DNA of 64,000 nucleotides from Heterotrichella gracilis (taxonomy: Eukaryota > Sar > Xanthophyceae > Tribonematales > Xanthonemataceae). Shown piece by piece: positions 1 to 64,000 of this stretch. The position numbers and the translations under genes are program-made. The notes under the pieces were generated by a model. The model saw only the letters and a list, made by a program, of their open reading frames with translations, was not told the origin of the DNA and made no database searches. Location of the stretch: assembly GCA_032358255.1 (NCBI GenBank), contig JAULBX010015422.1, positions 1 through 64,000 on the forward strand. The letters are read 5' to 3'. The stretch's first letter is position 1, and each line of letters begins with the position of its first letter.

Positions 1-1060
1 TGGTGATGGGGGCGGTGGGGTGGGTGGTGGCGGGGTGGGTGGAGGTGGAAATGGGGGTGGTGGGGTGGGTGGTGGTGGCTCTGGTGGGGGGGGATACGGT
101 GATGGTGGGGGGGGTGATGGAGGTGGAGGGGTAGGTGGAGGTGGGGATGGTGGGGGGGGCTGTGGTGGTGGCGGGGAAGGGGAAGGTGGTGGGGGTGACG
201 GAGGTGGCGGGTTTGGTGGAGGAGGGGATGGTGGTGGTGGCTCCGGAGGTGGTGGGGAAGGAGAGGGTGGTGGGGGAGATGGAGGTGGAGGGGTTGGTGG
301 TGGTGGGAATGGTGGTGGGGGTTCAGGGGGTGGTGGGGAAGGGGATGGTGGTGGGGGCGATGGAGGCGGAGGGGTTGGTGGTGGTGGTGATGGTGGAGGG
401 GGCTCTGGTGGTGGTGGAGAGGGGGACGGTGGCGGTGGGGAGGGTGGTGGGGGATTGGGTGGCGGTGGTGATGGTGATGGTGGTGGCGGTGATGGTGGTG
501 GTGGCGATGGTGGTGGTGGGGTTGGTGGTGGCGGCGATGGTGGTGGTGGGGATGGTGGTGGTGGTGAAGGATGTGGTGGCCTGGGAGGCAGTGGTGGTGG
601 AGGGGAGGGTGGCAGTGGTGAGGGAGGTGGTGGGGTTGGTGGGGATGGTGGTGGTGGACTGGGTGGTGGTGGTGAAGGAGGTGGTGGGCTGGGTGGCAGT
701 GGTGGTGGAGGAGTGGGTGGTGGTGGCGAAGGAGGAGGTGGTGACGGTGGTGGCGGTGTGGGTGGTGGTGGGGAAGGTGGGGATGGTGGTGGTGGATTTG
801 GTGGCGGTGGTGATGGCGGTGGCGGCCTGGGTGGTGGTGGGGATGGTGGTGGTGGATTGGGCGGAGGAGGGGATGGTGGTGGAGGGCTGGGTGGCAGCGG
901 TGGTGGCGGCGTTGGTGGTGGTGGCAAGGGCGGTGGTGGGGTGGGTGGTGGTGGTGAAGGAGGTGGTGGTGATGGTGGTGGCGGGCTGGGTGGTGGCGGT
1001 GATGGCGGTGGGGGCCTCGGGGGTGGCGGCTTGGGTGGCGAAGGTGGTGGTGCGCACGTG
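1..1060 (-). repeat. Low-complexity proline-rich coding repeat
   Basis: This is a (GGT/GGG/GAT)-rich tract on the plus strand. On the minus strand it reads as open PPSPPP and PPPP modules in the CAP1 frame. The plus-strand glycine-rich and minus-strand threonine-rich readings are shadows of it. Confidence 0.85.
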
Positions 1061-4000
1061 GGCAGGGGGGGTATGCTCACAGTCCCTTGGTTGCAGCTAT
1101 ATGAAACCTCCCCTTCCTCCCCAATTTCGTTGCTCACGCTATCCCCCAGGTAGAACGTCAGAAACATGCGGGGAGTGCCGGTATTGTTGAACCCCACCCC
1201 AATGGCCATGGAGTCATAGGTGCAGCCCTGTGCGCAAAAAGAGGGTGGCGTGACATTGGCGGGGAGCTTCTGTTTAGGGTTAGGGCTGAGGGTTTAGGTT
1301 TTGGATGTAGTAGTGCCGGTGTTGCTGAATCCCAGGCCAATGACCATAGAGTCGTAGGTACAGCCCTGTGCGCAGAAAGAGGGTGGCGTGACATTGGCGG
1401 GGCACCTTTGTTTAGGGTTAGGGCTTAGGGTGTAGAGTTGCTAGTGTTGTTAAACCCCGAGCCGATAGCCGGAGAATCAAAGCTGGAGCAATAAGTATAG
1501 AGTGGTGCACCTGGTATATGATGTCCAGATATATGATGTTCATACTTTACGGGTCAGGCTGAGGGTTACGGTTCAGGGTTTAAATTAATGCGAGGGAATA
1601 TTAGTGCATGTGGGGGGCTGTACTCTTGGACCCCTACAAATACCCGTGGGAGGTACTTCTGTTGTTAAATTCTAGACCAAATGGCTATGGAATAGAAGGC
1701 GCAGTCGTTCGCAGCACGCATGGTTTGGGGCCTAGGGCTGAGGCCACAAATTCTCAGAAACCCTAGTCCCTGCTTGCCTGCTTGCTGAGGGTTTTAGGGT
1801 TTAGGGTTTAGGTTTCAGAAGCATTCCAGTGATGTGCCCATGTAGACAAGGCAATTGCCATGTTCGCCAACTGAATGCGCCTTCCTCCCCCATATAAAAT
1901 ACAGGGTTAAAGCAGGAGGACTTTAATATATAACGTCAATTCGTAATATATTAAGGTCCTCCTGGTTAAAGGGAGAGAGGGTTTTGGAAAAATCTGGTTC
2001 CTGTGCACCCAAAGGTTGCACCCCTTCAGGGATGTAGCGTGCAGCTTGTTGGGATTAAGGGTTTGGGTTCAGCAAACAGTGCACTAAGGGTGGCCTTTCC
2101 CCATGTACCATGTAGGGTCTAGGGTTTAGGGCACGGAGGATGACCCTCTCACCACTTACCATGTATTCACGTTGGATGTCCTCGCTTGCCGGATTGCCAG
2201 TGCTGCACAGGTGTCAGAGGATGGATGTTAGCAAAGCAAATAAACAAGCAACTTTACCCCCCTTTCTTCAATAAAAGAAGGTCCCATTGGACGGCAAAAC
2301 AATACTGGTTATTACAATGTATTGCCTAAAGCCCTACTATCCAGGCCTACACTCTAACAAGTACACACTAGGCACCAAGCTAGCATCACTCACTATGCGC
2401 AAACCCACAACAAACTCTGAACCTTAAACCAACAACCTCTGAACCCTAAACCAACAAACTCTGAACCCTAAACCATATGTTGGGTGGCAACCCACAGAAA
2501 ACGCAGCACGTGGCCGTCTCTTTGCCTCGGAAGTAATACTACAATTTACAACTATAATGCAGTGTGTGTTGCGCCCTAGCACAACTACAGCTTTCCAGCC
2601 ACAGACTACAGAGAAGTAACTTAATTTGTTGGATTATTTTGATTCCTTAAATCAGTATTTTAGATGTCTTCCCCCCCCTCCTCCTTTTTGTTTTCGCACC
2701 ACACGAACTCCCGCAGTATATCCCTGACGCTATTGACCGCTGGATCTGTGCGCCCAATTTGTATGTCGGCATAGAACATGGGACCAACGTAGCCTGCAGG
2801 ATGAAGGGGTTGGGGATCAGGTTTAGGGCTTAGCCATAAATCGGCTGTATGTAGGCATGGCATGGCATGGCCGCCGGCGGTACCGCTCAAAAATACGGCA
2901 CAGGTAACTCACTGGTATCGTCCAGAGCCGCAGCCATGTCCATGACCGAGCTGGAGTGTTATAGTGCTTCTTCTCTTGGTTTCACATTATATCTCACACT
3001 CCCCCAACCCCCACCCCCCCATAAATGATCACGTGAGGTGGGCGGGGGACCCCAAAACGAGCCATAAATGGCTGTTAATAGCCATGGTTGATAACATTCA
3101 AGGTACCACAGACCACTCACCTGTGTCATCCAGCGCCGCAGCCATGTCAATGACCTGAGTGGGGCTAGAGGCCGCCCCATTGGCTGCCCACGCCTTGGCA
3201 ACTCTGTCAGCCGCACTGCAGTGGATAAGATGAAAATTAAATTTCATGTCATAGGTTAAAATAAATATGCAACAATCATGACCCAAATGGATGTAGGGTT
3301 TGGAGATGTAGGGTTTTGGTTTTGGCGACATAGGTCTACAGCTCCAGTCTGTATTTCCCCCGCGGTCCGTTGGATCCCTGCCCTGATGTGCTGCTGCTGG
3401 GTTACTGCGACTGCCTGGTACTCAGAATTTTAACATGTAGGCTGCATACGCCAACAGATCTGCTCCAGTGTGGTGTTCCGGGGATCCAATAGCTGTTTAG
3501 GGTTTTAAGTTGTAGGGTTTAATGTAAGGAGGGTTTTGGTAGCCTACCTTTCCATGTACTGCTGCTCTGTTGTGCCCCTGGGGTGCAATGCCTGTGCAGG
3601 GTTTGGATATGCAGGGTGTGGGCTTGTAGGTTTTGGACATGTAGGGTGGTGGCAGCGTACGTCCACAGCTCCCGCGTCGTGTCCACGGGATCCAATAATC
3701 TATTAGAGTTTGGGATTTTGGGTTTGGTGATGTAGGGTTTTGGCAGCGTACGTCCACAGCTCCCGCGTCGTGTCCCCGGGGTCGGTTGCATCCCCAGTGG
3801 CCATCTTGAGCGCCTGCCTGGCAGGGTCCAGCACAGCTGTGCGGTAGGGGTAGACTGTGCAGGGGAGGTAGCAGTAGAATGAATCTGGGGAGGTTCGGAA
3901 GGTATTGAAGCAGGTGGTCAGCTGCGGGCAGGGAAACGGGGTTTGGGTTTAGGGTTTAGGGTTTAGGGTTTAGGAAACAGGGGATCAGTGGGTTGGGGTA

Positions 4001-5079
4001 GGTTGGTTTAAAGTGGGTTTGAAGGCGCAGGAAGAAGATGGGAGTCTCATTTGGGATAGTCGTCATCAGCCCGACTGCAGGCGTTGAAGGAGGTTGAGGC
4101 AGGGAAACAGGTGGTCAGCTGCGGGCAGGGAAACAGGGTTTGAGTTTAGGGTTAGGGTTTGGGGTCTTCAAGGTGACTGGTGGGTGAGGTGAATTGAATG
4201 GGGGTTCACTAGTGAGCCAACTTGTGGCATATAGGTCTACCCAGAACTGTGTTTGAAGACTTAAACAGCGTGTATGGAGGTTACAGACCAGCTCTGTGCT
4301 TGTGGGCTGCAATGCCAGGCCAATATCTCAGCTGGCTTGTTAGTGGCTGTCGTCACCATTTAAGAAATTGAGGGACCCAGCATTAGCATAGCATATACGC
4401 AAAGTTCAGCACCCTTAAATAGGGTTGCTTCTGCAGGGATCCTACTTCTAACACTACATGGTCCATTGGTACACAAACTGCAGTACCGCCCGTCAGCTGG
4501 CAAGACGTCTATGAGCAACAAAATCTATACCACCGGCAACATAATGGAACTTGAAGCTTAATTCATCTGCGCAACACAGGATCAAAGGTGCTCAGCACAC
4601 CTAGCAGTACGCATGCATGCATTGAAACGCTAGGCACGGCCAGTTGGTATGCGGCGTACCATCTCGTTGATTTCCAGCTCTGGGAATAGCACCGTCCCGG
4701 AGGAGTCCCAAAGTGGCGTGGATGGACAGGCAGCTGCTGGGTCAACCACCTGTTGCAGTGACCGGCGTTTAGATACGAGGGGCACATCTCTGCGCCCATC
4801 TGCACATCCACTGGGCCCACATCGTTGGCTGAAGGTTCCATGATGCGTGCCAGAGGCTCTATCTACTGTATTTGCCTGTGTTTCGTAGGCTTTGTCGAAA
4901 AAGTGGGATTTTTGGGACTGGCTTTGACTGCTGCGGGCTGGCCTGTCCGATACTGCTGTGCTGCTAGAGAGTAGGCAGTGGGAAACGAGGATGAGGATGA
5001 TGGGGAGGTGGTGGAGCGACGGTGTGGCTCGATGCCTGTGCGGCACTCGCCTCCCAACCTGCCTTGTTTCAGCAGGCAT
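1..5079 (-). CDS. CAP/SCP-domain secreted protein with proline-rich tail (CAP1), 3' end outside window
   Basis: The start is ATG at 5079. Exons on the minus strand are 5079-4660, 3921-3752, 3215-3121, 2793-2700, 2202-2160 and 1227 to beyond base 1; all junctions are GT-AG and the phases fit (683 codons visible). Exon 1 gives a basic N-terminus, then a hydrophobic stretch (LPIILILVSHCLL) that looks like a signal peptide. The CAP domain follows (CFNTFRTSPDSF near the start, GCTYDSMAIGVGF near the end). The rest is a PPSPPPP-type tail of at least 350 residues, open to the window edge, as in cell-wall or pherophorin-like proteins of green algae. It is paralogous to the next gene, with the same intron positions and phases plus one extra intron (3120-2794). 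The histidines and glutamate that mark the CAP tetrad in the paralog are absent, so an extracellular structural role is more likely than the ancestral one. That role is inferred. Confidence 0.75.
1311..1740 (-). repeat. Three further tandem copies of the start of CAP1 exon 6
   Basis: Copies begin near 1311, 1437 and 1638 and resemble 1172-1300, the start of the last CAP1 exon with its acceptor. The first copy keeps the acceptor and reads GCTYDSMVIGLGFSNTGT. The second reads CSSFDSPAIGSGFNNTSN. The third contains a stop. The spacers are TTTAGGG-rich. Confidence 0.8.
1913..1964. mobile_element. Tiny terminal-inverted-repeat element (MITE-like), intron of CAP1
   Basis: Two near-perfect inverted arms of about 19 bp (outer ends CAGGAGGAC and GTCCTCCTG, inner AATATAT) enclose about 14 bp. 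The direct repeat GTTAAAG lies immediately outside both ends (1906-1912 and 1965-1971). The CAGG ends and 7-8 bp duplication suggest a hAT-like non-autonomous element. It has no coding capacity. Confidence 0.6.
2893..2950 (-). repeat. Copy of the 3' end of CAP1 exon 3 inside the next intron
   Basis: It reads MDMAAALDDT like the real exon end at 3165-3121 and keeps a degenerate donor (CCAGTGAGT). It lies inside the intron that is unique to CAP1. Confidence 0.7.
3438..3700 (-). repeat. Two decayed copies of the 3' end of CAP1 exon 2
   Basis: Segments 3650-3700 and 3438-3490 match the exon 2 end at 3790-3739. The nearer copy has the same donor context (TGGACGTACGC) and the farther one is more diverged. 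A still weaker match lies near 3340-3385. Confidence 0.65.
3948..3974 (+). repeat. Interstitial telomere-like repeat (TTTAGGG)n
   Basis: About four uninterrupted TTTAGGG units lie in a CAP1 intron just upstream of exon 2. Single and double units recur in most introns of the relic-rich genes. Confidence 0.85.
4100..4150 (-). repeat. Copy of the 5' start of CAP1 exon 2 with its acceptor
   Basis: The minus strand repeats the acceptor and first codons of exon 2 (CCCGCAG then CTGACCACCTG) inside intron 1, about 200 bp upstream of the real acceptor. It then diverges. Confidence 0.65.
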
Positions 5080-6274
5080 CGCTGTTCGCTATCTGCAGGG
5101 TCGCATGGCTGGGTACAGTTTGCCTAGCGAGTGGAGGAAAAGCACCGCTTAGACCCTACGGCATGTTGACGGCATGTTTTGAGGTTGGAACCAACACTAG
5201 TGTCCCAATCAGGTGGACATCCACGGCAAGCAAACTTTAAACGTTTGGTTACAGATGGTTACAGCCGCGACTGTGTAGGTTTGCCTTCTGCCATGAAGGT
5301 TATGAAGGTATTCTGTTGAAACGTCATAGCCGCACCCCTGCAAGTTGCAGACGTCACTCCCGCCAAAACCCCAAACCCCTAACACAGGGTGACGTTGCAG
5401 GCAGGGATCCCTGCTCGACCACAACGCATTTCGAACAAAAGGAGCCCTCAAAATGCAATTTTGCATTTGCCCTTGCAAGACATGATTGCGCTTGCAGCTT
5501 GTAAACCTGTGCTGCACTACAAATGCCTGGGGCAAGATGGGCAGTTCCTTTGCCAGCACGCGAGTCCCAGCCTCTGAGGAATGGAATCACACCTCCATAT
5601 ATGTCCTCACTGTTCAACTTTCAATTCAAGCTATCATTTCAGTGGAGTGACTTGGACCCATGGCCACGCGCTCGTTGTACCAAAAGTTCAAAACGTTACG
5701 AAAGCGTGTTGCTTGTGCGAGCATCCCTGCAGTGCAACTGCAACGGCGTTGTGTGTTTGTTGTGCCACAATCCACTGGATGAGGTCTGAATCAGTGGCTC
5801 AAACCACAATCAATACAACTAGAATGCTTATAAAATAAAGAACTATGCTTGATGTATAAGTTTGAAGGGCAATACCCCTGCCCGCTACATACACCCGCTG
5901 CATAGTTACCATACCATAGATAACTGGCAATTGAGTTGCGCAAATGTCATCCAATGGCCTCACTGGGAATTACAATGCATGTGACTCGAAAAGTATCATG
6001 CTTGGTACCGTGCAATCATGGCATAAGTCCCCATTGCAGCAATAATGAATATGAATAGTTCAGCTGAGCTCTGTGTTGGGATATCGCACATAGACAACTA
6101 TGCTGCCTCCTTTTCGTCAGTGACACTGCCCTGCCGCCCCCATCCTCTGCCGCAAGGTTTCCTCAATCTTGGTCATTCAACCATGCAATGTAAGTTGATC
6201 CTTGATCATTAATGCTGATCTGATCTGATCAGCCGCTGATCCAGCGTCATTAATTGATCATGCAGAGCGCCGCC
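5080..6274. other. Intergenic, CAP1 5' flank and CAP2 3' flank
   Basis: No gene is recognised here. A 116-codon minus-strand reading at 5559-5209 has no family signature and no splice partners. The stretch should hold the CAP1 promoter and the CAP2 3' UTR. Confidence 0.5.
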
Positions 6275-9200
6275 TCAGCTGGTGTTTGGCGCTGCGCACT
6301 GCTGCCCCCCCGGGATGTCATAGGCCGTGCTCTCCACCACCGGAGCCCCCGCCCGCACCATGTACACAAGGGGTTTGATGGAGGGGTGGGAGGGCAGGTG
6401 CACAGACACGGTGCCCTGATAACCAGGCGGATGGTGCACCTGCGGCCGGGAATTGCAAGCTTTCAAGCTGTGAGGAGTGATTGTTGTTGTTTAAATTTTG
6501 CAAAGTATGTTATTTGTCATTTTTACAGTAAGTAATAAATGGGATTTCATCTGCTGTGAACGGTGGGAGAAGTGTGGGAGAGACGTCAGCATCTCAAAGC
6601 CAACAATACAGCACATCCTTTCTGTGAACTGTACCCAGACCATCCTCCCCCTCCCCCCACCTCCCAATAGTTTCCCCCACCCACCTCCACCAGGTACATG
6701 GTGTCCTCCCTGCCTGGGTAGGGCATGACCGAGCTGGCGGTCACCTCCTCCCCCCCCTCCAGCACCGCCGCCACCTGGCGCGCCTCCAGGCTGCGCACCG
6801 CCTGCTGGAAAGCCGCCACCAGCACCACGCTGTGGGTGGATGTGGAGACGAGGGGGGTGGAGGAGCCGCCCGGGTAGGCCATGTTGGTGGCGTACAGGCA
6901 GCCTGCAAGGGAGAGCAAGGGAGTGATTGAAGGAGAGGTGGGAGGGGTGGGAGGGGAGAGGATGGTTTTAGGTTACCACTTCATCTTGCACAGCTTGGGA
7001 CACAAGTTGTGCCACCCATATCCGCATATACCCATCCTGTCCGAGCCTTTATACTTTTGAAATGGAAGATGGAAATTAAATTACTGCCACAGCCTGCACT
7101 GCAATCCCCACCTGGTGCTCCCGGGGATGCTGGTCCTGGGGCGGGAGCCTCGTCCTGGGATGGCTGCGAGGGTGGTGGGAGGGAGGGAATGGGGGCTGGG
7201 GTGGTCGATGGGCCAGGGGCGGGGACTGGTGCTGGTGCTGGTGCTGGTGGTGGGATCCTGCCGGGCTTAGAGGAGGGGGATGCTGGTGGGGACTGGGGCG
7301 CTGCGGCTGGGGTTTCAGCCAAGGGGGGTGAAGGGGATGCGGGTGGGTTGGCGGGGGGTGAAGGTGATGGTGTGGATGTTGGTGGCTCGGACTGAGAGGG
7401 TGCTGAAGCTGGTGCTGGTGGGGAGGGTGGGGAGGGAGGTGGGGACCAGAATTTCCACCATGGGGATGGTGGGGGTTGTGGTGCTGCTGCTGGTGCGCTG
7501 GCTGGTTGTGGGGATGGGGGCTTGGCGGATGGTGGCTTTGCTGCCGGGGGCTGTGGCGGTGGTGGTGATGGTTGTGGCGATGGGGACGATTGGGCTGGTG
7601 ATGGTGGTGGCGAGTGGGTGGATGGTGAGTCGGTGGGTGATAGTGGTGGTGGCGGATTTGGGTTGGGTGGCGATGGCGATGGCGGTTCTGGTGAGGGTGG
7701 TTTAGGTGAGGGTGTCGATGGTGGTTTTGGCAATGGAGGGGATGGGGGTTTAGGCGATGGTGGCGATGGCGGCTTTGGGGAGGGTGGTGATGGTGGTTTT
7801 GGTGAAGGCGGCGAAGGCGGGTTTGGTGAAGGTGGCAGTGGTGGCGTGGGTGATGGTGGCGGTGGCGGGCTTGGTGGTGGTGGTGATGGTGGATTAGGAG
7901 ATGGCGGCTGAGGTGATGGAGGTGGAAGTGGAGGTGGTGGTGAGGCATCCGGCGGTGGCGGTGGGGACCCTGGTGGTGGGGATCCCGGTGGTGGTAGGGA
8001 TCGTGGTGGGGATGCCGTTAGCGGCGGAGGGGAAGCGTTGAAATTAGGCTTCCGGCGGGGAGGGCTGGGTGGTTTTGGCGGGAATGGTGGTGGTGGGCAT
8101 GGCGGGTTGAAGCACACCGGCATATCTGGCAGGGGATCTGGCGCATCCACATTGGGACAGCCGCAGTCAAATGACTCTGATGAGCACCCCAGGTCTGTGG
8201 TGTAGTAGGTCCCAAATTCTGTGGTCTCGTTGTAAGCCACCCCCACTCCCATGGTGTCAAAGACGCAGGCCTGCGAGGGTTGGCATGCCTAAGAATCACA
8301 CATTGGGATGCAGCCTGCCATAACATGAGTGATTCTTTTTGACAGCAGTTTGTTTTTCTTTTCTTTGAACGCTGCGGTGACACGGCAATGTAACACACTG
8401 GTGCAGGCATCGTGGAGGGTTGTACCCAGAATGGACCCAGAATGAGCTCATTGTGCATCGTGGTGCAAGACACTTGTGCATGGATGGTTGGCAAAGCAAT
8501 TGACTGAAAAGGCAGGTGGTATTGCCTGACATTAATAGACTCACCATGAGGTCGTTGCGATGCCCGGGCGAGCTGCGCACAAGGGGCACCTTGTCAGCAA
8601 CTCAAAACTAGAAGATTGCTAATATTAAATAAACAAAAAGCAAAAATATACAATTGAAGAGAAAAATCACAATGTAATACCAGGTATGCCAGGCAGTGCA
8701 CAGCATGCTATCCAGACAAGGCATATAACATCAGATTCCACATTATAAACAGCACTTACCACATCCAGGCAACCCCCACAGCGCGCACGTTCTGGAACCC
8801 AGCTGCAATAATTTCTCCCAGGGGGTAGGTCAAGAACCCCTGTGCCTGCACCCTCTTAAGCAGCCCAGTGCCATCCCTCGATGCATGGCTGAAGTAGTTG
8901 TACTGCGCCATGTCCTTGCTGTGCCCCAACGCAGCCCTGTACACGCCAATTCATTACTTAGGCAAGGTCCCTAAAATCCACAACCTATGTCTTAACTCAA
9001 AACCTTGGACCATGTCCTGGCTGTGCCTCAATGCAGCCCTGTACACGCACTTAACGCTTACGATGATGTCCCTGATTTAGGTTACAGTAAATCATAAAAC
9101 CTAAACTAGGGTCCTAGCTTTGAGGCAACGCAGGCCTGGACATGGTATCAGCGGTCAGGGTGTGCATTGTGGCGCATCCCAGGTAAGGCATGCATGGAAC

Positions 9201-10005
9201 TGCAACTGAAATTGTGGATGTGTGGAGCCTTTCAAGTAGGAATCATGGTGGCCACAAGTGCAACCCATGCTTTCGCTAATTTTCCTTCTATTTTCTGTTC
9301 TTCATGGGGGGGTTCACGCACCCTGCGAGCTGTGCTGCTGGGTCCGTGCCGGCAGCTATGAGCGGTCCCCTGGGTGGCAGCAGCACTGACTCCCTCCACG
9401 ACGCGTAGTTGCACCCCGGCTCATACCTCTCGTAGTCGCAGGCAAAGGCGTCTGGGTTCACCCGCATGGCATTGAGGCACACCCCAATCTGCAACAGGGA
9501 AAGTCGCCGTGAGAACCTCTGCTTGCTGATATAATTGGGAACCACGCTGTTGATATCAAGGCACTGTAGAGCAGTTATCAATCAGGCATATGGGAGTATA
9601 GGGTTCACCAAACTGCCCAACAAGCACAGTTGGATGAGAGCACCTAGAGGGTTCTCCAGTATCAAAGGTGGCCCCCGCGGTCCAGAGGCGACAATAAAAT
9701 GAGAGGCAAGAAGACAGCTACCATACCTGGTCAGCTACGTCTTGCAAGTTGAGGTTGTTGTCCAATATGGGAGTTGTGGGGCAGGCTTCCAGTGGGTCGA
9801 ATGGGGCTTGGCTGATCACCGTCTGTGACTGGTCTATACATAGCTCTGGGTTGGTAACACATCTTTCGAGGCTGCCAGGAGGATAGGTGACTCCCCCGCA
9901 CTCTAGGTCATCTTTGGGGCAAGTTGCTGTGGGCTGTGCAAAGCTGTGCTGAAAGTGGCCCAGTGATAGGGCGAGTAGGAGGACGTGTAGTGAAAGTTTA
10001 TTCAT
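6275..10005 (-). CDS. CAP/SCP-domain secreted protein with proline-rich region (CAP2)
   Basis: There are seven exons: 10005-9727, 9488-9322, 8936-8760, 8572-8545, 8270-7112, 6902-6685 and 6439-6275 (730 aa). Phases fit at every GT-AG junction. The N-terminus is a clear signal peptide ([15 protein letters not shown]). The CAP domain spans roughly residues 95-240 and keeps the family landmarks [10 protein letters not shown] (His), GEIIAAG (Glu), SPGHRNDLM (His) and the last strand GVGVAY. Next come a cysteine-rich linker and about 300 residues of PPSPPPP repeats. The C-terminal domain of about 125 residues (exons 6-7) is one I do not recognise. It is probably secreted and cell-wall associated, like CAP proteins and hydroxyproline-rich wall proteins. 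It is the paralog of CAP1 downstream on the same strand. Confidence 0.85.
7150..8110 (-). repeat. Proline-rich coding repeat of CAP2
   Basis: Imperfect KPPSPPSP and PPSPPPP modules fall within CAP2 exon 5. The histidine-rich minus frame and glycine-rich plus frames here are shadows. Confidence 0.85.
9009..9050 (-). repeat. Copy of the 5' start of CAP2 exon 3
   Basis: The segment repeats the acceptor and first codons of exon 3 (real copy 8945-8900), about 110 bp upstream inside intron 2, at roughly 80-85% identity. Confidence 0.7.
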
Positions 10006-10679
10006 GTCTCACACTTGGGGTACACTGTGGACCAATGTTCCGTGTATCTCACTTCATTTCAACGGTTCGCCAGCTGTGTTGAGCGTGCACGTAACCAACA
10101 ATGGGTGCCACATGTCTACAGGCGTCCTTTCAGTGTGTCAGATGCCGAGTGGGATGTGAAATGGGTCCTCGTCGCGTGACAGTGGCAGAAGCAGTTGCTG
10201 GGTTTGTAGCGTTGTACTCCCGGGATGTTTTCGAGTATTAGGCACCCGTTGCTGCCTTTTCATGTCTCGCGATGTTGCTCATTGCCAAGGGAGGCAAGTG
10301 CACCCAATTTTGAACGGGGGTGTTTAATCTCCAAGCACAAATGGGTGCTTGACAACGGGTTGTGTATTGTTGTCTAATAATTGGTCCACTCATGGGTCCA
10401 TTGCATACAAGCCAGCTTTGTGACGATTATGCTTCAGGCACAAGCTAGGCGTGCAGTTGCATTGCGTCTTCTTGTTCCCCACGACAACGCATGGTTTTCG
10501 AACTTGGAAAACGAGCTTGGAAAGAAACTAGAGTGAGGGGCCCCTCCTCCATGTCCTCTTCATATAAATACACCCAGTATCTTTTAACCTTCCAACCCCT
10601 GTTGGTTCTCTACCGTGATAGTGGGTGGGTCTCGAGCATGAGTGGCCTTTAAAACGTTTTGGCGGGAAACCTGTTGGCG
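10006..10679. promoter_or_regulatory. Divergent intergenic region between CAP2 and MLH1
   Basis: A 674 bp head-to-head spacer. A TATA-like CATATAAATA lies near 10559, about 120 bp before the MLH1 start. An E2F-type site is listed separately. No ORF of note. Confidence 0.5.
10657..10669 (+). promoter_or_regulatory. E2F-type site directly upstream of MLH1 ATG
   Basis: The sequence TTTGGCGGGAAAC fits the E2F/DP consensus (TTTSSCGC on the opposite strand). It ends 11 bp before the ATG at 10680. Activity is inferred from the motif alone. Confidence 0.5.
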
Positions 10680-13600
10680 ATGGAGGGGACAGCCCAACAG
10701 CAAAACCAGCCGGCACCGATCCGGAGGTTAGAGGAGAGTGTGGTGAATAGGATCGCAGCGGGTGAGGTGATTCAGCAACCCTCAAACGCGCTGAAGGAGA
10801 TGTTGGAAAACAGCATCGACGCAGGTGGGCAGCTAGCGACTAGTACGGGACATTTGAGTACCGTCGTGAAATGAGAGCGCTTTCCCCTTGGTGTAGACGT
10901 TGCAATATACCTGCATTTCCCTTCCTATGGTTTGGTACAATGCATGCATATGTTTCATGCATTGCTTGCCCTGTTCTGCAATCCACCCCTTGATTTTCAA
11001 CCCTTTTCACCCTCCATACGCCACCCACCCTTTGGCCTTCAGGAGCCACCCAGATATCAGTCACAGCCAAGGATGGTGGCATCAAGTTGCTCCAGATCCA
11101 GGACAATGGCCATGGCGTCCGGGTATGTTTCAAGATGCGGGACCAACCGTTCAACTGTCCGGCCACCCCACCACTACGCCACAGCACGTCTATGCACCAC
11201 TGCCCCCAACACTGTCCACACAGCCACCCCAACAATTTTATTCTGCACCATTTGGTAGTCATTGGCATAAACCCTGCGCCGATGGCATGGAGTGCATCGT
11301 GCATCCCTGAGTAGGTTAAAGTTTCAAAAAAGGGTACCACCTTTGCAAAGCAACCCCGCATCAATAATGTCCCTTGCAGGAGACGGACCTCCCCATCCTA
11401 CGCAAGCTATACGGGTACTCCAGGCGCACAGTATGTTAATCTATTTTAATTTTACACTTATTCATCACCCTTCCCATTCTATAGGAGGAGGACCTCCCCA
11501 TCCTGTGCGAGCGCCACACCACCAGCAAGCTGCGCGAGTACGAGGACCTGCAGCACATCAGCACCCTAGGGTTTCGCGGGGAGGCGCTGGCCAGCATCAG
11601 CTACGTGGCGCACATGACAGTCATCACGATGACGCACGGCGCCACCTATGGGTTCAAGGTTGGGTACCGAGACGGTGCGTGTAAGATAAATCAAAGGCTT
11701 GAATTTGACAGAGCCATGGCAAAGACAATTCTGCCTTTCATGAAGGACACTTCTCCTCACTGAACCATCATCCAGCAGGCGCAAAGCAGCGCTATCAATG
11801 CACCGTATACACCACCTATTGAGATATTGCATGAACTAATGCCCAACACGGACTCCCTTGTGTGCAGGCAAGATGCTGGGCACTCCTGAGAAGATTGCTG
11901 CCCGCCCCGGCACCAGCATCACTGTGGAAGACCTGTACTATAATGTGCCTAGCAGGAGGGCAGTGGTGTGTGTGTGGGGTGTGGGGGTTGGTGGATGGCT
12001 TGGGGTGTTTTGTGTGAGGGGTGTACTTCCTCCTGGTAGGATTTAATAGATGTATTTATGTATTTATTGTATTAGCTTGTATTTCTTAATTATTGGTGAT
12101 TAATTAATGTGCGCATTCCAAGTATCCATCATCCCCCTTTGCAGACCCAGGACCACTCGGCAGAGTACAAGCGTATTATGGATGTAGTTGCACAGTACGC
12201 GGTGTTTAAACCCTCCGTGGCCTTCTCATGCAAGAAGCTCACAGGGGCGGGCCTGGGGAAACCCCAGATTGGGGTTTCCACCCGATCGGGGGCGTCTAGG
12301 AGGGACAACATTCGGGAGGTGTATGGGGGGGACATCGCCAAGGCGCTGGTGGAGGTTTCGCTGCACAGGGGGGAGAAAGGGGGGCGGGAGAAAGGCGGGG
12401 AGGGCACCGAGGATGAGGGCCTGGTGTGTGATGTGGAGGTATGTGGTGGTGGGGGGCGGGGGGAGGAGGGGTGGGGGGGTGGTAGTGGTGTTCTGTCTGG
12501 GTGGCAGGCCTTTGGTGGCACCCCATGTCCTGTTGTAGCACCATGCGTACTACACTGACCTTCAATATTGTACCCACCCAATTGAGTTCTTCCTATTATC
12601 AAAGGATCCTCACAATTAAATTCAGAACCCAGGGTGCCATGCTTGCCCTCCCACCTCCCCACCCGCTGCAGGGCTACATCACCAATGGCGACTACACGGG
12701 CAGGGCCCGCACCCACATGGTCCTGTTCATTAATGGACGACAAGTGGAGTGTCGTCCCATGCGAGCAGCCATTGAGGCAACCTACGCCACAGTGCTGCCA
12801 AAGGACTCAAAGCCATTCATATTCCTGGTGAGAGTGAACATTACCTGTAACGCCCACAATACCATGATGTTGCTACCGTTGCAATGAACGGTACATCCAT
12901 GATGGGTGGTAGAGCGCACTATGTTGTCTGACTGGAGCATCTAGGGAAACGGTCGATACACAAACATTCCAATGGCCACCCTTGCTCCATTCCTTTCCTG
13001 CACTCCCCTCTGTCCATGGAATAGGCACCCTACGCTGTCCTCAACCCCCTCCCCTCCTACCAGGATGTGAAGCTCCCCCCCTGGCACGTGGATGTGAACA
13101 TGCACCCTACCAAAAGCGAGGTGGGATTCCTGCACCAGGAGGAGCTGATAGAGGGGCTGTGTGAGGCGGTGAGGGGGGCGCTGCTGGCCACAAACAACAC
13201 GCGCACATTCACACAGGTGGGTGGTGGGGTTTTGTTGGTGTTGTGGAGGTGGGCGGCGGTGGTGGTGGTGGTGGTGGTGGTGGTGGTGGTGGTGGTGGTG
13301 GTGGTGGTGGTGGTGGTGGTGAGGGTGAGGGTTGATGGTGGTGGTTGTCATCCTGCACAGGAGGATCTGGTGGAGGGGCTGCGTGAGGCGGTGAAGGGGG
13401 CGCTGCTGGCCACAAACAACACGCGAACCTTCACACAGGTGGGGTGGTGGGAGTGTTGATGATGTTGTAGAGGTGGTTATTGTTGTGGTGAGGGTTAGGG
13501 TTGATGGTGGTTGTGGGCTTCCTGCACCAGGAGGAGCTGGTGGAGGGGAGGTGTGAGGCGGTGAGGGGGACACTGCTGGCAGGCTCATAAGCGTGCCGTG

Positions 13601-16600
13601 CATGGTAGAAACGCATGCGCAAACCCCTTACCCCGTCTTGCTGGTTGAAGCACCTCCCATGTGTCAGTACCTGTGTAAGACAAAGTAGAACATTATTTCT
13701 ATTTCTCTTTTATTTCATTATTTCCCTCATTATTTATAACGCGTACGCACAACCACGTTATGCGCGCAGACGATGCTCCCGGGCGCCCCAGAACCCTTGA
13801 CCAGGGTTCCCGACCAGGCCACCCAGGGCAGGCAGGTGGCTGAGAACAAGATGGTGCGCACCGACGCGCGCGCGCAAACCCTACACACCTTCCTAAACCC
13901 TAGCCAGGGGGGCACGCAGGCTCTACCCAATTTTCCAAATCCCAGCCAGTCGGGGCAGCAATCCCAGGGCCTGGATGGGGCTGGTGGTGGGGATGCAATG
14001 GCGGGCGTGCGGGCGGCTGCGGTTGCTGGAGCCATTGGACGCAAGCGCGGGGCGGCCGATCGGGCGTCTGTGGCTGTGGATCTGACTGACATGGCGCGAG
14101 GGGCGGACGGGCCACCTGGTAGGGTTTCCGTGTCCCGAAAACCCTAAATATGGTACACTGTGAATTATCTTCTGGTGGGATAGGCTGTAGGTGTGACCAG
14201 AGTGGCGCAAGGGCGGGATAGCGCAAATATCCCTTGAACCTTAGAAGCGAAATGGCATGTCTGTTTGTATTCTCCCACTGTCCTCTCCCCACTCACAGGC
14301 CCTCATCCCCCCCCTCTAGAGGACATTGACGCCGTGCGGCGGGCGGTGCGGCAGCGCAGGGGGCCCCACCCCTCCGCCCCCACCCCCAGTGCCCCACAGA
14401 GCGCTGCAGTGCGATCGCTGCTGGATGAGGTGGAGCAGGAGGTGCACACAGGTAAGAAGACCCTAGACCCTAAACCCTTAAATCCCTAGAATTCAACCCT
14501 TGACAGGTAACCCTATTGCTGCTGGATGAGGTGGAGCAGGAGGTGCACACAGTTGGGAAGACCCTAGACCCTAAACCCTCAAAACCCTAGAATCCAACCC
14601 TTGACAGGTAACCGTATTGCTGCTGGATGAGGTGGAGCAGGAGGTGCACACAGGTGTGAAGACCCTTAATTATAAACCCTTAATCCCTTGAGCTAACCCT
14701 TGATAGAACCCTATCACCGCTGGATGAGGTGGGGCAGGAGGCGCACATAGGTGCGAAAACCCGAGACTCTAAACCCTAAGCTCAACCCTTGACAGAAAAC
14801 CCTATTGCTGCTGGATGAGGTGGAGCAGGCGGTGCACACAGATAGGAAATCCCTGCCCCATTGCGTTCATGAAACCCCCACCAAAACCCCACAGTGTCCT
14901 CGTGATCCTAATAACTCCCTGCCACAACCCCCCCCCCCTGTAGACCTGCGCGACCTGCTCCGCCAGCACAGCTACGTGGGCCTGGCCACCCCCCAGCTTG
15001 CGCTGCTGCAGTACGGCACGCGCCTGGTGGCTGCGCAGGTGGGGGAGCTCACAAGGGAGATGGTGTACCAACAGGTGAGAGGGGAGAGAAAGCCCTGAAT
15101 TTTACTCTGAAAACCCTATGAGCCCTTGGGGGGGATGCAGTGGGCTTTCCGTCGCTATTCTGGTATCCCTATGAGCCCTTGAACATCCTTGGTGGAAAAA
15201 TGCATGTGATGTTTTGGAGACACGCATACATCTCTTGGAGGCCTTGGCTTTTCTCGTCATGATGTAAACCCTACCCATGCATTTAACAAACTCTTCGCCA
15301 ACTTCCTGATTACCCTACGTGGGTTTCTGTCGCTACCACCGGCTACCACACATCCGCCTGAATACCTCTATGCTACAAACCCTACATCAACCCCCTAAAT
15401 GTCTTGATAACCATTTGTCCCCAGGTGCTGCGGCGGTACCACCGGCTGCCGCGCATCCGCCTGCACCAGCCCATCCCTGTGCGCCAGGTGGCACTCATGG
15501 CGCTAGACATGGAGGAGGAAAGGGGGGAGCTGCAGGTGGGGGAGTGGGGGGTGTTGTGGGTGTGTGGGGGTATGACGGGGTTCCTATGGTGCCGGACATG
15601 GAGGAATAAGGGGGGAGTTGCAGATGGGGGGATTGGAGAGGGCAAATGTGCACTTATTGTTTTAAGCATTTGAATTATTTTTACAGTATGAACAAAGAGA
15701 CGACCTGGGTTTCAATTGATAACAACAGTAGATGTTCGAAAGAACACAGAATTGGGGAAGAATGAAGACATTTCAACTCAATTACATGGCTGCACAATTG
15801 TGACCCGTCTCCCAGCCCTTATCCCCTGCCCCGACTTCCCCTTTATTCCACTCCCTACACCCTAGGTCGACCACGATGTGAGCAAGGGTGATGTGGCAGA
15901 CATGGTGGTGCGCCTGCTGAGGGAGCGCGCGGGCATGCTGGGGGAGTGCTTCAGCATTGACATAAACGGGGAGGGGGAGCTCACAGCCATACCGCAGGTG
16001 GGGACAGGCAGTACAAGAAGATGTGTTGTATTGGATGATGCTGTCGTTCTCCTAAATTGGTTAAATCTTCCACATGATGCATTTCACTTACCATACCACA
16101 GGTGGAACAGGAAAGACGAGACGCATGTTATCAGATGACATTGCCATGTGCTTAGGTTGATTAAAACTACCACATTTACGTGTTTGATGTGTTACATTTT
16201 GGAATGAGCATGTCGCCATCATTCATTGGTTTGTCTTGCAGGTGGTTGACCAGTAGCCTGCCAAAAGGTCAAAACCCTGAAGCAGGGTTTGCTCCCCATG
16301 AAACCCTAACTTAGGGTCTGGCCTCCCCCGCAGGTGATCGACCAGTACGTGCCTGACCTCGACCGCCTGCCGGGTCTGGTGCTGCGGCTGAGCAGGGATG
16401 TGGAGTGGGGGGATGCGAAAGAGTGCATACGCGGCATTGCACAGGTAGGCGTGGGTGGGTGGGTATATCACAGGTGGGGGCAGTGATGGTGGGCAGGTGG
16501 GGGCTGGGTGGGTGGGTGGGTACTGCATAGGGCGGGAGTGGGGGGTAGGGCTGAGCCTGACCTCGACTGCCTGCCGGGTCTGGTGCTGCGGCTGAGCAGG

Positions 16601-17435
16601 AAATTGGAGTGGAGGGATGCACGAGGGTGCATACTCGGTTTTGCACAGATGGGGTGAGAGGGGATAGGAGGGGCACTGCAAATTGGGCAGGTTAATGGGT
16701 GCTGTGATTAACCCGCCATGCAGTTGAGGATGTGGTTGGCGTGGGTGTTGACCCTCTTGTTGTGATTCACCTGATTCTTTCCCTTTGCAATCTGGCAGGT
16801 GCTGGCGGAGTTCTACCAAATACAGCCGTGGTTTTTGCCGGAGGAGGATCCCCAATCGCAGAATCCCCAGCAGGCAGGGACCAGCGGGGAGGCACACACT
16901 GGAAATGGAGAAACGGCAGGCACAGCGATTGACCGTGCAGATTGCGCCGCCGCAGCTATTGAAGGAGGCAGTGTGGAATTGCCACCTGTCACTGCAGCAG
17001 CGCCTGTGGATAGTGGTGGGGGACCCCTGCCAGGTTGTGGCACAGGGCTTGCGGATGGCAACGTGGAACAACAGCCAGGTGGTGCCGGAGCGGCGCCAGG
17101 TGGCGCTCCTCCAGACCCCTCTGAGCGGGAGCGGGCACGGGAGTGGATGGTGCAACATGTGGGTTACTCTCCTCCCCCACTCGTCCCCTGTGTGCATGTC
17201 CACACCCCACCCAGCCGCCTACCCTGCCGCATGAGTACACCCAGCATTCCACCCCCTTTGTCACCCGTGGAAGTGTCTCACCCTCCTGACTTTTGCCCTC
17301 CCCCTTTCTCTCCCGCAGGTTCTCTTCCCCGCCATGCGCACGCAGCTACTGCCCAGCCGAACGCGCGCCACAGACGGCACCTTTGTGACCCTCACCACCC
17401 TGGAGAACCTGTACAGGGTGTTTGAGAGGTGCTGA
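10680..17435 (+). CDS. MLH1: DNA mismatch repair protein MLH1
   Basis: MutL-family ATPase that pairs with PMS1/MLH3-type partners and acts in the nucleus after MutS homologs bind a mismatch. The start is ATG at 10680. Exons are 10680-10824, 11043-11122, 11485-11674, 11868-11962, 12145-12438, 12672-12827, 13064-13216, 13770-14118, 14320-14451, 14944-15074, 15425-15535, 15866-15997, 16334-16444, 16799-17158 and 17319-17435 (851 aa, somewhat longer than the usual 740-770). GHKL motifs are visible: [37 protein letters not shown] and [12 protein letters not shown]. The transducer domain has [12 protein letters not shown]. The linker has [17 protein letters not shown]. The C-terminal dimerisation domain ends in the MLH1-specific FERC. 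Extra length lies in a charged insert around exon 5 and a long linker in exon 14. Introns are crowded with exon-derived repeats. Identity is certain; a few exon edges could shift by one codon. Confidence 0.95.
11380..11440 (+). repeat. Relic copy of MLH1 exon 3 start
   Basis: An acceptor (CCTTGCAG) and the first codons of exon 3 (ETDLPIL against real EEDLPIL) recur about 105 bp before the real acceptor, then diverge. Confidence 0.75.
13247..13321 (+). repeat. (GGT)n microsatellite in MLH1 intron 7
   Basis: About 24 GGT units lie between exon 7 and its first downstream copy. Poly-valine and poly-histidine readings here are artefacts. Confidence 0.9.
13359..13444 (+). repeat. In-frame copy of the MLH1 exon 7 tail (possible cassette exon)
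   Basis: Bases 13361-13438 repeat the last 26 codons of exon 7 with an acceptor (CCTGCACAG) and a donor (GTGGGG), open and phase 0 at both ends. It would add [13 protein letters not shown]... ending TRTFTQ. Seven bases differ from the exon, four codons change, mostly conservatively. Confidence 0.7.
13524..13585 (+). repeat. Second, shorter copy of the MLH1 exon 7 tail
   Basis: It matches [11 protein letters not shown] onward, then decays after CTGCTGGC. The donor is lost. Confidence 0.7.
14514..14845 (+). repeat. Four extra tandem copies of the MLH1 exon 9 end
   Basis: The last 12 or so codons of exon 9 ([11 protein letters not shown], real copy 14418-14451) recur near 14514, 14618, 14713 and 14806 with a period of about 100 bp. 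Each is followed by a CCCTAAA-rich spacer. Two copies keep a GT donor (GTGTGA near 14655 and GTGCGA near 14752), while the first and last have lost it. Confidence 0.9.
15317..15365 (+). repeat. Relic copy of MLH1 exon 11 start
   Basis: A decayed match to the [11 protein letters not shown] coding part of exon 11 lies about 110 bp upstream of it. The acceptor is lost. Confidence 0.7.
15581..15635 (+). repeat. Relic copy of MLH1 exon 11 end
   Basis: It matches the [10 protein letters not shown] coding end. The copy holds a stop and its donor is changed to CAGATGG. Confidence 0.7.
16231..16290 (+). repeat. Relic copy of MLH1 exon 13 start
   Basis: An acceptor TTGCAG and GTGGTTGACCAGTA resemble the real exon start about 95 bp downstream. 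There is an in-frame stop. Confidence 0.65.
16554..16655 (+). repeat. Relic copy of most of MLH1 exon 13
   Basis: Roughly 90 bases match exon 13 ([10 protein letters not shown] coding part) at about 85%. The donor GT is changed to AT, so splicing at that site is unlikely. Confidence 0.8.
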
Positions 17436-18833
17436 GGAAAATCCCCTAGCTTAGGGTTTGGCTCTAGCGCAGCGCATGACCTAGCCTAGAGTTGAGCCCG
17501 AGCCCCAGCCCAGCTGAATGCCCTTCTAGGTTTCAGCTCCAGCGCGGCGCATGCCTTACCATGCGCATCGGGGTTATTTACACGCGCTGAGGCACATGCC
17601 CCACCCTAGTTTTCTGCTCCACAACAGAGGATCAACTCCCCAGCGTGTGTAGGCATGCAGATGCAGGGGTGCCATTACGCAACATCTTCCAAGATACAAG
17701 TAACAGTAATTATGGCAGTCAATCTCAGGGAGCGAATAATGGGCTTTCAAGCTTATCCAACGGGGGTATCCTGTAATCATAATCTTCATATTTTGGCAGT
17801 CACCGAATGAATCTACCTGCCTCTTACAGCAGCAGGGAGCTTAGCAACTGTCAGCATGGAGTGTTTTAACATGTCAGTGAGTCTCACCAGTACAGGGTCA
17901 CAGTGCATGCGCTCACCAGTACACCAGTGAGCAAGTGCATGCGCTGCTTGTTTGCAGTGCTTGTTTGCCACCCAAATCCTCCTGACGGACTGCTTTACCC
18001 AGCCCCAATGGTTGCACCTGCACACAGGAAGCAAGGAGCGCCACACTGTACCTTGCACACTGCAGGTACACTTTTCCTGGTCCTATCACTGATAGCTGCA
18101 AAATACCAGGATAATGCTGAGCCTAGCTGCAGACTAACAGAATACCAGAGCAAGGGCTGATCCTAGCTCGCCTGCCATCTAGCTAGGGGGTTTCCGTGTT
18201 TTTCAGCGGATATTATCCTTCCCTCGAGGCGACGATCGCCTGCAGTTTTGCAGTGGCGAACTCTCGAGCACTAGCTGGGCATTGGGAATGGTCTTAGACC
18301 GGGTGCCCGACACTCTGATATAACGCTGCAACAAAGCTGGTTGAAGTATGTTTGCCTTGAAGTGGCCGGAACGGTTTACCTGCAGTGCTATAAACTCCAG
18401 TGGATAAGGACCACGGCTGTATAGATTACAACTCTCCCCACTCAGGTGAGGCTCGGTTGGGTCGGACTCTTGAGGAGCCATTCCCAACACCCCGTCGTCT
18501 AATCAACACTGCATCACCTGCCAACAAACAGGTTAGACACCCATAGTTTGCAGACCATCGTCTCTGTGTCGCTGCGTGCCTATTTGTAACCCTATCAGCA
18601 TGATGCAGGGGCTTCGTCAGCTGCTGGGAACCACCTGTGAGGGAGCGACGATCCCTTGTTCAAGGACCTTGTCAAGGCAGGTGCCAAGGTAGAAAACCCC
18701 TTGTGAACCACCGCACCGAGTACAACGTCACCTACCACGCGTGCCACTCTTGCTCGCTGGTTTTGAAGCCATGAAGCAACACTTTGAACTTGCTGGTTTT
18801 GCAGGCAGAGGTGGCGACCGACGCCCAATTGCA
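17436..18833. other. MLH1 3' flank and upstream region of the lipase gene
   Basis: No gene is recognised. A 95-codon minus-strand reading at 18490-18203 has no known signature. The 18700-18833 part continues open in the lipase frame upstream of the chosen ATG, so a longer N-terminus cannot be excluded. Confidence 0.45.
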
Positions 18834-21800
18834 ATGACGTCGACGGAGGTTGTCTTGGCCCCTGATGTGTCTGTATCGTTCTTCTTCAGATATGGAGCCC
18901 AGATATCCGTGTGCTTGCTGTTTTACTGCGCACTGGTTCTCACCTACAACCTCCTTCGGACTTCGCCCCCCCCTCGGAGGTCGGCCCCCAACGTCAGGTA
19001 CGTTGTGCGTTGTGCTTGGCGCCCACAGTGTCGTGTCCGACTGTGGACGTTGTCTGCTTGGGTGTTCATTGCCCGTGTCCGTGTCATCTACCATGCACTG
19101 CGACAGTTCGCAACGGCTGTGCCCACTGAGCATGCGCAGCCCACTGCCATGACTGCCATACAGCCTTGAGTTCCCGCTACAGCACCTCCAGCAAGCTGCA
19201 CTGGCTTGTAACTCCTGCATACTCCTGTCCAATCATGGTTATCTCAGAACACTTGCAACCCTTTCCAGCCACTAACAACCCGCTGTCTGACTCCTGGCAG
19301 GACGCCCGGACTGAACTTCACTATGCGCAAGATCACACCGTACGACGAGCTGGAGGCGGTCAACCTCCAGTACCTGAGCTTGGCAACCCTCAACACGTGG
19401 CTGGGTGGGCAATACACACTGAGGTACAGCAAGGAGCAGACCATGGGGCAGGCCATCAGCATACTCGTACCCTACTGGTTCCCAAAGGAAGAGGAGGCTC
19501 CATCCTTTCCCTGGGATACCCTACCAGCAGACCTGGGTACAGCAGACAACCCCGTGACAATAGTCATACTCTTCCGAGGCACAGACCCCAACGCGATCAC
19601 CGACCTGATCAACGATGGCAAGCTGGCTGTCAACTCCCTGCTGCTGCCTGGAAGGGACCACACTGGGCTGGAGGAAGGCTGCGGGTGGACGGACACCCAC
19701 TTGACAATGCTGCTGCAGCCGCTTGAGCCGGCCATCAACACACACCACATCTACTTCCGGGTGCTGAAGATTGGCCACAGCTTGGGCGCCACCCAGGGGC
19801 TGTGCAGTATGGCAAGGGTTCATCCCGGTGTTCAGGTGCGGGACCCATACAGAAAATAAAATGGTAGCTGGTGGTGGTGTTGACAGTCCTGCTGGCTGCG
19901 AGTAAGCATGCATATACATGATGTGCAGTGCGTACTAGACAACAGTTTGCAGGCCCAGGGCTGCCAGAGGCCCCTGTTCCTGACTGGGTGCATTGCCAGA
20001 TTCCGTACCCTGCTCCACCTTGTTGCCATGCATGCGAGCGCATCCATCAGCCCAATTGGTCGTGAGTCCACAATGACTGTCGCGCAGGAGCTGAATGTGT
20101 ACGCAAACGGATATGGGACGGCTGACGACGTCGCCTGCCGGGAGTGCCGCCTCCTGCTCGAAGCATATGGTGACAAGGTGGACCTGCAGGCCAGGTAGGA
20201 GAGCAGATATACCTAGACTGCCGCATGGTATTTCTCCTGTGGAATTGTCAGAGTGGGAGTGCCTGTGTGGCGTGTGCAACCATGGTAGCCGCTAAAGCCT
20301 TGTTGTTAATATTTTTTAGTGCTTTGAGATGGTATTACACAGTGTGCTCTGAGAGTGACCTGTACCAAAAATATATAAGTAAATAAACAAATAGGTACGC
20401 TCCATTGTGTCCTACCATGCCAGCACCATATGCGAGCATCATACGCCGGAGCGTAGTTATTTAAATGTTTTTTTGTTTAATTAACTATTAATTATTTTTA
20501 AATGTTTATGTAGCACCATACGGCATTCCCGCAGCTTTTGGCTGTGCACATACGTTGAGGGCTTGCTGTTGCATTCGCAGGTCGTATGAAGGCGCAGGCC
20601 TGCCCGCGCGGTACTACACCATATCCAGGCACCTGCACTCTCACTGGCGCACGTCCGGCAAGGTGGTGACATACTTGGCAGCACCCAATTCCATCAATAT
20701 GCTCAACATCCAGGTGGGGAAGCTCATCCATGTGCTGATCCCCCCAAAGTCAAGCCTGAAAGGCTGCGCAAAGTACGTGCTGAAGGATCTAGCCCTGGTA
20801 GGGGCGTACGTCTACTTTGGAGGGCCAGTGGCCAAGTTTGCATGCACTGGACTCGGCGTGGCAGCAGAGGCAACTGGGCTAACCTATGTGTCTGGGGCCA
20901 TGGCAAAGGCGGCGGGGTGGGCGGCGGCAGGAAGTGTGGGGAAGGCAGCAGGAGTGGCGGCATGCTCTGCAAACGCGGCTGCTGCTGCTACAGCAGCAAA
21001 TGCAGCCACCGCTGCAGCAGCAGCCGCAGCAGCAACTGCCGCCGCGGCATTAAAGACAGCGACAACTGCAGCGGGAATCAAGGCCTTCACTGTGGCTGCA
21101 GCAGCCAAGGCAAGCGCCGCTGCAGCAGCAACCACAGCAGGCACTGCGGCAGCAGCAAAGGCGGCGGCGGTTGTAGCAGCAACAAAGACAGCGGCCACTG
21201 CAGCAACAGTCAAGGCAGCGGCAGCGGCAACAGCAGCAACCAAGGCAGCAGCGGCGGCAAAATTAGCCAGTGCAGCGGCCGCTACTGCAACAAGCAATAT
21301 GGTGAGCGCTGCAGCAGCAGCCAAGACAGCGGCGGCGGCGGCGGCTACTGAGGCAGGCGGTGTTGCCACAAGTGCCACAGCCATGGTGGCGGGTTCAGAC
21401 TTCTTTGAGTTGCTGGGCCAGCATTCCGCACACAAGATGCTGCTGTGCTTCAATGCAAACGAGGTGCGAACCGCATTTTAATTGTATGTTTTTCAAGATG
21501 AAAGTTAGTTTAAACACTAACTCATTATTCAAAATATCAAATAATACTTAATATTTATTGTATTGTAATGCTTTAACCAGACCCCGCTGGCTATAAGTCT
21601 TTTCCAGTGGTGCACTTACTTTGCCTGTTTGCCAACTGGCCTTAAACATTGTTGAAAAACATTGCAGCATGCCTTGCAAACATAGATTCAAGGGGCAGAA
21701 GAAGCATCCACCAGTGAGTAGCGCTTATGCCAGTCCACTCAGTGTTTAGGTGGTAAGCAGGGCAAGGCCATCATGGACATGCCATATATAACAAATGCTG

Positions 21801-22104
21801 TGTGCCTGATGTGCTGATGCAGTCCTATGCTTGACGCCTGTACCCAAGCCCACATGTGTACCTATGCCATCACGCTGACTTGGGTAGCATGTGTGCACAG
21901 GCGATGAGGGACATCTACCCCGACAAGCGGCGCCTGATGGAGAGCTGGCCATGGTTCCAGACCATGCCAGGGGTTGCCAAGTCCACCGCCTTGCACATGT
22001 ACTACAGCCTCCACATCGGGGAGTCCCTCATGTCCTCTGCCAAGCTGCTGGATCTGCGCTGCAGCCGCATGAAGGGCTACGTGCCTGCCGCCAACCAGGG
22101 CTGA
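18834..22104 (+). CDS. Class 3 lipase-like alpha/beta hydrolase with membrane anchor and alanine-rich insert
   Basis: Exons are 18834-18997, 19301-19835, 20088-20194, 20581-21463 and 21901-22104 (630 aa), with phases consistent. Residues about 17-40 form a hydrophobic anchor (SVCLLFYCALVLTYNLL). The hydrolase core carries the oxyanion-type VILFRGTDPNA and the nucleophile elbow IGHSLGATQG, typical of fungal-type class 3 lipases acting on acyl-lipid esters. The Asp and His of the triad lie further on and I cannot assign them firmly. Exon 4 ends in about 150 residues made almost wholly of Ala with Thr and Lys. The tail (exon 5) is ordinary sequence (RDIYPDKRRLMESWPWF). The start of exon 3 could lie further upstream. 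Its introns lack exon copies, unlike those of its neighbours. Confidence 0.75.
20890..21360 (+). repeat. Alanine-codon (GCA/GCG) low-complexity coding tract
   Basis: An imperfect GCAGCA array within lipase exon 4 encodes AAAAATAANAAT-type sequence. The long alanine-rich minus-strand reading opposite it is a shadow. Confidence 0.85.
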
Positions 22105-25100
22105 CATATGCCTGAAATGCAACGCCCATCCCGCCAAGGGCACCACAGGTAGCTCTGGATTATCAATGGGTAAGTGATAGCTGCCACCGTCACTGGAAGG
22201 GGTCATGGAAGATGGCGCACAGCAGGGCGCTGGGAGGCTTGTGGTGCACGCCAGCTACACTGTGCTAGAAGTGACTGGCCTCCAGTGTCTGACTTGACTA
22301 CTAGCTGAGCTTGGTAGTTGTGACAGTATGGCACATGCCATGTGTAGGGTGTGTCAGGCTGCTGACATTGATCTGCTCAGCAGACCGATCACTAAATTGT
22401 CAAGACACATGTTGATTATTGTTGTATGTCAGCTTTATGGTTAGGGTTTTGGGCTTGAACGCATTGGCAATTGCTGGCTGAAATTGTGAAATATCAATTA
22501 TGTGTCATGTGAACATTGATTACTTAAAAAGCCTTGTGCATTTCTGTGGCCAGTGTTCGCATTATATTGGGAATGTCTAGACTGTTCATGGTGTTGCTGG
22601 CTTTCCACCCTGCTTGTATGTGTCTTAGGTGTATGCTGATTACTCCCATTTCCTGGGGAAGTGCTGTCGTGCGATATGGCGTGTGCATGCGCCACTACCT
22701 GTGAGTTTTAATTATATACCTGTGTGTCTGATGTTTTATCCTCGGGGTTTACTTGGTCCTAGTCCTCCTTGCAAGTGTATGCTCTGTCAGCCAAATGTGT
22801 AGTACGTTCCATCATGGGCCAATCGGTCCTGTACATTGTGGCAGCACCGAGCATCATATACAAGGGTCCAATCCTTGAGGCTGTGGCTTCAGCATCAGTA
22901 GCCTGTGGTTGGATGGGTGTGATTTACATTTTACTAGTAGCCCCCTGGCATGTGCGAGGCCAGTTGATTTCTCCACCGTCCCTTCAATCTACCTATGATC
23001 GTAGCCCCGATGCATCCTATCTCCCTCAACTATGAGGGAGCATTAGATCCTTCCTGCTTATCCGGTTTGGAAGGCAGTCAAGCAAACCTTGTTGAAATAC
23101 CTACAGAGTAGTCATTTTGGATCGTCTGTACCCCATGGGGAAGCAGCTGTGCTCATGACCCCAACTCCGCCTCTGTGCGTCCCCTAGGTTTTTCTTGACG
23201 GAAGAAATGGAAGTTCCTTCTCAGGTGACCATTCCCAGCGGTGCCGGTGCTTTAATGCACACCTGGACCTGAGATTAACCATTTGGAATGATACCCTTGT
23301 GCATTGAAGCACAAATCTATTGAAACAAAATCAATGTCGATTGCAAGTGGCTCAAGAGCTGCCGACAACGGCTAGCGGTCTGGGCCCCCTTGCTTGCGGT
23401 GCAGGGAAGGGAACATGCCATATGGCATATTAAACATAGGAGAGCCACATGGCCGCAACCTATAGAACCTCAGTTGGGTACTGCCGAATGTGCTCCACTC
23501 TGGAGAAGGACTATGGTGACAAATGGTATGTGATCAGATGGCAACATGAGAGTGCTGCCCATTTGTGAAGAAATGCTGTGTGAATGTTGACTAATGTTGG
23601 CCATTTGCATTGTGCTGTGGCGGTTGACATAGGCTTGCCAGTAACTTGAAAACTGCTACATGTATACATTCTGAGGCATGCGGCATGGCATGCTATGCTC
23701 CATGGGCCTTCCCAAGCGCTATGCAGCTGTGTACTAATAATATCCTTGCCACTACCGCCGACGGCATTATACTTCATATGAGATTTCTGTTTGTTTGTTT
23801 GTATATCAACTACCCACGACAGCCTACGAGGCGCACTTATTTGTGGCTGTTTGGGCATACGCTGCATGGCTGCCGGCTCCTGTGGCTCATCAAGCACCTG
23901 CTAAGGCGCATGTCCCAGCCCTCACACTCTAAAATCTGTCTTTAGGGCAGCATGTTGTTACTAATACCTGTGTTGAGGATTTCAAACGAATTGTGTGACA
24001 GTCAATATGAGGTCCACTTGCCAAGCCAGGATGTACACAGATTTTGTAACTTGTGGCATCAGCTGTGTGAACTCCTTGGAACCTTCCACAGTCTGGGCCA
24101 TCTTGTTATTGGAAGAGGATTCATGCGTCGTTGATGATACGCCTGAAAGGAAGACGCCATGCGAGACCACTTGTTGGTCCAATCTGGGGTTTCGAACCCT
24201 TCCGAAGGGTTTCACGGGGCCTGATTTCGAAAGGCTGATCAGATATCTATGATAGATAATCTCGGCACGTTGACATATGCATGAGTGTGTATACCTGGTG
24301 AACAGAGTCGTTCAAAGTGAAAATCTGAGGCAGTTGAACCATACACCAAACTACAAGCACCTGTCAGTGACAACCTCGCTCGGACCTCGGTGGTATTGAG
24401 CATAGCAGCGTCCGAATGGGCAGCCAGGCGAATATGTTTACACGGCAGGTATTCAACCCACATCGTGTGCATGGTGGTAGTACACGTTAAGAGTGGTGTA
24501 TGTATATCCATGCTGCGTTCAACGTGATGCCTCCCACGACTGTCCAATAAGGCTCAAGTTGACAACCCCTGTATGGAAGTCACTGTGTACACCACAAGCT
24601 TGCACGCTTAGGGCGCTGGGTCATACCTCTGGGGTATCCCAGAGTCTGTGCTCATGGATTGAAGCCTGCATTGCAAGTTGTAATGACTGAGTGCACCACG
24701 TACCTGTGTGCCGCCACAATTGGAGAGGTAAAGCCCTCCTGTTGCAACTCCTCTAAAACTTCCACAAAGTACGCGCCTCAACAGCAGGGCTTGTTCAAAA
24801 GCCACTGTGGTAGCTTACTTGGCAACAGATTGTTTGCTTGGCAATGCCTGCAGGAACGCCACAGCACCAAGGACAGCAGTACAGCAGCAGCCCATCAGGT
24901 GCTTGGGGCTCCTCAACCTGTTAAGCCACAGGTGGGTGGCAAAGCGCAAGCTGTGGGCTGATACCTGGAGCCTGGTTGCTACAATGTCTCTCAGTGTGGG
25001 TGTAGGGTGTAGGGATACGCTTCACCCTCTGTGAAGCCCCGGAGTACTAAAACATCCACAATTCCCTGTTAGTCTGGACTGCTTAAAACGTGAAGGGGGA

Positions 25101-25612
25101 AATGATCTGTTCCAGCCTCTTAGACTGGTGGTCTGTCAATCTGCATCATACTAAGTATGCCCTCAATACTTGAGAACATGTCTGGCCAGGAGAAGAGGGT
25201 CCTCATGACATGCAATGTTTGCAAAGTTACTTATGTGTCATGCAACAGTTGGTGGGTGACTTGATGACCTGAGGCTGCTTAGCCTTTCCTAGCACAGTGT
25301 TCAGACCCGGTTGAACTCAGTTGAACTCAGTTGGACATAGTGCAATTGTATCTGCCTGTAAATCATGTGGCATCAGCCGGGGCTGCGTCAGGGCTTGTGA
25401 GGGGTTTTAGTCCAATCAGGGGTGTTAATATATAGTTTAAAACCAGGATTCCTGATTTATATATGAACACCCCTGGTCCGACTTGCCTGAGGCATCATCA
25501 GTCTAATTTTTGTAAGCTCGCGCATTATGCATCATCACAAGGCACCATGCATCACTGGCATGCATCAGGTGGTGCATTACACGCTTGTTGATTTTTGCGA
25601 TTTTCTGTTCAG
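22105..25612. other. Unresolved region, probably lipase 3' flank plus 5' exons of the MYND gene
   Basis: No complete gene is readable. The first secure MYND-gene exon starts with an acceptor, so upstream exons must exist. A candidate is 24795-24953, whose helical reading AYLATDCLLGNACRN ends at a CACAG|GTGGGT donor. Its phase does not join the next exon directly, so I leave it open. Confidence 0.4.
25417..25475. mobile_element. Second tiny terminal-inverted-repeat element (MITE-like)
   Basis: The arms CAGGGGTGTTAATATATA and TATATATGAACACCCCTG enclose about 23 bp. The flanks GTCCAAT and GTCCGAC match at 5 of 7 bases, as an aged target duplication would. Outer CAGG ends and the inner AATATATA resemble the element at 1913-1964. 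Confidence 0.5.
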
Positions 25613-28600
25613 ATCCCAGATGCCAGCCCGTCCCAGTTCCCCAACGTGTACAGCGCACTGGCCAAGGCCAAGGCAGGCATGCTGGAGCTTGCAGGCAGCC
25701 CCCAGGAGCTTTCAGCCCATTGTGAGCGCGTGTCTGCACACTTTGCAAGGCACCTGGTGGGTCAGGTGAGGTACAATCATTGATGGACTCCCTGGCTGGT
25801 AGTACCTAACATTACTCAATTCATTGCAAGTACAAGCAGAGCCATGGATGCAGTACCGGGCGTCAATCCCGTGTATTTACAAGCAGAGCCCCCTTGAACA
25901 AATAATCATTGCCATTGTAAATATAAATTAGTTCTAGCCCAATACAAATGGTCTATCTCAATGTCTAGGACTGCCAGTACCATAACGTAAATAGAAGAAC
26001 TTGTTAAATTTTACACCTTGCTGTACGTGCAGGGTGGTGGAGGCCAGGAGATGCGCACTGCAGTGGCAAGGGAAGTGCTGGATGGTGGCTGGGCTGGGAG
26101 CCGGGTGTGGGCACAGCCGCTCAAAGACGCTGCTGCTCTTCTCAACACACAGCAACGCATCCTCCTGGCCAACAGCTGCCTTGCATCTGCTGTGGTGTAT
26201 GTGGTTTCACAGGCAACGGACCAGGAGTTGTGGGTTGGTAGGTGGCCTGCACCCTCAATTAATTGCCAGGTATTGCGCATTGCAGCACCGCACGGCACAG
26301 CCCATGTAGGTGTTCAACTCAGTGAGGTGCTTGGTGGTTTGTAATGGACCACAAGTTGACGAGTGACAAACTATAAAATGATGCTACCTGTTATGTAGAT
26401 TATCATCATGGTCCAAAACCATCCTGCTGTTTTATCCATGATCTGAACCCAACAACTGTGGAAGGCGCACATAATTTGAGAGTAAATTACTGCCAGCTGA
26501 CTAGCGTTTATGCCAGATTTGCATTGCCCTCTTTGTTCACTTCTACCCCGTCAGTTCTTTTAACCGTTCATGAAGAACCTGCATACAGAAGTAACACCAG
26601 TATTGCACAACATCATACCCAGCCATATACGCGATGGCCACAGCAGCACTGGTGTGTACAGGGAAGTCAACAGATGGCACGTCCGTATGCTCGTGGCACC
26701 TCCTAAGGTTCTTGGCACTCTTGGCGGACACTGAGGGGTTGAGGCAGGTCATGTGGAGCAATGGCGGAGTGCACATGGCAGCCACCTTGCTGCACCGTTT
26801 CCACATGCACTTGCAAGCACAGTCCATGATTGATTTGCAATTGACAGACATCCATCGCGGTGCGAGATTCCGTGGAATGAGCAATGTGGTCCATTTCCTC
26901 GGGTCTGCCATCAAGTCAGGTGAGTTGCTTTTGTATTGTCCTCTGTTTAGTCCATGATGGCTTGTATACTCCATGTTTGTGGGTTTGGTCGTTCGTTTGG
27001 GCCAAGTTTGTGTTAATCTTTGTTCTTAAATACTGCAACTTGTGTTGCATTGTAATGTAACAAGTTGTAACCGTCATATATATTGTGCAGGTGAGGCCCT
27101 GGTAGAGGAAGGGGAGTGCAAGGACCAGAGTTTGCCGTTTGTGCAGGACATGGCCCATACAGAACAATGGGGCTTGACTGCCAGGTAGGCAAAACCCCTC
27201 ACTGAGTATTTGGCCCATTGGCAACCCCTCAGAATTTGGCCCATTGGCAACCGTTGCTGCTCATCCATGCATGCCCAAATGAGCTGGCAAATCCATTAAT
27301 GAAATCTCTCGTTCATTTACCATCCTGTTTACAAGTGCAACAAGGATGGAGCATTTTGACCTGTGATGCCAGATGTTTTGACCTGTTATTGTTTAGGCAG
27401 TTTATCGAGTCTTTACATAGATTGTCTCAAAGATCATTCCCCCTGGAAATCACACTCAACTGGAAAGGTTATGTTCAGCTCTGTGTGGTTGCATGCTTTG
27501 CAGGTGGCTTGTTCAGGAAGGAGTGCCGGATGAGCTGGCATCCCTCTGTATTGCCTTGACACCCCTTGGCGACAGCATCCGTTATCAATCCGGTGACGTG
27601 TTTGATGCTTGTAAGGCAATGGCAATCTCAGCATGCTTTGAATGCTTGGATGTACTGAGGGAATTGTTTACTTTTCTCCCGCATTTGAGGGCTGAGGTTC
27701 TCACACGCAACCCTTGCTTGATGGCCTGCCTGACCAACCTCAACAGCGGTGCACTCTGCGAGGGCGTGCTGTATCCTCAGGCTGTGCACATGTTCAAAGT
27801 GCTGGCACGCGAGGATGGCGTTTCAACAGCCGCAGCGCTGCTCAAGCTGCGCAGCACAGTGCAATTCCTCACAGGTAGTTACTACCTGTGAGAACTGTTC
27901 TCAGAGATTGATTGTTGCCCCTTGCCGTGCTCAACATGGGGTCGATTATGTATAGTAAGTAGGGCGTGTTGTTTCAGTCCCCTTCCCTTACAATCTGTCT
28001 GCGCTCCTATTTCAGGCACAGAGCACCATCACAAGATGCTGGAGGCTGTAGCTAATGATGTGCAGAGTGGGCAGCGCAATTCGGACAGGTTCCTGGAGAG
28101 CATCCTGGTCAACCAGGTGGGTCCTGTCGGGGTGCAGTCAGGTGCAGTCAGGGTGCTGATAGGCAACTTACAGCCTTTTATTATGTATATAAAATTACTA
28201 TAATAACTAATTATCTGTGAATTTTTGTTTTATATTTATTCATTTAAGTATTTATGTTCCAACAGGTGTATTCTGTCTGGTATCTGAGTGTTAACGAGGC
28301 GCTGCACCGTATGGAGGGGGTTGACCCGCTTGAAGGTAGGGGAAATAGTGCCACTTAGTGTCGGACAGGAGGCTAATGGTCATTTTTAATTGAACTACTC
28401 CGCAGAAGGCACCTTCGTACTTGGGCACTTGCATTCCAGCAACACAACATATTATAAAAAAAGCGTTGTAATTGCGGTACCGAGTGGTTAGGTTCTGACA
28501 CCCTTTATAAATACCATTTGCTGGTCTACGATTTGCGTCTTAGATCCTGCTGGGTTTGACTAATATCCTTTTAAGAGGGTGCAGTTGAATCAATACTCTA

Positions 28601-31600
28601 CCAAGCAACACCCAATTGGGGTACTTACTCAATACTATTAGGTGATGATTTAGATTAAACTGGCAGGCAAAGGTCCCATATTTTAAGCTGACCACTCCTG
28701 CCTGACGTCCCTGAGTCTGTTACGCATATTTTCCTGGCTGCAATTGTTCATAGATCAAATGTACAAAAAAGTATGTGCAGCGTAATGACTTTATTTTGAC
28801 TGGCTTGCAGAGTATTGCGATACCCTAAAGGATCTGGTGCTCTGGCTGTCTCAGGTATGGGAAGAAACAGCATTAACATTCATTGTTCTCTGAAATTGGA
28901 AATTTTGTCAACAATTACAATGTTGATGAATGACATTGCCATCATGTATTTCCTTATTGTCAACGATAATCATCAGCTAGTTGGTAAGCGGTCGAGAGGG
29001 GCACCCAGGGCCACATGTGCTGCCCTTGTCGCTAAGGACCTGCAGGTTACCAACATTCGAAAGTGGTACAAGCAATGTCAGGATGGTATGCTATAATAAT
29101 AATAATAAAACGATAATCACAACGATAATCCCAATCATCTGATTCAGCATCCTGCTGGCGCCAGGTGGCGCTTGCAATTGATGGACCTGCTCCAGGGGGC
29201 ATTGTTCCAGGGATGGATACATGCGAGGTGGCGCTTGATGTGCTGATGCACATGTATTCACAAGGCCAAATAGATGACAGAACCTTGGAGGTAAGGTGCT
29301 GCATCAAGAGGATAAGTGGTGCAAACACCAACCAGCATGAATTTCCGAACGTTTTCAGCTCGATTTGGGCTTCAAATATTGTTAATGGAGTACGGGCCAC
29401 AAATATTTGACGCTCCAATCTGTTATAGCACAGCATCACGCACAATTGTGTGGCATACATGCATTTGTAGCATGCAAAAGGTGTGGGCATTGCTTGCTTG
29501 ATTGTGTTTTCTGTGGTGTCCATGACTTGGCATCATGCATGAATCATCTGGCTCAGTTTCATCTTCTTATTGATGCATACACATGGATCCATGCAAATCA
29601 GGTGCCACTGCCATATGATATGTACAATGAAACTTTTGCCTGCAGACAAATCTCATTGAACCAGTATGCAATTTCCTTCTGGAAAACTTCAGCACCTCCC
29701 CCACTGGTGCACTGCACATGGGGTACGCACACATATATGCAACAGAGATTTTCCAGAATACTTCATCGATCATCCAAGACGCACAAGGCGCGACCCAAGA
29801 CGCAAGGGATAAGGTAGGTATTAGTTAGAAATATGGACCTTTTTTTGGGACGTATGCATAGGCATGCCAATGTCCTGCTGTTTGCCTGCCAGCGATCAGA
29901 CCGACTGTCCAACCAGGGCGCTAGTATGGATCCAAAATCTACGCCGTGGAGTTAGATGGCCAAATGGATAGTGTATAAAGGACTTTACTACATTCAGAAT
30001 ACTCTGTATGATTTGTACCCATCAACCCCTGTGTGAAGCTGCCACGGCTTCTAACACAATTTGTGTCATCAAACCTGCAGGTTGGTCATCCCATACTGGC
30101 TGACATAAGGCAATGCCTTGAAATGACCCTTGGGTTGCAGGTGCCTGGAAAGTCGCTGCCGCAAATGCTCTTTCACCACGGGTACTTCAAGGCACTGGTG
30201 CAGGCAATGGTGACAGGGCATTCGACCAAAGCAAGTACGCCGAGATGCTGTGTAGGGCAGTCACCCTTTGGGCCCCGGGAGCACAACTGCCTCTTCAGGC
30301 GCTTCATGTGCACTACTCCATTGGACATATGATTGAAGACATTGCAAGGTGCAGCCAAGGCACAGTCTCATCATGTATAAGTTGGTTGGCTCGGAATGCG
30401 TTCCACTGTAGCTGTTACTATGCATGGACAAATTAATTTGTCATAAGTCTTCACTCTAGCATACGCTGACACACTCGCTAGAAGATAGCTATCAGCTTTG
30501 CACATGTGGCGCCAAGCAGTTTGTCCTGGCACTGTTCATACCATTGGTTGATAGTTTGCCATTGTAGCATGCGTCCTTGCGGATATTGAGTAAATGAAGT
30601 ATGCTTCTTTGAGGATATGATTCATGTCTCGTTGACATAAATGTTCAATAATTGCCTCCTATCTGTACCGCGCTCAGCCTGTGCATTCCAGCATGTATAT
30701 TCATCCTGATGTTGCGCAGAACATTCTGGCAATTTGTGCGTATCATGAGGATAATCATGAGGATAAGTATTGTGGACGTGCATGTATGCATTCATGAACA
30801 AACGAGTGTATACAGGTACATGCTTTCCAACACTGCCATTGACTGGGTTGCGGACAGAGATCAGAGATTGCTGCAATTGATGAGTATGCTTGATGCGAGA
30901 ATCCGGGGGATAGGTAAGCAGCCATCATGGATATAGTTTACGACCGTTATGACAATCAAATGTTTTCTGAACACAAAATGATGCGCAATGTGATAGCTGG
31001 GATATTCCCAGCTGCTCTGTAGATGTACAGGAGCTCAGCTTGCCCTATGTGGGGTTAGGGGGCTTTTTAGTGATTATTAGTCAGAATCAAGTCCTATATG
31101 AGCAGGGCACTCCATTATATCTTTGGTGCAGACAGCAGCAGGGGAGTGACCATGGATGGGGATTACTCGCTTCCCCGCAGCTCAGTGAAGTACAATGCAT
31201 GCGATGGAGTATGCTATGCGTCTGCAGATCTTGAAGCACAGGTAACCTGACCTCCAGCTTTGCTTGTACAAAATCCTCACATTTGGCGCGGTGCTTGCGC
31301 AGTAAAGAACGGCACAAACTGCCCCGACTCCTGCTGTTGTTTCTCAGCTCTGGTAATATGCCCTCGCAGGTCATACTCTCTGCAATGATAATGACTTACC
31401 ATGTTGGACTGCATGATGCACAAGAAGGGCATGGGACCGAAGGGAAGGAGTACGTAAAAACGCTGCATGGGCCTGGCTGGGTCGCCACCGTTCACTTTGT
31501 GACGTTTGCACAAGCTGCCACGGCGCTTCAAGGAGTGGATGCGTTCCTGGCTGTACGCGGGGTGAGTGTCAGGCCCACAGGGTATTTTTGGATATTGCTT

Positions 31601-32034
31601 ATATTAAAAATCCTAAGCATTTTACACATTCACTAGTGGGCCAAACCCTAGTAGGGTGCGGTAAGCCTGCTGGGACCCAGGGCAGCTTGGTATGCGCCCA
31701 GTGGCAGCCACCAGAACCCCTACTATCAGGGGCCAGGCGCGCCAAGATGGAGCCTGCGGCGCTGACTGTGCACGTGCTGGTGGATGACGTCAATGTGTGG
31801 AAGGCAATGTCAAAGACCTGGGGCGATGTGGCGTGGGAGGGGGTGACAGGGAGGTGGGAGAAGGGGTGCTATCAGTGCAGGGCCGGCCCCACTGATGGTG
31901 AGCCCCTGCGCAAGTGCAAGTGCGGGGGGGCCTGGTACTGTGGGCGCAGCTGCCAGGTGGAGCACTGGAAGGGGGGCCACAGGCAGGAGTGCAGCGAGCG
32001 CAAGGGGGCCCCGCCCCGCCACAAGGCTGCGTGA
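25613..32034 (+). CDS. Large helical protein with C-terminal MYND zinc finger (5' exons unresolved)
   Basis: Exons read are 25613-25765, 26033-26237, 26623-26919, 27091-27184, 27504-27874, 28016-28116, 28266-28335, 28811-28854, 29165-29290, 29646-29813, 30081-30348, 30816-30913, 31132-31241, 31370-31561 and 31681-32034, about 880 codons. Phases join at every step. Most of it is leucine-rich helical sequence without a domain I can name. The last exon has a full MYND finger: CYQC, then CKCGGAWYC, GRSCQVEHW and HRQEC, a fold that binds proline-rich peptides in partner proteins. No SET domain was seen. The frame moves by one base within 30185-30240. Both sides read as good protein, so this is a one-base loss, an assembly error, or an unusually short intron. 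Introns here are AT-richer and lack exon copies. Confidence 0.7.
27205..27254 (+). repeat. Short tandem duplication in an intron
   Basis: ATTTGGCCCATTGGCAACC occurs twice with a spacing of about 29 bp. Confidence 0.7.
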
Positions 32035-32822
32035 TGGTTTACCATTTGGGGAATATCTGGTTGATGGTATAACACCCCTGATATCATTATGCAGCGTACA
32101 ATTTTGACTGCAATTTGGGGAACTTGTTGTGCCGGACACTGCAGGCGCAGCTGCCATGTGGGGGGTTGGAAGGGGGCCATATCCTGGATAGCAAAAGGGG
32201 ATGCATGGTGGTCGACCATTACACAGCACGCATCACCCTGGTGGTGAACCCGTGCTTGGCTGTCGAGGGTTGAGGGTTATCTGTAGTCCTGCCCAAGTAC
32301 TCTTAGGCATTATGGTGAGCCTCTGTTGCCCACCCCGCGTGTATCCTGGTGATTGTCTATGTTCATAAATTCTTTAACACCGTGCAATACACAGTGCCTC
32401 CATACCTGTGCTACGCTGTTGAAAGGGAGGTACTAACGCACCACATTAACCAGGACTTGCCCTGTTGAGGGGCACAGGTAGCACGCACAAACCCCGAGTG
32501 GCTAAATACCTACAGGCATGAACATGTTGACAGGGTGGGATGCTACTACGATCAACAAGGTTGCATGGCAGTGTGTGTGACCTGTTGATTTTATCCATTT
32601 TAAATTTCACAATTTTTATATTTTGCCCCGAAAAAGCCAAACTTATCCGGACCATACAAGCACTAACAGCGTGTGCGCCAGGGCTGTTGTGCAGTCCGTC
32701 TGCTGGGTCTATGTACTGCAGCCAAGTTACCGCTCCGAACCCTACCTCCTCCCATGATATAGAGTCCTAGTGGCATGCACACCTGCTGGTGGTAAAGCCT
32801 GGTGCCCACACAACCCACCACC
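32035..32822. other. Intergenic between MYND gene and Z-ISO
   Basis: No gene is recognised. It should hold the MYND gene 3' UTR and the Z-ISO promoter. Confidence 0.5.
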
Positions 32823-35558
32823 ATGCTCTCCTCAACCCTGGGACGCCAGCCCTTCACCGGCACAAACCTACGCCGAGGGCAGCACCTCGCCGCCGCCGCA
32901 AGCCCCACTCCGCGCACCACGCCCACAGCATCCCACCGCCACGGCATCCCATGCCCCACCCGGCGCGCAACTTTGGTCAGCAAGCGCATCGCCTCTGTCA
33001 GTGGCAGGCATGCAGCAAGGGGTGCTAGCCGAATAGGGGCGCAGGCAGGGAAGGAGGTGGAGCCGGAGGTTTCCGATGTGGGCGAGGATGCGGCTGTGTT
33101 CGATTTCCAGCAGCAGAGCGCCAAGTCGTGGGGCATCTTTGCTGCGCTGCTGACGGGCGTGCTGGGGCTGATGTACCTGGTATGTACAGGCCCTGTCATA
33201 TGGCGCAGTATGGCTACTGTGCATCAGATACAGTTATAGTATAGGGACCTTGGTGGGCCGCTGTGGTGCACCCTTGACTGTGGATGGTGTCTGCATTACC
33301 AGGGGTGAATGAGCTTGGCTGCTGACCACCTAACATGCTGGTTTACGGTTGAGCGTTTTATGTTGTAAAAATAGCCAGATGCACTTGCCGGTGCTCCAAC
33401 AGGGTTGTGGCCTCCCATACCGCATATGCATGCATTGGCACCCATCCTGCAAGGGTGCACGTATATAAAGCCATTTCAATGCAGCATGCCTGCGTACACA
33501 ATCACCCCTGCCTAGCGCACCCTCATCATGCACCCACCTTGACACCTCTCCCTTCCCCACCCCCACCCAGACCCTAACCAAAACCGTCCAAAAAAAAACC
33601 CTAACCAAATCCTTAACCAAACCCCCCAGGTGTGGATTGCGCCTGACACGGGCCTGGCTACCGACTACGTGCGAGCGCTGGAGGGTCTGGGATCGAGCTC
33701 GGAAGTGACCATGATCGCCATTTTGGCCATTTTTGCCCTGGCGCACAGCGGCCTGGCCTACCTGCGACCCTACGGTGCGAAACCCTACATGTCGAAACCC
33801 TATTAGGGTCTGCATCAGTACCGGTCTTTGCCCTGGTAACCCCTGGCCACAGTGCACTGCTATTCATGGCTGCACTGCTGGAAGTCTATGTAACCAGTCC
33901 ATGTAACCCTGACTCCCCCCCTGCTAATCAGGCTTTCCTGCTGGAATGCAATGTTTTTGACCCTTTTTATACCCTTCCCTCAGGTGAGGACCTCATCGGC
34001 GCCCGCGCCTACCGGGTGATCTTCGCCCTGGTCAGCCTACCCCTGGCCACGGTTGCCCTGGTGTACTTCATCAACCACAGATACGATGGGGTGCCCCTCT
34101 GGAACCTGCGGGGGGTGGAGGGGGTGCACTCGCTGGTGTGGGCGCTCAACTTCATCTCCTTTGGCTTCCTCTACCCCTCCACGTTCAACATCCTGGAGGT
34201 GCGTTGGGGGTAGGAGGGGTGTGGGGCAGATATGAGAGGGCTGGCTCTGAATCTCAAGGGGGTGGCTGGGGTGCAGATTGGTTGCTCAACCTGGGAATTG
34301 TCCCCCTCCACATTTGACACCATGGAGGTGCGGTGTGGGTGGGGCCACTGGAATTGCTGCAGTCATTTCCCCAAACCCCAATTACCCCAAGCTCCAGTTT
34401 CAAACCCGTGGAACACACCCTCCCTTGTCAGGTTACCTCCCATGCTGCTGCAGCTGAGTGACGGTGCAATCCTGAGTTTAGGGTTTAGGGTCATCCCCAT
34501 GTTGCGCACATTCCCTCCTCATTGAGTCCTTCCTCCAGGTGCCAGCCCAACTTCCCAAACCCCTACACTTAAAAACCCTTCAAAACCCTAGGAACCCAAA
34601 TTTACCCTCCCATGCCAGGTGGCAGCAGTTGACGAGCCCAAACTGCACCTGTGGGAATCTGGCATCATCCGCATCACGCGCCATCCCCAGATGGTGGGAC
34701 AGCTGCTGTGGTGCGCGGGGCACACTCTGTGGGGTGGATCGTCACTTTTTAACCCTTAACCTAGACCTTAAACTCACATTTCCCTCCCCAAGATGCTAAA
34801 AACTCCCCCATTTTTCCCAGGTGGCAGCAGTGGACGAGCCCAAGCTGCACCTGTGGGAGTCTGGCATCATCCGCATCACACGCCATCCCCAGATGGTTGG
34901 GCAGCTGCTGTGGTGCGCGGGGCACACCCTGTGGATTGGGTCCTCCTTCCTGGTGGTTGCGTCGCTGGGCCTCATGGCGCACCACCTGTTTGGGGTGTGG
35001 CACGGGGACTTCCGGCTGAAGAGGAAGTATGGGGAGGTGGGTGGGGTGGTGGGGTGCGTGTTTATCTGGTGGTGGTGGTGGATGGGGTCTTTCTTCCTGG
35101 TGGGTTATTGCTAGAGACTAGTACTTCTCGCGCAAATGCCAGAATCCATCGTCGTCCAGCATTCCAATGCCAGAATCGACCCCATCGACCACCCATCATG
35201 GTGAAATCCGTGTAATGCCAGAACTCACTCCTTGCTACAGTTTTGCCTTCCACAAAGCAATTGCTGCATGCGCCTGCAACCCTCCCCGTTGCAATTCAAT
35301 GCCAGAATCGATGCGATTGTTGTACGTAAACGCCAAAAGTCACAATTTCTCCATTCCCCCTTCCAGGCATATGATGCAGTGGCGGCGCGCACCAGCACCA
35401 TACCCTTCCAAGCCATATGGGAGGGGCGCCAGGTGCTGCCCCCAGACTACTGGAAGGAATTTGCGAGGGGGCCTTATTTGGTGGTCACCCTGGTCACACT
35501 CGGGGCCTATTTTGCACACCCCCTCATGTTCTCGGCGTCCCACAGCTTGGGGTGGTGA
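32823..35558 (+). CDS. Z-ISO: 15-cis-zeta-carotene isomerase, plastid (NnrU family)
   Basis: Isomerises the 15-cis bond of 9,15,9'-tri-cis-zeta-carotene between phytoene desaturase and zeta-carotene desaturase in the plastid carotenoid pathway. It is a heme-dependent membrane enzyme. Exons are 32823-33179, 33630-33774, 33984-34198, 34821-35036 and 35367-35558 (374 aa, close to the plant enzyme). Residues 1-75 are Ser/Thr/Arg-rich and look like a transit peptide. Then come [10 protein letters not shown], several membrane segments, and strongly conserved blocks: [55 protein letters not shown] and GAYFAHPLM. His residues in ALAHSGL and AHHLFG are candidates for the heme ligands. Intron 3 carries an exon copy described separately. 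Confidence 0.93.
33821..33860 (+). repeat. Weak relic of Z-ISO exon 3 interior
   Basis: A short decayed match to the exon segment coding [10 protein letters not shown] lies in intron 2. Confidence 0.45.
34280..34340 (+). repeat. Relic copy of Z-ISO exon 3 end
   Basis: It resembles the exon end coding for the PSTFNILE region plus the donor GAGGTGCG, about 135 bp downstream of the real donor, strongly decayed inside. Confidence 0.65.
34617..34740 (+). repeat. Copy of the first 38 codons of Z-ISO exon 4, all differences synonymous
   Basis: The acceptor CCAG and 114 bases of exon 4 recur 200 bp upstream of the real exon. Seven bases differ and each is a silent third-position change, so the encoded peptide is identical (VAAVDEPK to GHTLW). 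After CTGTGG the copy leaves the exon sequence, and only a weak donor (GTGGAT) follows. Confidence 0.85.
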
Positions 35559-36472
35559 AAGAGAGGGGGATGGGGGGGCTTTGAGACGGCGAGAGGTGAT
35601 TTTGAGGGGGCGCACGGTGAGGGATGCTGTCATAATCCTCAGGGTTTGGCGTGCGCAGACTTGGGTTGGGTGGGAGATGGGTGAAGCTTGGAAGCTGATT
35701 GGCGCTGGAGCCGGTGACATTTGAGGGCGACATCGCCCATGGTGCGGGAATTTTGGGTGGAGGGCGGGACAAGGGCGCGCCTCAGATCTGGGCTGGCGCC
35801 TGTATGTCTAGGCTGTGCGTTCATGGGGCTGCTTTTGCATTTTTTGGGGCATTGCTTCACAGGCCCTGTGGCCGCTCAACCGTTGAACCCCCCTGGCCCA
35901 TCTAGACAGTGCTTCGAGTTTGTGCAGCTAATAATTCTTATGTTAGTGCTTAAGCAGTCTGACCCACTGACTCTTTGTGCACTGGCGGCATGGTGTCCTC
36001 GTGGGCGCTCATGCCATGGCGAAGGCAACGGTTGTCCCCGGTTGCTATGAGTCCTTTGCGTATGATGTGGCTGTTTGCAGTGTGTCCTGTGTATGAGTGT
36101 AAGAGTAGCAATAAAATTTGTCTTGCCTGGTTGGAGGGGCCCACAGCAAGGGCACTTTTTGGGGATAGCGGCTGGGGACGATGTGCCTTTCAGAAATCCA
36201 AAACACAGTTTCCACACAGTGTAGTTAAACGCAATTAAACCCAAACCCAACACCAAACCGGCCTGTCAACCATCGTGATACCCTTCCATATCCAACGTGA
36301 CAGCCGGTTTGTACTGCCTATTTTGCGAGTGCATAAAGCTCCAAGCCAAATCGTCCCTTTTGAACCCTGCACACTACGTATGGGTTTGGTGATACAAGCG
36401 CGTTGACAAGTAAACCGCAGCGAGTAGCCGGTGGTTCTACCGCTTTGACACTGGGTTGCAACGGCGGGAGCT
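35559..36472. other. Intergenic between Z-ISO and PEX19
   Basis: No gene is recognised. It holds the Z-ISO 3' UTR and the PEX19 promoter. Confidence 0.5.
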
Positions 36473-39400
36473 ATGGCGGACACGGCGGACGACTTGGACC
36501 AGCTTTTGGACGGTATGGTGCATATGCATGCATACAGGTTGCAAAAACAGTGAAAGGCATTGCCAACTGCTGGCGCCGTGCTGCCTTGTGTGGACCTGAA
36601 CAAGCATTTGGGGACGTGTAATTCGCAAATAAATGTACTCGAGGCCCGCGCTCTGGAGGCATCAAGGGGCACGCCTCGACACTTGCATGCATACGATACC
36701 ATGTTTGTGAATGTGGTGTTTCTAGCGCGTGTGGCTGCGTTGTACCATACTACAAAGCCACTTGGAAGCGCAATTGCAGAGGGTTTTAATTCCGCCCGTG
36801 CGCCCACTTTGCCACAGAGGCCCTGGACGGGTTCGAAGCACCGGCCTCCACCGCTGCCCCACCTGCACCTCCAGCAGCGCCTGAGGAGCCTTCTACCAGG
36901 TAGGCCCTGTCAGAGTTTGAATTAAAATTCCTTTCTTTCATCCGTGTACAAGCTGGTGCAACGCTCATGCCCGCACAGCATCCCTTGCAAATTACCTCTG
37001 GGCAAACCCTAAACCCCCACCCTCACCCACATCAGTTTGCGAACAGTTGTACCAGCCTCAACGTCACACCACAACCCTATAACCTAAGTCTAGGCTGCAA
37101 ACGCCCCAGGCAGTCCCACCCACCAGCCTCAACTTCGACCTAAACCCCACACCTTGACCCTGAACCCTAACCCTGCAGCGGTGCTCAAGGCAGCACCCCA
37201 GCAACCCCATCCACCAGCCTCACCTTCGACCCCTTGGCGAGAAAGCCCGCCAAAAAGGCCGCCAGACCCCCACCACCAGCCGCTGCCCCCCCACCCGTCG
37301 CTGCCAGGCCCCCACCACCAGCCGGTCGACCACCCCCACCACCAGCAGCCGCAAGCACCTCCAGTGGCGTCCCAGAGCCCACCACCCCCAGCGGGGCTGC
37401 TGCAGAGGGTCTGGACTGGTATGAGAACCCCGGGGCGGTGCCGCCAGACTTTGACAGCATTGAGGAGCTGACAGCAGGGCTGCAGAAGCTGATGGCTGAG
37501 CTGGCGGAAGGTGGAGCACCCTGAAACCCTAAGGACCCTAAAACCCTAAGGACCCTAAAACCCTATAAGCAAGAAAACTTTGTAAAGTTGATATTCCGCC
37601 ACTTACCAGCCAAACCCGACGGAGCCACCCCCAATAAGCTGGAGGCCAAGGGCAGGAGCTCAGCAGCACCCTCCGCAAGCTGGCAGGGCCCTATACCCCA
37701 GGAAGCTTCGAGCCCTGTAAACCCTGGCAAAGAAGCTGAAAGCACCTCAAAAACCTTGAAACGCCCTCTACACCGACGGTGCCATCCCCAAACCCTTGTA
37801 CCCTAGAACACGTTCGGAATACCCCAGATCGTGTATACACAAATGCCCGAAGTCCTGACCTCGCGCCTCCCACTGCAGCGGATACCGACGGCGCCATCCC
37901 AGACAACCCCGCAGACCAAGAGCATGAGCTAAGCAGCACCCTGCGCAAGCTTGCAGAGCAGAGCCGGGCCCTGGGGGTGCCCCCCGACGCCCCCCCCGCA
38001 GGTGGTTTCCCCGCCTTTGCGGGCCTAGCGGAGCAGCTGGGGGGGCTGGGGGGGCTGGCTGAGGGCGGAGATATGGCCTCCCTGGTTGACAGCATCATGC
38101 AGCAGCTGCTGTCCAAGGATGTGCTGTATCAACCAATGAAGGTGCGGGTATGGAATAAGGGTTTGGGGTTTAGGGTATAAAGCAAATCGCTCTTGCCATG
38201 TTCAGCGCGTTCAAAGTTGAGGTACTTGGAGCCAACGTCTCGAAAATGGGGGGGGAAGGGGGGGGCGCTTTGTTGCATAGAGATGGGGAGGATATGGGTA
38301 TTATAATGTGCGCCCTGGGTTGTTGGTGTGACAACAAATACTTTAAGCAGCTTGGTTGCGTGCCAGCCACGCTGCTTCATGGCACCGATTTCCCGCCACT
38401 GGGGTGGGGACCGCACCTCAATTGGCTCATACAGCCATCCAGCTAAGTTACAGGGTGCAAAATATGGTGTTTGAGATGCATTCACTCCCCCGCCGCACCT
38501 TCATTGGTTGGTACAGCACATCCTTGGACTGCAGAGTACCCGCCGTCAACCTGCCGGCAAGGGTATAGGGTTAGGGTTTGTGATTAGGGTTTGTGTGGGC
38601 GGCACGTGGCGCACGTCCTCGATCCCGAAGCAGCCGCCGTCAACCTGCCGGCAAGGGTATGTCTAGGATTAGGGTTTGTGATTAGGGTTTGCGTGGGCGG
38701 CGCGTGGCGCACATCCTTGATGCAACAGCTGCTGCATGATGCTGTATCCCCGCTATCCGCCAGGGATCAGGGCGTTTAGGGTTTAGGATTGCAATGCCAT
38801 CACCCCAGCAAACCCATCATGGCCAGTGCAGCAATCCCAGCACAGACATAGAATCCATGTTTGAACATTTTACTTTCCACACGTGCTTTTCACCCTCGCC
38901 CGCCCTCCCCGCCCCATATCCGTTACTCAATCTGCCCATTTCCCTCCCGTTTTCACACACATGAACGCCATTTCCTCCCCTTTCTCAGGACATCGGCGCC
39001 AAGTACCCCGAGTGGCTTGCCCGCAACCAGGCCAGCCTGAGCGCCGAGGAGTACCAGCAGTACAGCGAGCAGTACAACTACATCCAGCGCATCATCGACC
39101 TGTATGACACCGATCCAACCAACTTCCAGGAGCTCATCACGCAGCTGCAGCAGGTGAGGGGGGATGGGGGGTAAAGAGGGGAAGGGGGCGCGTAGGTGCA
39201 TCAGGTTTGTGCGAGGAATTGCGAATGTGCATCGGTGTTTGAATGGTGCGGGCTTGGAGTGCATGGGTGTGTAATTGGTGCGTACCATCCACCTGTATGA
39301 CACCGATCCAACCTACTTCCAGGAGCTCATCACGCAGCTGCAGCAGGTGGGGGGGGTAAAGATGGGAGGTGGGGCGCGAGTTGTACTTGAGTTGCATGAG

Positions 39401-39787
39401 GCAGCGTGAATGTGCCTCGCCGTTTAGTTGGTGTGGGTTGGGAGTGCATGGGTGTGTAGTCAGTGTGTATCATCCACCTGTATGACACAGACCCCACGGG
39501 GATTGCCTTTGATCAGTGTGCAAGGCAGGCAACCCTTTCCGCCCACATTAGGGCCTCTGCATTATATTGGCCACACACCCCTAGGCACTCGCCAGACGCC
39601 CCATGTGCCCACCTTAACCCCCTCCTTAACTCCCTTACCCCCCAACCCGCAGATGCAGCAGTGTGGCCAGCCTCCCCCAGAGATTGTGAGCGAGCTTGCG
39701 CCAGGCATGGAGTTTGGTGCAGACGGCATCCCACGCATGGGGCCAGAGGCGGGCGGGGGAGCGGCGCCAGACTGCGCCATGCAATGA
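36473..39787 (+). CDS. PEX19: Peroxin PEX19, peroxisomal membrane protein chaperone/receptor
   Basis: Binds newly made peroxisomal membrane proteins in the cytosol and delivers them to PEX3. Exons are 36473-36512, 36818-36899, 37179-37510, 37879-38141, 38989-39153 and 39653-39787 (338 aa), phases exact. The N-terminus ADDLDQLLDEALDGF is the PEX3-binding helix. A lysine- and proline-rich insert follows (exon 3). The cargo-binding C-terminal domain has MQQLLSKDVLYQPMK, KYPEWLARNQ and CGQPPPEIV. The protein ends CAMQ, a good CaaX farnesylation box as in other PEX19 proteins. Intron 4 is unusual because it carries inverted copies of the exon 4 end. Confidence 0.95.
37645..37800 (+). repeat. Relic copies of PEX19 exon 4 parts in intron 3
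   Basis: Segment 37658-37695 matches the exon part coding SSTLRKLA. Segment 37770-37793 matches its start (CACCGACGGTGCCATCCC). Both are decayed, with their order reversed relative to the exon. Confidence 0.6.
38107..38534. repeat. Inverted repeat covering the PEX19 exon 4 donor
   Basis: Bases 38493-38534 are the reverse complement of 38107-38148 with two mismatches in 42. They span the last 35 bases of exon 4 and its GT donor, and the loop is about 345 nt. A weaker inverted copy lies at 38411-38441. Confidence 0.85.
38541..38746. repeat. Two tandem units of about 95 bp ending in another inverted exon copy
   Basis: The motif GCCGTCAACCTGCCGGCAAG starts both units, followed by GATTAGGGTTTG-rich sequence and a GTGGGCGGC block. 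Near 38709-38746 the unit matches the reverse complement of exon 4 around MQQLLSKD. Confidence 0.75.
39288..39490 (+). repeat. Copies of PEX19 exon 5 end
   Basis: Bases 39288-39352 repeat the exon 5 end (LYDTDPT.FQELITQLQQ) with donor CAGGTGGGG. Only two exon bases differ over most of the length. A third fragment lies at 39466-39490. Confidence 0.85.
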
Positions 39788-39825
39788 AGAAACCCTAGAG
39801 GGTTTTGGGGTACCCTCTGGGAGTT

Positions 39826-39899
39826 GGGGGTGGATGGCATCCCGCGCATCGGGTCAGAAGGGGGCGGTAGAGTGGCGCCGGGCTGCGCCATGCATTGAA
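39826..39899 (+). repeat. Downstream copy of the PEX19 last exon end
   Basis: It lies after the stop codon and reads DGIPRIGSEGGG and ends GCAMH plus stop, against DGIPRMGPEAGG and DCAMQ in the gene. No good acceptor precedes it. Confidence 0.75.
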
Positions 39900-39988
39900 G
39901 GGATCTGAATCTCTTGGACCCTTGACTTTTAGGGTTTCTAGGGGTTTACCTACATGTTTTCAAATTTTAATTACCTCGGGAATTTGGA

Positions 39989-40040
39989 GGGAATTGGGAA
40001 TTGGGAATTGGGAATTGGGAATTGGGAATTGGGAATTGGG
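39989..40040 (+). repeat. Seven-base minisatellite (GGGAATT)n
   Basis: About seven tandem GGGAATT units lie just downstream of PEX19. Confidence 0.9.
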
Positions 40041-40975
40041 AGGGAATTGGGCGGGAACCCTTAGAGGTTTCAAAGTGAACCCTTAGAAGTGTAAGCCTTC
40101 AGTAGAAGCCTTCGGGCCTTGTCTTTACCTTGGGACTAGGGATGGCTCAGTTTCAACCCCGGATTGTCCTTTTCTCGGGGTGTGGTGGTGGCGTGCACAG
40201 TGCACATTAATGTATGTTGCGTATGTGCGCTCTGGATGTGCAAAACCTTTAACCTTGATCCTTCTTTTTTTGGGGGGGGGGATGTTTACAGGGAAAACCG
40301 TCCTCCAATGTAGAAAAGCACGGGCTGCAGTCAATGGTGACATCACTTAGGGTCGAGGGTTTAGGGTGTTGCTCCCGCTTAGGAAGGAGCGTTTGTGCAT
40401 GGCTGTGTGGCTGCACCAGGCGGCGGAGGCGGGGTGGTGGATGTGGTTTTGTTTCAATTTGGGTGTCAGGGCTGTGTTTGAGTGGGTATCGTGACTAGTT
40501 ATCGCCACGCTCATTTGTTCAGCCTGAAGTGCTGCCGTTATGGGGTTCACTTTCAAGTGGTGACCTTGCGTGTATTTGCAGGATGGGCTGTAACACCTTG
40601 TGATAACTGGTATATTCCTGTCCTCAAAAGGGGGTTTGCCAACGGGATTATATCAACACTTTTGCCCCAACTGCAGCCTAGAATGTTGCCCACGTCTTGC
40701 AATGCAAACTATTGGACCCCTGACAAATGCCTGCCGGCCAAAGTCCAGAGTCCGTCACCAGTGCAACACTTAGGACGTTTTAGCGACGTGCTCCACATGC
40801 ATGCATCCTGTGTGGCAACTTTATGAAGAGCTCTAGCTAGCAACAACAGGCAAACAACACGTAAGGCCGTCCCAGCTTTGTCTCTTTCTTTGGGTTGACG
40901 AGGGAAGCGGAGACGCAGTGGCACCCACTTACTTGCAGCAGTTTCTTCTGGTGATGCTCATGGTGTGAGGAATAC

Positions 40976-42633
40976 ATGCACCAGAAGATGGATGTCTTAA
41001 AGCACTCGTATGGCCTGTCTGATGGTGAAGAGGACGAGGTTGATCAGCCTTGCAGCAGCACACACGCAGACCCTACCCAAGTAGCACTACACTCCACTGG
41101 GCAAAACCTCCAACCACGGCAGAAGCAAAGCGGACAGAAGCGGAAGATTTCCTTTGCAATGCTAACCAAACACGGGTGAGCAGCTGCATGCCCTGTCATC
41201 GTCTGCTTCATCAGCTGCTGGCTGCTTGGCATGTGCAGGCATGTGGGGCATATGCATGCATATACTTGGGCTAAATACAAATTACAAATTACAAATTACA
41301 CTTCTATATTTGTGGGCGCCCTAGCTTGGATAGACGTATTTACCAATAGCGACCACACGCCATATACGTCTGTCTCTCAGGGCCAGCCTCACGTGCAGGC
41401 AAGTAAAGCGCCCACGTGATATTCACCAACCTATTTTTGGATACACCCAGGTTTCAGGGAGGTCCATCCATCCTAGAGGTCCCAGACCCGGACCGACCCA
41501 AAGAACCTACACAGGACAAGGGGGCTAAGGGCAAGCGCACAGCACTCGATGACAGTGCAGCAGCGGGTCCATTGGGGCAGGAAGGGGAGGGGGAAATGCC
41601 AGGCGAAGGAGGCGGGAAGTCAGGCGTTGGCCCTGCCAAGCCCAGAAATATGGCTGATGTGGGGATGGAAGGTGCGCGGTGGTGGCCGTTGCCCATGCAT
41701 GTATATACAAAACCCTAAAACCCTAAACCCTAAATATTGAATTCTACCCAGACAGTCATTGGTTTGCCCGGTCCAAACCATATCGATTCCTACGCATGTT
41801 TGCACCTAATCCTTGTCCGACTGTTATGCATACTTAGTCCTAAGCATACCCCACCACCTGACCTCCTTCATACACCCCTGATTGGTACACCCCCTGATGG
41901 TGATTTCACTCCTCCTTTTGGCCAGAGTTCTGGGAGAAGCCCAAGGTGGTGACTGACAGCGATTGGAGAGGGGAGGAGCTGCGGGCGGGTGCCGAGGCAT
42001 GGCTGCAATACAAGCTTGACACACATGAGGCGCTGGATGTGTCCATGTATGCAGGTGGGTGTCTGTGTGTCAATGCAGAGGGTGGGGGGGTAGAGGGAGG
42101 GGGTAGGACGATGGAGGGAGGGGCCATGCATCGATGTATGCAAATGGTTGTAATAAATTAGCTTTATAATACCCTCTAGTGATTCTCTCAAGGATGTATC
42201 TATTTATCCTTTTCTTCCTCCATTTATTCTCTCCTTGACTGGTCTAGGAGGGCTATTAGGGCCACATGGGCTGCCCTGACAGCAGTCAGGTTCAAGGACA
42301 AAACACATCTAGAAATGATAGCACCAATGCGAGGACGGAGTTGAATGGCGCAAGTGCAAGGCTGGATGCTAATTGGCTGTGATGCCAGGTAACTGCTTCC
42401 AAGGACATCATGATTTATTTTATTTTCAGGACCAGTTTTCAACGCACGTGTTCCAGAACAGGCTGTGCTTTATTTTTGGTTTACAATAAATGACAAGTTT
42501 TCATCAATCTTGGTGTGCAGGTGCCGCCAGCGATGAGCAGGAGCACCAGCGGAGGGCACGCGAGGCACTGAAAGCAAAGCGAGCAAAAGCAAATGCGGGC
42601 CTGCCAGTCCCAGGCCGCGCACAACTACGATGA
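40976..42633 (+). CDS. Unrecognised small charged protein
   Basis: Exons are 40976-41175, 41451-41671, 41926-42054 and 42521-42633 (220 aa), phases exact. I do not recognise the family. The N-terminus is acidic (GLSDGEEDEVDQP), then a basic stretch SGQKRKISFAML. A Gly/Glu-rich low-complexity middle follows, then a compact block (EFWEKPKVVTDSDWRG, AEAWLQYKL), and a basic helical C-terminus (QRRAREALKAKRAKAN). The composition suggests a nuclear protein with a nuclear localisation signal, which is inference only. A second in-frame ATG at 40988 is equally possible as start. Confidence 0.65.
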
Positions 42634-44071
42634 CCCGTGTGCATGCGTTCAGAATCCATTTTAGGGCATGGTTGCTGCAGCACCGCGCATGCATGTAACA
42701 AACCAGGTCCTCTTTTGGATAGTTTGTATTTGTACACTTCTAGTCTGGGGCCTTGCTTAGGTGCTATGCCCTTCTCACCAACGCAATCCAAACAAGTACT
42801 CGACTGGCTGCTGCCCGGCCTATCAGTGGTTTTCAACATTGCTGGCTGGGGGCGTTCTGTTTCTTTGTTTCTTCTTTCTTTCTTTTAATCGTTACTGCAG
42901 ATTTGTTAAAAAGCGAAGATTCAAATTGGTGCTTGACAGTGTACACTAGCGAATCTCATCATCAATTATGATTATCACATGCATCCAGTCAAAATGCTGT
43001 TGAACATCGTCATTGCTGAGGACTGTGGCTCTAACAACATGCACCTATGCAGAAAGTTTGCGAGCATTTGTGAACAAAGCTGGCACCAGAAAATGTACAC
43101 CTGATTTATCAGTCTATAAGTCTTGCGCTTAACATTTAATTCAGATGAAATGCGCAAGCGCAGGTCCTGGGGTTAAACACCGTTATGGCATGTGTAACTA
43201 TCGAAATGTAATCATGTGCGCAGTAGATGCGCAATGACCTCTGAGGTCAGCTGAGTCAGCCTGTTCACCACCTATAGTGCACTTTAGCTCAGCTAGATAG
43301 ACAGCCTGTCTACCAACCTGAAGTAAGATGCCATCTATGATAGGGCGTGCGCATCTAGCTGTGCCCCCCCTATACTATACGTGAGCGGCTGTGAAACAAG
43401 CTGACACATATAAAGCAAATTGGAATCATGCAGTGCTACTGCTAAACCTGCAATGCTACTCCTGATCATATCCTGCAATGCTACTTTTTTGGCAAAACCA
43501 CTGCATCTTGTGCACCCACAGGATACCTATGGGTGACTGAGGCACCTGATGAAAGGGTATGTCTGCATCAAAGGGTATGTCTGCATCTGATTCAGGTCCT
43601 ACTATGATAGGGCAATGCATGGTACCATAATCTGTTAAGTAACTCTGAAACTGCGCGGTACTGCTTAGCTAGACGCATTGCACCTGGTGGTCCACGAATA
43701 TCAATGGCACAAAAAGGCAAGCTGATTGGACCACATCAAGTGACACATCCAATGTCTGCACCAGGTCTTGCTACACTAGGGCAATCATTGTGCAATACGA
43801 ATCGTGTCATACTCCGTTTTGTAAGCCTCAAAGTACGCCATACTGAGTGGCCAGGCGCATTGCCCCACGCATGTCAATGCAGAAAAAAACTTTAAGCATG
43901 CTGATTGATCGAAAATCAATTGACATCCAATGGATGAGATTGTTGCACATGGGCTTGCAGGCCACTGAAATGTTGCACTGGGAGCCCATTTGGCCCCAGT
44001 AATTGAAAAAGAGAAAATACCTCGTAATATTTGGTACCTGCCGCTGACGGACGACGATGGAGTGTAGGTAG
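42634..44071. other. Convergent intergenic region, partly duplicated at 46760-47251
   Basis: No gene is recognised. From about 43390 the sequence resembles 46760-47251 (shared blocks such as GCACCAGGTCTTGCTAC and CTTGCAGGCCACTG), the 3' flanks of the duplicated F-box genes. Confidence 0.6.
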
Positions 44072-45785
44072 TCACATGGGTTGTTGGTGCAGCGTGCTTG
44101 TCTTATCCTCATGCACACCTTGCGCAACAGTAAGGGTGATGACCCCTGCCTCCACATGAGCCATAGCCTCAGGCCAATGCATCCGCACCATGTGGCCCTC
44201 CACCCACCGCATGGCAGCTACTAGGCCGCCGCCATCATCGGCCACCCCCGCCGCCACCTTCCTTGCTAGCTCCTGCATGCTGAGGCGCCCCACTTGTTGC
44301 TGCACCTTCAGCTCCGGCAGCTGCACATTGGGGGGGTCTAGCACTATTTCCCACCCCTGCCCTACCACCCGCACCTGCTTGTCATGCTCCTCGAGGCGTA
44401 AACCAGGGTGTAGAGGGGCGGTGAGCGTCACGCCACGGCAATGTGGAGTGTACACTTCGATGGTGTTGGGCAAGGCTGGCAGATGGATATAGTCTTGCTC
44501 TGCAAAATCCTCGTCCAAGCCTTTGGTCCAGACCTCCAGTCGCTGAACCGTGGCTGGTATGTGGGGCATCAGCCGTGTCGCTATGGGCTGAGAATCGCCG
44601 TGCCACAGGCAAAAGGCGCGCACAGATGGCAGGAATTGAGCCCAATCATCCTCCCCCAGCAAAGGGCGTGAGTTTGGTTTTTCACGGGTGATGAGGATGA
44701 ACTTCTGCAGACCAGCGGGCCACCAGGGGGACCCCTGCGGGAGCCCCAGAGTTGCGTCCCGGGTTATCATAGTCAGGGCGGTCAGCGCTGCTGCAGGGCG
44801 CAGGTCCAATGAGAGCTCTGCATTGGTGACTGTCAGAAGCAGGCTGCGCAGCTGGGGAAGGCTGTTGAGAGGAAGGCGCCATGTGTTGGAAGCCAGGAGG
44901 GTGGTGTGGCTCAATCCTGCTACACCCATGCTGAGCTCGGCCTCTACCACAGAGGGCAGTGGTGGGAGTGGATGGGGGGTGGCAAAGGGTACGGCAGGCC
45001 TGGGATAGTGCAGCAGCTCCAGAGAAAGGCTGGTGAGCGCTGTCAGGTGGCTGAGAGGTGCATAGATCGCCGCCCAGCGCTCCTGGTCGATTGCAGCACG
45101 GCTATCTGGATCTTGTGCCCAAAGTGGTCTGCGAAGCAAGGTCACTGATAGACCCAACACCTCCAGCCGATGCAGGCGTGCAATTGCTGCAAAGAGTGCC
45201 TCAAAGCGCTGCGCAGGTGTATCCGAGAAGTCCTCCACTTCGAGGCGCAACACCTGCGCTCGTGCAGGCGCCATGGCAGTCACCATGCCCAGGTACGTCT
45301 CAACCTCGCAGGAGAAGCGGAGGCACAGCTCCCTTGTGAAGTGCAGGTGCTCGGGCAGCCTTTCGGTTGGGCCCACTTGCTCCTCCACCCACCACCTCCC
45401 ACAGCACGCCTTGGTGGACCAGCAGGCTGTGCCAGCGCTTGCACACGGTGGTGGCGCGAGTGCGTTCAGCCATGTCCAGGCACAGAAGCACCTACGGATG
45501 GGAGCAGTAAAGGCACTGTTGTAGCTCTATCACTATTATGCTATGTGTTCACGGTGCATATAAGACTTCTAGAACAGGCAAGCATGGCAGGTGTTGTTGG
45601 TACCCAAGTAAGAAGGCTATTTACAGTTCACAAGTTTGCAAGGGGATAAGTATAAGCCATAAAACTGTTGTTTGGTCCACCACACATTACACCATGCACA
45701 GCACTACCTGTGTCAGAGCGTCATCAGGTAGGCTGTGGATGTGAGCAGACTGCGATGCCTCTTCTGGGGGGTCCAGTGAGGCCAT
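44072..45785 (-). pseudogene. F-box/LRR-like gene copy A, frame broken after the F-box
   Basis: Exons are 45785-45708 and 45491-44072. Exon 1 plus the start of exon 2 code a classic F-box (IHSLPDDALTQ joined to VLLCLDMAERTRATTV, then VCKRWHSLL and GVLWE), the Skp1-binding part of SCF ubiquitin ligases. The remainder is leucine-rich repeat-like sequence (LSHLTALTSLSLEL, LPQLRSLLLTV). Compared with copy B, about five bases are missing near 45390-45400. The F-box frame therefore does not continue into the 438-codon LRR frame that opens at ATG 45388. It is either a pseudogene or a gene now making an F-box-less LRR protein from the internal ATG. Confidence 0.65.
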
Positions 45786-47251
45786 GGCTGGGGTTGATTC
45801 AGTTGGGTTGCGAAGGTTGGTTTAAGAGGAACCAACACGTTGTATCAAGACCTCTTTGGGTTCGAAGTATGGTGTTGGGTGTTGGCAGCCCAAGTTCAAA
45901 GTTGAGTTGGCGCGAAACTCCCTGTTCAGTGTAAGGACCCACACTCCAACTGTCCCACACAGAGGCCTACCCACCAACAAGACTTCGTGTATAGCTGTTG
46001 TAATATTGTGTTCAGACGTGATGAGATGCTCAAGGCTGTGCGGGCATATTGGCCTTCAGATTGCCATATGCATGCATGCACGCGAAACGTACGTACAAAG
46101 GTTGTGGAGAGCCCTTGTGCTTTGTATATACGTGTTTCTTAGTGTATCCTTATCAAATGTTGTGGGTTATTGTGCAAAGTGTGTCAATTAGTCGCCGCTC
46201 GGTATATTTACAAGGTAAAGAACCAGTCAGTCGGTGGTCACTCGGCACTGTGGGGAGTTATCACGATGGATGATGCCAATGGTCGTTGTATGTCCTGTGA
46301 ACAAGTGTATGGCAGTTGAGGACGCAGATGGGTTGCAGCAGATGGGTTGGGACAGTGTGGGATATCCGTTACAAGGCTACACCTGGCTTGGTCACTCGGC
46401 ATGGTTTGGGCGCCAGTTCACCCGCATGTACTTTTACTTGGCCACTCCTATCCTTGCCGAGTTTAAAGGTGACTAGGTTTTAACTATGGTATCGATATTC
46501 CTAGGAATCAGTAAGCCAGAGCACATATCGTTGACGTGTCAAGACAACGGCACTGGGGCGGTGGCATGCTTGCATTCCTTTCTCACTTGCTTTACTGCAG
46601 TCACACCCAACCTGCGTGCCCCGTTTGCCACAAAGCCCAAGATGGCATTAAAAACTGCTTCGGTGGCTGCACACACCCTGCTGTACAAGGTGTCATCCTT
46701 TTTCACTGCGCCATGACTCGTGGTTCATGCTGTTGCTAAAAGCTAGGTAAAAGTTGTACTCGCAAGCAGCTGTAAACAAAGCTGACGCATTGCAACCTGC
46801 AGTACAACTACTTATCATATCTTGCAACGCTAATTGGGGAAATGCACATGAATGATGTGCACCCGCAGAACGCCAGTGGGCACCTAGGAACCTGCCTCAG
46901 GTCAAAGGGTATGTCTGCACCAGGTCTTGCTACGCTAGAGCAATGCATCCAACCATGAGCCATTTTACATGCATCGTGTCATACCATACTACGTTAACTC
47001 TGAAAATGTACTACACTGAGTGGCCATGCAAGTCAATGGCCAAAATAGGAAGCTGATTGGACTAAAGCAATTGACATCTAATGCCATTGGGTGAGAATGC
47101 TGCACATGGTCTTGCAGGCCACTGGAATGTTCCACCGGGAACCCACTGGCCTCATTGAATAAAAAAACAGTTAAAAACTGGTTATAACTGGTACCTGCCA
47201 CTGGCTAATGAGGATAAAAGTGAAGTCATGGGTTGGTGTAGCGTGCTCATC
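45786..47251. other. 5' flank of F-box copy A and 3' flank of copy B
   Basis: No further gene is recognised. The first 400 bp resembles 48902-49325. Confidence 0.5.
45907..45918 (-). promoter_or_regulatory. E2F-like site upstream of F-box copy A
   Basis: On the gene's strand it reads GTTTCGCGCCAA, about 122 bp before the ATG. The core is kept in copy B. Confidence 0.45.
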
Positions 47252-48901
47252 TTACACGCAGACACCATTAACGTGACACCTGCACATGGCCAGGCTGATG
47301 ACCCCTGCCCCCACACGAGCCTTGGCTTCAATCCAATGCAGCCGCGCCATGTGGCCCTCCACCCACCGCAAAGCGGCTAGCCTGCCGCCATCATCCTCCA
47401 CCCCCGTGGCCAGCTGCTTTACTAGCTCCTCCAAGCTGCTGTACCTCCCTTGGGGCTGCAGCAGCACCTCTGGTAGCCGCTCGCTGGGACTGTATACCAC
47501 TATCTCCCACCCCTGCCCTACCACCCGCACCAGCTTCTCATGCTCCAGCAGGCAGAAACCGGGATGTAGGGGGGCGGTGAGGGTCACGCCAGGGCAGTGG
47601 GGAGCGCTCATAGAGGTGAGGTTGGGCAAGGCTGGCAGGTGAATGTTATCCTGGTCCGTCAGGTCCCCGTCCTTGTTGCCCATTACAACCAGCTTCTGAA
47701 GCGTGGCTGGTGTATGGGGCAGTAGCCGCGACCCCGTGGGCTGAGAAGCATTGAAGCACAGGCCCAGGATGCGCATCGGTGGCAGGAATCGAGCCCAGTC
47801 ATCGTCCGCCAACAAAGGAGTTGCGTGGGGGCCACCAGGGTGTGGATGACCCCTGTGGCAGCTGTACTGTGGAGCCGCTCAGAAACAGCGTGAGGCCGGT
47901 CAGCGCTGTTGCAGGTCGCAGGTCCAATGTGAGCTCTGCATTCGCCACTGTCAAAAGCAGGCTGCGCAGCTGAGGCAGACTGCTGAGAGGGAGGCGCCCA
48001 GCGTTTGGATTCTGGGGGTTGGTGGACATCGCACCCATGCTGAGTTTGGCATGAACCACTGCAGGCAGCAGTGGGAGCGGGTGGAGAGTGGCGTAAACGG
48101 ATCCAGCCTCTGAGCTGTGCATCACGTCCAAAGAAAGGCTGGTGAGCGCTGTCAGGTGGCTGAGGGGTAGGTATGCCGATGCCCAGTCGTCATCCTCATC
48201 TGCAGCACTGCCCTCCAGATCTTGTGCTTCAGGGACCGGTGCGGCAGACGGCAAGGTCGCTGACACACCCAACTCCTGCAGCCGAGGCAGGCGTGCCACT
48301 GCTGCAAAGAGCGCCTCAAGCTGCCGCGCAGGTGTTTCCTTGACACTCTGAGCTCGGAGGCAAAGCACTTGCTCGCGTGCGGGCGCCATGGCAGTCACCA
48401 AGCCCAAGCACGTCTCAACATCGCAGTGGAAGCATAGGCGCAGCTCCCTTGTGAAGTGCAGGTGCCTGGGCAGCCTGTCGGTTGGGTCCACTTGCTCCTG
48501 CACCTCACCCACCAGCTCCCACAGCACGCCTTGGTGGACCAGCAGGCTGTGCCAGCGCTTGCACACGGCGGTGGCACGGGTACGTTCAGCCATGTCCAGG
48601 CAAAGCAGCACCTACGGAAAGGAGCAGAAAGAGCGCTGTTGTAGCTCTATCACTGTTATTCTATGTGTTTATGGTGCATACAAGAGCAGACAAGCAGTTG
48701 CATAGCAGGTGTTGCTAGTAACCATGTCCAGAAGGCTGTTTACAGATCAACAATTTGCAAGGGGAAACTCATAAGCCAGGTAATAGTTGTTTGGTATACT
48801 ATACATAACACAACGCGCACTACCTGTGCCAGAACGCCATCAGGCAGACTGTGGATATGAGCAGACTGCGATGCCTCTTCAGGATGGTCCAGTGAGGCCA
48901 T
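47252..48901 (-). pseudogene. F-box/LRR-like gene copy B, frame broken in the LRR part
   Basis: Exons are 48901-48824 and 48611-47252. The F-box is intact and in frame with the first LRR half (HSLPDGVLAQ, VLLCLDMAERTRATAV, LSHLTALTSLSLDV, 296 codons in all). Near 47800-47830 about 40 bases present in copy A are missing, which ends the frame after PTPWWPPRNS. The second half (DDWARFLPPMRIL onward) reads in another frame to 47252. As it stands it could make a truncated F-box protein. Confidence 0.65.
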
Positions 48902-50012
48902 GGCTGGGATTGCTACAGATGGGCTCCGAAGATTGGTTTAGGAGGAACCAACATTGCTGTATCACGAACGCTTCCGGCTTTGTCGAAGTCTACTGTGCAG
49001 GCCAAGACCAAAGTTGAGCTGGCGCGAAACTCCGGTCCAGTAAAATGACTTACTTTCCGACTGTCCCACACAGAGTCCCAGTGACCAACAAGTCGTCATG
49101 TATAGCTGCTGTATCAGTTGTATTCGGACGTGAGCAGAAGTTTACGACTGTGGGGGGCATACTGGCCTTCAAATGTCATATGCATGCATGCGATCCGTAC
49201 TACTACTACTAGGTTGTGGAGAGCCCTTGTGCTTTGGGTACACGGGTATGTTGTTTCCTCATGTATCCTTTCCGTCTTTCGTGGGTTCACCTGCAAAGTG
49301 TGTCAACCAGTCGCCGCTTTGTGTATTTGAAAGACCAAGTCAAATAGCTGCTGCCATATGCATGCATGCATTCGAACGCAATCGTACAAAAGTGGCTTGG
49401 TCATCGTATCAGATATTACAAACCGCTGTATCGACACCTGGTTACGCTGAAACCTGTGGCGTGGTCCACCTTGAAAGACGAAAACAGGAGTAAGAGGATG
49501 GCACTAATGACTGCTACCACGCTCATTTGTCACGCCTTTCGACTTGCACATTACAGTGTTGGACACAATTTGAAAACAATGAATCACTTGTCCGCTCAAA
49601 GCTGCACCGCAATCAATGCTGCACAGCTGTAGTGTACGATTCACCAGCAACCATGCAACCCCACTTGTATGAGGCAGTGCCACCGACATGTACCCAAGCC
49701 CACGCCAAGTTCACAGTGATCAAACAATAGATATGGCTTGGCAAATGCACTCAACATCAGGCTCAGCCTGACTCTCGCCTGTGTGTCTAACCACAGGGAA
49801 AACTTCCATGCCTGCGCATGCATCACCCTGATCTCCCCTTCCCATGCCAGCTCCAGCCTTTCCCCCCCGCCAGCCACGCCACCCCCCCCCCGCCGCCAGC
49901 ACCACCCCGCGCCTCATCCATCTTGCCACAGGCCCCACCCAGGGTCTTAACCAAACCAGGTATCAACACCCTTGGTCCCAGCTAAGCCAGCCACACAGCC
50001 CGGCGCTGTCGC
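48902..50012. other. 5' flank of F-box copy B and 3' flank of the adaptin gene
   Basis: No gene is recognised. Short proline-coding runs at 49840-49950 have no supporting structure. Confidence 0.5.
49019..49030 (-). promoter_or_regulatory. E2F-like site upstream of F-box copy B
   Basis: On the gene's strand it reads GTTTCGCGCCAG, about 118 bp before the ATG, at the same place as in copy A although the flank around it has diverged. Confidence 0.45.
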
Positions 50013-53000
50013 TCACGCCAGTGCGTCCCCCACCGCTGCAAATACCAGCGGCGCCAGGTCCGGCCTGTCGCCCTTGTAGAAGCAGTTGATCCCCTGCACA
50101 CCCGAGTAGCGCAGCTCCATGAGCAGCTGGGTGGGGGCAGGGGGGGTGGCTGCGCGCGCCGTCACGTACAGGACCTGCTCGCCAGTGGGGGCCTGCGGGA
50201 TGGGAGGGAGGGAGCGTGGTGAGGGTGGAGAATAGGGTTTAGGGTTCAAGGTGGCCGCGCACGCTGTCACACGCAGGAACCTACTTGCCTGGGTCATGGT
50301 GGCAATGGGGAGCCGCATGACATGCTTAGGGTTACGGGGAGCAGAGTGGCCATATCCTAACTACCACATCGCCATAAACCCTAAGTGTCCTGTCCGTCAT
50401 GACCAGGGCGTTCCTTGCCAACAGCTTAGCCTTGCTCGCATCCAACTGGCAAACACTAGCCATTCGACTTCCAGAAATCAATTACTTCCCCAGTCACCAC
50501 ATGTGGCAAATGCAACCTGGCCCCCGCCACACCCGTACCGTCTTGTGCGCCATGACAAAGATGTTTTTTGCCGCCAGTTTGGCCTTGGTTGCCTCCACGT
50601 CGGTCACCGACACCGCCAGCTGGCTGCTGACCTCGTTGCTGTCAGGCAGTGCCTTCCAGGACTGCACAAACTGCGCCGCCTCGATCTTGCCGTCCTCCGT
50701 GAGCAGGCCCAGCAGGCTGATCTGGTCGTTGAAGTACAGCACGCCCTGCTGGTTGTTCTTCACGGCAACCTGCACAGGCGGGTGTAAAGTGTGTGTAAAA
50801 AACAAGAATATGTTTGTTTCCCAGCGAAGATTGTTTCATCGGCAGACAGAGGAAAAGTGTTAAGCTACGGTGTCAATGAAAAGCAAAGGATAAAAAGGGT
50901 AAAACACATAGTAAACAGTAAGGGTTGGGTGGCGGGAAGAGTCCATGACCCTAAACCCTAAACAGTCTTAAAGGAGATTTGCCATCCTGAAAAAAGGCTT
51001 GCACTGTCATGAAAGGAGGATTTGCTACCATGCATAACAGAGATATACACCCAGAGCCATACACCGGGCACCTGCGAGCCCCAAGCCCTGCATCTACACC
51101 CTACCTGCAGGAGTCCGTTGGCTGCGCCCGGTGACACCATCCCTGGGTTGACGGTAAGCGCCACACTGGCCTTGGAGGTGGCGCCGGGGGCAATGGAGCC
51201 CACCGGTACCGCTGGGTTGGCTGGCTGCAGCCCAAAGCTGTTCTTGTTGAACTGGATCATCACGCCGTCAACCACGCCACCGGTGCTGTTGGTGAAGGAC
51301 ATCTGAAGGGCACAATACACATGTGATATGTAAGGGTTTGTTTAGGGTTTTGGGGGTTGTGAGACTCGTGACGTGCAGTGAGTTTGCAGTGGATACATCC
51401 ACAGCTAGCTCACATCTGGCAAAACAACTGAATATTGTGTATGACCTTGCATTAGTTAGTTAGTTACATGCATTGCAGCAATGCAGCCAGATTAGCAGTC
51501 AGTCTTGCATATGCGGCGCCACGCTGCTTTCTCCTGGCACTGTTTGAACCACTTTTTTATCCAACGCGACTTGAGGTCCTGCTGGAGTAGCTGACCTTGC
51601 ATGCCTTCTTCTTAATTAACCTTGCTTAATTACTGCACCCAAATAGGTATTGTGCACCCACCTGGTACACGATTTGTCCGTTGCTCCGCTGCACCTGGGC
51701 GCTGATGGCCAGGCCCTTGCCCTTGTCGCCAGGCAGCACCACGGGGAGCACAGGCTCGGCCAACGCAGGTGGAGGCGAGGGTTCGCCAAATGAGGCAAAG
51801 CCGAATGGATCGGCCGCCGCCGCCATTGCGGGTGCCGCCGCCGCTGGTGCAGGGGCTGTGCTGGGGGGGCCTAGGTCAAAGTCCCCTGCACACACATGAT
51901 TGATCTAAGGGCCAGGCCAAACCGTGCCATGTCGAATAGCATAAGTGACGCATGCTCAAGGCCAGGCAAACATGTGTCATTGGTTGTTTCCCAGGGTGAA
52001 TGGATGCAGCGCCCTCTTGTCCCCCAACCACCGTGTGGCGCCAATCAACATAATCAGTTCTCGCTCAGTGCTGAGGAATGCCCGCCACTTCCACAAGGCA
52101 CGCGCCTGTTGAAGAACAGGCAGCAGGCATTCTATTCCATCCCATTCCCTTCATTTACTTTACCACCCCCAAACCGCACGCACCTAGCAGGTCCAGTATG
52201 TTGCCGTTCGCCCCGCCCGAATGCGCCGGCGCGGCCGCCATGGGCGCCGGCGACCCCATGTCCATCAGATCCCCCAGCAGGTCCATCTGGGGCGCGGGTG
52301 CGGCGGGTGCGCGCGGCGCCGCTGCGTCTCCTCCTGCGGTTGAGGTTGTCTCCTCTTCCTCAAAGGTGGGCTTGTCCAGCTCCTCCGCCCGCTGCACCGC
52401 CATGCGCTGGCGGCTCACAAAGCCCTGCGGGAGGGCCACAAGTGGTCAAAAGGGGTGATTCACACCTTGTATATGCTGATGAAAGGATACTGAATTAAGG
52501 CGCCTCCTCCATGTCGGAGGTTGATTTGTGCAGCTCCTCCACCCGCTGCAAGGCCATGCCCTAGCGACTTACAAAGCCATGCGGAGGGGAGGGCTGCTGC
52601 CGTTCAAAAAACGCTTCCTTCCCCAGGGTTTCCCTCTTGAGGGTCACAAAACTTCAGCCAGGGAACCCCCGCAAGACCATTTGATGGAAGGTATCCACAT
52701 CTGTTTGCTTGTGACTTCTGTCAAGATGACAAAGGCGCCCACCCCACCACACCCCACCACCACCACCACACACACCCCGCACCTCTGGGCGCTTGTGGTA
52801 CACAGACGACAGGTTGCCAATGTTCCTCAGCAGCTCCTGCAGCAGCGCCGGCTCAATGGCGTCAGAGGTGTCGCTGATGACGGGCTTCTCAGCAAGCACC
52901 ACGTCCTTGGCAACCTGAGAACACAACAGGAGACAGATGATTAGTGGGGTTTTGATGCGAGACACAGCCTTGGCTCTTGGACTAGGATGATCCATACCCA

Positions 53001-56000
53001 GGCTAATCTGAGTTCAAGCTGGAATCACATACTTACTCACGGAGTATTTAGTAATACTTACAACACAGCAGTGATATTTTCCTTTCTTTCATCAATGTGC
53101 TACCAACAACCCCACCCTTGTTTCAAGAGCCCACCCTTATTTTAGATGCTACTTTTATTTATCCCACCTCTGGGTCTGTGGACAGCAGCCTCCAGTAGAT
53201 GTATGCCCTGTCACGCAGGTCAGGGTTATCTGTCTCCTGCGTGGCGTATGTGAGCACCAGCTGGATCATCTGCTGGGGCCGCTCGGTGGGCTTCTTCAGG
53301 AACAGCTTCACGGTGGCGGTCACAAGCTGCAGCTGGACCTGCACACCAAGGGATGAACAACTCAATAAGCTGAATGAATGAGTACAGGGAGAAACCAGCA
53401 CCATGCGAGTTCCACAACACACAAAATGAAATGACTTGGTAAGGTACGGTCCCATTGCTTTAAAGAGTTTCCAACCATTTTCCAACCCCAGTGTCTAATC
53501 TGTAGGTAAATGCCTTCAATTTATTGTTAATCCCCAGTGTGTTCAACATTGCTCTCCAAGTACCCCCACCCCCGTATACCATGGATGCTGCATTGCAGTC
53601 CTTTATAATATAAATAATAAAAACAAAACTGATATCTGCATGTGGGCCCACATACCACGCTTGGCTCCTCCGGGAATGTCTCCAGGAACTGCTCCAGCAG
53701 CTCGTCCGCATTGTCAATGCGCTCCGCATACTCGCCAATGATCCAGATCATGGACGCCTTGGCCTCGGGCTCATCCAGCGACTCTAGGTTCTCGCACAGT
53801 GTGGAGATGATGGACTCGTAGCGGTTGGGGTAGCGCCGGAAAATGTCCTGCGGGGGAGGGTTAGGGGTTAGGGTTTGGGGTTGATCATGGATGCGTAGCG
53901 CTGGCGCTACACCAACAGCTAGGCGTCCATCATTCCCATGCTGTGCAGGCTCCATGACACGTGCCCGGCCTCGCAGGGCATCTTGCGCTACACATGCCCT
54001 GGTGGTCCTTGCAATCAAACCCATGCATTGCCACCACCCTTCTCTTTTCTAACTCCTCTTCCTGCGCCTGTTGAGACAAAGGTTGTGTATTTCATTCAAG
54101 CCCTAGTCGTACCTTGATCACGATGATGGCCTCCTGCACCACGTAGTTGACCTTGGTCTGGATGAGCTCCAGCAGCACGTTGATGCAGCGCTCTGCCGCG
54201 ATGCTCAGGCTGACCGCGCAGCGCCCGATGGCCCGCACCGACTTGCGCACGAAGTCCACGTCCACCTCGGTGGCGTACTCCTTGAACTCCAGCAGGATCT
54301 GGTCGATGTTGCGGTCGTTCGCCAGCTTCACCATGATCTCAAGCTTCTCCATCTTCACGTAGATGGGGTCGTTGTACTTGCAGAAGAAAACCTGGGAAAA
54401 GTAGAGGAGTTGCTTGATTACACTGATGCGAAATCAAGCCTGGCGCCCACATCCTGTATCCTATCTAAATGCTGCATCTTCATGCCACAGGACCTTGAGC
54501 AGCATCTGGACCACCACGTGAACGCGCCTGTTTAGGGTTTTGATGTGTAATGGTTCAGGGTTACCTTGACTTCGTGCGACAGGATTTGCGGCAGCTTCTG
54601 TACCACCAGGTGGATGTTCCTCAGCGCCACGTACTGGATCTCGGGCTCGGCGCTGAGCAGGGTGACCAGTGGGGGCGCCATCTTTTTGCACAGCTGCTTG
54701 TTCAGGGCCTCGTCGGTGATCGCGTCCAAGCAGTTCAGAAGCACCTGCAGCGGTCCGCATTTGTTTAGATTCAGTAACATTGTGCGGTGGTCCACACAAA
54801 TTGGGTGCCACCAAACCTCTCATACTAAACCCTGAACATCACAACCAGGGTAAAACTGCTTGGCGCCGCCAGTGCAAAATTGACAGCTGTGGTGCAGATG
54901 TGTGTGTACCTAATTAACCCAACAACAGGCGGCACCCTAAAGGAGATAGGCCTGGAGGTGCGAGTGCACCCTCCAGCTGATACCCTACCTTGACGGCTGA
55001 CAGCACCACTGCGCAGTTGGCGTGCTGCAGGCGGGGAGTCACGCGCTCAGCGATGCTCTCGGCGTCCTTTGCGTCCCGGGGTGTGTAGGTAGCAAGGGAG
55101 TCCAAGATGAAGACCTGCAGGGGAGGTGGGCCAGGGGGGTTGTCCTGAGAGATGGGTGCATGGGGCTGGCTGCTGGCAGCAGCATGTGAGGACAGCAGGG
55201 CATGGCGTATTACCACCACCACCCTAACTGGATCGTGTCTGGTACTGTAACTGCGGCAACGGTGAGTGCCAGTCACTGGCCCCAGCACCTGCTGTTGCGC
55301 AAGGCTCATGGGTGAAACAGTAAAAAGAATTCATCACATTGTTAATGCAGCGCCTGCGTTGTACCTAGCCCCCACTCGCTACGAAGTAAGAATATCCAGC
55401 GTGGCCCCACAAACAACGCACCTGGCCCCACTCAGTGCATTCGTTCAGCGCGCGCAGCAGCTTGAACAGGGACTGCGAGTTGATTTGGAACACCGGCTTG
55501 CCGCTCACATCCTGGATCTCTTGCAGCGCTGCCACAGCATTGGCAACCACCATGGGGTTGGCATCCGACAGCATGTCCTGCAGAGCGCAGCTGGCAGCGT
55601 CAGCATCATACCAAGTGACAGTTGTCCTTGCATCCCTTTTGTGCTGCTCTGGTTGCTGACCAGGGCCCCGCATTGGCTGGCTGTGCGTCAGCAACATACA
55701 GTACAGCATGCAAAAAACTCCAAGGCCTTGGGAGCCCAACTCAGGTGCAAATACTGGCCACGTAGGCTGACCTGACAGCGCGACACCTCAATGCAGGCAG
55801 CACTGGGAATGGATTAAGCACTGCCAAGACAGGGTTGCGTAGCGCAAAGCTGGTGCAAGGCTGTCTGCGAACCTCGCTGTGCTGCCGTAGCGAGTAGCTG
55901 AGTGTGATGCTCACCTTCAAGGCATCCAAGAAGCCGCGGTCCTCCACCAGCTCCGGGTTGATGTCATACAGCTTTGAGACACACACTGCTGCAGTCTTGC

Positions 56001-56936
56001 GTACATAGGGGTCGTCATCCTGCAGGCAAACAGGGACAGTTGCAAACTGCACCTATCTGAACCAATACAAAGCCCAGCTGTCCAAATTCAGTTGCAGCAG
56101 TTTAAGCTGCTCTCTGAAGCAACACAGTTACAGCTGTCTGACCCCAACACTGGTGCAGCTTTCTGAACCAACACATGCCCCTGCAGGTGCACTCAACCGC
56201 GCCCAAGCTGCCTACCTTCAAACAGCGCTGCAGCGGGTCACAGAGGTACTCTGTGATCTTGTCCACGCGGATGCAGCCCATGGTGCGCACTGCCAGCGCC
56301 CTGATCAAGGGGTTGGGGTCTTGCGAGTCCTGCAACAACAACAAAACCCTGATGACGCCCTTGCTCAACCCCGCAAAGGCAGCACAACCCTCCTCCCACC
56401 ACCCAGCAACCCTCATTGATGTCAGGAGCTGGCACCCTTGAAGAGGTAGAGTATCACTCCACAGTACCACCCAGCAACCTACCGTGAGCCGGTGCAAAGG
56501 AAGTGGTGCAAATGCTGTGCAACACTCAACCTCAACATTCAGCAACCCACCTTGACAAAGGTGTTGACGGCCATGATAGCCAGATCGGGCTGGGTTTTGG
56601 CATAGTTGATGAGGTACAGGTACACCAGCTTCTTGAGCTCCAGGTCATCTGTCTGCATGCAGTTGACTACGTCTGGGAAGAGCATGGACACATCCTTTCC
56701 CACCGTCATCGCGGCGATGACCTTCTTGACCGCATCCTTCTTCTTGGATTTGTCCAAGGCCCGCAGCTCCTCCTTCAACTCGTGTATTTCTCCTGTGAGA
56801 GTGAAGCTTGCAGTGAGCCCCAACACGAAGGAAAAGGCTCCTGGAGATCTCAAATCGGATATGCATTCGCCTACGCCAGAGGCTGTCCCTGCATTATACC
56901 TTTCTTGGTAGTGGAAAAGAACTTTCCATCCGCCAT
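50013..56936 (-). CDS. Beta-adaptin, large subunit of the AP-1/AP-2 clathrin adaptor
   Basis: Adaptor large subunit that links cargo membranes to clathrin at the trans-Golgi or plasma membrane. Sixteen exons: 56936-56900, 56792-56551, 56329-56216, 56019-55915, 55577-55422, 55114-54989, 54744-54565, 54391-54113, 53847-53656, 53338-53168, 52914-52783, 52424-52184, 51885-51662, 51302-51105, 50769-50539 and 50192-50013 (935 aa, normal for the family). The HEAT-repeat trunk is very conserved ([74 protein letters not shown]). A Gly/Pro/Ala-rich hinge with clathrin-box-like LLGDL and ILDLLG follows, then the ear domain ([20 protein letters not shown]). One gene may serve both AP-1 and AP-2, as in other algae and plants. 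Thirteen of fifteen donors are AG|GT. Confidence 0.95.
50249..50300 (-). repeat. Relic copy of adaptin exon 16 start
   Basis: A decayed match to the ARAATPP/VLYVT coding start of the last exon lies about 90 bp upstream of it in intron 15. Confidence 0.55.
52506..52590 (-). repeat. Relic copy of adaptin exon 12 start
   Basis: About 80 bases match the exon part coding [17 protein letters not shown] at roughly 75%, with a stop and altered codons, about 150 bp upstream of the real acceptor. Confidence 0.75.
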
Positions 56937-57396
56937 CTTGGCCCTGCCGTGTGTCCTCTTGCACAACCGCTCAGAGAGTTACAGGTTACGCATGCCAGGG
57001 GCCCAACTGACAAATGCCCACAATCGGTCACTCCACACCCAGATAGCAGCCCGTGACCTGTCGTGTTGTGACAACAAGTTACTGCTTGGAGCCGATGGCG
57101 TTGCGTTTATTCCCGGGGGCAGCGTTACAACCTGACCATGGCATCTACAGTAAAACAGTTTGGGAAGTGATACTCGGGGGAAAGCGGGGAGACTTTTGCC
57201 ACAAGTTTTGGCCCAAATAGAACCCGACTTCGTCCTGTTTATCCAAGCGATCTGGGGCTTGTAGAACAACCATATCCAGTCGATGCTCCGCTGGAACGCT
57301 TCCTTCCTTTTCCTGCTTGCTGCTGACCTGGCCTGCTCGTCCACTCGCTGCAACCAGTTTGCATGCATATATCGCATGGGTGACTGACCGGTCAAG
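56937..57396. promoter_or_regulatory. Divergent promoter region, adaptin and ABCB genes
   Basis: A 460 bp head-to-head spacer between two start codons. No clear TATA box. A GCATGCATAT motif lies 35 bp before the ABCB ATG. Confidence 0.5.
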
Positions 57397-60300
57397 ATGC
57401 TGCACCCACGCCCGATGGGTTCAGCCTCTGCCTGCTGCAGTTCTTCAACCTCTGCCAGGCTGAACGTAACTGAAACTTCCCGACGTCCTCTCTCCGCAAG
57501 GCGGTCTCAATTCCCACATGTGGTCAGGCCTGTCCCGTTCCGGGGCCCCACCCCTTTCTCAGCCTTCCCAGTCCAGCACGCACCCAGCCAGCGATGCAGG
57601 CTTCGACAGCGAAACAAGAGGCAAACCTGCAGTGCATCTGCAGCCAGCACCGCTGCATCACCACCGCAACCCCGAGAAAGCTGGCGCCAAAAGTGGGACA
57701 ACTGGTGGAGCCTGGGTCAAGAGAACCAGCTGCAGAAGCCTGCGCTGGACCAGCTGGGACACTTCAGCAGCAAGATGTGGACTTTCCTAAGGATAGACAA
57801 ACTCTTGCTGATCATCTCCAGCTTCTTCATGGTGCGAACCCACCTCAAACGTATCTGCACCACATGCCAATCATGCCCAACTGTACCCGTGCACCTCCTA
57901 CACCCACTGACTCAAGCAGCGCATATGGGATGAGTGGGATCTGAGCCGGGTATCTGCGTGGGTACCGCAGGTCTGCTCTGCACTCTCGGAGCTTGGCATC
58001 CCGCACTTCATCTCTGCTTCGGTGTTCTCAGTAGCAGCGGGCGACACAGCGCTGTTCAAACACAACCTGATGATGCTGGTGGTGAGTACCTGACGTCTAT
58101 ATCGGCATGAAGCATGTAACCGTCTGGCAACACTTGCAGTGCCTTTGTCTGCACCACACCCCTGCTGCCTTTCGTTGGTGCTGACCCTCTTGCATTCCCT
58201 CACCGCCATGCAACCAAGCACCCGCACACAGTTGCTCTCAGTGCACAGTCAGTTGCTCGCACTCCCCACTTTCCACCTGAGTGCAGCATGGTAGGCACAT
58301 GCTGGCGTGCCACGGCTAGTGCACAGGATACTGGCGTCTCACACTTATACCGCACCGCCTCTCATGCGTCCCTGCCTCACATCGCATGCACACCTATGGC
58401 TGAGCCACATCCCCGCTGCCATACCCTGTCCACATATCTGACACTCCCCTCGCACCTCCGGAATACCATCACACCTGCCAACACCCGCGCACGATATCAT
58501 GAACATCTGTCCGCGCTCTGATTGCCCGCCATTTCACGCCCATGCAGTCGATGTCTGGAGCTTTCGCCGTGTTCACTGGCATCAGGGGGTGCTGCTTCAG
58601 CCTGGTCAATACCAACCTGCTCCAGCGGCTCAGGTAGGGTTCAGCTCTAAACCCTTAACCTAGCCTAAACCCTTTAGGGTATGGAATGTGCACTGCCTGC
58701 TCAGCAGCTCATGTAGGAGGGAGCATTTGAAGTTTATTGGCCATGCGTCCTGTGGACGTTGTTTTATGCACACCTTCAAGCTTGAAGAAAAGCCAGTAGC
58801 AGCAAACGACACACGCACGAGTGGCAGGTGACCTCCCCGCACGCAGCTTCCTGTTCACCCTCCTGCTCAAGGGTGAGATGACCACCCACTTTTAAAGGGG
58901 AGGTACACTTAGGTGGCGCTGGACCCCGCCTGGCACAGCTTGCTGTATTGACGGCAAGATTGGAAAGCTTTAATTCTATACATGCTCGTCCCCTTCTCCG
59001 CCCAACCCCACCTATCACCCACCGCAGGCAGTCCCTGTTCACCCGCCTGCTCAAGCGTGAGATTGCCACCTTTGACCTGGAGGAGGTGGGGGCGCTGACC
59101 TCGCGCCTGGGGTCCGACTGCCACGTCATCGCCAAGCTGTTTGCCACCAACATCAACGTGGCGCTGCGCAACCTGCTGCAGACGATAGGTGCGCGGTGTG
59201 GGGGTGATTGGGCAGGGTTGGGTGGTGGGGGGGGTTGGCAGGTTTGCGGGTGGTGTGGTGCATGGGTCGTACCGCGTCACAAAGCATGCCTGCCCTGTCC
59301 AGACCTACATTTCCCTATCCGAACCCTACTGTGAATTGGATTTGGTGCGGCCTACCTGTGGTACCTCTCCCCTGCGCTAGCAATTACCCCTCTCCATACA
59401 ATTAATGGCCCCAACTCAAACTGGTTAGGGTTAAGGGTTGTATCCTGTTAAAACTTGTAGGGTTCAGCGTTTATCGTTTTATCCTGTTGGTTTGATGATT
59501 CTGTCCAAAACCCCAATTTGCGGTTTGCAGGCGGAGCGATCTACCTGTGGTACCTGTCCCCTGCGCTGGCGGGCGCCTGCGGTGCCTCCATGCTGGTGTA
59601 CCTGGCAATAGCGGTCACGTACGGCAACTTCACACGCAGAGCGCAGCACACATACCAGGACACACTGGCAGACACAAACCAGGTGGGGCAAAATGCAAAA
59701 CTCTGAACCCAAAGCCTAGCCCTAACAGGACACGGGTACCCTGGCCATAGCGGTCACACATGGCAATTCTGCATACGCGCGCAGCACACAGCCTCACCCC
59801 GCCCTCCACGTGCAGCACACCCCCACACACACCCACACATGTGACCTCCCCACTCCATCCACATGGATTACCAACCTTCTGGCGCAAGCCACATGCCACG
59901 CCAGCCTTGCCTCAGCCCACCCTTCGCATGCACCACCTGCCCACCCAGCCTCTCCCCAACCTCCACATGCATCACCAACTCACCCCCCATCCCCCCCAGG
60001 TGGCCGAGGAGGTGTTTTGGCAGGTGCGCGTGGTGCGCGCCTTTGGCACCGAGGCGCGTGAGATCAAGCGCTACAGCCGCTGCCTGGCCCGCCTGCGCTC
60101 CATCAGCGTGCGCCAGGCGGCAGCCTACCTCATGTACCTGGTCAACGTGTGCTTCCTGTACAACTTCACAAAGGTGCGTGGGGGCTGGGCTGGTGGGGGG
60201 TAGTCCTGGTGATGGTGCGGTAGGGGGGCGGTGGTGGTGGTGGTGGTGGTGAGATCAGCCACTGCTTGTCACGGCAGGTAGGTGGGGGTGGGGGTACCTC

Positions 60301-63254
60301 ATGTACATGGTCAACGTGTGCTTCCTGTATAACTTCACAAAGGTGCGGGGTGGGGTGGTGGGATGGGAGGATGGGGAGGGTACATCACATACTGGGTTAA
60401 TGTGTGAAAAAAGTACATGTGTGAGCATGTGTGGTGGTGGTGGGGGTTGGCATGGGCGAGGGATGTGCAGTTTGGGACCACACGCTCACCACCCCACCCC
60501 CCTCAGCTCATAATCTTCTCTTTCCAGAAAAGAGTAATGTACTATCTTTAAATCTCATTTGCAATGATTTTCTTATCATTTACGAAGACATTTTCCAATC
60601 CCCGCAGGCCCTTGCCCTCATCCTGGGCGGCACCATGGCCCTCCAGGGCCAGATCAGCGCGCAGCAGCTCACCACATTCCTGCTGTACACCGGCTTCGTG
60701 ATGGACGCAGCAATGAGCGTGTGCGACCAGTGGGGGAACATCATGGAGGCGGTGGGGGCCAGCGAGAGGGTGGTGGGGTTCCTGGATTCCGAGGAGGCGC
60801 CCCAGATTGCGCCTGGCAGGCAGCTGGAGGAGTTTACTGGCAAGGTGAGGGGTGGGGTGGGTGGTTTTCCTAATTTGTGAGTGCAGAGGAAAGGAGCGAC
60901 AGTGGAAAGGAGTGGTTTATTGCAGCGGGGAGGGGATGCTGGTGGTTGTATTGCTGGTGGTGGAGCAACAGTCAGGGTTTTTGTGGTAAGTAAGTGGGTG
61001 TTGGATTGAGCTGTGCAATTTGGGTTGCACCCACCACCCATCACCCACCACCACTCCACTCTTGCAGGTCGAGCTGCGGGACGTGGGCTTCACCTACCGC
61101 TCGCGCCCCGACTCCCCCGCCCTCACCACCGTCAACCTCACCCTGCAGCCAGGCAAGCTGGTGGCCCTGGTGGGGCTGAGTGGCAGCGGGAAATCCACCC
61201 TGGTGGCGCTGCTGCAGAGGCTGTACGACCCAACGCATGGCCAGGTGGGTGGGGGATTTGGGGATACAACCCAGCGCATTGCTAGATGATTTTATGCCCG
61301 AACCAACCACTTCGTAGCAGCAGGCTAAAAGCATTTGCCCTGCCACCCACCACCACCGCCATCACCTCGTGCCATTGGGTTGGTTCACAGTTTCCACTCC
61401 CATCCCCGCCACCAGCACCTCTTTCAAGTAGGTACCAATAACCTCCTCCTCCCTCCCAGGTCCTGGTTGATGGTGTTGATTTGCGGGATCTGGACGCCGC
61501 ATGGTACCGGCGCCACATAGGCGTGGTCAGCCAGGAGCCGCGCCTGTTCTCCATGGACCTGTCAGCAAACATCCGCTACGGGTGCGATGGGGTGTCACAG
61601 GAAGAGGTGGAGGAGGCGGCGCGCCTGGCCAACGCGCATGAGTTCATACTGGAGCTGCCGCAGGTGGGTGGCTGTGGTGGTGTGGGGGGTTGGAAGGCGG
61701 GTTGTGGGGGGGGGCATGGCGTCATGCCGGGCTTTTAAGGGTTAGGGGTTGGACCTGGAAATCCGCTGCGGTGTGCTGTGGGTTGCGACGGGCAGTGGAT
61801 TGGCTGGGGCTACAGCATGAGGATGGGAGGGTCTACATGCACGTAATCATTGGCAGACCTTTCTCGCCCACAGCACCAATAAACCGCTTCCAACCGCACC
61901 CAACTCCGGCCCCCAAAACTCCACACACGGCCGCGCACCCCCCCTCAACCCGCCCATCTGCAGCCTCCCCTGCACACACCCTCACACTTCCCATTTGCCG
62001 GCCGCAGGGCTACCAAACGCACGTCACCGACAAGCTCCTGTCGGGGGGCCAGCGGCAGCGCATCGCCCTGGCCCGGGCGCTGGTGCGCCAGCCCAAGCTG
62101 CTCATCCTGGACGAGGCAACCAGCGCGCTGGATGCGGAGAGCGAGGCGGCGGTGCAGGCGGCCCTTGACAGGGCCATGCGCACCAGCAGCAGGGCGGTGC
62201 TGGTCATTGCGCACAGGTGGGGCGTGGGGTGGTGGGTGGTGGTGGTGGTGGTCAAGGCTGGTGGTAATTGCAGGCTGCGCTTGGCTATGCCGTGTGGACC
62301 AGCCCTAGGGCAGTGGGGGTGAGTGCGCACAGGTAGTTGGTGCTGGTTGGCGGTGGTGGAGGTGGAGATGGGGGTGGTAGTGGTGCTGGCCTTCTCGGCA
62401 TGCAGCGGAGGGCCCCACAGCTCATGGCGGCACCCTTAACCCTACCCCTATACCAGCGCCACCACCTGTCGTCTGCACTGTATGATTACATGGTACCCCC
62501 CCAACCTCCCATCTCACCCACTTCCGCAGGCTGTCCACTGTGCGCACCGCGGACCACATCATCGTCATGCAGCGGGGCCAGGTGCAGGAGGAGGGCTCCC
62601 ACCCGCAGCTCATGGCTGCGCAGGGCCTGTACGCTAGCCTGGTGCGGCGCCAGGGCCTGGGCGTGAGCAGGCAGGATGAGAACCTGTCGAGGGACGAGGA
62701 GCAGGTGGGTGGGGTGGTGGTGGTTGGGGGGATGGCGGGGCCTCTGTGGTGTGCATTGGCAATGTCACACATTGGCAAGTAGTGACAGGCTGTATACGTG
62801 GTCATGGCCCTGTGACGCTACCGGTCGAACGCTGGACTGATTGGTTTACAGTTGTAAAATACAAGTAAAATATTGAAGTAAACGAGGCATTCACTGATGC
62901 TGCTATAACATTTCTTGGGATATCAGACACTCTCCCCAATGCCACCCTGCTCCCACATACGCAAACCACCCACAAACTCCTCAACTCACCCCCCAAATCC
63001 CCACCCTGCAGGCGCCGTCCCCCCCACCCACCTCCGTCACCTCCACCTCTGGAGACGAGCTGTTGGACGAGCTGGCGGCGGATCGCCAGGGAAAGTTTTC
63101 TTCAGATTTGGAGCCACCCCCCACGCCAGGGGCCAGCTTCGATGGCGGTGAGAGGGGGGGCAGCCCCCTGCCAGGGGGGGAATCCTCGGAGGACGAGGAG
63201 GAGGTGGTGGGGGCGGGGGAGGTGGCTGAGGCTGTGTCTGAGCAGGTCACGTGA
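57397..63254 (+). CDS. Half-size ABC transporter, ABCB/TAP-like, probably organellar
   Basis: ATP-driven exporter half with one membrane domain and one nucleotide-binding domain, expected to dimerise. Exons are 57397-57831, 57971-58081, 58548-58633, 59028-59188, 59531-59682, 60000-60173, 60608-60844, 61068-61244, 61460-61663, 62008-62216, 62530-62704 and 63012-63254 (787 aa), all phases exact. Residues 1-75 are Ser/Arg-rich and acid-poor, like a plastid transit peptide. The membrane domain has [16 protein letters not shown] and [11 protein letters not shown]. The nucleotide-binding domain has Walker [11 protein letters not shown]-loop VVSQEPRLF, signature [15 protein letters not shown], Walker [13 protein letters not shown] and the H-loop IAHR. 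The C-terminal tail is acidic and proline-rich. The nearest relatives I can name are plant plastid TAP-type ABCB proteins. The substrate is unknown. Confidence 0.92.
58838..58885 (+). repeat. Relic copy of ABCB exon 4 start
   Basis: It matches the acceptor and [11 protein letters not shown] coding start about 190 bp upstream of the real exon. Confidence 0.75.
59343..59385 (+). repeat. Relic copy of ABCB exon 5 start
   Basis: It matches the [10 protein letters not shown] coding start. Three of the differences in that block are silent. The acceptor is lost. Confidence 0.75.
59727..59795 (+). repeat. Relic copy of ABCB exon 5 interior
   Basis: It matches the [17 protein letters not shown] coding part, downstream of exon 5. 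Confidence 0.7.
60294..60345 (+). repeat. Copy of ABCB exon 6 end with donor
   Basis: It reads [16 protein letters not shown] plus donor GTGCGG. Two bases differ from the exon, one silent and one Leu to Met. Confidence 0.85.
62281..62340 (+). repeat. Relic copy of ABCB exon 10 end
   Basis: It resembles the end of exon 10 including GCGCACAGGT, decayed. Confidence 0.65.
62399..62436 (+). repeat. Relic of ABCB exon 11 interior
   Basis: It resembles the MQRGQ and HPQLMAA coding parts of exon 11 with the middle missing, about 130 bp upstream. Confidence 0.6.
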
Positions 63255-64000
63255 TGGGTGGGGGGTGGTGGGGGTGGCGTGGAACCGGTTGGTGCTGGTT
63301 CGGGAGGCGGGTATTATCGTGCACGTGTAGTGAGGGGAGTGGTGGGGGCAGCTGGAGGTGGTGGGGGGCGTATTCAGGGGACTGGGTACCATAGAGGTTG
63401 CGTAGAGGAGGAGGTCGCAGAATCAGGGGGGGTGGAATAGGATTATTTTGTCTCCTTGCAGACGTGCAGGTCAGTGACAGCCCTGGCCAGTGCTAGCTCA
63501 GTAGCCCCAGGGCTGTGAGGTTTTCAAGACACAGAACAAGTTTTGCACCCTATAGAAAGTGGATCCGCTGGTATTCAGCGTGGGTGGGTCCGGCTCAGGT
63601 ATTCTACAGTGTACTAAGGTCAGGCATAGGGGGAGTGTTTCTAGGGGCGGGGTACAGGTTGGGTGGGGGAGCAGCCACCAAGCCTGTTAGGGCAGTAGCC
63701 ATCTGAACCTTGCAGTGGTCTGCTTATACAATATAGCTACAAGACTTGCAATCACACACTTGGGGTACAGGGGATACGTTGTGTTGCTACACCCAGGCTT
63801 ATGAGACAGCCTGGGTTTGGGTCACCATCTGAACAGCTCCGAACTTTGCAGGGGCCTGCTTATGCAATACAGCTACACGTCCTGTAATCAAACAGTTGCA
63901 GATACAAAAGGGGCACGTCGTGTGACCCCACCCCAGGCGCTGTGTCATTTGGCTCTGCAAACTCTGGCAGGGTGTAGTGCATGTAATCAACTGAACCTTG
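63255..64000. other. ABCB 3' flank with a degenerate direct repeat
   Basis: Bases 63702-63800 and 63830-63930 share the order CTGCTTATRCAATAYAGCTACA, a TGCAATCA-type block and CACGTTGTG-type block. No gene is recognised. Confidence 0.6.

Follow-up and report, generated by a model that had tools for sequence, protein, structure and literature searches.

The window and its genes

The window analyzed here, meaning the whole 64-kb stretch of DNA, is eukaryotic nuclear sequence with a G+C content of 54%. Its gene content, a proline-rich secreted protein, and TTTAGGG-type motifs suggest a green alga. The exons of seven genes were read and then curated by checking splicing and frame, which gave a final set of 63 exons and 56 introns. 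These genes are MLH1, a lipase-like gene, NnrU, PEX19, a short gene at 40988, an ABC transporter and, on the minus strand, an AP beta-adaptin. All 56 introns are GT-AG, and the 63 exons join into CDSs that keep their frame and have a single stop each, at the end. Pfam backs five of the seven (MLH1, NnrU, Pex19, ABC transporter, and adaptin) and gave no match for the remaining two, the lipase-like and the short gene. We take the NnrU gene to be Z-ISO-like and the ABC transporter to be ABCB-like; the name lipase-like is an assumption of the same kind. Three further genes with approximate exon bounds, a MYND gene and two paralogues at 44-49 kb, contribute 19 introns; the MYND exon chain as written did not hold frame, and its exons are approximate. 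The two paralogues (44000-48900, minus strand) are diverged and have one intron each as read, without exon copies. Pfam returned for them just a sub-threshold DUF7730 match, in one of the two, and by eye we presume them to be LRR-like.

Outside these genes, long G-rich repeats lie at 1-1050 and 6984-8288. On the minus strand, the second encodes what reads as a proline-rich protein, and a weak CAP-domain match, under the Pfam cut-off, lies near it. An uncurated, secreted-protein-like region at 1-10 kb holds six local direct-repeat pairs in a BLAST self-comparison. Related contigs were sought in viral and genome contig collections with the first 603 residues of beta-adaptin, and none was found in either. 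An alpha-tubulin query found no match in the viral collection and three loci in the genome collection, two assigned to a Verrucomicrobiaceae MAG and one to a Xanthomonadaceae MAG. All three were rejected as relatives: telomere-like 6-mers occur there at just 0.25-0.39 per kb, and the ORFs of one Verrucomicrobiaceae MAG contig (L001) are by eye unlike those of this alga. On L001 and L002, the tubulin gene is 92-93% identical to the green-algal query used, and these two contigs, placed in a Verrucomicrobiaceae MAG of a bacterial genome collection, are probably eukaryotic contamination.

Copies of exon edges in introns

When each exon was aligned to its own introns, 31 copies of adjacent exons were found at a score of at least 30, in 22 of the 56 curated introns (22/75 with the approximate models added), in agreement with an earlier note on this DNA that had counted about 30 (Table 1). 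The number of copy-bearing introns differs with gap costs and masking: 17/56 at a score of at least 34 with low-complexity masking, 21/56 at the same cut, and 22/56 at a cut of at least 30. In the masked scan, other-gene pairs reached the cut of 34 in 0.04% of cases and shuffled introns in 0/560. Exon-edge copies in these introns are real and far above chance.

Table 1. Genes, exon copies, and local repeats located in the window
Feature	Position	Strand	Basis
138-bp tandem pair, secreted-protein-like region	1174..1435	.	88% TRF, 87% BLAST
MLH1 gene, 15 exons; 10 exon copies in introns 2, 7, 9, 10, 11, 13	10680..17435	+	gene model, Pfam, exon-intron alignment
MLH1 intron 2: short exon 3 start copy, 87%	11385..11407	+	exon-intron alignment
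MLH1 intron 7: exon 7 last 89 bp and donor site, 91%	13351..13438	+	exon-intron alignment
MLH1 intron 7: second exon 7 copy, truncated, 90%	13513..13580	+	exon-intron alignment
MLH1 exon 9 end and intron 9: tandem array, ~101-bp units	14417..14848	+	TRF, BLAST, alignment
MLH1 intron 10: short exon 11 start copy, 87%	15331..15360	+	exon-intron alignment
MLH1 intron 11: exon 11 end copy, 82%	15586..15623	+	exon-intron alignment
MLH1 intron 13: exon 13 last 94 bp, 87%	16555..16648	+	exon-intron alignment
NnrU intron 2: part of exon 3, 26 bp inside junction, 75%	33819..33859	+	exon-intron alignment
NnrU intron 3: exon 4 first 128 bp and acceptor, 91%	34619..34747	+	alignment, codon comparison
PEX19 intron 2: exon 3 start copy, 79%	37089..37140	+	exon-intron alignment
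PEX19 intron 3: exon 4 start copy, 79%	37616..37689	+	exon-intron alignment
PEX19 intron 4: inverted exon 4 end and 6 bp intron, 95% BLAST	38493..38534	-	BLAST, alignment
PEX19 intron 4: intron-only tandem pair, 90%, TTAGGGTTT-like motifs inside	38540..38721	.	TRF, BLAST
PEX19 intron 4: second inverted partial exon 4 copy, 89%	38709..38745	-	BLAST, alignment
PEX19 intron 5: exon 5 end copy, 94%, spacer also duplicated	39280..39346	+	TRF, BLAST, alignment
PEX19 intron 5: second exon 5 copy, short, 86%	39469..39497	+	exon-intron alignment
PEX19 3' flank: CDS end and stop codon copied, 80%, without splice site	39820..39900	+	BLAST, flank scan
Beta-adaptin intron 15: weak exon 15 end copy, 72%	50387..50444	-	exon-intron alignment
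Beta-adaptin intron 11: exon 12 start copy, 82%	52518..52578	-	exon-intron alignment
Beta-adaptin intron 8: inverted partial exon 9 copy, 82%	53903..53946	+	BLAST, alignment
Beta-adaptin intron 7: exon 7 end copy, 80%	54478..54520	-	exon-intron alignment
ABC transporter intron 3: exon 4 start copy, 74%	58843..58933	+	exon-intron alignment
ABC transporter intron 4: exon 5 start copy, 87%	59344..59381	+	exon-intron alignment
ABC transporter intron 5: exon 5 interior copy, stops 30 bp short of junction, 79%	59736..59790	+	exon-intron alignment
ABC transporter intron 6: exon 6 end and donor, 96%	60295..60342	+	exon-intron alignment
ABC transporter intron 10: exon 10 end and donor, 73%	62269..62332	+	exon-intron alignment

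The copying is strictly local. Adjacent exon-intron pairs reached a score of 34 in 20/112 cases, compared with 0/552 for non-adjacent pairs of the same gene (0/98, 0/84, 0/70, and 0/300 at a distance of one, two, three, and more introns). Introners were rejected as an explanation on this ground and because matches between introns span only 19-44 bp at E<=0.01. Comparing the window with itself by BLAST gave 32 direct repeats, 28 of them no more than 800 bp apart. The distance from the source end to the copy is 44-352 bp, and less than 180 bp in 22 of the 27 direct copies (first estimate, 50-250 bp); the duplication offsets are about 90-400 bp (89-392 bp). Identity between copy and source is graded from 72 to 97%, matching the earlier description of copies that range from near-identical to barely visible. 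Besides the 27 direct copies, 16 from the upstream and 11 from the downstream exon, four are inverted: PEX19 intron 4 has three of these, including a weak one, and adaptin intron 8 has the fourth.

The earlier note had described copies that nearly always take the start or end of the adjacent exon together with its splice site. Of the direct copies, 21/27 reach to 10 bp or less from the junction, whereas random placement in the same exon gave a mean of 3.1 and a maximum of 9 such copies over 2000 trials. Two clear contiguous tandem arrays of exon end, junction, and spacer are present. In MLH1 intron 9 the unit joins the exon 9 end, the junction, and a CCCTAAA-like spacer, and is repeated 4.4 times with four copies inside the intron; in PEX19 intron 5 a 185-bp unit is repeated 2.1 times. 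A compound rearrangement is seen in PEX19 intron 4 (38461-38780), where a TTAGGGTTT-rich tandem pair is flanked by two pieces of exon 4, both clearly copied in inverted orientation.

Copies also occur where there is no splice site. At a cut of at least 34, CDS-end copies were found in the 3' flanks of 2/8 genes: in PEX19, the CDS end with its stop codon repeats 111 bp downstream, and the MYND gene scored 44. The ABC transporter, at 33, falls barely under the cut, and the same scan found copies in the 5' flanks of 0/8 genes. The duplication rate at the edge between CDS and 3' flank is thus comparable with that of exon-intron pairs (2/8 and 20/112).

The genes are unevenly affected. Copies number 10 in MLH1, 3 in NnrU, 7 in PEX19, 6 in the ABC transporter, and 5 in adaptin, with none in the lipase-like gene or the short gene. 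Counted by intron, 22/49 in these five genes bear copies, compared with 0/26 in the lipase-like gene, the short gene, the MYND gene, and the two paralogues at 44-49 kb (p=1e-5); among curated genes alone, the copy-free set is 0/7 introns (p=0.035). Third-position G+C is 0.73-0.83 in the copy-bearing genes versus 0.58 and 0.68 on the copy-free side, and telomere-like bases per kb of intron are mostly higher (20-74 versus 5 and 25). Six genes had originally been credited with copies; five hold in the curated set, and a sixth is plausible given the six repeat pairs of the uncurated 1-10 kb region. The four inverted copies (one weak), the CDS-end copies in 3' flanks, and the 26 copy-free introns are additions to the earlier account.

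An assembly or haplotype artefact is scarcely credible as the source of the copies. All of the data do come from a single record, but the copies are 3-28% diverged from their sources, some with indels, and the pattern is repeated in five curated genes with intact reading frames.

Fate of the copies and intron length

Between copy and source, 10.8% of first, 10.3% of second, and 16.8% of third codon positions are mismatched, and the copies overall give pN 0.110, pS 0.202, and pN/pS 0.55. Such values fit a neutral copy compared with a silently drifting exon, from which we infer that most copies are debris. Ten of the 31 copies carry a net frameshift and seven an in-frame stop, and coding constraint is not seen in the copies overall. 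The 129-bp copy in NnrU intron 3 stands apart, as an outlier whose differences from exon 4 are almost all synonymous (9 synonymous and 2 nonsynonymous over 123 codon sites) and whose acceptor is intact. Judged from its sequence, this copy looks protein-constrained and may be a candidate alternative exon or a formerly used one. It is the one point in favor of reading the copies as alternative or mutually exclusive exons under selection, which we consider very improbable in view of the frameshifts, the stops, the pN/pS ratio, and the fact that the copies are truncated pieces of exons. The earlier suggestion of alternative exons thus fails in general, although the NnrU intron 3 copy could be one.

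Within the five genes, copy-bearing introns have a median length of 352 bp, compared with 244 bp for the others (p=0.0002). With the largest offset subtracted, the median of the copy-bearing introns falls to 181 bp (20 introns). Since introns with copies are longer by a median of about 100 bp, duplication contributes to intron length here, and the expectation of longer introns was borne out. The companion proposal, that the process is a source of new introns, was not. A signature of intron creation was sought under the AGGT model, i.e., an intron start resembling the downstream exon start or an intron end resembling the upstream exon end, and it exceeded the control maximum in just 1/56 introns. 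That case, NnrU intron 2 (score 35, control maximum 26), is weak, and apart from it intron creation was rejected.

Telomere-like motifs

The window is rich in telomere-like heptamers: AGGGTTT occurs 45 times versus 4.3 expected, and AAACCCT 39 times versus 3.5. The share of bases covered by telomere-like 7-mers is 3.5% in introns, 0.28% in exons, and 1.4% elsewhere, consistent with the CCCTAAA/TTTAGGG-rich spacers noticed at first reading. Among 6-mers, AGGGTT (149) and GGGTTT (135) far exceed GTTTAG (47); the unit is therefore TAGGGTTT-like and not a random slice of a telomere array. We take this unit to resemble the plant telobox, AAACCCTA. Inverted AAACCCT/AGGGTTT pairs lie at 14120-14148, 16272-16317, 39790-39805, and 58635-58680, where small hairpins are conceivable.

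In the five copy-bearing genes, mean telomere-like content is 6.2% in introns with copies and 2.3% in the others (p=0.0017; 21 and 27 introns, with copies removed from the length and MLH1 intron 9 excluded). With both edges of the copies pooled, telomere-like cores were found within 15 bp at 15/56 edges, with 15.6 expected (p=0.6). At the breakpoint edge only, similarity is raised, with p from 0.0002 to 0.054 across three controls and three window widths, and the telomere motif reaches z=3.3, compared with 0.95 at the splice-site edge. A motif-permutation control weakened this result: among 20 motifs of equal composition the telomere motif ranked first, but the runner-up had z=3.2. At most, these results hint at a link between telomere-like motifs and duplication breakpoints.

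Tandem duplication and its rivals

The copies are probably what remains of DNA segments that were often duplicated over short distances, usually in direct and at times in inverted orientation; such duplication likely arises in break repair and is filtered by selection against damage to exons. This reading accords with matches to the adjacent exon only, graded divergence, mostly neutral-like decay, and copies at places without a splice site. Breaks or paired nicks would be repaired by fill-in synthesis and end joining, thereby duplicating the sequence around the break. Insertions into coding sequence would be lost to selection, with survivors in introns and 3' flanks, where copies are tolerated because of that location; copies stay recognizable because the source exon is itself preserved by selection. 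Any tandem unit that starts or stops in the exon and has its other end in the intron would necessarily include the exon edge and splice site, so that junction inclusion is a geometric consequence of units ending in an intron. Spacers would be erased by later deletions and sequence turnover, and the net outcome would be longer introns and, rarely, the chance of a spare exon.

This geometry bears on the proposal of the earlier note that a continuing process duplicates exon-intron junctions. Local duplication and graded divergence are supported; junction specificity is not, given the 3'-flank copies without splice sites in 2/8 genes. A process aimed specifically at junctions, linked to splice sites or RNA, could account for the excess of near-junction copies (21/27 versus 3.1 expected) and for the shortage of intron-only duplications reported below. 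Nevertheless, we regard it as improbable, because CDS ends are copied as well as exon-intron pairs, inverted copies exist, some copies are exon-interior (e.g., in ABC transporter intron 5), and tandem-unit geometry already yields junction inclusion.

Tandem duplication makes further predictions, and the window agrees with them unevenly. Short range is evident from the contrast between adjacent and non-adjacent pairs (20/112 versus 0/552). Same orientation holds for 27/31 copies and fails for the four inverted ones, which simple fill-in does not give. Recurrence of the spacer was assessed in 18 events, taking for each side of an intron the best direct copy that lay at most 12 bp from the junction and had 15 bp or more of sequence past it. 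It exceeded the 95% shuffle limit in 4/18 events (MLH1 introns 7 and 9; PEX19 introns 3 and 5), whereas simulation at three indel rates predicted 15.4, 12.9, or 9.4 of 18. The simulation used each copy's own divergence and assumed uniform substitution with short indels; for the copy in NnrU intron 3, divergence at codon positions 1 and 2 probably understates the age, making the expectation too high by as much as one event. An other-intron control gave three more spacer cases at p 0.005-0.011, of which one was already among the four, for a total of six; those added are NnrU intron 3 and ABC transporter intron 10.

Duplications confined to the intron are similarly scarce. At a score of at least 38, which 2/280 controls reached, just 1 of 15 cases is intron-only (PEX19 intron 4), as opposed to 14 introns with exon copies; here the repeats internal to MLH1 introns 7 and 9 and PEX19 intron 5 were treated as the spacers of units that also carry exon sequence. 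A uniform tandem simulation, again assuming uniform substitution and short indels, put the intron-only share at about 40-47% of detected events, making the observed deficit significant at p 0.001-0.005. Some preference for exon edges is thus conceivable. The spacer deficit and the intron-only deficit could both result if large deletions, to which spacers and intron-only pairs are exposed on either side, were common, but both are also expected from templated insertion or from exon-edge preference; therefore, these two are kept as rivals.

In templated insertion, repair of an intronic break would copy a short nearby stretch, the exon edge, non-contiguously and along with unrelated filler, in the manner of end joining by polymerase theta or with filler DNA in plants. 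The 14/18 events without detected spacer duplication, the copies that stand inverted in intron 4 of PEX19 and intron 8 of beta-adaptin, and the raised telomere-like sequence at the breakpoint edge all point toward it. At least two clean contiguous arrays argue in the other direction, and filler should have no preference for exon edges, yet 21/27 direct copies end near a junction; moreover, the lead of the telomere motif over others of the same composition is narrow. On balance, we consider templated insertion unlikely as the main source of the copies, and short-range duplication through break repair is the reading we carry forward.

A single repair intermediate might unite the motifs and the duplications. 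Telomerase would touch an intronic break with a 3' overhang, adding one or a few TTTAGGG units, and fill-in by CST-Pol alpha would duplicate the flank. The idea is speculative, and we hold it to be rather doubtful. If true, algal introns grow by a telomere-flavored repair pathway that records itself, with exon edges as readable tags.

Comparison with known systems

Intron lengthening and local duplication are usually inferred from rare events, whereas here conserved exon edges tag the copies, and one 64-kb window provides about 30 of graded divergence. The whole genome probably holds very many, enough for rates, unit lengths, orientation, and junction filler, and such a set could test whether telomere-like motifs and duplications have a common origin. 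Among the matches listed in our literature search (titles and abstract openings, with few subscription journals), there was no description of dense exon-edge copies in algal introns. Within that literature, the density of copies, in 22/56 curated introns or 22/75 with approximate models, in one window seems new.

Short local duplications have reportedly been studied in rice and Arabidopsis. At breaks, CST-Pol alpha fill-in with end joining is documented to produce small tandem duplications, and short local direct duplications are called common in plants and animals (PMC8355091; PMC5730883). Like break-repair tandem duplications, including those of patch-mediated repair in plants, the copies reported here are short, local, and direct. 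They differ in their longer offsets (89-392 bp), their position at exon edges, and the telomere-like motifs alongside; in addition, most spacers here are unmatched.

Introners are presented as shaping introns primarily in fast-evolving lineages such as green algae (PMC9860276). As characterized there, they are alike across many introns, whereas each copy here matches its adjacent exon, and no other-gene pair reaches a score of 38. Interstitial telomere-like motifs within chromosomes have been proposed to result from telomerase in break repair (PMC2246262). The motifs in this window are likewise internal, but they are very short, degenerate units concentrated in introns, and a break origin for them is speculative.

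Internal gene duplication, as Gao and Lynch are said to have described it in 2009, takes place inside genes and across exon and intron. The duplications reported here are also intragenic and involve both, but they are mostly truncated, decaying intronic pieces outside coding sequence. In the RdRp gene of potato, a duplication is described that spans an intron-exon boundary, so that part of a former exon is now intronic (PMC4974935). The potato duplication crosses a boundary as the copies in this window do, with the difference that here it is existing introns that grow.
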